Shown here in pieces: positions 1 to 64,000 of a DNA stretch of 64,000 nucleotides (its first letter is position 1; every line of letters begins with the position of its first letter). Source of the stretch: Tribonema minus (lineage: Eukaryota > Sar > Xanthophyceae > Tribonematales > Tribonemataceae); assembly GCA_017506865.1 (NCBI GenBank), contig JAFCMP010000145.1, positions 62,001 to 126,000 of the forward strand. The letters are read 5' to 3'. The position numbers were made by a program, and so were the translations under genes. The notes under the pieces are model-generated. The model ran no database searches. It was given only the letters and a program-made list of their open reading frames with translations, and was not told the origin of the DNA.

Positions 1-606
1 ACGACAACCACTCAAACGCCGCCGCCGCCAAATGGCATCTCGGGATCCTCCCCTACGTCCTCCTCCACTGTACTATAATGCTAGCTGAGTTTCAAAGCGC
101 TACTACATACTAACATCAACGCCGAACGCCAGCAAAACAGATGTGTGATGAGTATGGGCGTGTGTGTGTGTGGTGGGGGGGGGGGCGAATAAGTTCGAAT
201 AAACGTTTTATTTATTAATAAAATTTCGAACCAAGACCGATGCTCTTGTGTAACCCCTAAACGAAAACCTAGTGGATGTGTCTTATGCCCTGACCTTCGC
301 AGGCTCGCGAGTGTTTGTCTTGCCCAATGTAGCACGTGTGTAGCCCAGGGGTCAATGGTGGCAAGGGGGGAAGTTTCAGCATGGCGAATTGTTCTAAAAT
401 TTGGCAAGTCAATTTCACAACCATGACGTAAATGGTGCAGTGCCCTTGGCTCAGCATCGCTGCATAGAGACCATGTTGCTATCATTTTGCCAACACCGAC
501 GAGGACGGCGCGCTCACTAGCACTGCTCAGTGCACTTTTGTTACTGAAGTGGCCCTGTTTAAAAAACGATTGCACTCTATTTGGCGGTAGTTTCCCACAC
601 TTCACC
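1..606. other. 5' flank of the retrotransposon, no gene seen
   Basis: I see no convincing gene here. The stretch contains a short GT run followed by a G run near 160-185. An AT-rich hairpin lies at 193-231, with outer arms GTTCGAA/TTCGAAC and inner arms TTTTATT/AATAAAA. The part just before 607 is probably the 5' untranslated region of the retrotransposon. I could not define the 5' insertion boundary or a target-site duplication. Confidence 0.5.
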
Positions 607-3279
607 ATGACCAAATCAACTTCAAAAACAAAACGTTTCTGGGTGGATTTTGCTGGCGCCACGTTGGTGACTCCCACCCTGTGTGCCTGCTGTTCAGCCA
701 ACGCTCGGCACCCTCCACGAGGGGCAGCCGCCACCGTGTCCCAGGGGCGGGGCAGGGCCCGCCCCATTTCAACTTCAAGTCGTTTCATGCCATCCGAAGC
801 GATGGAGGTGGTGCTGCCAGCGGCGACTGGCGACACGCCAGCTGGCCCAAATGGTCGCGCGGCCACCCCTCCTGCTGCTGCTGCCTCGTGGGCGGCCAAA
901 GCCGCCAAAACTGCGACAACACCCCCGTCGCTTACAGCGAAGAGCAACCTGCTTCGGGAGGAGGCACGGCTGCTGCACGGCCACGATGGAGCCTACTTCA
1001 CTCCCCGAGGCAGCTACACGCCAACCCCAGCCCCATCCGCCCTCACTCCAGGGCAGCTATACCAACAGGCGAGCGAGATGTTCCACGCCGCGGAACAGGA
1101 GCAGTACTTCTTCGTGCCCCCCGCTGTCGCGGCGGTGGGGCGCCAGGGTGGAGCCGCTGCGGGCCGCCTCATGGCGATGGCGGCGCGCGTGCAGGGCCGT
1201 CCGACAGCGGAGGGACAGCCATTTGTGCCGCCGGCGGCGGCAGCCGGCACAGACCTAGTCTCGTTTACGGTGGATCCAGTCACCTGCTACACCCAGGAGC
1301 ACTTGGCTGCCTTGCCGGCCAGCGTCCGCGCACTGTTAGCAGAGCTCGCGCCGGCCCGTCAGCCTCACGAGCGCGAGCGCAGCACCCCTGCGGCGGCTGC
1401 ACAGCGCCGCGCCCGACTCACGCGGGGGCGCCAGCAGCTGCTAGCGGCGGCGCTCACGCACATGCACGACGCGGCGAGGGCCGGCGCTGGAGACGCTGCC
1501 TCACTTGCGTCCCTATTCAAGGGTGCAGAGACGCTGGGGCCTCTGTCGCCTCGCGATGACTTCCGCACGCTATGCTTGCGGGCGCCGGCCGCGCTCGTTG
1601 ACGCGGCGCTCGGAACGGTCGGCGACTCCGCTGACTTCAGCTTCAGCGGCTTCCGCCTGCGCATCACCCGCGCTGGTGACATGAGCGCCCCGGTCACGGT
1701 CACCGTGCGCGGCGCGCCGGCGGCGTGGTCTGCAGCGCAGCTTGCAATGCTGCTTGCGCCCGCACTCGCAGCTCCTGGCATGCCCATCGCGCCGGTGCGC
1801 TTGCGGGCGGGCGGCGGCGGCACTTCCGCCGCCTTTCTGCTGCTGGCCAGCGCTCTGAAGACCTGCGGCGTAGGCATTAACGGTGCGGCCTCATCCGCGG
1901 CGCCGGCGTCGGCGGCATCGCCAGGCGCCGCGGGTGTTTGGGAGCTAACAGTGGTCCGCGGCGTTGCGCGGCGACTCGCGCACTCGGTCCTATGCGCGGT
2001 GGACGGCACGGAAGTAGCGCTGCGGCTGCTGGGCCCTGACAATCTGACAGCGTGCCCGTCCTGCTTGCGACGGCACTTCACGCGCCCGGGTCAGCAGTGC
2101 CGGGCAACGCGCTGCGCGCACACCACGCTCCCCGCGGCCTGCACCACGCCAGCCGCCGCCACTGGCACAGCCGCCGGTGCCCCTGCGGTAGCCACGGCTG
2201 CAGCCGCCGCGGCGGCAGCCGCCGCGACGCAGCGTGCGCCCACCGGCGCCGCCGCCTCGCACCCCCCAGCGCCGGCGGCGACCGGCGCCGCCGCGACGGA
2301 CGCTGCCGCCGCCTCGACGCCCGCGCTGGCGAGCGCGTCGCCGGGCGCCTCGCCGCCGCCGCCGGCGGCCGACGCGGACCCTGCGCAGCTGGGCCAGGAG
2401 CAGCGCATTCAGCAGCTGCAGGGGGGCATCCTGGAGGGGAGGACCGCGCGGAAGGGGCTGCAGCAGCAGGTCAAGGCACTGACAAAGCTGCTGGCAGCCT
2501 CCGAGGCGGGAAAGCGGGCTGCTGAGGCCGATCGCGACCGGTCTCTGGCAGAGCAAGTTCGTGCGGAGCGGCTGGCGGCGCAGCAACGGAGCCTGCGCGA
2601 AGGAGAGCAGGTGCGCAACGCTGCGGCGACCGCTCGACTCGAGGCGCAGCTGACAGCAGAAGCGGCGCGCGCTGCGAGCGTGGCGGTGCCGGCGGCGGAC
2701 GCCGCCGGCGCGGTGGCCACCACGCCCGTGGCGGGAGACCTTGAGGCTAGCTCTGCAGCGGCTGGCGCTGCGGCGGCGGTGGCGGCGGACGGGGCAACGG
2801 CGGCGGGCGCGGCGGCGGCAGGCGCGGCGGCGGCGGGCGCGCCGCCGCCTGCTGTAGGCGCTGCCAGCGCGGCAGCGGCAGCGGCCGCAAGCGCGGCAGC
2901 GGACCCCGCGGTGGCACTGGAGGCAGCGGCGGCGCCGCGGCAGCCGCCGCGCTCTTGCTCACGCGGGCGCTCGCGGTGTCGGCGCGCATCGTCGCCAGCG
3001 GCTCGGCACGGCAGCGACTGCAGCGCCTCCCCCTCGCGCAGTAGGCAGCCCCCCATGCCTGCCAGTGACAGCAGCGCGCTTATGTCCGACAGTGGCACAC
3101 CCCGCGCCAGCCGCAAGCGCACGGCTGCTGAGCGCACGCCGGGCTCGGCGGCGGAACCCCCCGCTGCACGCCCCGCGCGCGGGCTGCCCCAAGGTCAGTC
3201 CGCCGCCGACCGCTTCCTCTCCACCTCGACGGCCCAGCCGCCGGCATCGGAGGGAGGCGGCGGCGCCTCGGGCCTGTAA
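607..3279 (+). CDS. Retrotransposon ORF1, Ala-rich nucleic-acid-binding-like protein
   Basis: First ORF of a non-LTR retrotransposon, 890 aa from the ATG at 607, which has a good context (CACCATGA). An in-frame ATG at 787 is the alternative start. In this family ORF1 usually binds the element RNA. Most of the protein is Ala/Pro/Gly-rich low complexity. A Cys/His cluster at residues 483-505 (C483-x2-C486-x11-C498-x4-C503-x-H505) could bind zinc. A charged heptad-like stretch at about residues 597-695 (rich in Q, R, E, A and L) looks like a coiled coil. The C-terminal third is Ala, Ser and Arg rich. The reading frame is the same as ORF2, which starts 33 nt after the TAA stop. The family is unassigned. 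The call rests on position, the Cys/His cluster and the coiled coil. Confidence 0.7.
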   Translation: MTKSTSKTKRFWVDFAGATLVTPTLCACCSANARHPPRGAAATVSQGRGRARPISTSSRFMPSEAMEVVLPAATGDTPAGPNGRAATPPAAAASWAAKAAKTATTPPSLTAKSNLLREEARLLHGHDGAYFTPRGSYTPTPAPSALTPGQLYQQASEMFHAAEQEQYFFVPPAVAAVGRQGGAAAGRLMAMAARVQGRPTAEGQPFVPPAAAAGTDLVSFTVDPVTCYTQEHLAALPASVRALLAELAPARQPHERERSTPAAAAQRRARLTRGRQQLLAAALTHMHDAARAGAGDAASLASLFKGAETLGPLSPRDDFRTLCLRAPAALVDAALGTVGDSADFSFSGFRLRITRAGDMSAPVTVTVRGAPAAWSAAQLAMLLAPALAAPGMPIAPVRLRAGGGGTSAAFLLLASALKTCGVGINGAASSAAPASAASPGAAGVWELTVVRGVARRLAHSVLCAVDGTEVALRLLGPDNLTACPSCLRRHFTRPGQQCRATRCAHTTLPAACTTPAAATGTAAGAPAVATAAAAAAAAAATQRAPTGAAASHPPAPAATGAAATDAAAASTPALASASPGASPPPPAADADPAQLGQEQRIQQLQGGILEGRTARKGLQQQVKALTKLLAASEAGKRAAEADRDRSLAEQVRAERLAAQQRSLREGEQVRNAAATARLEAQLTAEAARAASVAVPAADAAGAVATTPVAGDLEASSAAAGAAAAVAADGATAAGAAAAGAAAAGAPPPAVGAASAAAAAAASAAADPAVALEAAAAPRQPPRSCSRGRSRCRRASSPAARHGSDCSASPSRSRQPPMPASDSSALMSDSGTPRASRKRTAAERTPGSAAEPPAARPARGLPQGQSAADRFLSTSTAQPPASEGGGGASGL

Positions 3280-3312
3280 GCCGCCGGTGCGGCGCTCCCC
3301 TCATCCACCGTA

Positions 3313-6300
3313 ATGATGTCTGACTCTACTTCAGGGGGAGCCGCACCGGCGGCCATTGCGGCAGCTGCTGCTGCAGCAGCGGCTGCCGCGGCGGGCATAG
3401 ACCCTGCGCAGCCTGAGGCAGTGCAGGCGCCCGCTCAGCCTGCAACAGCTGCCATCTATCCGCGCTGCCCTTTATATGACACTGGCTGCCTCTTTCGGGT
3501 GCCAGTGCCCAAACCGCGCCTCCGCCGGAACGGGGAGGCGAACACGCTCACGGCGCAGACGTCGGCGTCGCTGGCGCTGGCGCGCCGCATCGCCACGACG
3601 CTGGCGGATCACCAGCGCCGCGAGCATCCGAATGTGCCTGCCGACTTTCTCGCGCGTATGCAGGCGGTCGACGATGAGTGTTTGACTCTCCACCGAGCCG
3701 GCGCGGGCACCTACTACGCCGTGGAACCCGAGCTGCTACTCTGCGCATGCGCCTCGTGCGGCGAGCCAGGGTGCGTGCGCACGAAATTGCACCAGCGCGA
3801 CCACCTGTACAAGTCCCGGGGGGCGGCCGCAACGCAGCGGCCACACGGGCCCCGCGTCGCGCCTCTGCCCCCCATCCTCCCCCTCTCTACAGCCAGCGGC
3901 GGCGCGCGCGGCCCCGGCGCCCGCGCAGCTGCCGCTGTGGCTGCGGCAGGGCCAACATGGCGCAGCGCGCTTCCGCTCTGGACGCTGGCGCCGCTCTCGC
4001 CCGCGCGCGCAGCGCTTGACGACCTCTCCTTTGACTATGTTCTGCAGCAGCAACTGGTGGTCGGCCGCCGCATTCGCCTGGAGCACCGCTCGGACTTCAC
4101 AGCCGCCTTGACGGCCACGCTGGCGGGCCTCCGGGAAGCGCAGACGGCGGTAGCGCAGGCACACGGGGTTGAGGCAGCGGCACAGGCGTCCGCCACAGCC
4201 GGTGCATGGTGCAAGCTGCTGCATCTGCTGCCGTGCCTGCTGCTTGTACCCGACGGCTCCCTGCCGCGGGCGCACCGTTTTGCGGCCTTCGTGGCAGGCG
4301 ACCTGGACCTGCTCACGCGCACAGCGCTGGCCTTCTGCCGCCGCGGCGCCGCCCGTGCGTGCACGCGCCGCGCTAGGTCTATGACGGAGGCGGCGGCGGC
4401 AGTGCGGGAACGCGCGGCGGCGACGGCGCGGCAGCCGGGCGGCGTCGGGCGCGCCGCGCGGCTGCTGGCGGAGGGTGCTGACACATCTGCCCCCCGCGAC
4501 TCTGCTACCTTGCATAAACTGCAGGCTAAACACCCAGCTGGCGATGCGTCTGCGAAGCTGGATGCCGCGGCATCGCGGGCGCGCAGCTTGGTGGCGGCGG
4601 CGGCGCTGGCGGCGCCGGCACCACTCAACTGCGCTTCATTCACGGCGGACGGGCTACGCGAGGCCATCCTCGCCGCCAACCCTGGCTCGGCCGCCGGTCC
4701 CTCTGGGCTGCGCAACTCCCACCTCCAGCAGTGCGTCCGGCACACGGCGCACACGTCGGGGCGCACGGTTGACTGGCTCCTTGAGCTGCTGGCGTGGCTG
4801 GGTACCGCGGTGTACTCCACCCCCGCCGCGCTGCCCGCCCCCTTTTGGCGCCTTCACGCGGCCGCGCGCCTCAGCGCTGTGGGCGAGAAGGCGCGCCCCA
4901 TCGCGTGCGGCGACACCATCCGCCGCCTGTTCGCCCGCACCTTCTGCACGGACACCCGGGACCGCGTCTCCGCGCTGCTGGAACCAATTGGCCAGTTTGG
5001 GGTCGGCGCGCGGGGGGGCGCAGAGAGAGTGGCGCTCATGGCGCAGCTCACGCATGAGTGCGGCGGCGTGCTCCTTGCCATTGACGGCAGTAATGCCTTC
5101 AACGCGCTGTCGCGCTCGGCAGTCCTCACCGCGGTGGCCGAGCATCTGCCTGGCCTGTACGGCTACGTCGAGCACATCTACGGCCCCGGCCGGGCCCCTT
5201 GGCTACAATTTGGCCTAGATGGGCACGCCGACGCCGCCATCATCCTCTCCCAACAGGGCGTGCAGCAGGGCGACCCATTGGGGCCGCTGCTGTTCGCGCT
5301 GGCACTGCGCGGCACCATGGTGGCTGCCCGCGCCAAGTTCCCGCAACTGGCGCTTCCGGGCTACCTCGATGACCTCACCATCATGACGCCCAGCTGTGAC
5401 GCGCCGGTGCTCGACCACGTTGGCCGCGCGTTCTGCTTCATACAACAGGCGCTGAGCGAGCTCAACATTCAGGTCAACGTCACGAAATGCGCGGCGGTGG
5501 TGCCGGCCTCAGGCGGCGCCCGCGAGCGCGCCGCCGCCGTCTTTGCCGCCGCCAATGTCCCCGTACCAGTATGTGACGACGGCATCACGCTGATGGGGGT
5601 GCCGGTCGGCACCGAGGGCTTCGTGCGCGCGCAAGTGGCGGCGACCCTTCGTGCCCCCGGCACCGACCGCCTGGTTGCGGAGCTTGTGCAGATGGAGGAT
5701 GTGCAGGCTGCCTTCTCCATTCTGCGTCTTGCCGTCCCCGCCCGCGCAGGGCATGTCTCGCGCAATACAGCGCCATCCCTCACGCACGAGGAGCTACGGC
5801 GCTTCGACGCCATCACGCTAGCGGCCGTGGCCGCGCTGGCGCAGGAGCCATCGGCGGGTCTTACGCCGCCGGCCCACCAGCGCGCGCCGGCGGCGGGTGA
5901 CGATTGCCGCGGCCCGCCGGCGGTTTCGGCGGCGGCGGCGCCGCCCTCTCTGTGGGCGGCGGCAGTGGCATGGGTACGCGGCGCCGACTGGGGTGGCGAG
6001 GCCCCAGTGACGCTACCAGCACATCAGCAGGTACGCGTGCATCTGCGGCTGGGGAGTGGTGGCTTTGGCGTGCTGGGCGCGGCGCCCCGTGCATGTGCCG
6101 CATTTGCTGCACGTTCCCTCGAGTGCATGGGGCCGGCACTGGCGGCATTTCCAGTCGCGGCACGCAGCCGCGTCCTAGAGCATGCCCGCTATGGCTTCAC
6201 CTTCACCCAGATAGCTACCTGCCTGCAGCAGCTGCGCAGCGGCAGCGATGAGGCTGCAGCGGCCCTCGCACTGCTCCTGCCCACGGTCTGGTACCAGGAC

Positions 6301-7479
6301 TGGCGCCAGGACGACGGCGCATGGCGGGCGCTGCGCGATCTGCTGCAACGGGCAGGCGGAGCTGCGGGGCCGGGCATGCGGACTCGCGCCGGCGCGCGCC
6401 GCGCTGCTGCGCCAGCGGTGGCGCGCGAGCCAGGCTCTGCCCAGGCCCCGCCGGCCGCCGTGCTGCCGCGGCGTCAAGCGGCGCTATCACGGGTGCTAGA
6501 CGCAGCGCTCGCCGCCACGCAGCTGCGTCGGCTTGAAGCAGCAAATGCGTTGGAAGCAGTCGCGGCGTGGCGCAGCGGCGCCTCTAAGGGGGCCATGGGT
6601 TTCTTGGCGCAATTGCCGAGCACTGACCCAGCGGAGACCATGTCCCCGCCGGAATTCCGCGAGACGCTGCGGCGCCACCTGGGCGTGGAGCGCCCCGCCC
6701 CCGCTGCGGCGCGGTGCCCCAAGTGCCATAGACCAGTGGACTCGGGTGCCCACCTGCGCCGCTGCACACAAGGGCTTAACGTCACGCGACACAACTTGCT
6801 CGCAGACGCGCTCTTTCAGCTGCTCAAGCAGGTGGCCCACCTCCGCGGTCTCGACCGGGACACCCTTGCCCCCTTCCGCCGCTACGCGGCGCGCCACGGG
6901 TTCAACAAGTTCATGGACATCGTCTTTGGCAGCAACCAGGTCTGCCTTCCAGTCCCTAAAGTGCAGCCGAGCGCCGACGCGGTAGCAGCAGGCCGGTGCA
7001 CTAAACTGCGCGGCGGCTTTGAAGTAGCTTGTTGCATAGACGTCACCATACGTGACAGCTCATGCCCCTCCCGCCTCCGTCAGGCTCAGGGGGGCGCGCG
7101 CGATGTGCAGCGCGTGCTTGAATCGGCTTCGCAGGAAAAGATAGACACATACGTAGTCTCAGGGGCCCTGGACCCCACTACACACACCCTATTTTCCGCA
7201 GCCTTTGACCACTTCGGCGCTATGTCACGCGACACCCAAGCGCTGCTACACGCACTCGCCGAGCAGAGCTCGCAGGGCAGCTACAATCTCGCGCAGCGCG
7301 TTGCCTTCTGGCGCCGCCGCACCTCCCTCGCGCTACAGCGCGCGCTCACACGTGTCGTGATCGACAACTGGAACGCAGTCATTGCCCCTGATGGCGACGT
7401 CAGCGCTTACCGCCGCATCGCACTGTTGCAAGTGCCGCGGCCCTCGCCGGCCAGCGCCGAACCGCCGGCTCCTCCGTAG
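3313..7479 (+). CDS. Non-LTR retrotransposon ORF2: reverse transcriptase plus restriction-like endonuclease
   Basis: Complete 1388-aa ORF2. It would nick the target and reverse transcribe element RNA there. The N terminus has two Cys/His clusters, C-x5-C with HQRREH near residues 52-103, then CASCGEPGC with HQRDH near 142-159, like the DNA-binding fingers of R2/NeSL-type elements. Reverse transcriptase blocks follow: GPSGLRNSHLQ near 464, a motif A aspartate at D591 (AIDGSNAFN), QQGDPLGPLLFAL, and the catalytic YLDD at 684-687. After the thumb comes a CCHC finger (C1135-x2-C1138-x8-H1147-x3-C1151) directly followed by RHN. The last domain contains PSAD, CIDVTI and a downstream Lys, the layout of the PD-(D/E)xK endonuclease of the R2/R4/CRE group. 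No AP endonuclease domain is visible. All key motifs are intact, so it may be active. The exact clade is not resolved. Confidence 0.9.
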   Translation: MMSDSTSGGAAPAAIAAAAAAAAAAAAGIDPAQPEAVQAPAQPATAAIYPRCPLYDTGCLFRVPVPKPRLRRNGEANTLTAQTSASLALARRIATTLADHQRREHPNVPADFLARMQAVDDECLTLHRAGAGTYYAVEPELLLCACASCGEPGCVRTKLHQRDHLYKSRGAAATQRPHGPRVAPLPPILPLSTASGGARGPGARAAAAVAAAGPTWRSALPLWTLAPLSPARAALDDLSFDYVLQQQLVVGRRIRLEHRSDFTAALTATLAGLREAQTAVAQAHGVEAAAQASATAGAWCKLLHLLPCLLLVPDGSLPRAHRFAAFVAGDLDLLTRTALAFCRRGAARACTRRARSMTEAAAAVRERAAATARQPGGVGRAARLLAEGADTSAPRDSATLHKLQAKHPAGDASAKLDAAASRARSLVAAAALAAPAPLNCASFTADGLREAILAANPGSAAGPSGLRNSHLQQCVRHTAHTSGRTVDWLLELLAWLGTAVYSTPAALPAPFWRLHAAARLSAVGEKARPIACGDTIRRLFARTFCTDTRDRVSALLEPIGQFGVGARGGAERVALMAQLTHECGGVLLAIDGSNAFNALSRSAVLTAVAEHLPGLYGYVEHIYGPGRAPWLQFGLDGHADAAIILSQQGVQQGDPLGPLLFALALRGTMVAARAKFPQLALPGYLDDLTIMTPSCDAPVLDHVGRAFCFIQQALSELNIQVNVTKCAAVVPASGGARERAAAVFAAANVPVPVCDDGITLMGVPVGTEGFVRAQVAATLRAPGTDRLVAELVQMEDVQAAFSILRLAVPARAGHVSRNTAPSLTHEELRRFDAITLAAVAALAQEPSAGLTPPAHQRAPAAGDDCRGPPAVSAAAAPPSLWAAAVAWVRGADWGGEAPVTLPAHQQVRVHLRLGSGGFGVLGAAPRACAAFAARSLECMGPALAAFPVAARSRVLEHARYGFTFTQIATCLQQLRSGSDEAAAALALLLPTVWYQDWRQDDGAWRALRDLLQRAGGAAGPGMRTRAGARRAAAPAVAREPGSAQAPPAAVLPRRQAALSRVLDAALAATQLRRLEAANALEAVAAWRSGASKGAMGFLAQLPSTDPAETMSPPEFRETLRRHLGVERPAPAAARCPKCHRPVDSGAHLRRCTQGLNVTRHNLLADALFQLLKQVAHLRGLDRDTLAPFRRYAARHGFNKFMDIVFGSNQVCLPVPKVQPSADAVAAGRCTKLRGGFEVACCIDVTIRDSSCPSRLRQAQGGARDVQRVLESASQEKIDTYVVSGALDPTTHTLFSAAFDHFGAMSRDTQALLHALAEQSSQGSYNLAQRVAFWRRRTSLALQRALTRVVIDNWNAVIAPDGDVSAYRRIALLQVPRPSPASAEPPAPP

Positions 7480-7553
7480 ATTTAGTTATTGCAAGCCCGA
7501 TTTATCGTGCGCGCAGCCCATGCGGTCCAGGACATAATATACAACTTCACCTT
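7480..7553 (+). other. 3' untranslated region of the full-length retrotransposon
   Basis: A 74-nt stretch follows the ORF2 stop and recurs identically after the second copy (8633-8706). It ends in CAACTTCACCTT with no poly(A) tail, as in R2-type elements that prime from a structured 3' end. The repeat of this sequence defines the 3' end of the element. Confidence 0.65.
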
Positions 7554-8706
7554 GCGCTGCTGCGCCAGCGGTGGCGCGCGAGCCAGGCTCTGCCCAGGCC
7601 CCGCCGGCCGCCGTGCTGCCGCGGCGTCAAGCGGCGCTATCACGGGTGCTAGACGCAGCGCTCGCCGCCACGCAGCTGCGTCGGCTTGAAGCAGCAAATG
7701 CGTTGGAAGCAGTCGCGGCGTGGCGCAGCGGCGCCTCTAAGGGGGCCATGGGTTTCTTGGCGCAATTGCCGAGCACTGACCCAGCGGAGACCATGTCCCC
7801 GCCGGAATTCCGCGAGACGCTGCGGCGCCACCTGGGCGTGGAGCGCCCCGCCCCCGCTGCGGCGCGGTGCCCCAAGTGCCATAGACCAGTGGACTCGGGT
7901 GCCCACCTGCGCCGCTGCACACAAGGGCTTAACGTCACGCGACACAACTTGCTCGCAGACGCGCTCTTTCAGCTGCTCAAGCAGGTGGCCCACCTCCGCG
8001 GTCTCGACCGGGACACCCTTGCCCCCTTCCGCCGCTACGCGGCGCGCCACGGGTTCAACAAGTTCATGGACATCGTCTTTGGCAGCAACCAGGTCTGCCT
8101 TCCAGTCCCTAAAGTGCAGCCGAGCGCCGACGCGGTAGCAGCAGGCCGGTGCACTAACCTGCGCGGCGGCTTTGAAGTAGCTTGTTGCATAGACGTCACC
8201 ATACGTGACAGCTCATGCCCCTCCCGCCTCCGTCAGGCTCAGGGGGGCGCGCGCGATGTGCAGCGCGTGCTTGAATCGGCTTCGCAGGAAAAGATAGACA
8301 CATACGTAGTCTCAGGGGCCCTGGACCCCACTACACACACCCTATTTTCCGCAGCCTTTGACCACTTCGGCGCTATGTCACGCGACACCCAAGCGCTGCT
8401 ACACGCACTCGCCGAGCAGAGCTCGCAGGGCAGCTACAATCTCGCGCAGCGCGTTGCCTTCTGGCGCCGCCGCACCTCCCTCGCGCTACAGCGCGCGCTC
8501 ACACGTGTCGTGATCGACAACTGGAACGCAGTCATTGCCCCTGATGGCGACGTCAGCGCTTACCGCCGCATCGCACTGTTGCAAGTGCCGCGGCCCTCGC
8601 CGGCCAGCGCCGAACCGCCGGCTCCTCCGTAGATTTAGTTATTGCAAGCCCGATTTATCGTGCGCGCAGCCCATGCGGTCCAGGACATAATATACAACTT
8701 CACCTT
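7554..8706 (+). pseudogene. 5'-truncated tandem copy of retrotransposon ORF2 3' end
   Basis: This segment repeats 6401-7553 base for base, apart from one difference I found (A at 7005, C at 8158, changing Lys to Asn). It carries the last ~360 codons of ORF2 in an open frame (stop at 8630-8632), that is the CCHC finger and the endonuclease domain, plus the 74-nt 3' UTR. It has no reverse transcriptase. It begins exactly where the first copy ends. It may be a 5'-truncated insertion at the same site, an unequal tandem duplication, or an assembly artefact. An ATG-started endonuclease-only protein is not excluded. Confidence 0.85.
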
Positions 8707-9027
8707 CAAGCCGAGCCGAGACAGACCCGCGCAGCTCACGAGCATGTGGTGTGACTGGTGCAGAGTGGCTGAGAGTGAGAGGCGTTCAGAAATGGGTGGA
8801 ACTGATGTGTTTTCGGCGATGCAGTCACTTGCTTGTCCTGCTGTAGCATGTAGTGCAGTGTATGTGTAGGTCTCTGGTCACTCCGAGCAGCTCTTGGAAC
8901 CGCTTCCCACAGCCTGCCTGACGGCTTTAACGCGACCCGTTACCTTGCGCGCCAGAGAGAAGTCCTCATGGCGCCTCTACAACTGTTTGACAGCAGCAAA
9001 CGCTTGTGTTGGCGGAGGTGCGGAATT
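8707..9027. promoter_or_regulatory. Short gap between retrotransposon and secreted-protein gene
   Basis: These 321 bp lie between the retrotransposon 3' end and the chosen ATG of the next gene. They must hold the 5' UTR and probably the promoter of that gene. No TATA-like box is clear. An in-frame upstream ATG at 8968 would add 20 residues ahead of the signal peptide. Confidence 0.35.
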
Positions 9028-12000
9028 ATGCCAGTGGCAACGCTGCGGATAGCCTTGGCGCTACTTACAGTGTTGGACTTGCACAGGTTAGGCGCTGCAA
9101 GGCACCTCAGGGGCGTGAGGAGCTTGACAGATTACCAGTGCGCTGGCGAGGGGTGTGAGTGCTATGCTGGGCGCAGGCGAGCGGCGAGAGGGAGGCGAAT
9201 CACCGACGAGTGAGTGCCGTGCCTGCAGACAGCTCACCTTCTTATCATAGGCTGTCATCCTGAGTTTTTGTGCCACAGCAGGGTCTGACTTCTGGTGCAT
9301 TGAACAGTCATTGTCAGCCAAGCCAGCAGGAGTGCCGTGCCCACTGCAGGGCCATGTGTCAAGGAACATTCTGACCCACACTTCACAACATGCCCTGACA
9401 ACCGGCGACGTATCAGGCGGCTATCAATGCTTTGGTACTTTTTCATCATGATAGTTGTGAATGGGCGATGCAGCTTACTGGCGCACACAACTCTGCAATC
9501 AATTGTTCTGCTTGCATGAGCCGCGGCGAGTCAGCTAATTCACGACAGCGCCGCATTGCATGACACTGCCTTAGCAAATCTAGCAGCTGATTGGTGGTGT
9601 ACGCAGGTGTGCCAAGGCGGAGGTGGTGCGCCCAAAAAAACGGTGGCTTAATTGAGAAATATCATTGATAATTTCACATCTATAGTGAGCATCACGCTGC
9701 AGCGGGCGTCAGTACAGTGGTGCAATGGTCGGCAGCGTAAACACATCGTCTGCAACTTGCCGATCAGCATCCGCTCAATGACAAACTGCTCTGGCACAAT
9801 AATTCATGCATAGTCGTGTAACGCATATTCAGGGCGCGTGTGACACTTGCTAAGGGCCTGAGAAGAACACAGATCAGGATCGCTTGGCTCTCCCTGTCTG
9901 TCTGTGAGCAAGCAGAGTGTTGTGAATGGGCGAGGCAGCTTACTGGCGCACACAACTCTGCAATCAATTGTTCTGTTTGCATGAGCCGCGGCGAGTCAGC
10001 TAATTCACGACAGCGCCGCATTGCATGACACTGCCTTAGCAAATCTAGCAGCTGATTGGTGGTGTACGCAGGTTTGCCAAGGCGGAGGTGGTGCGCCGAA
10101 AAAAACGGTGGCTTCATTGAGAAATATCATTGATAATTTCACATCTATAAGGAGCATCACGCTGCAGCGGGCGTCAGTACAGTGGTGCAATGGTCGGCAG
10201 CGTAAACACATCGTCTGCAACTTGCCGATCAGCATCCGCTCAATGACAAACTGCTCTGGCACAATAATTCATGCATAGTCGTGTAACGCATATTCAGGGC
10301 GCGTGTGACACTTGCTAAGGGCCTGAGAAGAACACAGATCAGGATCGCTTGGCTCTCCCTGTCTGTCTGTGAGCAAGCAGAGTGTGACCTGATATGCACG
10401 CCACATGTGGCAGCACGGATACAATGCAGCATGCAGCAGTTGCCTGTGACCTCTTGAAGGCAGACAGAATGCGTAATGCACCGGTCCAAACACTCATGCG
10501 CCACAAGAGTTGACCCTGTGTTGAAGCGACGTCGTTCATGCCTGCAAACGGCAGCAAACAGCTGAAGGTGCTTCGGGAGCCAGATTTTGGAGCCAAGAGT
10601 CGACAACTGCAGAAGTTCTGGTGGCACGGCTTTCATGGGCAGCCACATTCTGTGCTATAACTACATTATTGACAGCGCCTATTGCATATTTGCGCACACG
10701 ACACGGTCTGCTTTGGATTATTGCAGCTGACTCTTGCATCACAGTGGCATGGACAGCTATGGTATACAATATGCACCTCAGAGCAAAGTAGGGAGACCGT
10801 GATTTCTGTATAGCAATGATGACATGCTGGAGGGCGACATAACCGAGTTAGCGGGGGAGGCTATGGATGTACTGCCGTAACAGGTTGGCAGCCTGACTGA
10901 GTACATGTGCTTTTCCGCACAGGCTGTTCTGCTGTCACCGCAGGAGCTGCAAGGATAAGGCGCGCAGAACGCCACCACTACTTGAGTGTGTCTGCTCTCT
11001 GCCGATCCCAGCTCGCCGTGAAGCCGTGAAGAATGGCCATCCACAAAAATGTGTATACAGCGTAGACTGCTAGTGTCACGCACTTGCAAGCAACACCGCT
11101 CATCCGCTTGCGCGTTTCGGTCGCAGGTGCTGCGATGGCCTCGTGTGCACCGTGCCCGACTGCCCCCCGGGGGAGCGCAGGACGCAGCGGCGCAGCCTCA
11201 CCTACGGCACGTGCCAGCCGCAGCAGCAGCACTCAACACCGGAGCCAACTTCACAGCGCTCAACACCAGAGCCCACGTCACAGCGCTCAACGCCCGAGCC
11301 GACGCCGCAGCACTCAACACCAGAGCCGACGTCACAGCGCTCAACGCCCAAGCCCACAAATCAGCGCTCAACGCCTGAGCCCACATCACAGCACTCAACA
11401 CCAGAGCCCACGCCAGCGGGGGAGCGCAGCGCTGCACGACCGGAGGAAGGTTCTCAGGAAAGCGCGGCGCCGCGGAACGGTCCTGCGCCGCCGTTGCCAG
11501 GTGTGGACGACGGGGCAACGCAGGCGCCGACCACGGTGCCGCTGACGTATGCGCCGACGATTGCGCCGACGCCTGCTCCAACGAGCGCCGAGGTGAGCGT
11601 CATTATGTAGGCAAATTGCACCACATGGCGTCAGGACTGCTTGCGAATCGGGTGGGGCTTGGTACGCGAGGAAGTAGTGGCACACATGACATAGAGGCAA
11701 TTGGTGGTGACCACTTGAGGTGAGCGTCAGGGGGCAGCCCAATCAGATTGCACCCCATGCCGCCAAGGATTGCTTGCGAGCTTCGCCCGCGATAAAGTTG
11801 AAGCATACGTGATGTAGGTGCATTTTGTGTTCACTACTTTCGGTGCGCATGCCGTTGCGTTCTGCATCAATGGCCGGTGGCGTGGCCCCGCCCCGCTGAT
11901 GTGGGTGCAGAGCGCTGCAGCTGTCTGATGACTCGTGACTCATGAGTCACAACACGACTCGCGAGTGAGTAGAACGGGCGCTGTTGTGCTAGTTCTCACA

Positions 12001-15000
12001 AAAATCACCGGGGGATACTGTACCGCGGCAGGTGGGTATATATGATGCACTTAAGACTGCCAAAGTTTATGTCGCTTCCTGCGACAAGCACGGTCATGAA
12101 TTCGGAAGCTGAAGCTGCAACTATGCTGTACTTCAACAAAGTACGCGTGTGCACACGCTCTGCAGGCTCATGCGCTCACTTTTATTTTTTTGACTGATCA
12201 GCAATGACTGCTTGTTGGCCATTTTACCGTAGGTACCGTAGGTATCCAGTCCCCGAAACGCGTTCAAGTCTTGGCAGTTGTGGCCACGTTCTCAATGCCA
12301 CAGGCAGGCATCACGAGGGCATCACCCACAAATCTGTACTGATATCAAATTGATACTTTCTGCGTATGTGCAGACCTATGAAGAGGAGACAGATGCTCCA
12401 ACAGCGGCGCCCACGCCTGCGGACACGGTGGACGACACGCCAATACCTACCCCAGCACCCACGCCCGCGTACACAGTTGGAGCTGCGGCGACGGCAGAGC
12501 AGGTGACCGTGTTGCTGTTTGCTGTATCTGAATGGTATAGCACGTACCAGGAGTATCTGTAGATGCACCAAGCCCCCTACGAAGACATTTCCATCTGTGC
12601 ATTCATGGCCTGTGTCGCCAGTTGTCACAGTGCGTCTACCATTATATCATCTGAAGAAGTGCAGAGGATTCACAGAGGGCAATGGGCCTGTGCAACTGGT
12701 TGTGCTCACGTGCAGAGCACTAAGGACTGGATGAATCAGCATGGAGCTGGGTTGTAGAGCGAGCCACAATTCCCACCAGATAGTGCGACAAACAACAAGT
12801 TCAACTTGGCCTTGAGCTACTGTTGCATAAAGAGTTCAGGAGCCTTGCCAACACTGAAGTCTGCTTATTGTCCATTGTGCCTTCCACAGTATATATGAAA
12901 AATGAATCAAAAGATCGTAGAGCTCTAGGTGACAAGGGATGGTTAGCCGCAAGTGCCTTCCACCAATAACCGTGGTCGCCGCTGCTGCAGTCATTGGCCA
13001 CGAGTCAAACAGTGCCACCATAACCACAGTAGGCAAACATATGATGGTATAAACTGTAAACTGATGGTTTGACACCCTGACCGTGATGTGTTGATGGTGT
13101 GGGGATGGATGAGCACTGCTGTGCACTGCCCACTCCCGTAACTGATAGTTGAGGTATCAGTTTCAGCAGTGCTGACACTCAAGTGTGAATTTATGGTCAC
13201 AATGCCACCCTACATTTTCACAATCGCTTGCACAGTAAACAACTAAGCGTTCAAGCGGCGTACAAAGCATCTCTTGCCGGTCTGACCGCATGGTTGGCCT
13301 GGGCCTGCTGAAATGAGTCAGCACAACAGGCGCTGTCACGTTTTCAGCCATGTTGGCAACAAAGCGTTTGCATGTGGAAGCTCGGTCAGCACCAGCGGCT
13401 CTACATTTGCAGTCTCACACACCTTGGCTTGAGATGATACGCTCTGCCTGACATGAAGTCTTACGTTGTCCTGGCATTCACAGGCTACACGGAAACCTAC
13501 TGCCAGGAAGGCTACTCGCAAGCCGACAAAGAAGGTGAGAGCAAACCCACCTCAACATTGGCAGAGCAATGCAAGATGTACGGCGTTGCTTGCCATGCAA
13601 TATTTATTGCGGAGTCATCTTCCAACGTTGAAGTGGATGATAATCTCGCTCTGTGGCCAGAGTCCAGCGATTCAGCCCCCAGTGTAGGACCCCCCCCCCA
13701 TCCCTGCTGATGTTGTTGAAGTCCTGTGTGTAATGTGTGTGTACTGCGTGTGTCAGCTGCGTGCTACGACACATATTTGAATGCGGCCAGACACGTATCT
13801 GAATGCGGCCAAATATGCAAGTTGTTGGAGAAACCATTGTGGCCTACAGTATATGAAAAAGGATGCACCACGTGACCAAAGGCAAAGACACTGCTGCTCA
13901 TCTCCTAGGGCACACTTTTCTCTCAGCTGATACAAAATGCCCTCTTAGCTACTGCAAACCGCTTGCGATACCCAGCCAGCGTTGACATGAGCCGTCATGA
14001 GTGTGCATGGTGCTCACGCTTTGCATACATGACCCATGCTTGCTTCTTTTGCTGCAGTCGCCCCAGTGCCTGTGTATTTGTGACTACTGACTTTCTTTGA
14101 GATTTGAAAAGTGCAATCTTGTTGAGTATGTGTACACACAGGCCATAGCACGCGTGACACCTTCGGCAATCTTCAGGAACACAGTCATTGCCCACTACTG
14201 TTGACGTAGCCTCGCGCTAGCCAGCTGGCAATATGCCAAATTAGAGTCTTTGCCGCTCGTGATTTGAATGCTTGCAATGGTGTGCACATTTCATGCCCAA
14301 CCAAGCCTTTCTTCCACCAAGCTTACTGCAACGCACGTAGGAGCTGCACAACTCATGTGCCCATGCTGCAGCCCATGTGCGGCAAAGGGGTGTGTAGGCC
14401 CAGCCCAATGAGGACAAGTGCAACAAGCGACTCCATCATCACGGCAGGCAAAAGCCAGAGCACCATACCTCAAGATATAATTTTAAGTGTTTTGTCTTCT
14501 TCGGGTTGCACCCTCAGTGTCCAATGTTTGGAGCCGTAGCCTTTGCTGCAGCATAAAGTGCAGGCTGCGTTGCTACTAACCGACGCTGACCGTTGCACCC
14601 CCTTTGGCGCAACAATGCATCTCTGGAGCCTTTGATGCAACTTGAAGTATAGGCTGCGTTGCAGCTCACCGACGCTGACGATATCTCCTCAACAATGTAT
14701 GTTATCCTGCGCACGCAGGCCACAGCGCCAACTCCAAGCTCAACTACAAGTTCAACTACGACGAGCCTCACAGATGAGTCAGACTCCATCATCTCCATCG
14801 CCACCATCATGCCCATCTACACCCCCGTCATACCTACCGGCACCCTCACCACCCCCACCACCACCACCACAACGGACTCATCGTCAGACACCTTCACGTC
14901 CAATACGGACACTTTCACGGACTCCTCGCCGTCAACTTCAACTTCAACAACCTCATTCTCTGGGGGCGTCACCGCCGCGAGTCACTCAGACCCCAGCCCC

Positions 15001-15093
15001 TCGGCACAACCGGACTGTCAGCCGACCCCCGAGCCGGAGTGCCCCCCCCCTACCCCTGAGCCAGTGCCCGACTGCTCTCCGGAGTCCCGCTGA
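9028..15093 (+). CDS. Secreted Cys-rich, Ser/Thr/Pro-rich (mucin-like) protein, five exons
   Basis: Exons 9028-9209, 11127-11592, 12374-12502, 13484-13534 and 14719-15093 join in phase (2, 0, 0, 0) to give 400 aa. The donors include GTGAGT at 9210 and GTGAGC at 11593. Residues 1-26 form a signal peptide (hydrophobic core RIALALLTVL). Residues 38-90 are Cys-rich, with CAGEGCEC and then CCDGLVCTVPDC, a CC-x3-C spacing seen in small disulfide-rich modules. Seven 9-residue repeats of the type RSTPEPTSQ follow, then PAPTPA-type repeats, a basic ATRKPT repeat and a Thr/Ser-rich tail ending in PTPEPVPDC. I infer an extracellular, probably O-glycosylated wall or surface protein. Start 9028 was chosen because it places the signal peptide at the N terminus. 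Exon 4 (51 nt) is the least certain; skipping it keeps the frame. No homologue is recognised by name. Confidence 0.6.
9454..10385. repeat. 465-bp direct tandem duplication in intron 1 of the secreted-protein gene
   Basis: Units 9454-9920 and about 9919-10385 align with a constant 465-bp offset and only a handful of substitutions, for example in the A-run near 9630/10095. There is no coding potential. The whole array lies inside the 1917-bp first intron. Confidence 0.9.
11230..11418 (+). repeat. 27-bp coding minisatellite (STPEPT repeats)
   Basis: Seven 27-bp units encode variants of R/H-STPEPTSQ in exon 2 of the secreted protein. Third positions vary between units (ACA/ACG, CCA/CCC, GAG kept) while the peptide is largely preserved. 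This suggests selection on the protein rather than a fresh expansion. Confidence 0.9.
11593..12373 (+). other. Intron 2 of secreted-protein gene with a copy of the exon 2 donor region
   Basis: The donor context GAGGTGAGCGTCA at 11590 recurs at about 11717. Similar downstream sequence follows both (TTGCACC..., GATTGCTTGCGA and variants). This is a small example of the exon-edge duplication seen throughout the window. Confidence 0.55.
12890..13035 (-). repeat. Dispersed repeat family 1, copy A
   Basis: About 150 bp. In minus orientation it reads CTACTGTGG...GGCACTGTTTGACTCGTGGC and ends near CTACGATCTTTTGATTC. It lies in intron 3 of the secreted-protein gene. Three other copies are at 38579-38745, 55006-55172 and 61803-61955. 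Confidence 0.85.
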
Positions 15094-17451
15094 GTGAGGA
15101 CGTGAAGATGGTCGGTGATCGCGGTCATGAACGTGAACTGTGCATGTTCATGAATGTCATGTTGGTGCACCGTGAGCGACTGCGCGCGGCATACTGCTGG
15201 CGACTAGCGCGGGTGACCACCGTCTCAGGCGTGCCACCAGCGTGATATAGTGCATGTGGTGTGAGTTGCATCAGGGGCACAGGCCAAGAGCGTGCTTCGC
15301 GCCAGGGCCGCCTCTCTCACAAGACCGCGCATGCACTGGCAGGATGGGCTGCTGCACAAACCTCAAGTAACGCCAAGCGCGCGCTGCGTTACGCAGACCA
15401 TCGCGTTGAGCGCATTGCGCCGCTAGGGATGCAGCCAGCGCAGGCCGGCCCTGGGAGACATGCATACCCCTGAAGCACCGACCCAGGCACTGGCCACGCT
15501 CAGCAAACCGGATTCATCAGTAGCGCGCCCAGTTTCCTGTGAATCACGCCTACTGTCCCCCGCAGTTCTCCTGTCATTCCGCTCCCCGCGTCTTGTGAGG
15601 GGGGTAAGGCTCAGCGTAGGTTGTGCAAACAACTGGCGCAGGGCCGATAAGTTTATGTCGCAGATGCGTCAAGTGACAGTGCGTCTACAACAGTCATGTG
15701 CTGTAGCTTCAAGGCAGGGGATGGCGGGCTGTATGAGCTTGCCAGATGCTGTCGACTAGAGAGGCAGGTGCAGCAACTGCACTGTGCCGCCCACCGCTTC
15801 ATGTTATGTTCGTTACTGTGACGACTGTTAGGCCACTGAGCTGAGCCGCTGTGGAGCGCTGACTGCAGTGCCATTTTGCAAAGTGCAAGTTCAAGTTGAT
15901 GTTGAGCAAGGCTCAGATGCAGGGTGACCCAGAGATACTTTCCTCTTAGATAGCCCTCGCGACTCCATCTCACCCTGTATGCTGCTTGGCCATGTATCTC
16001 TACTGAGGCAGGTCTGTCTGTGATTATATATACGACTTCAAGTATCATACTACTGCGAGGTTTTTGCATCGCTTGAAGCACCTGCTGACTTACGACGCGC
16101 GCTTGTGGCACCTGCTGCTGCTGCTTGATACAATGTGCACAGGCAGACATGGCCATGAGCTAGTGCCTGTGAAAGCCGCTTTTGTTATGCGCCACATACA
16201 TTCAGCATTTGAATCAGCACATGTCACCGCTTCGAGTACTGCACTCTTGCAAAACATGACGTGAAGACCTGGCCTGATGAGGTTGTGCCTGCATCGCAGC
16301 CATGTGCGCACATGAAAGAGTTCTGATGCAATACAAGCAGCCTGCCTGCCGCAGTGCCTTGAAGTTGCTACATGTTTCCTGAGTGATTATGTACCCTGTG
16401 CAGTCTCCTGTGCTCTGAAAGTCACCTTGTACGTTATACATTCACTTGAGGCAGAAGAAGTGCCATTTCATCAGGCGATGACAGATCTAGTCTCTCTTGA
16501 GGTGCAGCACGCAAACCATGCAAATTGCACACCGTAGGTTCTACAGTATACCTCGAAAAACTGCAGAATGTTTGAGTGCTGAAGTCGGCATTAGCGAAAC
16601 TGGTGACTCATCGGATTGCTGAAAAGCATGAATCCACAAGGCAGCTGAACTAATTATTCATAGTCTGACATTAATGGCTGCCGACTCAAGTGGCACTTCA
16701 AGTTCAAATGGCACTCACATCGCAACGGCTCTGCAGGAGCTAACAATGGTCTCAACCTACGCAACCAAGCGCCAAGGACCCCTAACCCTAAGCAACGGTT
16801 TCTGCATAATGGTGCAAGTAGAGCATACCAACAGACACACAAACACACTCAAGAAACCGTGTCATTTGTAGTCAAGATGGATTGGCATTGTTTGTGTGGA
16901 GAGGGAAAGGGGGAATTGTGTCTCCCCCGCCGCCCCTGGGAGCAGACTATAGGGCTTAGCCCGGTGCATAATTCCACAAAGCCCCCCCCCTCACTCGCCA
17001 CCCCACTTCCCTCACCTACTCCTGACCAAAATAGGCGTGGGCGGGTGGGCATTTGTTATTGTACTGGTGACGAAGCTGTATGCCTTACGTTGCCGTGCTT
17101 GGCCACAGAAAGTATGAGGATGCACCAAGAACCTCATTCCTGCAATAGGCCCTCCCAAAACCGGTGGCCCATTCGTGTGTCAAAAAAACTGCACTTATCT
17201 CTCGTTGCGCTGCCGAAAAACGCATCCCTTGTGGGCCATTTCAGTACACAGTTTGCATTGCGCTGCGCCATCGCGCCTGAGGTACATGCGCAGCGTCATG
17301 GCCATGGAGCTCAGCCACCTCCGGGTCCTTGCCAGTGACGGCTGCTACTACTGTAGTGGTACTGTAGGGGGGGGGGGCACATGGACGATGACGTAGGGGG
17401 GGCTCTCGATATGCCATTTGGCGGCAGCGTCGTTTGAGTGTTTGTCATTGA
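15094..17451. other. Intergenic region, no gene seen
   Basis: No supported coding region. There is a short telomere-like stretch near 16783-16793 (CCCTAACCCTAA type), a C run at 16981-16989 and a G run near 17367-17377. The open frames are short, overlap on all strands and show no domain. Confidence 0.5.
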
Positions 17452-17560
17452 GACACTTTCAGACTTTCACACGACATGTAGATTCTGTACAGCACGCGAT
17501 GATGCCAATCATCTGGGCTTTTTCGCGCCCTGAGTGAGAATCAACACAAAGCACTGTACT
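17452..17560 (+). repeat. Dispersed repeat family 2, copy A
   Basis: About 105 bp, starting GACACTTTCAGACT and containing CGACATGTAGATTC, then GGGCTTTTTCGCGCCCTGAG and GAGAAT. It matches 44783-44885 closely and 62550-62640 more loosely. The far end also matches 34555-34595 in reverse. Confidence 0.8.
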
Positions 17561-17639
17561 GCTGAGGATGGTGAGAACACGCATACCACAGATGATGTAC
17601 TTCAACAACAAACATTCCCGCGTCCCCAACTAGCTCAGG

Positions 17640-18820
17640 CCACGCACTTACCCGGGTCTCTCTCAGTACAGCAGCGAGCTTGCCTAAGGCTCACCACCAA
17701 GCCCCCGAACCGCAACAAGGTGGAGACCGTATCGGGGGACGATAACTACGCAAGACATCCTCTATTTTGCTACGGCTTGCATCGGACATAGGGACGGCCC
17801 GGGAAGTATGGAGATGGCGGAAAAGCCTCCATACCCCCAGAGGAGGGAAAACAACAAGTGCTACCCCCTGCGATTCAGTGTTGCATGCACATCGCCAACC
17901 GCCGTCAGTGCTAGGGAACTATTTAGAAACAACTACGCGGTTTACACAGACCCCTCTGTGAGAGCAGTGGGTTGGGGGGGCCGTCACAGAAGGCTTGCCC
18001 GGATCACCTTCCACACCACAGGGATTTCAATTCAGGCTTTCAGCCTGGCCTATGTCCGATGCAGCTAGAGGTTAATTATTGCTACAAGCCCAGGCCATGG
18101 TGCCCTCTATTTATTCCGCACCAGCCTGCAGCCAGTGCGTCAACCATACTGCTACTACACCTGCGTGTGCTGAACAAGGAAGGCTTTGTTGTAGGCACCA
18201 TAGTACCTCTGGGCTCTACCTAGTGCCGCCACTCGATATGTCAGTTATGTGTTAGTAGAGCGCTGAGAGCGCGTTGCCATTCAAACAGCAGAGAGCGCTG
18301 TGGAGCAGCACAATGGGTACTGCTGCTCCGCAGGGAGAGCAAAAGTGCCTCCCGACAAGCCAGGCTGCTTCTGGTGTCAGCGCCCTAGTGTGTGTTTGCC
18401 ATTGTCAGACGATCGCTGCAGCGTCTGGGGCGTGCGTCATGTCATCTCGAGGATTTGTTGCATCGCTCTAGGCATACACAGACCTCGAGCCCGCAGTTCA
18501 GGAGGTCGCGGACCGCAGAAGCCACCAGGGAAGGTACCCTAGAGGCTGCCGCGGCCTTCTGCTGTATTGACTGGTGCTACTCTCTGTGCGCTCTTAATCA
18601 CTCTGCTTCATGCTACACGCGCACGAGCCCGACTATAACGGTACTTGAAGCGCATCACCTGCACTCCTGATTCCGCCTCAGGCTCTGCGAGCAGCGAGGC
18701 TAGCTGCTGCTGCCCCCCATCCCTCCACCTTGTGAGCTCTCACAGCGTTGCACGCTGGGTATGTATACGATTTATCGCTGGATTCTTGTCTATACCTACC
18801 ATCCAGTGTCCGTGCCGCTT
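17640..18820 (+). repeat. Duplicated block, copy A
   Basis: About 1.2 kb that repeats 22340-23540 with scattered substitutions and small indels. Shared landmarks are GTACAGCAGCGAGCTTGCCT, GCTACGGCTTGCATCGGACA and GTTATGTGTTAGTAGAGC. Differences in the longest shared open frames are mostly non-synonymous, so I see no sign that it codes for protein. It ends where a relic of the downstream gene begins. Confidence 0.85.
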
Positions 18821-18823
18821 GGG

Positions 18824-18900
18824 CATCAGCTAGCGGTGCTGCAAGGGAGCTTCGATGCTGTTGCTGCCATCGCTGCGCAGATCACGATGACTGCCTCAGG
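18824..18900 (+). pseudogene. Relic of the 3' end of the ARM-like gene
   Basis: This 77-bp stretch matches 24634-24711, the last codons of the ARM-like gene, and reads AVAAIAAQITMTAS against AVAAIAAQATMTAS in the intact gene. It sits directly after block copy A, just as the intact gene follows copy B. An older duplication of block plus gene has therefore lost most of the gene. The junction on the left is near 18822. Confidence 0.75.
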
Positions 18901-18959
18901 TGTGAGTAAGGTAAGTAAGCGCACAGTTCTTTGCACTTCAAGTACAACTTGAACTGGAG

Positions 18960-21900
18960 TGAAAAGAATAAATTAAGTGATGATGGACCAGGTGTGCTCA
19001 TAGCAGCAGCGATCAGCGGCAGCAAAGTGTCAACTGGTAGGCCGGAGCGGGTGGACAGCCGTGGCACCAGAGCACTCCACGTATAGCTTGACAGAAGACT
19101 TCGCGCAAGTAGGTTCTCAGTTTCTGGATCACACACCGGGAGCACAGCTGAAGCAGCCATGGACACCAGCCATGCCGCCCATACGGCATTCAGATAACGG
19201 CAGATTGACCCACAGCCGCCAATGCTGCGCAGGCATAGCACGACGAACAGCACAGGCGCTCCTCTGTACTCTGGAGGACCTCCATCGTCAAGAGAAGGCG
19301 AGCAAATACATCTCTGGTGGGCGGAGTACACCTTGAGGGGCTGTGCGCACTCCTGTGTGCGCTGAACTGGTCACGGGCTGGTGCCTGTAGCCTGGAGCAC
19401 CCCTAAAGTGATATCTTGCTCTGCACAGACCGCTGCACAGCGCTTACGATAGTGCATTGGCCAGCCCGAGTACCCAGCTACCTCCTCGCAGCTGTCGCTG
19501 ATGGGCAAATGGCAGTCCCTCGACAACATCCAACAGCGGAGGTGAGAGCACTGCCCCAACTCATCTACTTGCATTGCATGGAGCGTTACAGCTACTCTAA
19601 GCTCGTCACAATCAGCAAGCGCGGTGCCAGCGCAGTTGCAGCGACAGCAGGATACCGCAGGTGCTGGTTGAGAATGATTGCTAATTATGTGCTTGCTGCC
19701 TTTGGCGGCTGCATACGAAGGTTGTGTCATGCATGGCCTTGCTCAGGGGGTAATCAAACATGTGGCAACACAATTAGGTGATGGCTCGAGGAACAGCTGT
19801 GATGGCAACAACGCCTGCTGCATGGGCGACGTCATACTGCAAATTGCTGGCAATTGGCAGCAGCGAATGGAACCATCAGCTTTGCATGGGCGCCACTGCC
19901 AACATGGTCTATGTTGATGTACCTGGGTGGATGTTGGTGGTCATGGGTTTGACAACATATGATCTATGCCACAGGCTGTGTGTGATGGATTGTCTGCACT
20001 CAGGTGACAAGTGGCACCGATCGATCTCACTGGTGCATGCAGCACGCGCTTTGCTGCACAGTTAGCATGCGAGCACTCTTTGGGCGTGACTTGGATAGTG
20101 CGAGTCTGGCGTTCCTGCTGCCGCACTACCTACTGCATCCGCGGCGCATTTTTGGCGGAGTCTGTGCACTCTCTTTGTGTGCGGAGCAAAGAGCGAGGCC
20201 ATTGAGCTCATGGCCTACTCACTCTTATGTGAAGGATGGCACACTGATCTGGTGCATACCGGGGCAGAGGACCGTGCTGTCCAGTCATGTTGTTGCTGAT
20301 GGCAGCCCAGCCAATAAACTTCTTTGCCGCTTGTTGATCAGTAATGAATGATAACGTCAGTGGCGCTGTTTCTGGCAGCCTACCTGACAGCCATTTTCTC
20401 TGGTCACCAACGCTTGCTCAGTGATCATGAAGAAGGGCAGCACAGCTCTGTCAGTTGATTTGCTGGTTGACCCCTGGCCCCAGAAGCCATGGCGTTCATG
20501 TGCTTGTGCATCTGTCACACATGTGCCATGCTCGCGCGCATGTTGACTGGAATCAACCTGTCTGTATTGGCAGTATTGAGTAGGAGCTCTGACTTGACCT
20601 CTACTCTGAGCAGAATACAAGTGCTTTTCGCATATACAAGCCTGGCCTGCATGGTAATTTGAAACTGCTAGCAAACACCATGTACACCACTTTTGCTATT
20701 TTTTTATGCTTGGGCGTGAAAGGCTACATAGTTGGAGGCTACTTATTTTGGATCGCACGTGCACTTGAAGTGTTGTTGCTATCATTGATGCAGCACTCCT
20801 GCTCCATACAGAGACTCAGTCGCAAACAGGCTGCCCCCCCCCCCCCCCCCTTCACAGTATATACCACCAACACACCATAAGCCCCATAGTTAGGGCTGCA
20901 CGAACACGTAGTTGGCAAGACAAAAACGGCGTATTTGAGGCGTATTTGGCAACCAGGAAAACGTCTTGTGCAAGCCCACATGATAACATGCTGCGCGAAG
21001 GGCGTATTTGTGGGGCATGAGTCTGCTCGCTTTCAGTCCATCACAAAAGGGGCACTTGAACTCAGAAATAAACTTCAAGACACAATTTTGTGCAACCCTA
21101 CCCATAGTACACTTGTGCAAAACACAGTCTGGAGGGCGTGGCGCCGCATGACGATGGCGAGTGTTGAGCATTGTGTGATACTGTACAAGTATACATTGCA
21201 ACAAACACGTGGACACCTTGTTGTAGCAGGTCGTTCTTTTGATTGTCTGTGCTTTTTTGCGTTCAAGGTGCAAACAAAAAAGGACAGCTTTTGTGCGTTC
21301 AAGGTGCCAACAAAAGAGGACAGCAGTACAGCTTGAGGGGCTTGCTTGAGGGGCTTGCAAGCATCGAACATGAGAAACGTACAACTGAGGCGGATGTTGA
21401 TCTCATTTACAGAAGTGTGGTAAACAAATCATGGCTTACCCATATGGGAGATGATCATCAAGCAATCATCATCCGAGTGGACTGGCATGCACGTAGGAAA
21501 GCACTACATCAATCGCCATCCACTGACAGTCCTGACAATTGTCGGCTACATGATCACTGACAAGATTGCGGTCTCAGCCGTGCACCCTCATGGTCGAGCC
21601 ACCCCCTTCTGCCCCCAGGGGGCAGCAAGACTAGAAGAGACTTGGTGCTTGAACCTGGTGAATCTGGTGCTCTCAACTTCAAGTGCATGCTGATTTATGG
21701 TCGCATTTGCTCAGCTTGAGGTGATGTCACCTGGGTGTTGCTGGGGTGCAAGGCACAGAGGAAGATGTGAGATGGACCTGACGTGATCGAGATGATCGCT
21801 CTCAATTGCCTTCTGCATTTGCAGCCTGCTAGTACAAACAACAAGCATGCATTGTTTGAAGTTTACAATGCAAAGCGCGAAAACAGGTGGTCAAGAGCTA

Positions 21901-22334
21901 CCTTGACCAGAGGTGGAAGTGGCCTTTGCAGAGCCTCATCAGAACTACACAATCAACCTGTCTGATTGTCGAGTATTTGCACCATACGCTGCATTTAGCA
22001 AGGCAACGCGACTACTAGACAGACTGCAAGAGCATCATAGAGAGTTCCTGCTGGCAACAGTGATCCACAAAACTTCATTATCAACGTCATGCACAAATAG
22101 CATGCAAGCTACCAAGTGTTGTGTTTCTTAAAATTCAGCATATTATATGCTGCGTATACTATGCTGCATATACTTTAGTTGACAGTCAATACTCTTTCAA
22201 AGATCCACTCACATGTCATTGAGCGTATGAGTATTTGCCAGCTTTAAAGCAATTGACATGAAAGAGCTTTATATGCTGGTGCACAATACACACTATGTAA
22301 CGCATTTCAGCAGCAAGGTTCCCCTGTTGAACCT
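18960..22334. other. Intergenic region, no supported gene
   Basis: No convincing gene. A C run lies at 20828-20850 next to a CAGTATATA motif. A minus-strand frame near 20890-21070 contains CPFC and two His residues and might be a decayed zinc-finger fragment, but nothing around it supports an exon. A minus frame at 18882-19331 is open for 149 codons without a recognisable domain. Confidence 0.45.
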
Positions 22335-22339
22335 TGCTG

Positions 22340-23540
22340 AGGCCATGAACTTACCTGGGTCTCTCTTAGTACAGCAGCGAGCTTGCCTAAGGCTCACCAC
22401 CAAGCCCCCGAACCGCATCAAGGTGGAGACCGTATCGGGGGGCGCTAACTACACAAGACATCCTCTATTTTGCTACGGCTTGCATCGGACATAGGGACGG
22501 CCCGGGAAGTATGGAGACGGCGGAAAAGCCTCCATACCCCCCGAGGAGGGAAAACAACTAGTGCTACCCCCTGCGATTCAGTATTGCATACACATCGCCA
22601 ACCGCCGTCAGTGTTAAGGATCTTTCTGGAGACAACTACGCGATTTACACAGACCCCTCTGTGAGAGCAGTAGGTTGGGGGGGGCGTTGCTGAAACTTGC
22701 CAGGTTCCCCTTCCACACCACAGGGATTTCAACTCAGGCTTTCAGCCTGGCCTATGTCCGATGCAGCTAGAGGTTAGGAACTGTATTGCTGCAAGCCCAG
22801 GCCATTATGCCCCCTATTTATTCCACACCAGCATGAAGCCAGTGCGTCCACTATACTGCTACGACACCTGCATGTGCTCACCAGCATCGTCTATATTGCA
22901 GGCACCATGGTACCTCTGGGCTCTACCTAGTGCCGCCACTCGATATGTCAGTTATGTGTTAGTAGAGCACTGAGAGCGCATTGCCATTCAGACAGCAGAG
23001 AGCGCTGTGGAGCAGCAGCACGAAGGTGTTGCTACTCCGCAGGGAGAGCAGTCGTGCCTCCCGACAAGCCAGGCTGCTTCTGGTGTCAGCGCCTTAGTGT
23101 GTATTTGCCATTGTCAGACGATCGCTGCAGCGTCTGGGGCGTGCGTCGTGTCATCTCGAGAATTTGTTGCATCGCCCTAGGCATACACAGACCTCAAGCC
23201 CGCAGTTCAGGAGGTCGCGGAACGCGGAAACCTTCAAGGAAGGTACCCTTGACGCTGCCGCGGCCTTCTGCTGTGTTGACTGGTGCTACTCTCTGTGCTC
23301 TCTTCAATCACTCGCTTTTCCTTCGTATGCTAGACGAGCCCGACTCAAACGGTACTTGAAGCGTATCACCTGCACTTCTGACTCCGCCTCGTGCTCTGCG
23401 AGCACCGAGGCTAGCTGCTGCTGCTCTCCCATCCCTCCACCTAGGTACTGTTGTGAGAGCTTGCACACAGCGGTTGCACGCAGGGTATGTATGCGATCAA
23501 CGGTAGATTCTCGGCTACACCTACCCAACTGTCAGGACCA
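22340..23540 (+). repeat. Duplicated block, copy B (upstream of the ARM-like gene)
   Basis: Second copy of the 1.2-kb block at 17640-18820. It ends about 85 bp before a TATA-like box and 200 bp before the ARM-like gene, so it probably contains upstream regulatory sequence of that gene. Confidence 0.85.
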
Positions 23541-23624
23541 CGCCCGGGCACAGTCGTTCCGTTCCCCCGAGCCTGTTCCTTGCTTCAAGTGATGTGTGAA
23601 GTACAGGGTGCCTTGAAGAGGACC

Positions 23625-23634
23625 TATATATATT
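23625..23634 (+). promoter_or_regulatory. TATA-like box of the ARM-like gene
   Basis: TATATATATT lies 111 bp before the ATG at 23736, a plausible distance for a core promoter with a short 5' UTR. It is absent from the matching place in block copy A. Confidence 0.4.
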
Positions 23635-23735
23635 TAGGTTGTTGAGTGATGAGATTTGACCCATACATGCAGCTAGCAGACAGCAAGTGGTGGCACTGCT
23701 GCCTACTTGGCTATCTAAACTCAGGCTCAACCGCG

Positions 23736-24740
23736 ATGGATAACGGCACCGCCAAGCTTTCTGCCCCTGATCACATCGTTAAACACCTAGAAGCGCTAGC
23801 TGGCGCTCGAGACGACGCCGACACTCAACAGCAGGGCTGGCTTGAGGTTGCTGCTCTGGCCAGCAGCTATCTTGACAGCTCGAGGCTCGGCGCAGCGGGC
23901 GCATGCGGTTTGGTCGTCCAGATGCTACACCGACACGCACAGGACGTCAAAGTGCAGGAAAACGGCTGGAAGGCAGCTGTTGCCCTCGCTTACAAGGACG
24001 CTGGCAACAGGAGGAGGCTGTGTGCAGCGGGTGTACTGGAGCAGCTGGTGCAAGCTGTGAAGGGGCATATGCCGCATGCAGGCGTGCAGCTGATAGCGTG
24101 GTGGGCCGCTGGTCGTCTCGCGGTCGACCAAGCGAGCAGGTTGAAACTCGGCAGTGCAGGGGCGTGCGCTCTACTCGTGCAAGCTTTCAGAGCGCATCGA
24201 AGTAGTGATGTAAGAGAGGTGCTGCAGTTCGCAGCTTCAAAGCTGACCGATGACTGCCAGGAAAATGTGGCGACGATGCTTGCGGAAGGCGCATACGACA
24301 TGACTGCGCTTTCGAAGCGGCTGCCCAAACCCAGTGCAGCAGCCTTGACACAGTACCATACTTCCCTTGCCTCTGACCCCAGAGATGCAGCCGCATCAGT
24401 GCCCTCAGATAATGACGCAGCAGCGGTGCCAATGCCTGCCGCGGCGCATCATGAGCAGCTGATCAAGGACATGAAGGCGACCATGCGGCATCTTCAACTT
24501 GCACTAGCTGCGAAGGATGCAGCGCTTGCGAAGCAAGAGGCAGTTCTCACAGAGACAGCCGCCGAGCTGGCGGCCAAGGACTCAGATGTCAAAGCTGCTA
24601 ATGCGACCTGTGCCGAGCTGAAAGCTCAGTTGTCATCAGCTACGGCTGCGTTGCACGAGAGCCTTGAAGCTGTCGCTGCCATCGCTGCGCAGGCCACCAT
24701 GACTGCCTCGGCGGGCAAGCGCAAGCGCGAGTCCACATAA
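23736..24740 (+). CDS. ARM-like repeat protein with C-terminal coiled coil, intronless
   Basis: 334 aa from the ATG at 23736. An in-frame ATG at 23646 would add 30 residues lacking the helical pattern, so the inner start is preferred. Residues 1-190 hold about four ARM/HEAT-like helical units, with recurring GAAGACGLVVQML, CAAGVLEQLVQAV and GSAGACALLVQAF segments, each followed by WxxA or AxxKL-type helices. Residues 190-240 are a Ser/Ala/Pro-rich linker. Residues 243-320 are strongly heptad-like (KDAALAKQEAVLTETAAEL and similar), indicating a coiled coil. The C terminus has KRKRE, a possible nuclear signal. ARM-type repeats bind proteins; the partner is unknown. No introns are needed, unlike the neighbouring genes. 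A decayed copy of the 3' end is at 18824-18900. Confidence 0.8.
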   Translation: MDNGTAKLSAPDHIVKHLEALAGARDDADTQQQGWLEVAALASSYLDSSRLGAAGACGLVVQMLHRHAQDVKVQENGWKAAVALAYKDAGNRRRLCAAGVLEQLVQAVKGHMPHAGVQLIAWWAAGRLAVDQASRLKLGSAGACALLVQAFRAHRSSDVREVLQFAASKLTDDCQENVATMLAEGAYDMTALSKRLPKPSAAALTQYHTSLASDPRDAAASVPSDNDAAAVPMPAAAHHEQLIKDMKATMRHLQLALAAKDAALAKQEAVLTETAAELAAKDSDVKAANATCAELKAQLSSATAALHESLEAVAAIAAQATMTASAGKRKREST

Positions 24741-26774
24741 GTTCAAGACGGCTGCCTGTCTGCAAGAGGTCTCATCGCTGATTGACAGTAACGACAATGG
24801 GGGCTGTCGCAAACAGGCTAGACTTGAGCTTTGGTTGCTGGGCACTCTTTTGCCAACCGTATTCAGTGTCAGCAAGTGAATGCACACATCAATTTTCATT
24901 CTGAGACTTGCAACGTGAGATGTGCCTTGCTCACCATTCTTGCGCGCCCCATGTGTCAATGCCTCTTTACACTAAACCCGCTTGCTTGGAGGCCACATGT
25001 TGGTGCAGGCACATGGCCCTGGCCTTGTCAACGATGCATCTAAGGTCGCACAACACTGCAAGCAGTATGCCAAGCCAAGCCCCCCTCCTGCGCGTATCTT
25101 TGAAACGCCGGTGCGGCAATAACTCCACTTGCATCAACTCTCACTATTCAGCGTCTGCACATACTGTGGGGCGCTCTACACTTTGATGCCAACCATTATG
25201 CTGTCAAAGCAGATGACGTTAATAGGGGCCCTTCTTAGCAGTAGAGTCCGCCCAGGAGGTTGGTGGACTTTCAAAGCCACGTAGCGTACTATGTTTACCT
25301 CCGCTTCAGGGGCGGGTACACGTAGCGTACAAGTCATCGCCATGCTGTGCACGAGCGCTTTGCATGACCGTTGAGCATCAAGTAGGGCAGCACAGAATGC
25401 AAGTGAATGCAGGGCCTGCGCCTATGATTTTCAATGCAAATAGACTAAGTGTGCAAGTCATTGCCATGGCATCCCGTGCAAGAAGGCTTTGCAATGACCG
25501 TTGAGCATGAAGTGGGGCAGGACAGAGTGCAAGTGAAAATGAATGATGAATGCAAGCAATGCATGCGGTGCCTGAGCCCCATCGCCTGACCATGTGTGGC
25601 AAAACGGGAGCCGGCGTGACGCCGCAAAAGGCAGAGCACCCTCACATGTTTCAGCAAACCTTCTTCAAAGGGGACAGAACAGATGATGGCAGGTGCCAGC
25701 GTACGTTCTGCTGCTTTAAGGGCATGCGGCAGAAAGCTAATTGACGGCAAAAAGAACTGCACAACAAGCAATTGCATCAGATGGCCAGAAAGGTTTTTGC
25801 AGGGCCACTCACGCAAAGATGATAGAACACTGACAACTTCTCCAGACAGCAGCAGCATGAGCCGACAAAGAGCAGCTACTGGGCAGGCGTGTCACCATCA
25901 TCATAAAAGAGCAAGCGTTGTTACGATGGTGGTGGGAAAAGCTAGTGGTAGGAAAGGCTAGTTCACTCTTGCGTGGCTGAATGCTGAACGCGCGGAAGCG
26001 CAAAATGAAAACTACCTGCTGCTCTCCCTTGGTTCAAGGAAGCTGGCCCCAGCGGTGTGTGTGCCTGCACTACCTGTAATTCATGTGGCAATGCCAATAC
26101 CTGAACATCAACCGGCACCTGCAAGGAAAACGAGGGCAGCGTCGTTTCCACCTCCAACCCAGATCGGTCTGCCGTGACCCAGTCAAGGTTGGCGCTATCG
26201 CATCGGCAGCGGTTGCGTGCACTGCCGTGCGTGCCACACAAAGCGTCTCTTTCAACGACTCAGGCGGTCACTACACCTGCAAGATCTGCGTGCTGCCGTG
26301 ACGGCGGTGCTGCGGCTGCTGCGCAGCTGCTGCTGGCGCTGCGCTCCTGCTGCAGCTGCCGCCGCTGTTACGCTGCCGCCGCCGCCGCCGTTGCCGCTCC
26401 CACCGCCGCTGCCGCGCTGTCAACTACAGTACCACACCTTACTAATGCGCGTTGAAAAGTGAGAGAGGGCTGTGCCCTCAGCTATCAAGTGACCACACGC
26501 TATCGCCTGACGCCTGACGTGCAGCCTAGCACAACGACACAGATGCCGTGACGGCGGCGGCAGCGCAGTCAGATGCTGCGGCAGCCCGCCAATCACTGCG
26601 TGCTCACACCGCTGCGGCCGCCATCACGACACCTGCCGCCGCTCGCGCCTGCGGCCTGCCAATCGACGCAGCCGCAGCCACAGCAGCGCACCCGCAGCCG
26701 CCACCGCACGTCCCCAAACAGCGCCCACGCGCTGCACGCACGCGCCCCCCTTGCAAAACGGCACAGCTGCAGCC
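24741..26774. other. Intergenic region between convergent genes
   Basis: This lies between the ARM-like gene (plus) and the 3' end of the large minus-strand gene. I see no gene. A degenerate ~125-bp tandem repeat is at about 25325-25525. GC-rich, Ala-codon-like sequence at 26280-26450 and 26540-26770 grades into repeats at the end of the large gene. Confidence 0.5.
25325..25525. repeat. Degenerate ~125-bp tandem repeat
   Basis: Two units share CAAGTCAT(C/T)GCCATG, TGACCGTTGAGCAT, AAGT(A/G)GGGCAG and TGCAAGTGAA in the same order, with several differences. Confidence 0.65.
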
Positions 26775-26909
26775 GGTCGTCACGGGCGGCGCCGGCGCAG
26801 CAACGGGCCCCTACGACACGGTGCAGCAGCAGCCGGTCTTCATAGGCGGCGGCGGCCGCGGCGCAGCAGCGGGACCATTTCGTAACGGCGGCGGCGCAGC
26901 CACGGGCCC
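26775..26909 (-). repeat. Repeated copies of the gene's own C-terminal coding end
   Basis: Directly after the stop codon of the large gene, minus-strand sequence repeats the end of the last exon. KTGCCCTVS-stop and then TTGCSCAV follow the genuine KTGCSCTIS-stop. Each is embedded in a Gly/Ala/Pro-rich 60-110 bp unit. This is the 3' exon-edge pattern applied to a terminal exon. Confidence 0.7.
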
Positions 26910-27172
26910 CTACGAAATGGTGCAGCTGCAGCCGGTCTTCACGGGTGGCGGCGGCGCAGCGGCGGGCGCCGCCTGCGGCCTGCCCAGCGCCTCGCGCGCG
27001 CGCGCCTCGCCGGCGGCGGTGGCGGCGGCGACGGCGGCGGTCATGCTGGCCGCGTGCGCCGCCTCGAGGTCAGCGATTTGGCGCGTGTGGGCATCGATGG
27101 TGTGCTGGAGGCGCCCCCCGAGGCTCGCGATGTGCATGGCCTGCGAACGCGACTGGATGTGCGGGGGGATGG
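26910..27172 (-). CDS. Large gene, terminal exon 21: coiled coil and CAAX-like end
   Basis: The acceptor follows a long C-rich tract. The exon reads IPPHIQSRSQAMHIASLGGR, then HTRQIADLEAAHAASM, a likely short coiled coil. An Ala/Pro-rich stretch and KTGCSCTIS before the TAG stop follow. The last four residues, CTIS, fit a farnesylation CAAX motif, with Cys two positions before that could be palmitoylated. This would place the protein on a membrane. The modification is inference from four residues. Confidence 0.6.
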
Positions 27173-30100
27173 CTGGGGGGGGGAGCAGGGGGGGGGGGGG
27201 GAGAAGGGAAAGTGACTGCCAGCAAGTGGGTTGTCTGGCATGAAAGTGTGCATTTACGTGGTCGACAGGCGGTAGAAGCAGGGGGTTCGCTACACGATTC
27301 CATACAGAGCAGCATGCAAACAGGGTCAAATAGGGCCGTTGTTCAAACCTGGCTAAAATCCTGGACGATCAATGGTGGGCTACACATTGTCATTCCACGC
27401 GGATCTGCAATCCTGATTGCATGCTGGCATTTGCTTCTCCGAGACTGGTGTCAGAAATGAGTCCGCACTGTGCAAAGCTTTACGTGCACCTGCAGACGTA
27501 CACACGCGGAGCGCGCATGCTGAGCAGTGTTGCAGCACCAGCACAGAAGCTCTTAGGGCGCAGTGCAGACTAGATTGCTGCATATCATGTCGACCCTCGG
27601 GACACGCTGGACACTCGGCCGCCCTCGGGGCGTTCATAATCAAGTTCATGAATATCTGCAGCAGGGCCTGGAGGCTCAACTTCAACCCGTGAACTTCAAA
27701 AATTCGTACTAACACTCGATGTGCTGAGCTTTGTGTGTACCTGCAGCAGGGCCTTGGGGCTCAACTTCAACCCGTGAACTTCAATAAGTCATACCGACAC
27801 TCGATGTGCTGAGCTTTGTGTACATACCTGCAGCAGGGCCTTGGGGCTCCAGGTAGCCCATCAAAAAGGCGATCGCAGTGAGGTATGCAACCACTGCTAT
27901 GGGGCGTTCCAGTTCATTGGCCATGGGTCCCAGGGTGACGATGCATGCCTGCAAATATCACATCGTGGGAATCAGAACGAGGCTCAGATTCAGCGCTTAA
28001 AGTACTCGAAATTGGTGCTTGTGAAGAATCAGATGCGAAGACCATCAATGTTTTGCGACAGCATTGGCTCAGAACGCTGCTGCGCCAGAAGACAATGGCG
28101 TGCACCTCCCCTGAGTGACTTGCGCACTTGCAGACAGCACCTGCAGTTTCTTGATGAGGCAGAGCGTGTGTGTCGCAACAACTTCACGAATGAATACCAC
28201 GTAACGGCGCTTTGTATAAGACGCACACATGGTGCCACCTCATTGCGGGGGCAAATGTATCCAAGTTGAAGACGCACCTTGAGGTTGCCGACCGCAGCAG
28301 TGCTCAGCTCCCTCAGCAACACCACGCCAGATTCAAATCTAAATACACTGATACTACACCGTGTTGAAGTCTAAGCACACCAACGCCACCATGTTGAAGT
28401 TCAAAGACTTGCTATGCTGAAGTTTAAGACGCACTTGAGATTGCCGAATGCGGCAGTGCTCAGCAGCTGCGCAAGCGGCTCCACACGCCACATCAAAGTC
28501 TTCATACACCGACACCACACCGTGTTGAAGGTCAACCACACCTGATGCCACACCATATTGAAGTTGATGACGCACTTGTTGAAGTTGAACGACGCACCTT
28601 TAGGTTGCCGACTGTGGCAGTGCTCAGCAGGTGCGCGAGCAACACCACACGCCATGCGATGTGGCGATACAGAAGTCTGGCCACACCGACACGACACCGC
28701 GTTCAAGATATAACGCACCTTGAGGTTGCCAACTGTGGCAGTACTCAGCAACTGCGCGAAGGACACCACACCTCGTCAGAATCTCAATACACCGACACCA
28801 CACCTTGTTGAAGTCTACCCACACCGACGCCACATTATATTGAAGTTAAAAGATGCACCATGTTGAAGTTTACAACGCACCTTGAGGTTGCCAATCGTGG
28901 CAGTGCTCAACAGCTGCGCGAGCGACACCACGCCGAACGCGTCCGCCTGCGCGCTCAGCAGACTGGCGAGGGCCTTGTCCGCACGGAGCGCTGTCACGGC
29001 GGCGATGACGGCGCACGTCGCCTCAGTGCTCGCCGACAGGTGCGCGTCGGCGGGCAGCATGGCGTCGAAGGCGGCATTGAATGTGTCCTGCAAAGAGCAG
29101 CACAAGGCAGCAGTAGAAGAGATTTGAGTGCTGTGGTGGAGACCGAAACGGGTGCTAAGGAGATGTTGTTCCTGCTTGTAAGAGCTCGGAGGCAGTGGCG
29201 ATGCAAACGGCAACGGCGCAGGTCGCCTCAGTGCTCGCCGACAGGTGCGCGTCAGCGGGCAGCATGGCGTCAAAGGGGGCGTTGAATGTGTCCTGTGCAG
29301 ATGGCAGCAGTAAAAGATGTTTGAGTGCAGCGTCGGAGACCGAAACGGGTGCTGAGCTTGCAGGAGTACAGAGATGAAGATATTGATGCCGATCCTGCTC
29401 TGTGCGCAGACAAAGTGGCAATGCAAGCCCAAAGCCTAAGTGGGCAGCGCTTGTCAGACGAGATTGCGTCCACCGCCATCATAGATGTAGCGTTGTCAAG
29501 GGCAGACAGGAGTGTGCCACATAATTCAACTGTTTGCGCAGGAAACGCTGATGCTGCTGTGACCGACTCTGTTTCTTGTTTGCACTGTTTTTTGTTTGCA
29601 CAGGAAGCGATGATGCTGTTGTGATTGACACTGTTTTGTGCTCCCCTCCGTATATAGGATTCACATGTACTTGGCCACGTGGAGCACTGATATAGCTGTG
29701 ATGGATGCTGCGCTGCCCCAGTGCTCGCCCAACGGGACGAAGCCACTGGCATCGGTGTATCTGAGCTGGTGCTGTGCAGAGTTGAAGCAAAGGATATCAT
29801 ATGTACTGGAATCATGGCGCATAACTAAATGGTGATGCATGCATGTGCTTTGCGGAAGTCAACTCCACGCAGCCGCATATTGATTTGAGGTGTACAGCTA
29901 GGGATACTCATGTAGGGGTGTGAAGCGCATGCTGATGCTGCAAAGCACACGTCAAGAACAAAACAGCAAGTTTCACGAAGCGCTGGGAGTCCAAGCTTAC
30001 CGTCTTAGGGTTAGGTTTAGGGTTAGGGTTAGGATTAGGGTTACCGTCAACAGAGAGTATGTGCGGCAGTGTGCTGTGGCAGGCCCTTCCTAAGCTGCGC

Positions 30101-33100
30101 ATGCAATACATACCTAACCCATCATATTCAATACGTACTCACCCCACCAGACTGAGCGCACGTTCCATGCACGCACCACCACACCAGCGCGATCGCTGTC
30201 ACGGGTGCTGCGAAATGTACACTTCACACTCAACGCACGCGTCTGTCGTACACTGTGCACATGCAAGTAGAGCCAGATGGCTGCAGCTTCAAGTGCAACA
30301 GCTGCAAACTTCAAGTGAAAACTTCAAGTGAAATCGAGTGAAGTTGACGCACCTTTATCGGCGCCGCCAGGTCCACTGGCACCGGTTTACTGCTCACAAA
30401 CACCTCCACGATCCTCTGCCACAAGCCCTTCCTGAGCTGAGCCATGTCAGGCACAATGTCTTTCGCCGCAGCAATCGCAGCCCCCCTGAAGCCCAACTCC
30501 TGGGGCTCTTCAGGGGGCGGGGGGGGGTCTTTCTTGTGAGTGGCGGCGGCGGCGGGGGGGGCGGCGGCGGCGGGGGGGGCGGCGGCGGCTTCTTCGTCTG
30601 TTTCAAGGTCGCTGGTGATGACAGTTTCGTCCGGTGGCGAAACGAGGACAGAGCGGAAGGCCACCTTTGTCTCCCACCTGTCAGAGCAAATCAGCCACAG
30701 CATACACTTCAGGAGATGGCATTGTGTGTGTGTGCAGCACGTTTGGATTTGCTGATGACGCGGGGGGTTCGCAGTGGCTCAGCCCCAGCAGAAGGGGCTT
30801 TAACCCTAACCCTAGCTGTAAGCTTCTTGTCAGTCGCAGGGTTGCTACGGATACTGGCTTTGTGCGGCAGCGCCACTACAGATCAGAATACACCCTTGTC
30901 CTAAGCCCCCTTGTAACCCCAACCCTGACAGTAACCATGTACCAATCCTGACCCAAAAATACGAAGCGCAAAGCTACCTCAATCTCCCGCTTGCATACCG
31001 CAAAGTCCGCGTCAGCAAGCCGTGGGGGGGGGGGGGGGGGGGGGGGTGACAACAGGCGCGGGGGCTTGTGAAGCGTCCCCCTTTCCCCCCTCTAACACCA
31101 TTGAAAGGCAGATCTCTAACTTCAAGTCATGGCGCGTAGAACTGGGACCAGCGTGCGGGCCATAGCAGCCTCAGCAGCAGCGAGCCCGCACAGCCTGACC
31201 TGCACGCAGGTGGAGTGCAACTCTGTTCTTGTGTTGGGTACTGCCTAAGTTTTGATGTGTCCACCGTGTGCAGTCTACCAGGGCTGATAAATCTGCATAC
31301 GCAATACATACATACCCCGGGGGGGGGGGGGGGGGGGGGTCTTGATGCACCAGCGCCCCCACAAGAGAGTGGATGATACCCCAGACCTCACATACCCACT
31401 GACAGACACACATCACACTTGCCGCGCACCCTCACCATCCCCAGACATGCACTGCTAGACCTGCATGACCCACCCCCATGCACAAGTACCTTCCACCAAC
31501 GTAGACCCTCAGGTGCACTTTCATTAAAAATGTTCCTGGCCATCATGCAAAGAAAGGCTGCTCAACCTCCGTTGCCACCATCAATGTTCCTCCAAACACA
31601 TGCATTGGTCAACTTGAATCACCGCCCCCATACTTACGTCCTCACACCGAAAACATACAGCTCCAACATACAGGACATGCAGGCGCCTACTCATGAATAA
31701 GTTGTTCCTGGCCATGCGTTGCTCAACCTCCTCTGCCGCCACCATACCTACATACCTCACACCGACATGAGGCTCCAGGCCGCAGAACGACACCATGGTT
31801 GTCTCAATCATGCAGCTTGAAGGGTACAACTTCAACATATGGAGCGTCAACACACGCCACTGCCCCCATATGTACATACCTCACACCGACAAACAGCTCC
31901 AGGCCGCAGAACGCCGCCATGGTCGTCTCGATCTGCCCCCAGCCGCTGCCCAAGTACCCCTCGAAATCCGATATCCAACCCTCCGAAAGCGCCGCCGTCG
32001 CCGCCTCCCCACCGGCAGTTACACCATTGGCAGTTACACCTACGGCAGTTACAGCCCCATCGGCCGCAGCAGCGCCCGCCCCCTCACCCTCCGGAGCGAC
32101 CCCCCCCCCTTCCGCAGCGCCGCCGCCACCAGTTGAAGTAGCGTCGCCGCCGCCAGTTGAAGTAGCGCCGTTCATGGTCGGTGCGCTGTCTGCGGTCTCC
32201 GCCGCTGCCACCGCCGCTGTTTCCGTGGCATCGGCGGCGGCGGCGGCGGCGGCGGCAGTGGCGGGGGGTGCTTCCGTTGGCACCGGGCTTTTGCCGGGAA
32301 TGGCGAGGAAGTGGGTGGCGCGGAGCAGCGCGGTGATGGTGTTGGCGCGCGCGGCTTCCGCGTCGGCGATGCGCGGGAGGTAGTCGGACGCGGCGCGGCT
32401 CGCGTGCGCATCGAGCGATGCTGCCTGCGAGTTGTAGGGTTAGGGTTGTTGGGATGCAGAGTGAACTCGCGCAGACCACATTTTCGCCATGCATCAGCAG
32501 GAAAAGTGAACGTGGTGATGGTGTTGGCGCGCGCGGCCTCGGCGTCGGCGATGCGCGGGAGGTAGTCGGACGTGGCGCGGCTCGCGTGCGCATCGAGCGC
32601 TGCTGCCTGCAAGTTAGGGGTAGGGTTAGGGTTAGGGTTAGACTTACCCTGAGTTAGCTGTCGGCAGCGGGTGCCTGCAAGATGATTTCTGTCATGTACA
32701 AATTTCTTGGCTGCACATCAGTATTGATCAGGACTGGATTGAGTGTGTGCCAAAGCTCGCGTGCGCGTCAAGCGCCGCTGCCTGAGCGAGCGGTGAGCGT
32801 ATGGAGCACGTGCGTTAGAAGGCAGCAGCGGGTGGCCGCATAATTTGTCTGTATTTCTTTACGGCACACCAGCATGACGCAGGGCTGAGGCGGCGATGCG
32901 AGGCAGGTGATCTGCGGCGGCGCGGCTCGCGTGCGCATCGAGCGCTGCTGCCTGAGAGTTAGGGGTAGGGTTAGGGATAGCAATAGGGTTAGGTAGACTA
33001 GCCCCAAGTTAGCTGGCGGCAGAGGGTGCCTGAGCGATGAGCGCGTAGACTGCGTGCGTTGGCAAACAGCAGCGGGTGCCTGCACGGAGACATGTCCCCA

Positions 33101-36100
33101 CGCTTCTTGCCTGCGCACCAGCATTGAGCAGGACTGGATTGAGTGCGTGCCGCGGCGAGCGCCGCTGCCCGATGGCGGGCGTGCCGAGGAACACTGCAGC
33201 GCACACTTCGGTAATTACTAACTACGTCAAGGAAACAAAGTAAAAATTTTGTTGGGGCACGGCGGCAGGCAGGCAGGTGTTGTTGCCTGCGTTGCCTGCA
33301 CGCGGTGACGCGTGTAGCGAAGCGTACAGCCCGCATTGTGCTCAGTTGCTCGCGTGCGCATTGCGCGCCGCTGCCTGATGGCGGGTGCGTCGAGCGCTTA
33401 GGGCTAGAGTTAGGGTTAGGGTGGGCTTAGGGTTAGGGTTAGGGGATAGGAGCGCGTGGATCGCATTGTAGCTATCAGCACACAGAGTGAGCTCCGGCAG
33501 ACCGCAGTGCAGTGTGTGTAAGGAGGTGTGCATTTCAAACGTGCCTGTTTGGATGACCTGTGAGAGGCAACACAAATCTGTTTACTACTGAGCTGGTGTC
33601 TGAAGCAGCGCGGTGGTGTAGAGAAGAAGGGTCAGGGTTCGAGTTGGGATTAGTGTTGCTGACACAGTGGCTGCAGTCGTGATGCACGCAGGGCGGTTTG
33701 ATGCGCAAATGTGTGTAAACTGCTGTAATTCTGAAGTGCGGATCAGCGCAAAGATGGTGTAGGTTTCGGTTTATGATCAGGGTTGCTGCAACTGCACGAG
33801 GCAGTGTCTGCAGTGAGGCAGTGCAGTGCGGCCGCGTGCGCATGTCGGCGGACGCAGCGGGCATCTCAAGCACTGCAGCACCCACCTCAATCACACCAGC
33901 ACCATGACTACATCTGCACACACATCAACACACAAGAAAACTGTCTCGTGACGCGCGCGGGGCGGTTAGACATGCAAGTGCGGAGCGGCGCAGTGAGGAG
34001 TTAAAGTTAAGATTACCGCAACCGCGGGAGGCAGTTGTCTGCAGTGTGGCTGGCCTCATGCGCATGTCGGCAGACGCCATAGGCATCCAAGCATTGTCAC
34101 CAGCGCCATGACTACCTCTGCATACTCCTCAACACATGAACTGCCTCCTGGTGCGATTGACGTGCTTCACTCATACTTACACCAAAACCATGACTATGTA
34201 CCTCTGCATACACCTGAACATACAAACTGGCTGGTGCGACTGGCGTACCTCAATATGTACTGCAAGCATGTGACGTGCCATCGCTCACCTGCATGACTTT
34301 TGCGTCCAGCGCATCGGCGTCAGCCAGCAGCGCATTATACATACTTCAATGTGTACTTCAAACACGTGACGTGCCATCACGCACCTGCGTGACCTTTGCA
34401 TCCAGCGCACCGCCCTGCGCCAGCGTCATTGACGTACTTCAACATGTACTTCAGCATGTACTTCAAAACGCGCAACGTGCCATTGCTCACCTGCTTCACT
34501 TTTGCGTCCAGCACACCGCCGTGCGCCGGCGCAATTGACGTACTTTAGAGTGTACTTTTTATTAATTCTCGCTCAGGGTGCGAGAACTCCCAGAATATGT
34601 ACTTCAAACACGTGACGTGCTATCGCGCACCTGCTTCACTTTCGCGTCCAGCGCATCGGCGTCCGCAATTGATTTACTTCAACATGTTCTTCAACATGTA
34701 CTTCAAACACATGACGTGCCACTGCTCACCTGCTGCACTTTTGCGTCCAACACTTCGGCGTCCGCTAGCGCGATGGACATACTTCAACCTTAATTTCAAC
34801 ATGTACTTCAAACACGCAAGTGACGCACCTGCTTCACTTTTGCGTCCAGCGCATCGGCGTCCGTCGGCGCAGGCACGCACGCGCAATCCACCCACACATA
34901 GTCAATGATGGGCAACGGCTCTTCAGGCTCCATGGGCCCCGTTCGGGAGCCTGTTTCGGACAAAGGGGGCTCCGGGGGGGGCGTGGGCCTGCACTTTGTC
35001 TCCAGAAACTTCTTGACCTGCGCGGGAGTGGCAGCGTGGCAGCACTCTGCACTCAGATACGTACATACCCCGATGCATGAAGTTCGAGGGGATTCGGGCC
35101 TGCACTTTGTCTCAAGAAATGCAATGACCTGCGTAGGACAGCGGTGGCAGCGTTCAGCGCTCAGATACATACATACCCCATTAAATGAAGTTTGCGCTTC
35201 AAGTGCAGTATTGAAGCAATGACGGTGGTGCTCGCGCGAAGCGCTAGTGACCTGGATTCGAGTGCAGTGCAGATGCTGCATGGTACAATTCATGTCCTTC
35301 GCAATAACATGCACATGTGTTCAAACTGTCTTTCGCGTCTGCAATCGCACCGTTACATGTGTGCAACTTCTGAACTACGGATCAGCCTTCGGGGGCAGCT
35401 CTGCCCTTTTGAGGGCTTGATTGTAGTGGCGTTGAGCCTCACACTCAACCTGTGCGCTGGCAACTGATCCGTGAAAGCATTCGCGTAGAAATGCTGTCAT
35501 GCTTGAAGAACTTCGGCTATCAACCTCAAAGTGCGCACCCTGATGAACCACCAGATAGATGCTGGGGTTTGCACGCCCTGACGTGTACTATCACACATAC
35601 CACATATGCTTCTACACTTCACTGGCGGCATGAAGCGCGAGTGCGGTGATATGAAGCTGAGGTGCGACGATATGAAGTTGAAGCGCTACCATGGCCAGGC
35701 CCATGGGCACTTCACTTCTTCCCATGGCACTTCTCTTCTTCACTGGATCTTCAGAGTATATATCTTTTTGATTTGTTTTTCATATACATAACCTCACACT
35801 GCCATGATGGAGTGCCAGGTATTTCTGCAGTGTGATACGCGCCCTGCTTCTACGAGATGTGCTCCATTAACACGCTTCTCCACTATACTGTTTTTTTTAT
35901 GTTTAAAAGTGTGACACGTCATTAACGGCATTTTTCACTTCAGCTTCACTGCTCGTGGGTGCATCACTGTGCAGAACAACCACACGCTCCATCTGCGCCT
36001 TCATCAATGCCATCGCAGTCGCCACTATGAATGCTACCACCGATGCTGCCACAAACGACCAAACCCTAACCCTACTAAGCGCAAGCTCCCCACCTGCACA

Positions 36101-39100
36101 AATGTTTCAGCGCCCGCGTCCGGGTGCTATCCATCTATGCCCTCATTAATGCTCAATGCCATCATAAAAGCCATTGTGAATGCTACCACCAATGCTATCA
36201 TCAATGACCTAACACTTACCCTAACCCTACCAAGCGCAAGTTTGCCACCTCTCGTGCGTGCGTCTCCGCTCATATCACCGTGCAAAACAAAATCAGACAC
36301 TCAAACATTGCCATCGTTATCGACACTATGAACGCTACCACCAATGTCACCAGTGACCAAACCCTAACCCTAACCCTGCAAAGCGCAAGCTCCCCACCTG
36401 CACGAATGTTTCGGCGCCCGGGTCAGGATCGTCTGCGCTGGCCCACTTGTGGCTGACGTAGAGAACGTTTGCTTCGCCTAGCACCGCCGTCAGTGGCACA
36501 AGTGCCCCCTTGGCATGCGCCTGCACAAGAAAAGATTGTTGACAGCAGAACACGTGTTGGCTGTCGAGCAAGCTACTGCAGCACCAGACCTGCAGAGTCT
36601 GGCTTAGGTTTAGGGTTAGGGTACGTAAGCAGCGCTGAGCATGAGCACTGACACAAAGCCAGCACTGCTCCTGTATAAGCACTGACACACAAAGCCAGCA
36701 CTGTTCCTGTATTTGTGAGTTCCCTTGGCATGCGCCTGCAGAAGACAAAGGTCGTTGCAGTAGAATAAGCGTGGCTGACAAGAAAGTACTATCAAAGAAC
36801 TCCCATAAGCATGGCCTCAAAAGTATACGTCAGTAGAATGATTTGACCGTTTTCAGCCCATTTTTTTTCTTCATGAATTTGAATGATCACCGATGGCAGG
36901 CAAGTCACCAGGGCCGTGATCACCAGGATCCACTTTGCGTGGCGGCGTGCATTCTCAGCTCAAGCAGAAAACATGTCTAGTCAGGAAGCCGCTTTGCGCC
37001 GTTTCAGCCATTCTTCATGAATTCGAATGATCACCGCATGGCATTTCACCCTGGAGGCCTGCAGGCCTTAACCAGGACCCACTTTGCGTGGCGGCGTGGG
37101 TTCTGATCTCAAAAGCACAAAACCATGTTTAGTGAAGAGGCTGAGGCAGCAGCGGCGGCAGCAGAGGAGGCTGGCAAAGCCGCCGCAGCAGCAGCAGCAG
37201 AAGCAGCCGCTGCTGCCTGGGCCTCCTGACGAGACACCCTGGAGGTTCTCCGCCTGGGCCAGCGACCGCTGCTGCTGCTGCTGCGGCTTCGCCAGCCGCC
37301 TCTGCTGCCGCCGCTGCTGCCTCAGCCTCTTCACTAAACATTATTTTGTGCTTTTGTGATCAGAACCCACGCCGCCACGCAAAGTGGATCCTTTTGGCTG
37401 AAGGCCCAGCCCAGATGACAGGCCCATGCGGTGATCATTCGAAATTCACGAAGAAAAATAATGGCTGAAAAAAAACGGTGCATCTGTCATCCTACTGTGA
37501 AAAACGACGTTTTTTTGAGGTCATGCCTTGGGGATAAGCCAAGGTCATGCAGCAGATTCTGATTAGCACGTGAGAGGCTGGAAACCATAGCAAGGCCTTG
37601 GCCTCTGTAGATATGAAGTGGATGCTCAGATGATATAAAAAAGCCACTGCATCTTCAACCCACCAACACATGCGGCGCTGAGGCCATTGCAGGCACACCT
37701 GACAAGGCAGTGGCACTTGCAGACTATGAGCAGACATGCGTGACAATGGGGGGCCGGCACTGTCCAGGGGGCGCTGCACGTCCTCTATAGCGTCACAAGT
37801 TTTGCATTCCAGTGCATGCGTTTATGCATATAAAGACAATCTTTCAAATAGGTTGCTGAAGGTAGTTACTTTTTGACTGTTCACATTGTGCTTCCCGTAG
37901 GAGTTGAACTCGCGTTCAAGGCCTTATTAGCCCCACAAGTGCACAGCTTAAACCACTCAGCTGTCATCAGGTGGTGTTGCACCAAGTCTACTGGTAGTAC
38001 AGTCAAGTGGCCGGTATATAGACAGACTCTTGGAGAGTCAGAACAGTGCTCAGCAAGTGTACGCAGTGCCCAGCACAACGCCTAGTAGCACTGCGGTGGC
38101 AAAAACGTAGCAGTGGCACTGCTGGCTACAAGGCCACTGCTGCAGCTACAACTTGATGCAGCAAGAAAGATCTGCGTACTTCGGCTGCAGCACGCACTTG
38201 AAGTATACGTCTGAGGCGACATGTCCTACATGCGTGACCAAAGCCGAGCCTGACACCCGCCCAATGGCAGCATACTACGCGCATTACAACATCAGCCACA
38301 CCATAAAAATGGCCCTGCTGGAAAGCGGGTGCAAATTGCAACACCGTCGAATAGTGCTCATGTATGTATGCTTTGAATGAAATGCAGCATACCTGAGCAA
38401 ATGATGGCAGCTTCCCGTGGGCCAGCAGCGCTGCACGCGTGATTGCCATGACGCGTGGTGTACGCATCAATCAAATGAATCCATGAGTTCAGTCATGAAT
38501 TTCACATCATTACCTACCCAACGCCAACACCTTCACTTCACCACTAATTGGGCCTATAAATATGCCCTCGGACGCTATAAAGCTTGCACACGGAAGTCTT
38601 TTGACTACTGTGGATAAGAAGGCACTGTTTGACTCGTGGCCAATGACTGCAACAGCGGCGACCACAATCACTGGTGGAAGGCACTTGCGGCTAACCACTC
38701 CTTGTCACCTAGAGCGCTACGATCTTTTGATTTGTTTCCATGTATGCTGTCAGTAATTAAGCGTACCTGAGCAAATGATGGCAGCTTTCCATGGGACAGC
38801 AGCGCTCCACGCGTGATGACAAACACGCGCGCTAGGTCGTACCCCCACACCGTCGGTTTGAGCGCGCGCAGAAAGCGCGCGACTCTGCGACAAAATCAAC
38901 AATGGCACCGACAGCATGGGTCATGCGAGTAATGGTGAGTGCCTGCGTCAAAATGCGGTCAGCCCTCGTGGCAAGTTGCTGCTTTGACAAAGACGCGAGC
39001 TACAACGTACCCCCAGACCGTCGGTTTGAGACTCTGCGGCACAGATGGCACCGGCAGCATGAGTGATGCAAGGGATGGTAAGTGCCCGAATACATAAACT

Positions 39101-42100
39101 CATGCGCAGAAACTGTACCACACTCCGCAACTCTGCGGCACAAAATACGATGAAACAGCGGCGATGCGTGATGCGAGTGAAGGTGAGTGGCATTTTGTGA
39201 TGCGAGTGATGGCGATGGTGAGGCCCATGCGGTCAGCCCCCACGGTGAGCTGCTGCTTGAATTCATGAATGCATGACTCACAGTCATACGCAGAAACTGT
39301 GCCACTCTGTGAAGTCATGAATGCATGAATCACAGTCGTGCACAGAAACTGTGCCACTCTGCGGCAAGACACACGTAGCGCGGCGTCATGATGCTGCAGA
39401 GAGTGCGGCATCAACCTTGTGTGGCAAACTGCCAGTTTGGATTCTCGGGAGAACAATTCAAGCCATGAATGAAGGGCTGCCTCAACCATCTCTGAGCACT
39501 GTTGCAGATGAAGGCCGTGCCTGTGCGTCACCTTTTCCGCGGTGGATCACAAAGAAAATGTCTCCGTGTTGCCATCATCCATGCTCTGTGCATCTACTTG
39601 TGATTGATTAGCGCTGTGGTGACAAGCTTTTCTTTTGGCAGCTCGTGCAGCATGTGCGTGCTGAGGTGCGAGAGGCTAAAAACGTGCAGCCTGCCTTTAA
39701 CCAGCTGATGCCCCGTGGGAGTGCGTGGGAACTATGAACTGTTTCAAATTGAAGTAGTATATTGAAGTTCAAGAGCGCGCCTCTCACCTTGGAGGTTGTT
39801 CCGACCACAGGTCCTGCATAGACATAGCGAACAGCAAGAAGAAGATGGTGTCAGTGCACAGTATGCAGCAAGCGCTTGACAAGTGATGGGAGGGACCCCA
39901 AGCGCAATGAGAAGTGTTGCGGCAGTGCTGTGTATGCATGTCCGGTAGACAGGCACAGGCGGCGTTTGCATGAGGTTAGGGTTAGGGTTGGAGTTAGCGC
40001 CATCAATACAGCCAATCGATACAACCGGGTCATCTGCTTCAGCTTGACGGACAACTGCTTTGATAGCGTGTTCCACGGCTCTTTTTCATGGTTGCGTGAC
40101 GGCTTCGCTACCTGAATACACCGAGTGCCATGAGGGTGCTTATGGCTTACTGTTTGAATCACCTGCTGCGTCAATTGAGCCGAATGTAGTGGCCCAGAAG
40201 AAATTCACGTGCCATGGCGTGCCAGGTGCGTCACACGTGAAGTACTCACTATGTGAAGTACCTCTTTGAGCGCGCGGCGAAAACATGACGAACACCGAGT
40301 GCCCCGGGCCGTTGGCTTGATCTGAACACGTGACAATCACATACTTTGTAGTAGCCCTAACCCTAAATTTAACCCGAAGTAGGTCAGATGGCATTCATGA
40401 GCAAGTTTGTGTGCGCCAAGTCTGCGCCCGATGCAGAACTACGGAGCATAACATAACTCATGATTGAAGTTGTCGACGGTAAGTCTGCGTCCGATGCAGA
40501 ACTAGGGGGGGCAGCACATACCTCAAGGTTGAAGTTCTCACCATTTCGTCGGTGACGCTCTCTTCGCCCTCGCTGAGCTTGCGGACGTGCATTTAAGCTC
40601 ACTGATCGATAATAACTTCAATCGTCCATGCATGCTACGAGGGCTGCACTGTCATGCAATGCGGAACTACCGTGCAGCACATAAATCAAGCTTGAAGTTC
40701 TCACCACTTCATCGGTGACGCTCTCCTCGCCCTCGCTGAGCGTGCGGATGTGCGGCGCGTTGGGCGCCGTCTCCGACTCGCTGATGAGCCTCTCAAGAGG
40801 CATCTGCGGCACAAAAGCAGCGGCGGCAGCGGCGGCAGTGCAATGGTGGATGTTTCCTTCACTGCGGGATACACTCTTCGAAGAGATGGCCAATTTTCAG
40901 AAAATGGGTGACAATGCGACGCCGCATCCCCGGCAAAGGCAACAATATGAGAGGTGCACCAGCCTCTCAAGAGGCACGTGCTGCACAGAACGGCGGCGGC
41001 GCAATGTATGCTTTTATGTCCATTACGAACTGTATGTATCTATCATTGCGCTAGACAGAGCGGCGGCAGCGCATGTATTTTAATGTATATTTCGTTGCCT
41101 TAACTGCAGGATGCGCTGCAGTTCTTAGACGGTTTCCTCTGAACCGGTGGCAATGGGACGATGGATCCTTGGTAGAGGCAGCAGTATGAGAGGTGCATGG
41201 GTAGAAAAGTTGCGACAACTGTTACGGTGTGTAGTTTCCTTGACGATCCACCCCAGATATGCTTTCATTATATTTTTTTCACAGGACCCCTGACCCTGAC
41301 TCTACTTCGAAATAGCGCCCCATGCGTGTTGAACCATTGTCATGAGCGTGCACAGAGCAGTAGACTATGGCTGACCTCTACGATGTCAGTCGCAAACCCA
41401 GACACGCAAGAACCCCTTCTGGCTCTTGCTTACCACCTCCCCCCCCCTGACCTCCTTTCCAGTCTTTGTTGCCAGTTTTACCCCCTGTTTTCACCGTGTG
41501 ATCCACGCTAACCAGTTGACTTTATTGATGAACAAGTTCACTTTATCTTATGTGCGTCCGACAGGTGTGGTGATCCGAGAGCACTCACCAACCCTAACCC
41601 TGGCCCTAGGCTTACGTGCGCTGACGCTTCCCACGTGTGCCTGCAGTGACCCAAATTAGGGCTAGGGTAGGTTAGCTAACCTAAACCTAACCCTACACTT
41701 GACATAGCAACGCTCAGCTGAAGATCATGCAGCGCTCAGCGGCACAGTCAACGCCACTGCAGATACCGCATCTCCAGTCAGCAGCACATAGATGCTGGCA
41801 AGACTGACGCAAAAGCACCATGAGTCGCGAGTTGAAGTGCCATCGGCGACTCAACTGGTTTACTAACCCTAACCCAACCTAACCTAATCCCAACCTCTAC
41901 CCTGACCCCACCTCCGCCTCGGTCTGTGCTCGCATCAATTACTTGATCTACATTCGTACCACCACCACCATCATCGTACTACCTCAAGACCCGCGTCGGT
42001 TTCGTCTAAACCTACCCCCAAGCAAGCAAAGCGCTCGGTGTCGGAGAGGGGTTAGGGTTAGTTTTAGGTTAGGGTGAGCCGGGCCAGGCCTGCTGCACAA

Positions 42101-45100
42101 ATTCTGATTGAGGCATACACCGACGGGTTCTACTGAGATGCCGCACCAGCTGAAAGTATGAGCGAGAGCTGTTCCTAACCCTAACCCTAACCCTAATCCT
42201 ATTCCTTTAGTTAAACGCTAAGAGAATGTGTGGTTATAATACCAACATTGTGCCTGTGGGTGCCTGAGTCGAGACCATCATGCAAGATCCTGCTTCTGGT
42301 AGGAGTAGTATTGATGGAGGCTCAAGAAGCATCAGTGTATGATGTACTGTAGGTATGCAAGAAACATTGCGTAAAGGGCCGCACAGTGTCTTGGCAGCAA
42401 ATGTGTAGGGTCACCAATAAGGCTAGGGTCAGGCCTGAGCTGTGCACCTGTGCAATGTTGGGATGGCGCGTCACACGGGACATAGCGCCTGCAATGATAC
42501 CATCATGTGAGGTCCTACTTCTGATGGAAGTAATCATGGTGAAGGTAGCTTTTGAGGTAGGGTCTCAAATAGAGCTAGGGCTAGGCCTGAGCTGCGCATC
42601 TGTTGAGGGTTAGGGTTACCCTAACCCTAACCCTAAGCTAGAATGGCGCGTCAAACAGGCCATATAGCTCCTGCGATAGAGTCATTACGCGGGCCGTACT
42701 TCTGGTGGGAAGAGTGATGGTGAATCTAAGGTTTGGGGCCGGGTCGCAAATGGGGTTAAGGGTTGGTTGGGAGCAGCAATGGTGAAGCTAGGGTTCCAGG
42801 TGGGGTTTGATGATAAGGTCAAGATGTAGGCCCGAGCACTGCACCTGTGAGGTGGCAGGCCGCAGCACGTGCACCTCTCTCAGATGCGGATGGTCGCTGT
42901 GTAGACTTCTGCAAAGCTCGGCCCTCACAGTGCCCGCAGTACAGTCATCCCGTGGGGTCTCGTTTCTGGTGATAGTAGTCATGGTGAAGGTAGGGTTTCA
43001 GATAGAGCAGGGCTAGGCCTGAGCACTGCACCTGTGAGGCACCAGGCTGCAGCACGCCAGGTGGGCCAGAGTGCCTGCAATACAGTCATCCTGTGCGGTC
43101 GTGCTTGTGGTTGAAAGATTATGAAATGGTACACTTTAGGGTGTTTTTTATTATTTAGGGTCTGAGGTAGGGTTTCAAAAACAGCTAGGGTTGGGCCTGA
43201 GCACTGCACCTGTGAGGCGCCAGGCTGCAGCACGCCAGGCGGGCCATCTGCTTCCGGTGCGTCTCCCTGCAAGGCCGGATTGTGCAATGTGCAGCGCACA
43301 CAGTCAGTAAGATCACCATGACAACCATCACGCACTTGCAAGAGTGAACTGCACGCAGGGCGAGCTCAGCACACGGGCCTGCTTGCTGCCACATTTGGCT
43401 TTAATAAACATGGCTGCCGCTCATGGAGGTATGTATGCAGATAGCAGCTTTGATACCCAACCCCTTGCATTCAAGGTGAAGCAGATTCTCAATCCCATCT
43501 CCCCTTGTAGTGCTGCACTCAGCAGCGCCAGTCGACAACAGGGCCCGAGCCCAGCTCTGATGGTCGATTGCACGAGCCATCCCAAGTGATGATGCTCAGC
43601 AATTGCCGCCGTTGGTTGTAGTCAACATGGTGCGGGCAGTGGAAGAAAGCCACGTCTCCCGCCGGTCGCTGTCGAAAACGATCAACAACCTCAAAGAGGT
43701 AACCGGTGGCGCCAAGGCTGGATGTTCAACAGCAAACACAATCTTGGCAGCCCCCCTTGCAGTGCAGCTAGGGGCCATGCCAGGCCCCAACACTGCCGCG
43801 ACGCATCACAAGAGAGAGTGCAAGACGCGCTCAACAAACTGACATCGTCATCGTCTGCGGTGTCAAACATGGCATAGCCTGGTGGTGATGCTCAACAGAC
43901 TGACCTCATCATCATCATTGTCTGCCGTGTCGAACATGGCCACGTTCCCCAGTGACGGCATGGACGCATGGCGCAGCGCAGGAACGTTCCGCGCAGCGGC
44001 GGCGGCGGCGGCAGCAGCTAGAGCACTGCCTTGCGCCTCTGCTGGGGTACTGTCAAGCACCTGCGCGCATCGGTTTCAGCGGGACAAGGGGGTTTTCAGC
44101 GTGTAGCTAGCCCAAATAAGCAGGTACATGCAACCACGGCGTTAACCCACGCAGCGGCGGCAGCGGCGGCGGCGGCAGCGGCTAGAGCGCTGCCCTGCGC
44201 CTCTGCTGGGGCGCTGTCAAGCACCTGTGGATTGATTAAAGTGCAACAAGGCATTTCTGTGAGGGTTAGGGGTAGGGTTAGGGTTAGGGCTAGCAAGCGC
44301 GCAGGCACAGCTAATCAGACGAGCCGAAGAGGCGACGTCTGCACTTCATGTGTGAGGCACTGTCAAGCACCTGCGCAGCAATATCATAGCAATAAGGAAT
44401 TCTTTTCAGTGGTGCGGCGGGGCGTGCAGCAGAGCCTACCCTTGAGGTTGGTGCACTGTCCAGCACCTGTGCACATCACATAGAGGATATTGCACAATTA
44501 CTTCAACACTTGAGGAAGATGCCACTGCAGGTACTTCCAGGCGAGTACTTGCAGCTTCTTGGCAAACGATACTTCAAGTATTCCATAGGCCTCTGATGTG
44601 TTCTAACGCGATCATGATCTCACTGTTTTCACCACTAAAAATCTGGATTGATGGGCCTGTGCAGACCAACAGTCGCTTTGTGGTGCAGAATCTTATACTT
44701 GTGGTACATAATCTTATACCCGAAGTACTTGAAATGAATACAGTGGTGCCATCATTTCCACTCGAAGACGAAAGTACATACGACACTTTCAGACTGTCAT
44801 ACGACATGTAGATTCCTTACAGCTAGATGCCAATCATCTGGGCTTTTTCGCGCCCTGAGCGAGAATTAATAAAAAGTACATACAGTAGTGTATTCCCAGC
44901 GTACAGTTTTTACTCACCTCTTTAAAGTACCGAATGACGGGTACTTCAAAGTATGTGCGGACCGCCCTTAAACGCCACTATCCATACATACAATATTGCT
45001 ACATTTTGCACTTGGAGTAGTTGATGTGGATTACTGTTAAACCAGTGTATGTACAATGTTCACTCACCTCTTCAAAGTACCTAATGACAGGTATGTGCGG

Positions 45101-48100
45101 ACCGCCTTTAAACGCCAGCGTCACCGCCGTGTCGCCCGACGCATCGGGCATCTTCAAAACGGTCGCCATGGCGGTGGACGCCATCTCAACTTCAACTTTG
45201 GAGGCAGCGCGGCTCAGCAGCACGCGGCACGTGCTCAGGTGCCCACCCTGCACAATAAGAGCAGCGGGTAATTAATGAATGAGGGGATGGAGGTGGTATG
45301 TGTTTCTATTTTTGTTGATCAATGGTTCAAAAGAGCTGAGGCGCATGGGGGTTCGCTGTGGCAGTGACGCGCCAGCTCAGCCTCTATTTCAACTTTGGAG
45401 GCAGCGCGGCTCAGCAGCACGCGGCAGGTGCTCAGGTGCCCCCCCTGCGCAGCAAGCAGAGCAAACGTTCGGCATCAAGGGGATGGAGATGGTTTCACTT
45501 TTACTTTTGTTGTTCGCGATGGTTTGCAAGAGATGATAGGCATGGGCGTTTCGCTGGGGCAGTGAGGACGGCGGCACAGCTTCAACTTCAACTTTGGGTG
45601 CAGCGGGGCTCAGCAGCACGCAGCTCAGGCCCTAACCCTATCCCTAACCCTAAGCAAGGCGCTGTGGCCATTTGGCATCAAGGTGATGGAGGTGGTTTCA
45701 TTATTAATCTTATTTGTCAGAACGGTTTCAAAGAGATGAGAGGCATGGGGTTTCGCTGTGGCAGTGGACGCCAACCTAGCTTCAACTTCAACTTTGGAGG
45801 CAGCGCAGCTCAGCAGCACGCGGCACTTGCTCAGGTGCCCCCCCTGCGCAGCGAACGCATGAGTGATTGAATGAATCATCGACAGAGATGGGGAGCACAG
45901 TCCGCCAAGACTCTGACCCTAACCCTAACCCTAACTCCTGCTGCATCACAGGGCCCCCATGATAGGTGCAGCCTGTGTCCTGTGCACGAGCTTGCAGCTT
46001 CGATTCATCATGTTCTCAGGTGCCTCCCCTGCGCAGCAACTGCAGCGGGTGATTGAGTGGAGAGACTGAGACATGATGTCTGGGCGCCTCAAAACGAGAA
46101 GGCGCACTGATTGGGTTCGAGGGACAAGAGATGACCCTGCTAGACAACAGGGCAGCCGCAAGTACTCGGTGTGTGCTGACAGCAAAAGACATGACAAGCT
46201 TTGGGATTGTGCCGTTGCGATTGCGCCTTTGTGGCACAGTGCAGAAGCTTCCACTGAGTATGCGCTTGCCGACTCCATGTGCACATAGTTTGCGGGAGTA
46301 TGTAGGTACACAGGCACATACTCCCAATACCTCTGACCACAAATGGACTACTGGAAGGAGAGCGGCTGCTTGCATGCTTGCAACGGTTTGGCCAGCAAAC
46401 ATCACGTATTGCGCATGACCAGCTGAAACGCCAAGAGCTACCGCACTCATGCGCAAGAACAGTAGCACGTCACTTCACCTGTGCAGCTGCGTGACGCGGC
46501 GTCGTGCCCTTTCCGTCTAACCCTAACCCTAATCCTAATAAGCTAGTCCAACCTCGAGGTTAGGTTATGAACCCTTACCCTAGCCCTGATACTCACCCTA
46601 ACCCTACCCGACATATGCCACTTGAGTGCACCTGTGCTGCTACGTGAAGCGGCGTGGTGCCCTAAACCTAATCGCAACCCTAACCTGACCCTCTCACCCA
46701 TATCCTAAACTGCTCGAGGCATGCCACTTGACAGTGCACCTGTGCAGCTGCATGAAGCGACGTCTTGCCCTGACCCTAATCCCAACCCTTGCCTAACCCT
46801 GATTCTCACCCTAAGCCAAGCCCCAACCCTGACCCTATCCCTTATCCGCACCCGACGCATGCCAATTGTGCGCACCTGTGCAACAGCGTAGAGCGGTGCC
46901 TTGCCCAGAATTCGAGTTGAGATTTATGAGGGTTGAAACCCTAACTATAACCCCAACCCTTACCCTAAACCTAACCCTTCCCCTAAATCCAACCCTCTCA
47001 AATTCACCTGTGCAGCGGCGTGTTGCCCAGAGTGAGGGTTGAAATATATTAGGGCTGCAACCCTAACCTTCACGCAACCCTGACCATAAAGCTAACGCTA
47101 GCCTTAAGCCCAACCTCTCGAGTTCACCTGTGCAGCTGCATGAAGCGGCATCTGGCCCTGGGCGTCCGCCATCTGCTCGTCGCTGTCGGTATCGAGGAGC
47201 ACTGCCACGACCTTGTCCGACGCATGCCACTATACATACAGCGCACCTGTGCAGCGGCGTGGAGCGGCGTCTTACAGCCCTACCCCTCACCCAAAGTCTA
47301 AACCTAAACTGCACGAAGCATGCCACTTTTGAAACCTGTGCAGCGGCGTGGAGCGGCGTTTGCCCTAACCTTAAAAGTAGTTCATGCCCCTAGCCCCTAA
47401 TCCTGCCCCTAATCCTCAACCCTAATCCTAAACCCAAACCTCTCAAATTCACCTGTGCAGCGGCGTGGAGCGGCGTTTGGCCCAGGGTGTCCGCCGCCTG
47501 CTCGTCGCTGTTGGCCTCGAGGAGCACTGCCACGACCTTGTCGCTGCCGAGCGCTGCCGCGGTGTGCAGCGCCGTCAGCCCCTCAGCGCTGCGCGCATCG
47601 CGCTTGATGCCGTTCGCCAGCAGCACCTGCACAGCACAACACACAGTCAGCGTCGAATGTGTGAGCAGTGGGTTAAAGTTAGGGTTAGGGTTAGGTTGGG
47701 GTTAGGATTAGTATTTAGAGTTAGAGTTAGGGTTAGGTCAAGGTTAGGGCTAGGTTGGGGTTAGGGTTCGGCGCTCCGCGCGTCGCGCTTGATGCCGTTC
47801 GCCAGCAGCACCTGTGCAGCGCAACACATAGTCAGCGTCGAATGTGTGCGCAGCGGGTTAGGGTCAGGTGAGGTTGGGGTCAGGGTTAGCATTTAGATTA
47901 GGGTTAGTTAGGGTTAGGTGGGGTTAGGGTTAGGTTGGGGTTAGGGTTCGGCGCTGCGCGCGTCGCGCTTGAAGCCGTTCGCCAGCAGCACCTGCGCACG
48001 CCGATTTTAGCCAGAGCATAACACATAGTTAGAGCCGAGTCGCGCTTGATGCCGTTAGCCAGCAGCACCTGCGCGCCAATTTGTGCCGGAGCACAACACA

Positions 48101-51100
48101 TAGTTGGGTTAGGTGAAGCCGTCGCCCTGATGCCGTTCGCCGTCAGCATCTGCCCGCCAGTTGCATGGAACTCGTCATATCACAAGCATTAAGGGTTTTA
48201 ACTTGAAAGCATTCGCCTTCATGCCGTTTGCCAGCAGCGCCCGTGCGCCAGGTGCATGGAGCGTCGTTGAATTGAAATGTGTGAGCAATGAGTTCTCAGG
48301 GCCATCACCTATTCCTATCACTTACCCTAACTCTAACCCTTCTTGTGAGCACATCGACAGTAGATGGAAGCAAACGCCTGTCGCATGTTGAAACACTTCC
48401 AGGCGCCACGTTAACCCTAACCTTAACCTAATCCATGAAACATGTCGATGATTATAAGCATGCACACATGAATGCTCAGAACAGTGTGTCTGCGGTAACA
48501 AGCTGCTGGGCATACAGTAAGCACAGTGGCTGTTGTCACTTCAGTTGTCCGCGTAAAGAGCATGCTGCACAAGGGACAAAGGCCGACCTCCGAATTCGTG
48601 AGGCAGGGTGGTGAGGCGCCAGGCCTCTTAAGAATCACAATTTGTGAGCCTGCGCTGCATTGCGCAGGCACCTTGAAGTTAGGGGTAGGGTTAGGGTTAG
48701 GTCACACCTGGCCTCACAGTGCTGCTGCGTCACGGGCGTGGGGGTTGGACTAGGACTCGGGTCCTCTTTCTGAGTAAAAGCGAGTACTCGATCTTCTCTT
48801 GAGGTGGCAGTCGTGCGGCCAGGATGTACAAAGGGCGGCTGCGCGCGGGATTCTCCATGTTCAAAGTCAGTCAGAATGCGCTCCAGAGGCCGTACCCAAG
48901 TGCACGTGTCTTGTTGAGGTGGCCATCACACGGCGAAGGTGCGTATACTCCGAAGTGATGCTTTGCACACATTGCGTCTGCGCGGGTGTGTAACGCATTT
49001 GAAGATGTGTGCGTGCTTGTGTGTGTTGTGTGCGTCTGTGTCTCTGTGTGTGTTTGTGTAACTTATGGTAGGTTCAAGTTGAAGTGCCGTACCGCTTACC
49101 TTTGCCAGGTCCCCATGGTTGCCAGTGGCAGCAACGTGCAGCAGCGTGTGCCGCTCCTTACCAGCCGTCAGCGCGACAATGCTGGCACGATACGGCAGAG
49201 AGCAACACGCGTATGGCATCGGCTGACATTGAAGGCTGACACTGGCTTCAATGTACATATTAACAAGCAGGTGTGCATATGCATTGAACCAAACACCATA
49301 CATCAGAAGCATATGATAAGCACGTATCACGTTATCCATGGTCAGCACTGAGGATGGCATGCCATCAGGACTGATCACAGAAAGACTGGCAGAAGGCGAG
49401 CACGTATGGTATCGGCTGACATCAGCTCCAATGTCAGGTTACATGACAACAGCCAGGTGCATACATTGAATCATATAGGTACTGTACTCGCAGTATATAA
49501 TAATAGGCCCAACTCATGACCAGAGGGCAGCAGATGTACAGCATGAGCTGACATCAGCTCTGTTGTAGAAACAGACAGTGAATAGGCCAGCACACGGTGA
49601 GGTTGTGTCCTGTTCACTGACATGCCTGTTCATGCGGGTGTTGCATCCTGTTTCTCAACAATCACTTCTAGCAACACGTATAGGTATGCTAGCAGGGCGC
49701 ACCACATCACACACAGAGTGCATTGCAGCAACACAAAACCTGTACAAGACAGAAGCTTGCGACAAGTCACGACCGCAATGTGACAGCATGCACAGCTCAC
49801 TCACGTTGAGGTTGAGTCCTGTTGAGCACTGACATAACTGTGCATGTTTACCTCCTAATTCTCAATTCCATCATCACTTCTTCTGGCAACATGTGCACTA
49901 GCCGCGCGTCTTGTGTCTGCGTGGGTCTCTTGGGTGTCTATTTCTGGAACCGTGGTGAGCTATACACTCTCAGTAACAATGGGTGCCTACATTGACGCAA
50001 ATACTGCTCAACAAAGCATATGGAAGCAGGTTCCATGTCATCCATAGCACCGTGGATGGCGTGGCATCAGGACTGATCACAAACAGAGTACTTCTAGAAT
50101 GCATAACATATGCAGCTCTCTGATGTAGAGGGCGCGCACTACAATGGCATGGCAGTGCTCATCACTGGCTGCGCAAACAAATTAATATTCCATGGTGCAC
50201 CGAAGGCATCCACTCCCTGCGAACTTCAACTCAATGAAGAGCTTCGCATTTCATTGCCACAGCGCTGCCGCAATAAACTCTGACCAAAATACATGCGATA
50301 TTCACCTTGGTCTTGCAGAAATGCAGTACAGCAGGTAGGTAGTACGCGTTCTCTGTTGCCTCCACGGCGTATGTGACTAAAATACATGCGGTATTCACCT
50401 TGCAGATATGCAGTACAGAAGATAGTACGCATTCCCCTCTGCTGCCGCAGCAGATATGACCAAAATACATGCAGTATTCACCTTGGTCTTGCAGAAATGC
50501 AGTACAGCAGGTAGTACGCGTTCCCCTTCGCTGCGGCAGCAAATATGGCATCCTTATCCATGACCCCCTCCCCAAAGCGCCCCCCCTTTTCCTGGAGATA
50601 CGCCAGCACCTGAAAGTTGGCCAACGGGCGCAGACACAATGGTGGTAAGTCTCTGAACCTTGTCTACTGCAAGCACTATGAGCCGAATACCTGGCCGTAG
50701 AGTATGGATTACTAGTTTATTTTTTATTGTTTACTTACTAACCCTGCAGCCTTTCATGGCTCGCGATGCTCCAATAAGAATTAGGCTCAAGTGCCTACCA
50801 GAGTTGATGAGAGATCACTCTGTCCGGCTCGCTTTGGTCGAGGTAGATGCAACTTCGAATACAACTTCAAACACTTGTGCCTCCGCTGACACCGCTTGCA
50901 CAACAGCCGTGTCAAGACAGCGGGCAAAAGACTAAGGTACATACGCCAAGATGTCTTGAACGCTACAGTACACAACATATATATCGCTAAACGTTTGCTG
51001 TGGTCAGCCACCAACCTCAATGCAAAGTGTGCCGCAATGCTGAATCGAGCATCAATCATAGATCACACGCCTCATACTTGATAAACCCATATACTATGTA

Positions 51101-54100
51101 GAGCAGCAGCACAACGCTTGCATTGATTTCAACAATTTCGAGCGTTCCATGACAGTCAACACCTCCTTGTTGAGCAACAGCCTATGCTTCAGAGTACAAA
51201 AGGAATTCCCAGAAGCTGAAAAGATGACTTGAAGTTGACTTGCCTTGTACTTCTCAGTTGAGGCGTGTGGCTGCTCCTCTGGATCAATGGACTGCAGCAC
51301 ATAATCCAGTGCCGGCCTGCGGTTATGCAAAATATGAATACAGTATGAATTGAAGTTGACTTGCCTTGTACTTCTCAGCTGAGGCGTGTGGCTGCTCCTC
51401 TGGATCAATGGACTGCAGCACATAGTCCAGTGCGGTCTTGCGCTTATGCCGGCCCTGGTTGGTGCACATGACCTCAAAGTCGCCGCCAGATTCCTCCACG
51501 AACCAGCGCACAATCTGAGGTGCAAAAACAATGCAAGCGGCCGCTGTTAACTTCAGCTTAGTGTTCATGATCTTGAAGTCGCCGCCAGACTCCTCGGCAA
51601 ACCAGCGCAGTTGCCGCCACTTTGGGTTAGGGTTAGGGTTAGGGTTAACCCTAACCCTAATCCTCGACACGCCAGCCATCTCAGATGTAGCGGAGGCGTG
51701 ACTGTGCAGCTAGGCGGGGCGGGGGGGGAGTGTACGAGACAACGTGCCCCAGCTGTTGAGGCATAGCATGATTTGAATCGATGCGCGCACGTGCGTGGCT
51801 CTCGTTTGTGCAGGCAGTGCCTTCCACGATGGCACATCGCAGGCGCAATATGTGCCAACAACACAGAAGAAGCAAATCCCTATGGGCGGACTGAAATGCA
51901 ATGCTGTGGGCGCTAGGCGATACCACCATCAATTTTACGGGCGTCAAGTCAAGACTCGCCACTCAGAAAATCATTCATATCATTCATGAATTCATTCACC
52001 TCAAGCTGGCCGTGCTCCGCGGCCCGACTAAAGGCATAATGGGGTCTTCTGAGGGCCCCGTCCAGCTCACCAAGAAGAAATCATTGATGCATTCATAAAT
52101 TCATGAATTCATTCACCTCAAGCTGGCCGTGCTCCGCGGCCCAGAAGGCGTTGTGGTTCTCTGACAGCCCTGACAGCTCATCAACAATATTTCTTTCATT
52201 CACGCCATTCATGAAGTCATTCACGTTGTTCATGTATTCATTCACCTGAAGCTGGCCCTGCTCCACGGCCCCAGCAGAAGGCATTGTGGGGTCTTGTGGA
52301 AGCCTCGTCTTGCTCATCAAGAAGCATCCATTCACGTCATTGATGCATTCATTCACGTCATTGATGCATTCATTCACGTCATTGATGCATTCATTCACGT
52401 CATTCATAAATTATTCACCTCAAGCTGGCCGTGCTCCACGGCCCAGCAAAAGGCGCTGTGGGGGTCTTCTGAGGGCCCCAATCAACTCAGCAACAGAATT
52501 CACACGCCATCCATTGACTCATTCACAACATTCATGAATTCATTCACCTCAAGCTGGCCATACTCCGCGGCCGCCGGCCCAGCAGAAGGCGCCCCAACCA
52601 ACTCACCAACAAAAATTCATACATGCCATGCATTGATTCACAACATTCATGAATTCATTCACCTCAAGCTGGCCGTACTCCGCGGCCCAGCAGAAGGCGT
52701 TGTGGGGGTCTTCTGAGGGCCCTGTCCAGCTCACCAACAAGAAATCATTCATGCATTCATGAATTCATGAATTCATTCACCTCAAGCTGGCCGTGCTCCG
52801 CGGCCCAGCAGAAGGCGTTGTGGGGGTCTTCTGAGGGCCCTGTCCAGCCATTCACAGCTCCTGCCGCAACGAGGTGCAGCACAATGGCCTTGTGTCCATA
52901 TGCGCAAGCCTGCAGTGTCGTGTTGAAGCCAACATCAGTGTGATGCACAGCTGTCAGTGTTTTCGGACTATGATTGATTGGTAGTCCGAAGTATGATCAC
53001 ATGGCACAACGCAATATGATGGCTCTGTGTCCACACATGCAAGCATGTCGCATGGCTGTCGTAGCCAATAGCAGTAGCATTCGTCATTAGTCTGTTTGAT
53101 CCCACTGTACAGAGCTGCTGAGCGATGCCTTCGTGTCGCTATGCGCATGCTTGTGGACTGAGATACGATTATGCTACATTGCCGCAAGAGCCTGCAGCAG
53201 ATCATAAGCGGAAAGTTCAAGCTTGAATAGCATCCATGAACCTGCACGATCACATGATACACAGCCACTTTTGCAGCGCGATAACCTTGGGTCCGCATAC
53301 GCAAGCCTGCAGAGCTGTGTCCAGCCGTGTATTGTGCAGCAAACCATGACGTGCCGCATGCATCGCCACATGTAAGATGAGATGCTTCAAGACCATTGTC
53401 ATCTTTATAGCATTGATGATGTCACTCCCTTTCACATCCGTATCGATGCCAAATGACATGTCCGCCGCCAACGTCTTGCAGTTGAAACAAATTCAAATTC
53501 TGGTTGTTTTGTAAAACCAGCTGACATACTTCGAAGTAGCTGAAGTTCAAGAATGGCGATCAGGGTTGAAGTTCACTACTCACCTCCATGAGTCCAGTCA
53601 CCCATTCACATCCGTGTCAATGCCAAATCACTTGTCAGCCACCACGTTTTTGAAGCTGCAGTAATGTCAAACTCTATGTTCTTCCAAGACCACATGACAT
53701 GGTCGAAAGCGTGATCAGGGGTGAAGTTCGCGACTCACCTTCATGAGTCCAGTCACGCCATTCACGTCCGTGTCAATGTCAAATAACTTGTCAGCCGCCA
53801 GCTCCTTTTGAGAGGTACTCTGATGTCTAACTCTTTCGTTGAACAGATTGATATGTTGAAGTTCAAGAATGGCAAAAGTTCGGTGTTGGAGTTTATAATC
53901 CACCTTCATGAGTCCAGTCACCCCATTCTCATCTATGTCAATGCCAAATGACTTGTCCGCCGCCAGCTTCCTGAAGCTGCAACTCATGTCAAACTGATTT
54001 GCTTCTTTGAACCAGATGGTAGTTGAAGTTGGAAAAATAGAGCAAAAATGTCACTCAGGAAGTTGACGACTCGCCTTCATGAGTCCCGTCACCCCATTCA

Positions 54101-55751
54101 CATTTGTGTCAATGCCAGATCACTTGTCCGCCTCCAGCTTCTACAAGCTGCAATCATGTGTACACACTTGTCTTGAAAACCAAGCTGATGATAGTTCAAG
54201 TTCCAAAATGGCACAAGTGCCAGGGGTGAATTAGCACTGTTTACCTTCATGAGTCCAGTTACTCCGTTCACATCCGTGTCAATGCCAAATGACTTGTCCG
54301 CCGCCAGCTTCTTGACGGTCCTCATGTCGCCTTTCTCGCATGCCTCCAGCAGCGCCACCGCCTGCTCTCAGCAGCAATCAAAGACACGTGCAAGATCATG
54401 CGTCATAACAGATACCTGCCAGGAGGATTTGACTCGTAGTGCGGAGTAGGGTTGAATCTGAAGTTATTGAGTGCCACAGCTCTGAGATCATTGTTCCGAC
54501 TACAGTTTATCGCATGCCTCCAGCAGCGCTACCGCCTGCTCTCAGCAGCAAGTAAAATTTGCAATAGATGCACAAATTATGCATGGTAGCAGGCGTCCAG
54601 TGGATTTGACTTGTAGTGCACATTAGGGTTGACATTGAAGTTGATAAGTGCCACCACTTGATTTTAGAACCACTGCAGTGTCTTGCATGGCTCCAGAAGC
54701 GCTACCTCGTACGCTATGCGGCAAACAGCAATGTAGAAGTGAACGGCAATCGGTACATTAATGCCATACTTTCAAGTACTGCTATTGGCTGAAACGCGTC
54801 ATGCATCATGAACCGTGTAGGATTCAGGGATGAGGTTGCTAGTAACAAAATACGAAGCACCTGTTAGCGTGTTATTAGGTGATTATTGATGAGGATTACT
54901 GTCCCACTGACCTCAGCCCTTCCTCTAGAAGCAGTCATTAACCCCATATCTAAAAACGAACACGTGAGAGCTTTCCATACTGAACACCCATGCCTCGAAC
55001 GCAAAAAAGCTTGCACACATGAGTCTTTTGACAACTGTGGATATGGTGGCACTGTTTGACTCGTGGCCAATTACCGCAGCAGCGGCAACCACGGTGATAG
55101 GTGCAAGCACTTCAATTTGACGCCCAATACACGTTGTCACCAAGAGCTCTACGATCTCTTTATTCGTTTCCATCAACAGAAGTGACCGATTGTTCAAGGG
55201 ACCTTCTCAAACACTGTCGGCAATGCAGCACTGTTGCAACCATGCGAAATTGTTGACTGGCCGGAGTTGTCGTCAGAGGAAAGCTATAGCTGTTGCAGCT
55301 GCTGCAGCCAGACAGCGCGTCACACAACACAAGCCGTTGTGTATGTAGTTGATGATTACTTCAAGTGCCTAGCATGTCACAGACCGCTTTCATGCCTGGG
55401 CTCGGTCGTTGTATGGCAGGCACGCAACCGTCCGCTCACACGCAAGAATAGTTACGACCATGCATGCAAGAGACTTGTAAGGCCTTAGCAAGCTGTGTGC
55501 CTCATCGCCAGCTATTGCCCGCAGCCAGATTCACCGACACTGATACTCTCACCCTATTCCTTTTTTTGGTCAGTGAGGTGTATGTTCATGATATAAAATC
55601 ACAGTTCGAATGATGTCGGCGTCTTAGGACGCGCCGCCAGCGCCGGCCACCTACATGCACACACAAATTTAGATTTCACGGATATTTTACCGGGGCACGA
55701 ACCACCCACCTTCGGGTCCGCGACCTTCCCGGAAGACTTTCTGCGCCCCAT
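26910..55751 (-). CDS. Ankyrin / HET-like / ARM-like multidomain protein, ~21 exons
   Basis: Exons in order: 55751-55710, 54361-54245, 53402-53345 (doubtful), 52950-52781, 51514-51365, 50609-50482, 49181-49100, 47626-47453, 45247-45068, 44060-43905, 43266-43210, 40803-40705, 39813-39788, 38884-38767, 36520-36398, 35017-34829, 32424-31880, 30677-30353, 29087-28881, 27948-27828, 27172-26910. All junctions agree in phase, including three phase-2 and two phase-1 junctions. The coding length of 3330 nt gives 1109 aa. Ankyrin repeats at about residues 15-367 run smoothly across splice joins (EHGQLE/IVRWF, ATGNHGDLAK/VLLANG, LHAAAQ/GGHLS). A HET-like module follows at 481-623, then Ala/Pro-rich linkers, an ARM-like region at 914-1022 and a C-terminal CTIS. 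Ankyrin parts bind ligands; HET-like modules are linked to self/non-self responses in fungi. I infer a receptor- or scaffold-like role and do not recognise a named orthologue. Additional in-phase exons may be missed. Confidence 0.7.
27828..29087 (-). CDS. Large gene, exons 19-20: ARM-like helical region
   Basis: Exon 19 (29087-28881) gives CAVIAAVTALRADKALASLL and VVSLAQLLSTATIGNLK. Exon 20 (27948-27828) continues ACIVTLGPMANELERPIAVV and AFLMGYLEPQGPAA. The leucine/alanine spacing and the IGNLK ending are ARM-repeat-like. Exon 20 ends in phase 1, which exon 21 needs. Confidence 0.65.
28270..28880 (-). repeat. Array of exon 19 3'-edge copies
   Basis: Minus-strand copies of the exon 19 end (QLLSTATIGNLK plus the donor GTGCGT) recur near 28280-28320, 28430-28490, 28595-28650 and 28705-28770 with increasing decay. 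One reads QLLSTATVGNLK. The intron sequence between them (TTCAACATGGTG-like) is repeated too. Confidence 0.75.
29190..29292 (-). repeat. Copy of exon 19 5' edge
   Basis: DTFNAPFDAMLPADAHLSAS is a near copy of the exon 19 start, preceded by CTGCACAG. It is cut off after the codons for about 27 residues and lies directly upstream of the genuine exon. Confidence 0.8.
30003..30043. repeat. Interstitial telomere-like tract
   Basis: Degenerate TTAGGG repeats on the plus strand (TTTAGGG, TTAGGG and ATTAGGG variants) in the intron between exons 18 and 19. Confidence 0.85.
30353..32424 (-). CDS. Large gene, exons 17-18: Ala/Gly-rich region with conserved helices
   Basis: Exon 17 (32424-31880, the longest at 545 nt) starts AASLDAHASRAASDYLPRIA, passes through about 90 residues of Ala/Gly/Thr/Pro low complexity, and ends GWGQIETTMAAFCGLELFVG. 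Its donor AG/GTATGT gives phase 2. Exon 18 (30677-30353) restores an Arg at the junction and reads WETKVAFRSVLVSPPDE, then an acidic and Pro-rich stretch, then LRKGLWQRIVEVFVSS. The segments before and after the low-complexity tract probably complete the fold begun by the HET-like module. Confidence 0.65.
31615..31835 (-). repeat. Exon 17 3'-edge copies
   Basis: IETTMVSFCGLEPHVGVR followed by GTATGT at about 31770-31830 copies the exon 17 end. A more decayed donor-region copy lies at 31615-31650. Confidence 0.75.
32425..33376 (-). repeat. Exon 17 5'-edge copies separated by CCCTAA tracts
   Basis: Copies of the exon 17 start (AAALDAHASRA type) with their CAG acceptors begin at about 32606, 32953 and 33375, and a weaker one lies near 33170. 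Before the genuine exon and three of the copies, the minus-strand intron end is a CCCTAACCCTAA-like tract running almost into the acceptor. Confidence 0.85.
34260..34828 (-). repeat. Exon 16 3'-edge array, ~110-bp units
   Basis: Five or more units repeat the exon 16 end (DADALDAKVKQ plus donor) at about 34280-34325, 34385-34430, 34485-34530, 34630-34670 and 34735-34770, each followed by the same intron piece (ACTTCAACATGTACTTCAAA in plus orientation). All donors are kept or nearly kept. Confidence 0.9.
34550..34595 (-). repeat. Dispersed repeat family 2, partial copy
   Basis: In minus orientation it reads CCCTGAGCGAGAATTAATAAAAAGTACAC, matching the right end of the copy at 44783-44885. It interrupts the exon 16 edge array. 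Confidence 0.7.
34829..38884 (-). CDS. Large gene, exons 14-16: HET-like module
   Basis: Exon 14 (38884-38767) reads VARFLRALKPTVWGYDLARV and ends LLSHGKLPSFAQ. Exon 15 (36520-36398) has NVLYVSHKWASADDPDP, with S542-H-K-W545. Exon 16 (35017-34829) has PIIDYVWVDCACVP around W602 and D604. The pairing of an SH(K/R)W-x-DPDP motif with a later YxWxD-x4-P motif resembles a HET/TIR-like module common in algal and protist ankyrin proteins. That assignment is from memory of motif patterns, not a search. The usual Gln after the last Pro is Ala here. Between the motifs lies a Pro/Glu-rich insert (PTPPPEPPLSE). Confidence 0.6.
36060..36397 (-). repeat. Exon 15 3'-edge copies with TTAGGG-sense tracts
   Basis: The donor region of exon 15 (AAGCGCAAGCTCCCCACCTG on plus) recurs near 36075-36125 and 36235-36275. 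Each of the three copies is followed, in gene sense, by TTAGGGTTAGGG. Confidence 0.8.
36847..37478. mobile_element. Foldback-type element with long internal palindrome
   Basis: The ends are inverted: CCGTTTTCAGCC at 36847 and GGCTGAAAAAAAACGG ending at 37478, with similarity continuing inward (TTCATGAATTTGAATGATCACCG against its complement). The centre is a palindrome with arms about 37081-37205 and 37260-37385. Each arm carries ACTTTGCGTGGCGGCGTG and a CAG/GCA-rich stretch beginning ATGTTTAGTGAAGAGGCTGA. The left end is present twice in tandem (36847 and about 37000). No transposase gene is present, so it would be non-autonomous. It lies in the intron between exons 14 and 15. No target-site duplication is clear. 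Confidence 0.75.
38390..38445 (-). repeat. Exon 14 3'-edge copy
   Basis: ITRAALLAHGKLPSFAQ followed by GTATGC copies the exon 14 end ITRGALLSHGKLPSFAQ with its donor, about 370 bp downstream. Confidence 0.85.
38579..38745 (+). repeat. Dispersed repeat family 1, copy B
   Basis: Begins AAAGCTTGCACAC, contains GGCACTGTTTGACTCGTGGC and ends near GATCTTTTGATTTGTTTCCA. It lies in the intron after exon 14, antisense to the gene. Confidence 0.9.
39000..39375 (-). repeat. Exon 14 5'-edge copies
   Basis: Several short copies of the exon 14 acceptor region (TGCCGCAGAGTGGCACAGTTT and variants) lie near 39020, 39130, 39300 and 39360, upstream of the genuine exon in gene sense. Confidence 0.65.
39788..44060 (-). 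CDS. Large gene, exons 10-13: low-complexity linker
   Basis: Exon 10 (44060-43905) carries a run of nine to ten Ala and an acidic DTADNDDDE end, with donor GTCAGT. Exon 11 (43266-43210, 57 nt) gives GDAPEADGPPGVLQPGASQ. Exon 12 (40803-40705) gives SESETAPNAPHIRTL and an acidic tail. Exon 13 is a 26-nt micro-exon (39813-39788), DLWSEQPP, ending in phase 2 as exon 14 requires. No domain is recognised. The acidic and Ser-rich content suggests a flexible linker. Exon 11 and the micro-exon are less certain than the ankyrin exons. Confidence 0.55.
40430..40590 (-). repeat. Exon 12 3'-edge copies
   Basis: The plus-strand string CTCACCA(C/T)TTC(A/G)TCGGTGACGCTCTC marks the exon 12 end at 40700 and recurs at about 40538, with a more decayed piece near 40430-40500. 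Confidence 0.7.
41590..42640. repeat. Cluster of telomere-like tracts in the exon 11-12 intron
   Basis: CCCTAA-type and TTAGGG-type tracts of both orientations occur at about 41592, 41660-41697, 41867-41890, 42048-42076, 42177-42200 and 42604-42637. The last has the two orientations meeting head to head (GGGTTACCCTAACCC). Confidence 0.85.
42430..43209 (-). repeat. Exon 11 3'-edge copies
   Basis: The plus-strand signature GCCTGAGC(A/T)(C/G)TGCACCTGTGAGG, the exon 11 donor, recurs near 43017-43045, 42831-42860 and 42434-42455. Confidence 0.75.
44110..44475 (-). repeat. Exon 10 5'-edge copies
   Basis: VLDSAPAEAQGSALAAAAAA at 44230 copies the exon 10 start almost completely, including its Ala run. 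Shorter pieces (VLDSA) begin at about 44378 and 44462. A CCCTAA-sense tract (44262-44290) separates the first two. Confidence 0.85.
44783..44885 (+). repeat. Dispersed repeat family 2, copy B
   Basis: GACACTTTCAGACTGTCATA through GGGCTTTTTCGCGCCCTGAG to GAATTAATAAAAAGTACAT. It lies in the exon 9-10 intron. Confidence 0.85.
45068..54361 (-). CDS. Large gene, exons 2-9: ankyrin repeat domain
   Basis: Exon 2 (54361-54245) begins AVALLEACEKGDMRTVKKLA, a typical first ankyrin helix pair. Exon 4 (52950-52781) gives TTLQACAYGHKAIVLHLVAA and AFCWAAEHGQLE. Exon 5 continues IVRWFVEESGGD and then TALDYVLQS, with a GC donor (AAG/GCAAGT). Exon 6 has AIFAAAAKGNAYYLLY. Exon 7 has TLLHVAATGNHGDLAK. Exon 8 is the cleanest (GLTALHTAAALGSDKVVAVL and QTPLHAAAQ). 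Exon 9 has GGHLSTCRVLLSRAA and GDTAVTLAFKGG. The joins restore complete ankyrin consensus units, which is the best evidence for the model. Exon 3 (53402-53345) was chosen only because its phase fits; its acceptor lacks CAG and its donor GTTTGC is weak. Confidence 0.75.
45340..46040 (-). repeat. Exon 9 5'-edge copies
   Basis: GGHLS(T/K)CRVLLS-type copies begin at about 45447 and 45860, with a shorter one at 45620 and a decayed one near 46035. TTAGGG-sense tracts at 45631-45652 and 45914-45932 separate them. Confidence 0.85.
46478..47452 (-). repeat. Exon 8 3'-edge array with TTAGGG-sense tracts
   Basis: At least eight copies of the exon 8 end (GQTPLHAAAQ plus GT) lie near 46478, 46628, 46740, 46875, 47008, 47127, 47245 and 47335. 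The one at 47127-47215 is long (SDEQMADAQGQMPLHAAAQ). Between them the gene-sense strand is degenerate TTAGGG repeat. Confidence 0.9.
47627..48243 (-). repeat. Exon 8 5'-edge array with CCCTAA-sense tracts
   Basis: Copies of the exon 8 start (CAG then VLLANGIKRDARSAE) begin at about 47812, 47992, 48068, 48150 and 48243, decaying with distance. The gene-sense strand between the nearest ones is CCCTAACCC-type repeat. Confidence 0.9.
50285..50440 (-). repeat. Exon 6 3'-edge copies, ~100-bp period
   Basis: The plus-strand string AATACATGC(A/G)(A/G)TATTCACCTT followed by GCAGAAATGCAGTACAG or a variant occurs at about 50288, 50387 and the genuine 50464. The two outer units are copies of the exon 6 end and donor. 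Confidence 0.8.
51238..51320 (-). repeat. Exon 5 3'-edge copy
   Basis: ALDYVLQSIDPEEQPHAS plus TEKYK and the same GC donor copies the exon 5 end, with one or two changes. Confidence 0.9.
51624..51662. repeat. Head-to-head telomere-like tract
   Basis: GGGTTAGGGTTAGGGTTAGG runs directly into AACCCTAACCCTAATCC, a perfect orientation switch within the exon 4-5 intron. Confidence 0.95.
51995..52780 (-). repeat. Exon 4 3'-edge array, 120-150 bp units
   Basis: Six copies of the exon 4 end (DPHNAFCWAAEHGQLE plus GTGAATGAAT) lie near 52000-52060, 52115-52170, 52240-52290, 52420-52480, 52545-52600 and 52670-52740. Each is joined by a variable number of GAATTCATGAAT-like intron units. Several copies keep a possible acceptor (GGACAG) 59 nt before the donor. 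Confidence 0.92.
53585..54244 (-). repeat. Exon 2 3'-edge array, ~165-bp units
   Basis: Copies of LAADKSFGIDTDVNGVTGLMK plus its intron start lie near 54075-54145, 53905-53985, 53740-53810 and, with stops, 53590-53660. A hybrid piece at 53400-53475 joins a copy of this edge to sequence resembling exon 4. Confidence 0.9.
54500..54720 (-). repeat. Exon 2 5'-edge copies
   Basis: AVALLEAC with its CAGCAGGCGG-type acceptor context recurs at about 54540, and a more decayed version lies near 54710. Both are upstream of exon 2 in gene sense. Confidence 0.8.
55006..55172 (+). repeat. Dispersed repeat family 1, copy C
   Basis: AAGCTTGCACACATGAGTCT through GGCACTGTTTGACTCGTGGC to ATTCGTTTCCA. It lies in the first intron of the large gene, antisense to it. 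Confidence 0.9.
55710..55751 (-). CDS. Large gene, exon 1 with start codon
   Basis: Encodes MGRRKSSGKVADPK and ends AAG/GTGGGT in phase 0, which fits exon 2. The frame is also open upstream to an ATG at 55976, which would add 75 residues. I prefer 55751 because it leaves room for a divergent promoter and gives a short basic N terminus. Transcript 5' ends would decide. Confidence 0.55.
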
Positions 55752-56023
55752 GATTGCGTCACAAGCACCACCTCCCAGTCCAGCCTCACGCCAGCGCGCC
55801 GCCCTCGCCTGTGTTCCTGCTGGCTGAAGGGACACTTCAAACTTCAAGTACCAGTTGAGTTTGCGAGTGAAGTGTTCAACCCCCCCTCTGTGTTTGTTGG
55901 TTGTAAACCACTCCAGATCTCTGGGGCACTGGGCACTGAGCGGTCGTCTGAGCAGCACGAGCACGGGTAGCTTCATGGTTACTCAAGGCTACTGCAACTG
56001 CAACTGCGGCGTGCAGTAATGCG
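55752..56023. promoter_or_regulatory. Putative bidirectional promoter between the large gene and the PX gene
   Basis: The two start codons point away from each other across 272 bp, so this stretch should hold both 5' UTRs and both core promoters. No TATA box is clear. If the upstream ATG of the large gene (55976) is used, only 47 bp remain. Confidence 0.5.
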
Positions 56024-59000
56024 ATGGGGCTGGTCCTTTCTACGCTGGGCCTGGGCCTTACCTGGGCGGTGTGCTTGAGCCTTGTGCTGGCGGTTGCAGC
56101 TGTGCTACAGCTCCCCGACAATGTTGTCAGAGAAGGCATACGACCAGGGCTTGCAGGCGCCAGGTAAGCCGTTCTGCACACTAGTCCCGGCGACCTTACA
56201 GGCATGGACCTCACAAGAAGCAGTATACTATATATTTTTGTTAAATCGACTCGACGAAAAAGGGGCGAGCGACCCGGAAAGGTACAGCCTTTTTTGTAAA
56301 TTGCATTTAAAGCGGGTCACGGGCATCACCTCAACTTTGCTTTCATCTGAAGTGCTCCCCCACTTCAACTTGCCTATTGACACGCAACACACACATGCAA
56401 CGCGCTGTTGACGTTACGCGCACGCGCGTACTCGATGCTGCAGAATTACATCTGCCTTGCCACTACACGGTGCGAGAAGTGCGGACGCAAGACAAACGAA
56501 TTGGAAGCGGTGTTGCGTGAAGCTTACTGGGTGCAAGAGGCGCGAAAGTCGATGAGCGATGCTGTGGTGATTTATTGAGCGCGCTTCAGACGCTGATGGG
56601 GCATGCGGGCAACAGGTGCAGGCGGCAGGTACAGCCAGCGGTGCTGTAGTCATAAATCAAATTACATGTATTCATTGCAAGCCTGCAGCGCTGGAGCAGA
56701 CACTGGCTAGTCGGCACCTCACAAATGTCAAGTGCATCAAAGCTAGCACGACACAATGTGGCATTGACATTGAGTTCACGATTGCTTCACGATGATGCGC
56801 CCCAGCGACTACAACATGAACACTGGCCCTCGTCACCCGATTCAAGCTGCAGGCCACCACAAATACACGTCACCCTGCGTGCAATAACGTGCATTTCACT
56901 GGCAAGCGTGCAGCCTGCCGGTACACTGACGTCATTGCAAATGTGCACGGGACACCTCATGACACACCGTGACAATGTAACAGCGCAGCGCACAAGTGAC
57001 AGCACACAGCTCAGCTCATGTTGAAGTCGTGTCCTGTTGAGCACTGACGTGGCTGTTCATGTTTGCCTCCCGGTTCTCAATGATCACTTCTAGCCACACA
57101 CGCACTAGCCGAAAGTCTTGCTTCTGTTTGGGTGCCTTGATTGTCAATCTCTGGCACTGTGGGGAGCTATACTCAGCAAAAAAGCTCAAGCCAAGCGTCA
57201 ACTCGAACGTGACATACTGCAGCTGCTACGTTGACATGCGTACGTGGCCAGGAGTGCTAGTGGCAGTGTGATATGGCCCATAATCACATTCGCGTAATAG
57301 ACTGCGTGAGGGAAGCTGGCGAGCACGGCGCACTGGAGGAAGACTCAATAAGCGTGTTTGCTCTCCTGCTGAGCACTGCTGCCACAGGGCCTGCTGCTGA
57401 TCAAGCAAAGGCAAAACGCTTTCAATGCTGATTACAACAAGGGACCCCTTGTATAAACTCTCAACACGTGTTTTGCCATACTGCTGAGCACTGCTGCCAC
57501 AGGGCCTGGGCGCTGCTGCGGCTCCTGGTGTCGGAATTGCCGCCCCCCCACAGTCCCGCCAGCAAGCGCGGGGGCGCCCCAGCTTCCTCCTCATCACTGA
57601 CAGTTACGGCAGTTACGGCGCGGCAGCAGCGCTCGCCGTCCCCTCGCGCAGCAGCAGCAGCTGCAGCAGCGGCATCAGTGCTCAGCGCAGCTAGTGGGGA
57701 TGATCCTGCGGGGGGAGTGGCAGTGGCGACGGTGAAGCCTGCGGCAGCGGCGGCGGCGGCGGCGGCGGCGGCGGGAGGGGGACGAACGCTGCTGCCTGCC
57801 GCCATGGCAGCAGCGGGCGGGAGGCACTCGCAGGTGCGGACTTGAAGTGCGCAATGAAGTCGGTGGCGTCGATGAGCGTAAGGGAGTGGTGCTCGAAACG
57901 CGCTTTAGAGCTGGTGACGTTGAAGTGCATGTGGGAATGGTGTTGCTTTCTTACTCTTGGTGGTGAACATTTTGTACGAGCAAGTGTTGAAACTTGTGTC
58001 TAGACCGCAGCTGCAGGGCGCGAAGCATTTCAGGACCAGGTGGCTGGAAATGCTGCTGGGCAACTTCACGCTAAGAACTTGAAGTAGCTGGCACGCATGT
58101 TGAGCACTGGCGGCTGATGCATTGAGTGTTGACGTAGCATGATTGGTGCAGGCGCTGTGCCTGCTCTGACGTGCCACCTGAGTGCTCCTTCTAAAACCAG
58201 TATTATGCATAGCTGTCCACAGGCATTTTCCGTTCTTGCCATCTAAATCTCAACCATTGCTGCTGCAGACCAATCAGCCACTTATTGTGTTGAAGAGCAG
58301 CTATGAGCTGCGGCCCGTGTCGCATGCGGTGGCCAAGCGATCGCGGCTGTAAGTGCAGCCTTGCAAGGCCTGACTGCAACACTTCGGCAACTGCGCATCA
58401 GCAACAACAGTTCAGGTTTTTGGTTACAACACCAAGCACTTGCTATTGCGGCTACCTCAACCCATTGCTGACGCTGCTGTCGCTGCCGCATCACCTACCC
58501 CCCTAGCCCTAACTGCAATTCTAGGCTGCGCGTGCCTCCTGGAAGTATTGTAGACCGAAAGCAGCGCCGCCAAACCCCAACAAGCAACGCCCCCTAACCC
58601 TTACCCCCCCCCACCCAATCCCGTGCCACTGCGCAGACGACGAAGCAAGCGCACAGGCGAGCGCGGCTGCAGTTTCTGGAGGGGTTGAGCGCTGCTGTTC
58701 ACGAACCCTACCTTCAACCCTAGGCTGCGCGTTCTTCTGGAGGTAGTGTGAACCATGCAACACTGCCTAGGTAACCTCAACAATCAACACCGCCTAACCC
58801 TACCCCCCCCCCCACAATCCTGTGCCGCTGCTCAGACGGCGAAGCAAGCGCACAGGCGAGCGCGGCTTCAATTTCTGGAGGGCCTGAGCGCTGCTGTTCA
58901 CGAACCGCGCATCGTCGACGCGCAGTTTGTCAGTTACAAAGTGGAACTGGCGCTGCCGCTGCGCCGAACGTTGGCGGCGGTGCGTGTGGGGGATGCAAGG

Positions 59001-62000
59001 GGGGCGGGGGCGGGGGCAGGGGTAGGGGGGGAGGGGGAGGGGGGGGCGCGGCAGGACGTGGCGCAGTGGGCGGTGTGGCGGCGGATCACTGACTTTGCAG
59101 TGCTCAGGTGAAGTACGCTTAGGGTTGGACCAGGGTTAGGGTTGGGGTAGGCTCAGGGTATCTGAGGTAGGGTTGAAGTTGGGGCTCAGCAGAGCAATGT
59201 CTGATGGGAGGTGGCGCGGTGGGTGGTGCGGCAGCGGGTCACTTACTGGTCACTGACTTTGCAGTGCTCAAGTGAGTAGGGTCACTACTAGTAGGGTAGG
59301 GTTACTACTAGTAGGGTAAGGGTAGGGATAGGGTCAGGGTTAGGGTCGGGGCCAATTGGGTCTCAGCAGAGCCCTGCCTGACATGAGGTGGCGCGGTGGG
59401 CGGTGTTGCGATGGATTGTTGACTTTGCTGTGCTGATGTGGGTAGGGTTAGGGATAGGGTTTGGGTAAGATTAGGGTTTTGGGGGTAGGGTCAGGGTTTA
59501 GGGAAGGGTTGGCGGAGCACTGACTTTGCCGTGCCCACGTGGGTGAAGTTGAGGTTAGGGTTAGGGTAGTATCAGATTAAGTTGGGACAGGGTTTGACGG
59601 AGTCCTGACTATGCAGTGTTGATGCAACTAGGCGTAGCGTTCGGGTTTGCCGGAGCAAAAGTTGCCCTCTTTAGTTGACCTCTGCAGGGCTGAAGGTACA
59701 TATCATCGCAACCTGGTGGCACTGACTTTGCTGTGCGCAGGCAAGTAGTCTGCGGCTGTGCATCAGTGTGCTGCCGTAGCTGGCGCTGGAGCCATCTGAA
59801 GTTTGCGTTGCATTTGAATCAGCGAGGCCTGCGGAAGGCTGAGGCCTGAAGCTAGGGCAATGCTTAGGTTAAGATGCTTAGGTTAAGGTGAGGATGCCGC
59901 ACCTGCAGGAGGCCACATAATGGTATAAGCTGACCAGGCTATAAGTAGGTCATGTGTCACATCAGTATTTGTAATTGAGTTGGGCTTAGGGTAGGTTGTG
60001 GACGACGATGGGGGTTTGAGCGGCCTATGGCGGATGAATATAATGTAGGCCCAGTGTAACGTCGCCAAAAGTGTACTATTTTGTGTTCAAACAAGAGTTG
60101 TTTTAGACTTTACACATGCATTGTTGTGCAACATGTTTCTTTCACGATGGTCAGGTACTGAGCCATGTGGGCGTCTTTGGCATACTTCACCTGGTGATGT
60201 TCCCCCTACGTTCTGCCCGCTGATCGGCAGAGAGCAGTTACTCTGTGACCTGGCTCAAATCGTCAGCAGCGCTCACTCAGCTGCACGGTCACGTTCAGCA
60301 AATAAGCAACAGTCTACTGCACATTGTGACATGCTATCACAGCGGCACCAGTGGCCTTCACGGTGACCTTGCCGTCACTTGCTGCAACCTCACAGTAAAC
60401 TTCACACAGTGACATTACTTCACAGGCAACATTCCATCAGACGGCAGCGTTCCATAAGACGGCAGCAGTGATCTTCACAACGACCTTGTTTTCACACACG
60501 CAGTAAACTACACATGGTGACATGCCATCAGGGTGGAACAGTCATGTTAACAGCAACCTTCACGTCATTCGCTGCACCCTCATCATCAGGGCTGCCCTGC
60601 TGAAAGCGGAGGCTAATCACGGCGGCGGCGGCGGCAGCGGCACTGGCAGCAGCGGCGGCGGCGGCGGCGGCAACAGCGCAGTGTCCCTGCCTGTGCTGCC
60701 GCACTCACTCAGGCGGACATTTGAGCCTGATCACCTGGCGAAGCGCGCGGCACGGCTGCACCGCTTCATGGAGGTGAGTGGAGCGTCGTATATTTTCAGT
60801 TGAAGTTCCCATGTACTTCATGTGCCTCGTGCGCAGCACGTCTGCACCGCTTCATGCATGTGAGTGAAGCGGAACGTCATAGATGATTAGTTGAAGTTAA
60901 TCCATACTTCATGTGACTCGTGCGCAGCACCGCTGCACCGCTTCACGGAAGCGAGTGGAGCGTCGTACATGACCAGTTGAAGTTTACCCTGTGCCTCATG
61001 TGACTCGTGAGCTCAGATGAACGATTCAGAAGACAGTTACGCCATCATAACCCTAATTCTAACTCTGAGTGGAACGCAGTGTTTTACATAGGGGCCGGCT
61101 GTTGCTCATCCATACCGCACGTGACTCGTGAACTCACATGAACTTCAAGGCAATTTTTTTCATTCACAGACGTGAGTGGGGTGGTGTACATGGGCAGTTC
61201 AGTCACAGTTCTCCCACGCTTCATGATAATTGAATTGCAACAATGAAGTCGCCCTAACCCTAACCCTAAGCCTGAAAGCCGCAACTACTCCAAGTGTGTG
61301 CACCGCCTTGTAAGGCATCATTGTTTACAATCAGGTGTTGCGTGTATGCTCGTGGCACGCGACTGTCAAGCCTAAACCGCCGGTGTGCAACCACTGCTAG
61401 CGCAAACGTCAACTTCTGAGCACTCTGCTATATGAGAGTACATGTGCTGGCACCATCGTCATCGCTGCAGTCGCTGAGGTGACCGTTGAGCTGGTGCTTC
61501 GCAAGGCAGGCATCATCTCGTCGACAAGAGGTGGCAAGTGTAAAGTGTCAGCGAACTGGCCTCAAGTGATACACCTCATGAGATTCATGTGATCCAGGCT
61601 GCGCTGCACGCTGCACTGTTTGGATAAATCAAATCGAAACGCAGTTTAATGATAATCAAGGGTGAGGCTCAAGTTGACTAACCTGACCCTAACACTAGCC
61701 CTACCCCTGGGATAGTCTTACACTGCGCACCCCTCTAGCATGCTGCTACAAACCAGACTCTCAACTCAACGTGTACTGCTCTTCCCGCCCCAAACTCTGC
61801 CACAATACAATGTGGATATGGTGACACTGTTTGACTCGTGGCCAATTGCCGCAGCAGCGGCGACCACGGTCATTGGCGGAAGGCATTCAATTTGACGGCC
61901 GACGACACCTTGTCACCTACTAGTCTAGCTCTACGATCTTTTGATTCGTTTCCACGATACTGATACCCTACATACCCCATGCTCTGATGGTGACGCTCAG

Positions 62001-63062
62001 GTGGTCCTCCAGGACCCTCTCATGCGCACGTCCCAAGACCTCTTCGACTTCATCACGCCGCGCGAGTGGGACGCGGCGCTGCCACAAACTTCAACTCCAA
62101 CCCAAACTACAACTTCAACAACGCCCGCGCAGCACCGCCGCAGCAGCTCCCTGGCTGCAGCGGCAGCGGCAATGGCATCAGCAGCGGACCGCAGCACTGC
62201 TCAGCAATCATCCCTGGCCAATCAGAATACCAGGGCGGTAGCGGCGGCGCCAGCATCAGCGGCGGCGGCGGCGGCGGCGCTTGACGATGTGAGCAGTGGC
62301 GGCGGGGAGACCCCGGTGGCTTCTCCGAGGCTCGGTCTTCGGGACCTGGAACGCGCCTCAGAACAGTCTTCGATCGCGCTGGGGGAGCAGTCGCAGTCAG
62401 ACTGCCCGCTGGGAGGTATGTATACAAGCGTGTCGAGAAGTTATGTGCCTGTGTACGCATGCATGCATCCCGTAAGCTGTATCGCGCGTCTCTTGATGTT
62501 TTGCAGCGACACAGAAGTGCATATGCAGAAGTGGTAGTCTATGCGCGTTGAGACACTTTCAAGTTTTCACCAGATGCATGTAGAGTTCGGTAGCAAGCTT
62601 TTCCTCGACCCTGGGCGAGAATTAGTAAAATGTACTTTTGCAGTTCACATCTGGTTTCCTTAGTGAACCACAAGTGCTCACGGTGTACTGCGCGTCTCTT
62701 GTTGATTTGCACTGGCACATATATACATACACAATACGCCTCTGTATTCCTGTGTGTACCACAAGAGCTCACTCACGCTGCACTGCGCGTCTCTTGTTGA
62801 TTTGCACTGGCACAAAAGTACATACACAGTACTCCTCTGGATTCCTGTGTGAACCACAAGTGCTTTACGCTGTACTTTGTTGTACTCATTGCGTCTCTTG
62901 TTGATTCGCACTGGCGCAGAAGGCTCTGCAGGCGAGGGATACGAGCTCTCAACCTCCCCCATGGCACGAGGCAGCATGTTCTCAGCTATGCAGGGGGACG
63001 GGAGGGGTTCATTGAGCCCTACCGTCAACGACTTGGGAAGCCCTGCATCTGGCAGTAGGTGA
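56024..63062 (+). CDS. PX-domain (sorting-nexin-like) protein with N-terminal membrane segment, six exons
   Basis: Exons 56024-56163, 57503-57833, 58836-59107, 60590-60773, 62001-62415 and 62920-63062 join in phase (2, 0, 2, 0, 1), giving 1485 nt and 494 aa. Residues 7-30 (TLGLGLTWAVCLSLVLAVAA) form a hydrophobic signal-anchor or transmembrane helix. Exon 2 is Ala/Ser/Pro-rich. The PX fold spans about residues 185-325, with YKVEL, RRITDF (239-244, the RRYSDF-like motif), the LPVLP loop (281-285), KRAARLHRF (299-307) and VVLQDPLMRTSQDLFDFITP. PX domains bind phosphoinositides on endosomal or vacuolar membranes. Two Gly-rich inserts sit in loops of the domain. The C-terminal 150 residues are Ala/Ser-rich with SPRLGLRDLERASEQ. 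No BAR or RGS domain is seen. The joins restore the PX consensus across exons 3-5, which supports the model strongly. Confidence 0.8.
57365..57395 (+). repeat. PX gene exon 2 5'-edge copy
   Basis: CTGCTGAGCACTGCTGCCAC followed by AGGGCCTG occurs here and at the genuine exon 2 acceptor (57481-57508). Confidence 0.85.
58625..58725 (+). repeat. PX gene exon 3 5'-edge copy
   Basis: GAAGCAAGCGCACAGGCGAG and TTTCTGGAGG copy the exon 3 start with its CAG acceptor. CCCTAACCCTTACC then a C run precede it, and CCTAACCCTACCC then a C run precede the genuine exon. Confidence 0.9.
59108..59750 (+). repeat. PX gene exon 3 3'-edge array with TTAGGG tracts
   Basis: Copies of TGACTTTGCAGTGCTCAG plus donor lie near 59245-59275, 59410-59440, 59515-59540, 59600-59625 and 59725-59745, with decay. 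Plus-strand GGGTTAGGG-type repeats fill the spaces. Confidence 0.88.
60825..60970 (+). repeat. PX gene exon 4 3'-edge copies
   Basis: CTGCACCGCTTCATG and its variant CTGCACCGCTTCACG, each followed by GTGAGTG- or GCGAGTG-like donors, repeat the exon 4 end at about 60842 and 60932. The neighbouring intron piece (TTGAAGTT...CTTCATGTGACTCGTG) is also repeated, again near 61120. Confidence 0.88.
61803..61955 (+). repeat. Dispersed repeat family 1, copy D
   Basis: AATGTGGATATGGTGACACT through TTTGACTCGTGGCCAAT to GATCTTTTGATTCGTTTCCA. It lies in intron 4 of the PX gene, in gene sense. Confidence 0.9.
62550..62640 (+). repeat. Dispersed repeat family 2, copy C
   Basis: GACACTTTCAAGTTTTCACC ... GACCCTGGGCGAGAATTAGTAAAATGTACTT, a diverged copy in intron 5 of the PX gene. 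Confidence 0.7.
62685..62919 (+). repeat. PX gene exon 6 acceptor-region copies
   Basis: GCGTCTCTTGTTGATTTGCACTGGCACA occurs at about 62690 and 62788, and the genuine acceptor (62891-62919) is the same sequence ending GGCGCAG. GTGAACCACAAGTGCT-type sequence is also repeated between them. Confidence 0.88.
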
Positions 63063-64000
63063 GATCACAAGACGCTTGACTACTTTTGAAGTGCCTGTGA
63101 TTCTCAGCGTGCAGTAAGCCCACTCGGGCGAAGCAGGCAGCTGAGTGGGATCAGACCCCAGCGTTCACTGGCGATATTATTTTGACTTGTGCTCAGAGTG
63201 CCTTGAACCTCAAGAAACTCGCTGAAAGTGCGATCCAGTTGTCATTAGTTCACTTTGGCCAATGGGTTTGGGAGCCTTGCCCAGCCTGTGGTGCAGCTCT
63301 GTCACGCCGGCACAAGTATGGCCCTCCCCTTGTATTTCTGTATAGCACTTGTAGTGCGACACACATCTTGAGATCTGTGTGCATACATGCATGCACCGCT
63401 GCCCACATTATCTAGCCAGTACTGCCATCTGGGGGCATGTACGCATTCGGCGCACTCGTACCGTCCCCCTTCCCCTCACCCCTGTCCTCATCATGCCCTA
63501 CGCCACAGGCAGCATGGCACCCGCAGTTGCGCGCGCGCATTTGTATGCGATGCATTTCCAGTTGTTGCTACTTTGTCGTAGTACCCTATAACGGTAGCGG
63601 TTACATGTCGTAGATTCCTCGTGTCGTTGCTTGCTTCATGCTGCAGTCCGTGCATGCACCGTGCTGCAAATTCTGTCCACGATCGTGCGCCGATGTGTTT
63701 TGGTGTTGACGTTGACGCTGATCTGACCCTCATCGGTCTCGCTGAATCTGCAAGGCAGGCAGCGTCGTCTTCTCATGCAGCTACTGATGGCATTATCCCA
63801 TGAAGTGACTAAAACATCACAAAACCTGTCTGTGCTCGAGCCCCTTTTCCCCACCCTCCTTTCACCCATTCGCTATGGTAGTCCCATGGGACAATGTCAG
63901 GTGGGGCTCAAATTGTTCAGCCAGTTCTTGCCGCCCAGTCTGGTGCTCGTCGAATATACCTACCCCACCAATAGGCTCATGACTTTGGTGTCTCATGTGT
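63063..64000. other. Downstream flank, no gene seen
   Basis: No supported coding region, repeat or RNA. Only short overlapping frames are open. Confidence 0.45.

Follow-up and report, generated by a model that had tools for sequence, protein, structure and literature searches.

Arrays of direct exon-edge copies in introns of Tribonema minus and their possible origin by tandem duplication

Transposons are often held responsible for long introns. Several other systems are closer to the arrays of partial exon-edge copies that lie in introns of Tribonema minus. For the gain of new introns, tandem genomic duplication (duplication of AGGT) is an accepted route (PMC3443670), and a potato RdRp gene has been described as a case of it (PMC4974935). 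As far as the available text of these two reports goes, there as here a short direct duplication touches splice-site sequence and is spliced out, leaving the mRNA unchanged. In the present case, however, existing introns lengthen repeatedly, the edge copies lie beside their own exon, and no new intron is needed. Since the copies lie beside their own edge, a single one among 68 being situated in the far tenth of its intron, they fall outside the class of intron gains. Small tandem duplications are also formed at staggered breaks by CST-Pol alpha-primase fill-in and NHEJ (PMC8355091). These are likewise direct short tandem copies, their size being set in that system, according to the available text, by the point on the overhang at which fill-in starts. 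A link to exon borders is absent there, the word "intron" occurring 0 times in the main text as available (PMC8355091). The earlier note on this DNA knew of no described process that would act so regularly at splice junctions, but tandem duplication at staggered breaks is already described and could do it; by analogy, the fill-in route could be acting in these introns.

In Lipomyces, [D] stwintrons are explained by donor duplication (PMC7138796). There as well a functional donor is duplicated in or beside an intron, but 4-7 nt are proposed in the available part of that report, whereas here tens of exon bases are duplicated together with intron sequence and are arranged in arrays. The introner elements of Amoebophrya also show repeats at intron borders; as described in the available part of that report, however, they form intron families spread through the genome, with inverted repeats and direct repeats of 3-5 nt (PMC7789003), whereas the repeats here are local to each exon. 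In the open-access literature searched, no report of exon-edge arrays was found, and tandem duplication appeared only as a route of intron gain; this is weak evidence, subscription papers lying mostly outside that literature. The present case works like the known tandem duplications, with intron growth as the result.

The window, which is the whole stretch of 64,000 nucleotides that was analysed, is part of contig JAFCMP010000145.1 (C145) of a genome of 158 Mb in 554 contigs. Exon predictions were given by a small gene finder based on codon bias, which was written for this analysis, and support for the exons comes from conservation, codon bias and splice consensus. Self-alignment of the window gave 95 direct repeats less than 5 kb apart and 16 inverted repeats at any distance; 87 of the 95 direct repeats begin past base 26700, that is, within the two genes. 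By Pfam scans of translations, only ankyrin repeats were found in the minus-strand gene (41000-55499 being covered in two of the three frames), and nothing firm in the plus-strand gene; one of these scans covered eight exons. Copies were counted with 60-base edge queries within 1500 bp, at a relaxed score of 27 and a strict score of 34.

The ankyrin-repeat exon at 47453-47626 on the minus strand (exon 8 of the earlier note; gene finder; Pfam Ank_2, E 6.4e-9) has the acceptor CAG/GTGCTG and the donor CAG/GTGAAT, the slash marking the splice site. Upstream of it, five partial copies of its 5' edge were identified at both thresholds (47768-48238, minus strand; at 47811-47768, 47991-47948, 48068-48040, 48148-48122 and 48238-48209). 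Downstream, eight partial copies of its 3' edge were identified at the relaxed threshold (46479-47365, minus strand; starting at 47365, 47270, 47186, 47034, 46908, 46770, 46655 and 46502) and three at the strict one. Read base by base, the 5' copies comprise the first 27-44 exon bases with an acceptor-like end, which is CAG in four of the five, and those at 47811-47768 and 47991-47948 continue directly into CCCTAA-like repeats. The 3' copies comprise the last 24-59 exon bases and the donor, with TTAGGG-like repeats in between.

The coding exon at 52781-52909 on the minus strand (exon 4) was recognised by its open frame and splice sites and is ankyrin-like by eye, although Pfam gave no match for this exon alone. 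It ends with CAGCTTGAG/GTGAAT and is followed by six 3'-edge copies with 88-98% identity (52000-52722, minus strand), which were found at both thresholds, at 52722-52663 (59/60), 52591-52548, 52478-52419, 52298-52246, 52170-52117 and 52058-52000. The middle of this exon was also found to be copied, three times at the relaxed and twice at the strict threshold, because its edge copies extend beyond the exon middle. For the minus-strand coding exon at 34829-35017 (gene finder; no Pfam match), which is probably exon 16 of the earlier note, edge queries and self-alignment gave five 3'-edge copies (34289-34764, minus strand), four of them at the strict threshold. The copy numbers that had been given for these three exons were thus found again, for exon 4 at both thresholds and for the other two in full at the relaxed one.

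Three further coding exons of the minus strand, each called by the gene finder, show the same arrangement. The exon at 28881-29087 has one 5' copy at 29292-29233 (56/60) and four 3'-edge copies (28278-28772, minus strand), the exon at 43905-44060 has 5' copies at 44224-44165 (55/60) and 44466-44414 (relaxed) and a 3' copy at 43873-43843, and the exon at 40705-40803 has a 3' copy at 40590-40542 (44/49). In the plus-strand gene, the coding exon at 58836-59107 was taken as the one formerly called PX exon 3; Pfam did not name this exon as PX. A copy of its 5' edge lies at 58637-58696 (plus strand, 55/60), and copies of its 3' edge lie within 59207-59740 (plus strand), at 59207-59270, 59382-59434, 59511-59537 and, weakly, 59720-59740. 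One 5' and five 3' copies had been claimed; two and four were counted at the relaxed and one and three at the strict threshold, which is a rough match.

For nine exons of the window, the relaxed threshold gave 30 copies of 3' edges downstream and 0 upstream, 14 copies of 5' edges upstream and 0 downstream, and 6 copies of middles, which were tested in eight of the nine; in the controls, 3' edges gave 0, and 5' edges gave 2 with reversed and 0 with reverse-complement sequence. The strict threshold gave 23 and 0 for 3' edges, 9 and 0 for 5' edges, 3 for middles and 0 in the controls.

Since the exons of the window rest on prediction, chaperonin genes were used, the exons of which are known from conservation. 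A Pfam family search of the same genome yielded ten genes (loci L017-L026), two of which, read by eye, we take to be plastid cpn60. A RuBisCO small subunit was not found in the assembly, and together these observations would fit a photosynthetic protist that lacks a green-type plastid. From the gene-finder output, 75 exons were hand-picked using the places of the Pfam matches; the choice between copy and real exon and the contiguity of neighbours were judged partly by known chaperonin sequences, and doubtful or copy-like predicted exons were excluded as queries. One locus, L021, contributed exons and no introns, and the intron set comprises 53 introns. With 40-base queries, and with reversed targets and reverse-complement queries as controls, 5' edges were found copied 32 times upstream and 2 times downstream, and 3' edges 61 times downstream and 0 times upstream. 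Middles, tested in the 59 exons long enough, gave 1 copy upstream and 5 downstream, and the controls gave 0. A second, uncurated set of 75 machine-predicted exons (14 from the window and 61 from loci L002-L016) gave 32 upstream and 3 downstream copies of 5' edges, 23 downstream copies and 1 upstream copy of 3' edges, 2 upstream and 3 downstream copies of middles (66 tested), and 0-2 copies per class in the controls.

The arrays of edge copies are therefore real, being seen in the window, in the ten chaperonin loci and in 15 other loci, and edges are copied far more often than exon middles (61 and 32 against 6 in the chaperonin exons). The earlier statement that this holds at most exons is too strong outside the window: a 5' copy accompanies 16 of the 75 curated exons and a 3' copy 30 of them, and an edge family is present in 31 of the 53 chaperonin introns. 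The genes differ in this respect, some being almost without arrays (L019, L023), whereas in others arrays make up about half of the intron sequence. That the arrays are an artefact of assembly has a negligible probability, since the copies have diverged to about 91% identity and in many cases contain different lengths of exon; furthermore, the units of an L025 array differ by 5-32% and hold distinct places, and the pattern recurs in each of the three groups of loci. For annotation the arrays call for caution, as the gene finder of this analysis took several edge copies with intact splice sites for exons, among them four 102-base copies of the 3' edge of the L025 exon 5930-6229.

With queries of at most 60 bases and the window exons included, the splice site was reached by 109 of 118 copies. 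The exon parts of the copies have a mean identity of 91.4%, the donor GT or GC is kept in 63 of 71 copies and the acceptor CAG in 32 of 38. From the per-base identity, about 59 and 29 would be expected, numbers which are slightly exceeded. Among 43 indels in the copies, 40 are not multiples of three and 38 are of 1-2 bp. The possibility that the copies are coding sequence was rejected on the basis of these 38 short indels. Differences between exon and copy are most frequent at the third codon position, with 260/1734 compared to 110/1727 and 87/1742 at the other two, and copy-specific differences number 124, 70 and 56 at positions 3, 1 and 2. An excess at third positions is possible without coding, because an early copy retains ancestral synonymous bases of the exon. 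Judged by their frameshifting indels, the copies look non-functional and free of constraint. A function as recursive-splicing points or decoy splice sites is thus considered very improbable. It would fit with GT following the acceptor at 37 of 82 exon starts, since such an edge copy can read as an acceptor plus a donor, and with offsets between copies that are rarely below 80 bp (3 of 90 pairs); however, the retention of splice sites is barely above the prediction from neighbouring exon-derived bases, and the 40 indels that are not multiples of three speak against it as well.

For 56 of 90 pairs of direct repeats in introns, the offset is 80-179 bp. Within one array the extent of exon can vary, as in the five copies before the exon at L020 6598, which hold 112, 60, 65, 57 and 48 bp. 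Because of such variation in several arrays, those copies look like separate events and not like one amplified unit. Where the extent is uniform, as at L024 3501 and in all but one of the five L025 5930 copies, the array has the appearance of a single unit that was amplified. In young arrays, for example the same two, the homology extends over the whole period, including exon and intron part.

The two parts of a copy differ in their similarity. Over 40 bp past the splice consensus, the intron parts show a mean identity of 63%, with 57 of 109 above the 95% level of random sequence, and fewer than 15 intron bases align in 23 of 71 edge pairs. This low identity could be caused by fast-changing simple repeats in the linkers, by later deletions or by gene conversion of the exon parts. 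Conversion from the real exon, acting on top of duplication and keeping the exon parts of the copies similar, would account for 91% identity in exon parts next to 63% over 40 bp of intron parts, for a copy-to-copy identity of 86% in exon and 79% in intron parts (by a gap-friendly alignment, which flatters unrelated sequence), and for arrays such as that at L020 6598, in which near-identical exon parts are joined by dissimilar linkers. However, the linkers are rich in simple repeats and may merely change faster, and where intron parts can be aligned they agree with the neutral ratio. In BLAST alignments, exon parts are 91% and intron parts 83% identical, and the corresponding divergences of 9.3% and 17.1% are near the expected 1:2, because only the copy changes in the exon part and both sides change in the intron part. 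A contribution of gene conversion is regarded as unlikely.

Most copies hold an exon edge and its splice site, often with some adjoining intron. They run in the same direction as the exon and lie on the intron side of the edge that they repeat. We consider it probable that introns grow because short stretches are repeatedly duplicated in direct tandem orientation, mostly at spacings of 80-180 bp, and that duplications straddling a junction are favoured. A break or staggered nicks by an exon border, followed by fill-in and rejoining, or else slippage of the replication fork, would duplicate the stretch. The spliceosome would then join the exons at the outermost real donor and the last real acceptor and so take out the extra copy, and since the protein would remain unchanged, an event that crosses a junction could be fixed. 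Duplications within or across whole exons would change the protein and be lost. Each new event would copy the real edge and displace older copies outward, so that nearer copies would on average be younger. A decay of the copies with distance from the real exon, as had been reported, was found on average (identity of the nearest minus that of the farthest copy +0.040, 26 arrays, p = 0.006), but not in every array.

Among donor copies 30 of 44, and among acceptor copies 22 of 24, lie in the half of the intron on the side of their own edge. This distribution bears on the idea that the arrays were left behind by introner-like mobile elements, or when introns were gained through tandem duplication of AGGT-holding exon segments. 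Introns are known to be gained by tandem genomic duplication (PMC3443670, in the part available), and CAG/GT flanks many introns on both sides. Intron gain would be expected to place copies at the far end from their own edge, but the far tenth of the introns contains 1 of 44 donor and 0 of 24 acceptor copies, and the sole unit searched against the whole genome, L025:6230-6395, matches its own array, its own exon and one exon of a related gene, as opposed to a mobile element. This origin of the arrays is highly unlikely, still more so than a function of the copies, although intron gain by duplication may be an older origin of the introns themselves. Among the 82 exons of the curated L017-L026 set and the window, 65 begin with G after the acceptor and 37 with GT, which is a sign of introns at CAG/GT sites.

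Much of the contrast between edges and middles can be explained without a special process. Selection purges duplications that stay inside an exon or take in all of it, but splicing removes the extra copy when a single junction is crossed. In addition, an edge copy can be recognised for longer, since the real exon with which it is compared does not change. As edges must exceed middles on these grounds alone, the proper comparison is that of edges with intron interiors. In the 53 chaperonin introns, 60 repeat families were identified, 26 with a donor edge, 16 with an acceptor edge and 18 without either; among these 18, two copy exon stretches missing the edge and three start at most 7 bp from the donor. 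Of the pieces whose frequent duplication would have spoken against the earlier note, exon middles are rarely copied, but edge-free pieces of intron are duplicated too (the 18 of 60 families).

The comparison was made with simulations of random duplication, substitution, small indels and a selection rule, the output of which was measured like the real data, in 30 runs, 16 unboosted and 14 with a boost at junctions. The fraction of edge families was 0.31-0.54 in 13 unboosted runs and 0.54-0.80 in the 14 boosted ones, and 0.55-0.62 in three unboosted runs with ancestral introns of 300-360 bp. The observed 42 of 60 (70%; locus bootstrap 57-82%) stands against 48-54% for random duplication on the real sizes of exons and non-redundant introns (p 0.0005-0.007). 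For young pairs, chosen by intron identity alone, 13 of 24 (54%) are edge pairs, whereas the 16 unboosted runs give 26% when pooled (p = 0.003); on real sizes the share is 25-28%, single unboosted runs range over 14-38%, and against the highest of them (0.38) the difference has p = 0.08. A junction boost of about 4-7 comes nearest to edge fraction, young pairs and flat coverage together.

Random tandem duplication along the genes, with purifying selection and the longer recognisability of edge copies sufficing and no preference for junctions, would agree with the 18 of 60 families without an edge, with exon and intron divergences (9.3% and 17.1%) close to 1:2, with a repeat coverage that does not drop away from exons, and with the copy numbers that simulations with ancestral introns of 300-360 bp approach (0.50-0.60 copies per edge in two of the three runs, near the observed 0.62). 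In these simulations, short ancestral introns narrow the gap between random duplication and the observed edge bias. However, the same runs predict 41-52% redundant intron, compared to 27% observed, and a steep inward rise of coverage, and the excess of edges over the 48-54% null and among young pairs (54% versus 26%) is also against it. Random placement predicts coverage rising inward, whereas in real introns the coverage in 100-bp bins from the nearest exon is flat (0.32, 0.39, 0.41, 0.33, 0.29, 0.38, 0.43). Past 700 bp it is 0, with only about 1 kb of sequence there; in exons it drops from 0.43 (3' edge) and 0.27 (5' edge) to about zero past 125 bp. We therefore judge random duplication alone possible but rather doubtful, and in these models a preference for junctions is likely. 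All runs on real gene sizes, boosted or not, gave a redundancy of 0.35-0.43, above the observed 0.27, and the short exon reach was reproduced by no run: more than 80 bp of exon are held in 4 of 46 real edge pairs, compared to 29-44% in the 14 runs that measured reach.

Repeats outside introns also bear on random duplication. In the chaperonin introns, direct pairs amount to 2.36 per kb and inverted pairs to 0.08 per kb, so that direct orientation and close spacing prevail. For direct pairs, the first gene of the window gave 2.89 per kb and the second 1.00, random loci L008-L016 pooled gave 0.65, and L002-L007, from the contig of the window, 0.2 to 2.0. Positions 1-26000 of the window gave 0.15 and 5' flanks (4.65 kb) 0.22, whereas 0 were found in 4.6 kb of 3' flanks and 0 in coding exons joined end to end. 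Repeats are far denser in chaperonin introns than in the sampled non-genic DNA, which disfavours random duplication; the difference shrinks when only families without an edge are counted (18 in 38 kb, compared to 5 pairs in 35 kb, p = 0.012). A stronger form of the preferred explanation by junction-straddling tandem duplication takes splice junctions to be mutational hot spots. Some process linked to exon borders or to splicing would there give rise to junction-centred tandem duplications again and again, several-fold over intron elsewhere and far over non-genic DNA, and many genes would owe much of their intron length to it. In our estimate this form is evenly balanced between right and wrong. 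If junctions are such hot spots, splicing or exon chromatin would directly shape the mutation of DNA.

The idea that introns grow outward from splice junctions was borne out in part. Edge-spanning duplications lengthen introns, the number of bases covered by repeats being correlated with length in the 53 introns (rho 0.67, p = 3e-8). Events that span a junction seem to be more frequent than in simulated random duplication. Outward growth is not reflected in the coverage, which is flat and does not fall away from the nearest exon edge. The non-redundant part of the introns has a mean of 466-634 bp per gene, and repeat cover ranges from 4-5% (L019, L023) to 50-54% (L017, L025, L026). The five introns of L023 have a mean of 487 bp and 5% repeat cover, the six of L025 a mean of 1124 bp and 54%. 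As these two are related cpn60 genes with largely common exons, the difference in their introns would have arisen after their separation. Myosin genes on contigs C79 and C540 may be recent paralogues; to judge from the match places in the two C79 genes, one intron would measure about 0.9 kb in the first and 1.9 kb in the second. In the housekeeping genes analysed, introns have thus become longer as stretches at their own borders were duplicated locally, and the real exon is a fixed reference by which each duplication event can be dated, giving a direct view of intron lengthening.

Telomere-like repeats in these introns are oriented. In the window (26700-55500, minus strand), TTAGGG stands after exons at a ratio of 14:1 and CCCTAA before exons at 16:5, and in the introns of L017-L026, 17 of 19 TTAGGG lie in the first half and 6 of 7 CCCTAA in the second. 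TTAGGG is the telomere repeat of this genome, found at 4 of 20 contig ends. A G-richer donor side and a C-rich acceptor side may be enough to explain the orientation. At inner copy junctions, TTAGGG or its complement occurs in 4 of 109 cases, with a background of 2.0%. The motif ACTTCAA and its complement TTGAAGT are over-represented 17- to 21-fold in the introns of L017-L026 (43 and 38 times in 38 kb), and one or the other is present at 13 of 109 inner copy junctions, three-fold over a background of 4.1% (p = 0.0005).

Other repeats were identified elsewhere in the window. A long open reading frame at 3280-8706, reverse-transcriptase-like by reading of its translation, contains a tandem duplication of 1153 bp with 99.9% identity (6401-7553 and 7554-8706). 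Two tandem copies of a 465-bp unit, 98% alike, lie at 9454-10385, and a direct repeat of 1.2 kb with 88% identity is found at 17630-18800 and 22333-23525. The sequence at 37002-37470 is a near-palindrome, with 80% identity to its own reverse complement over 485 columns. A repeat of about 150 bp, which may be a small mobile element, is dispersed in both orientations at 12886-13037, 38600-38750, 55027-55169 and 61811-61951, the copies being 78-88% alike.
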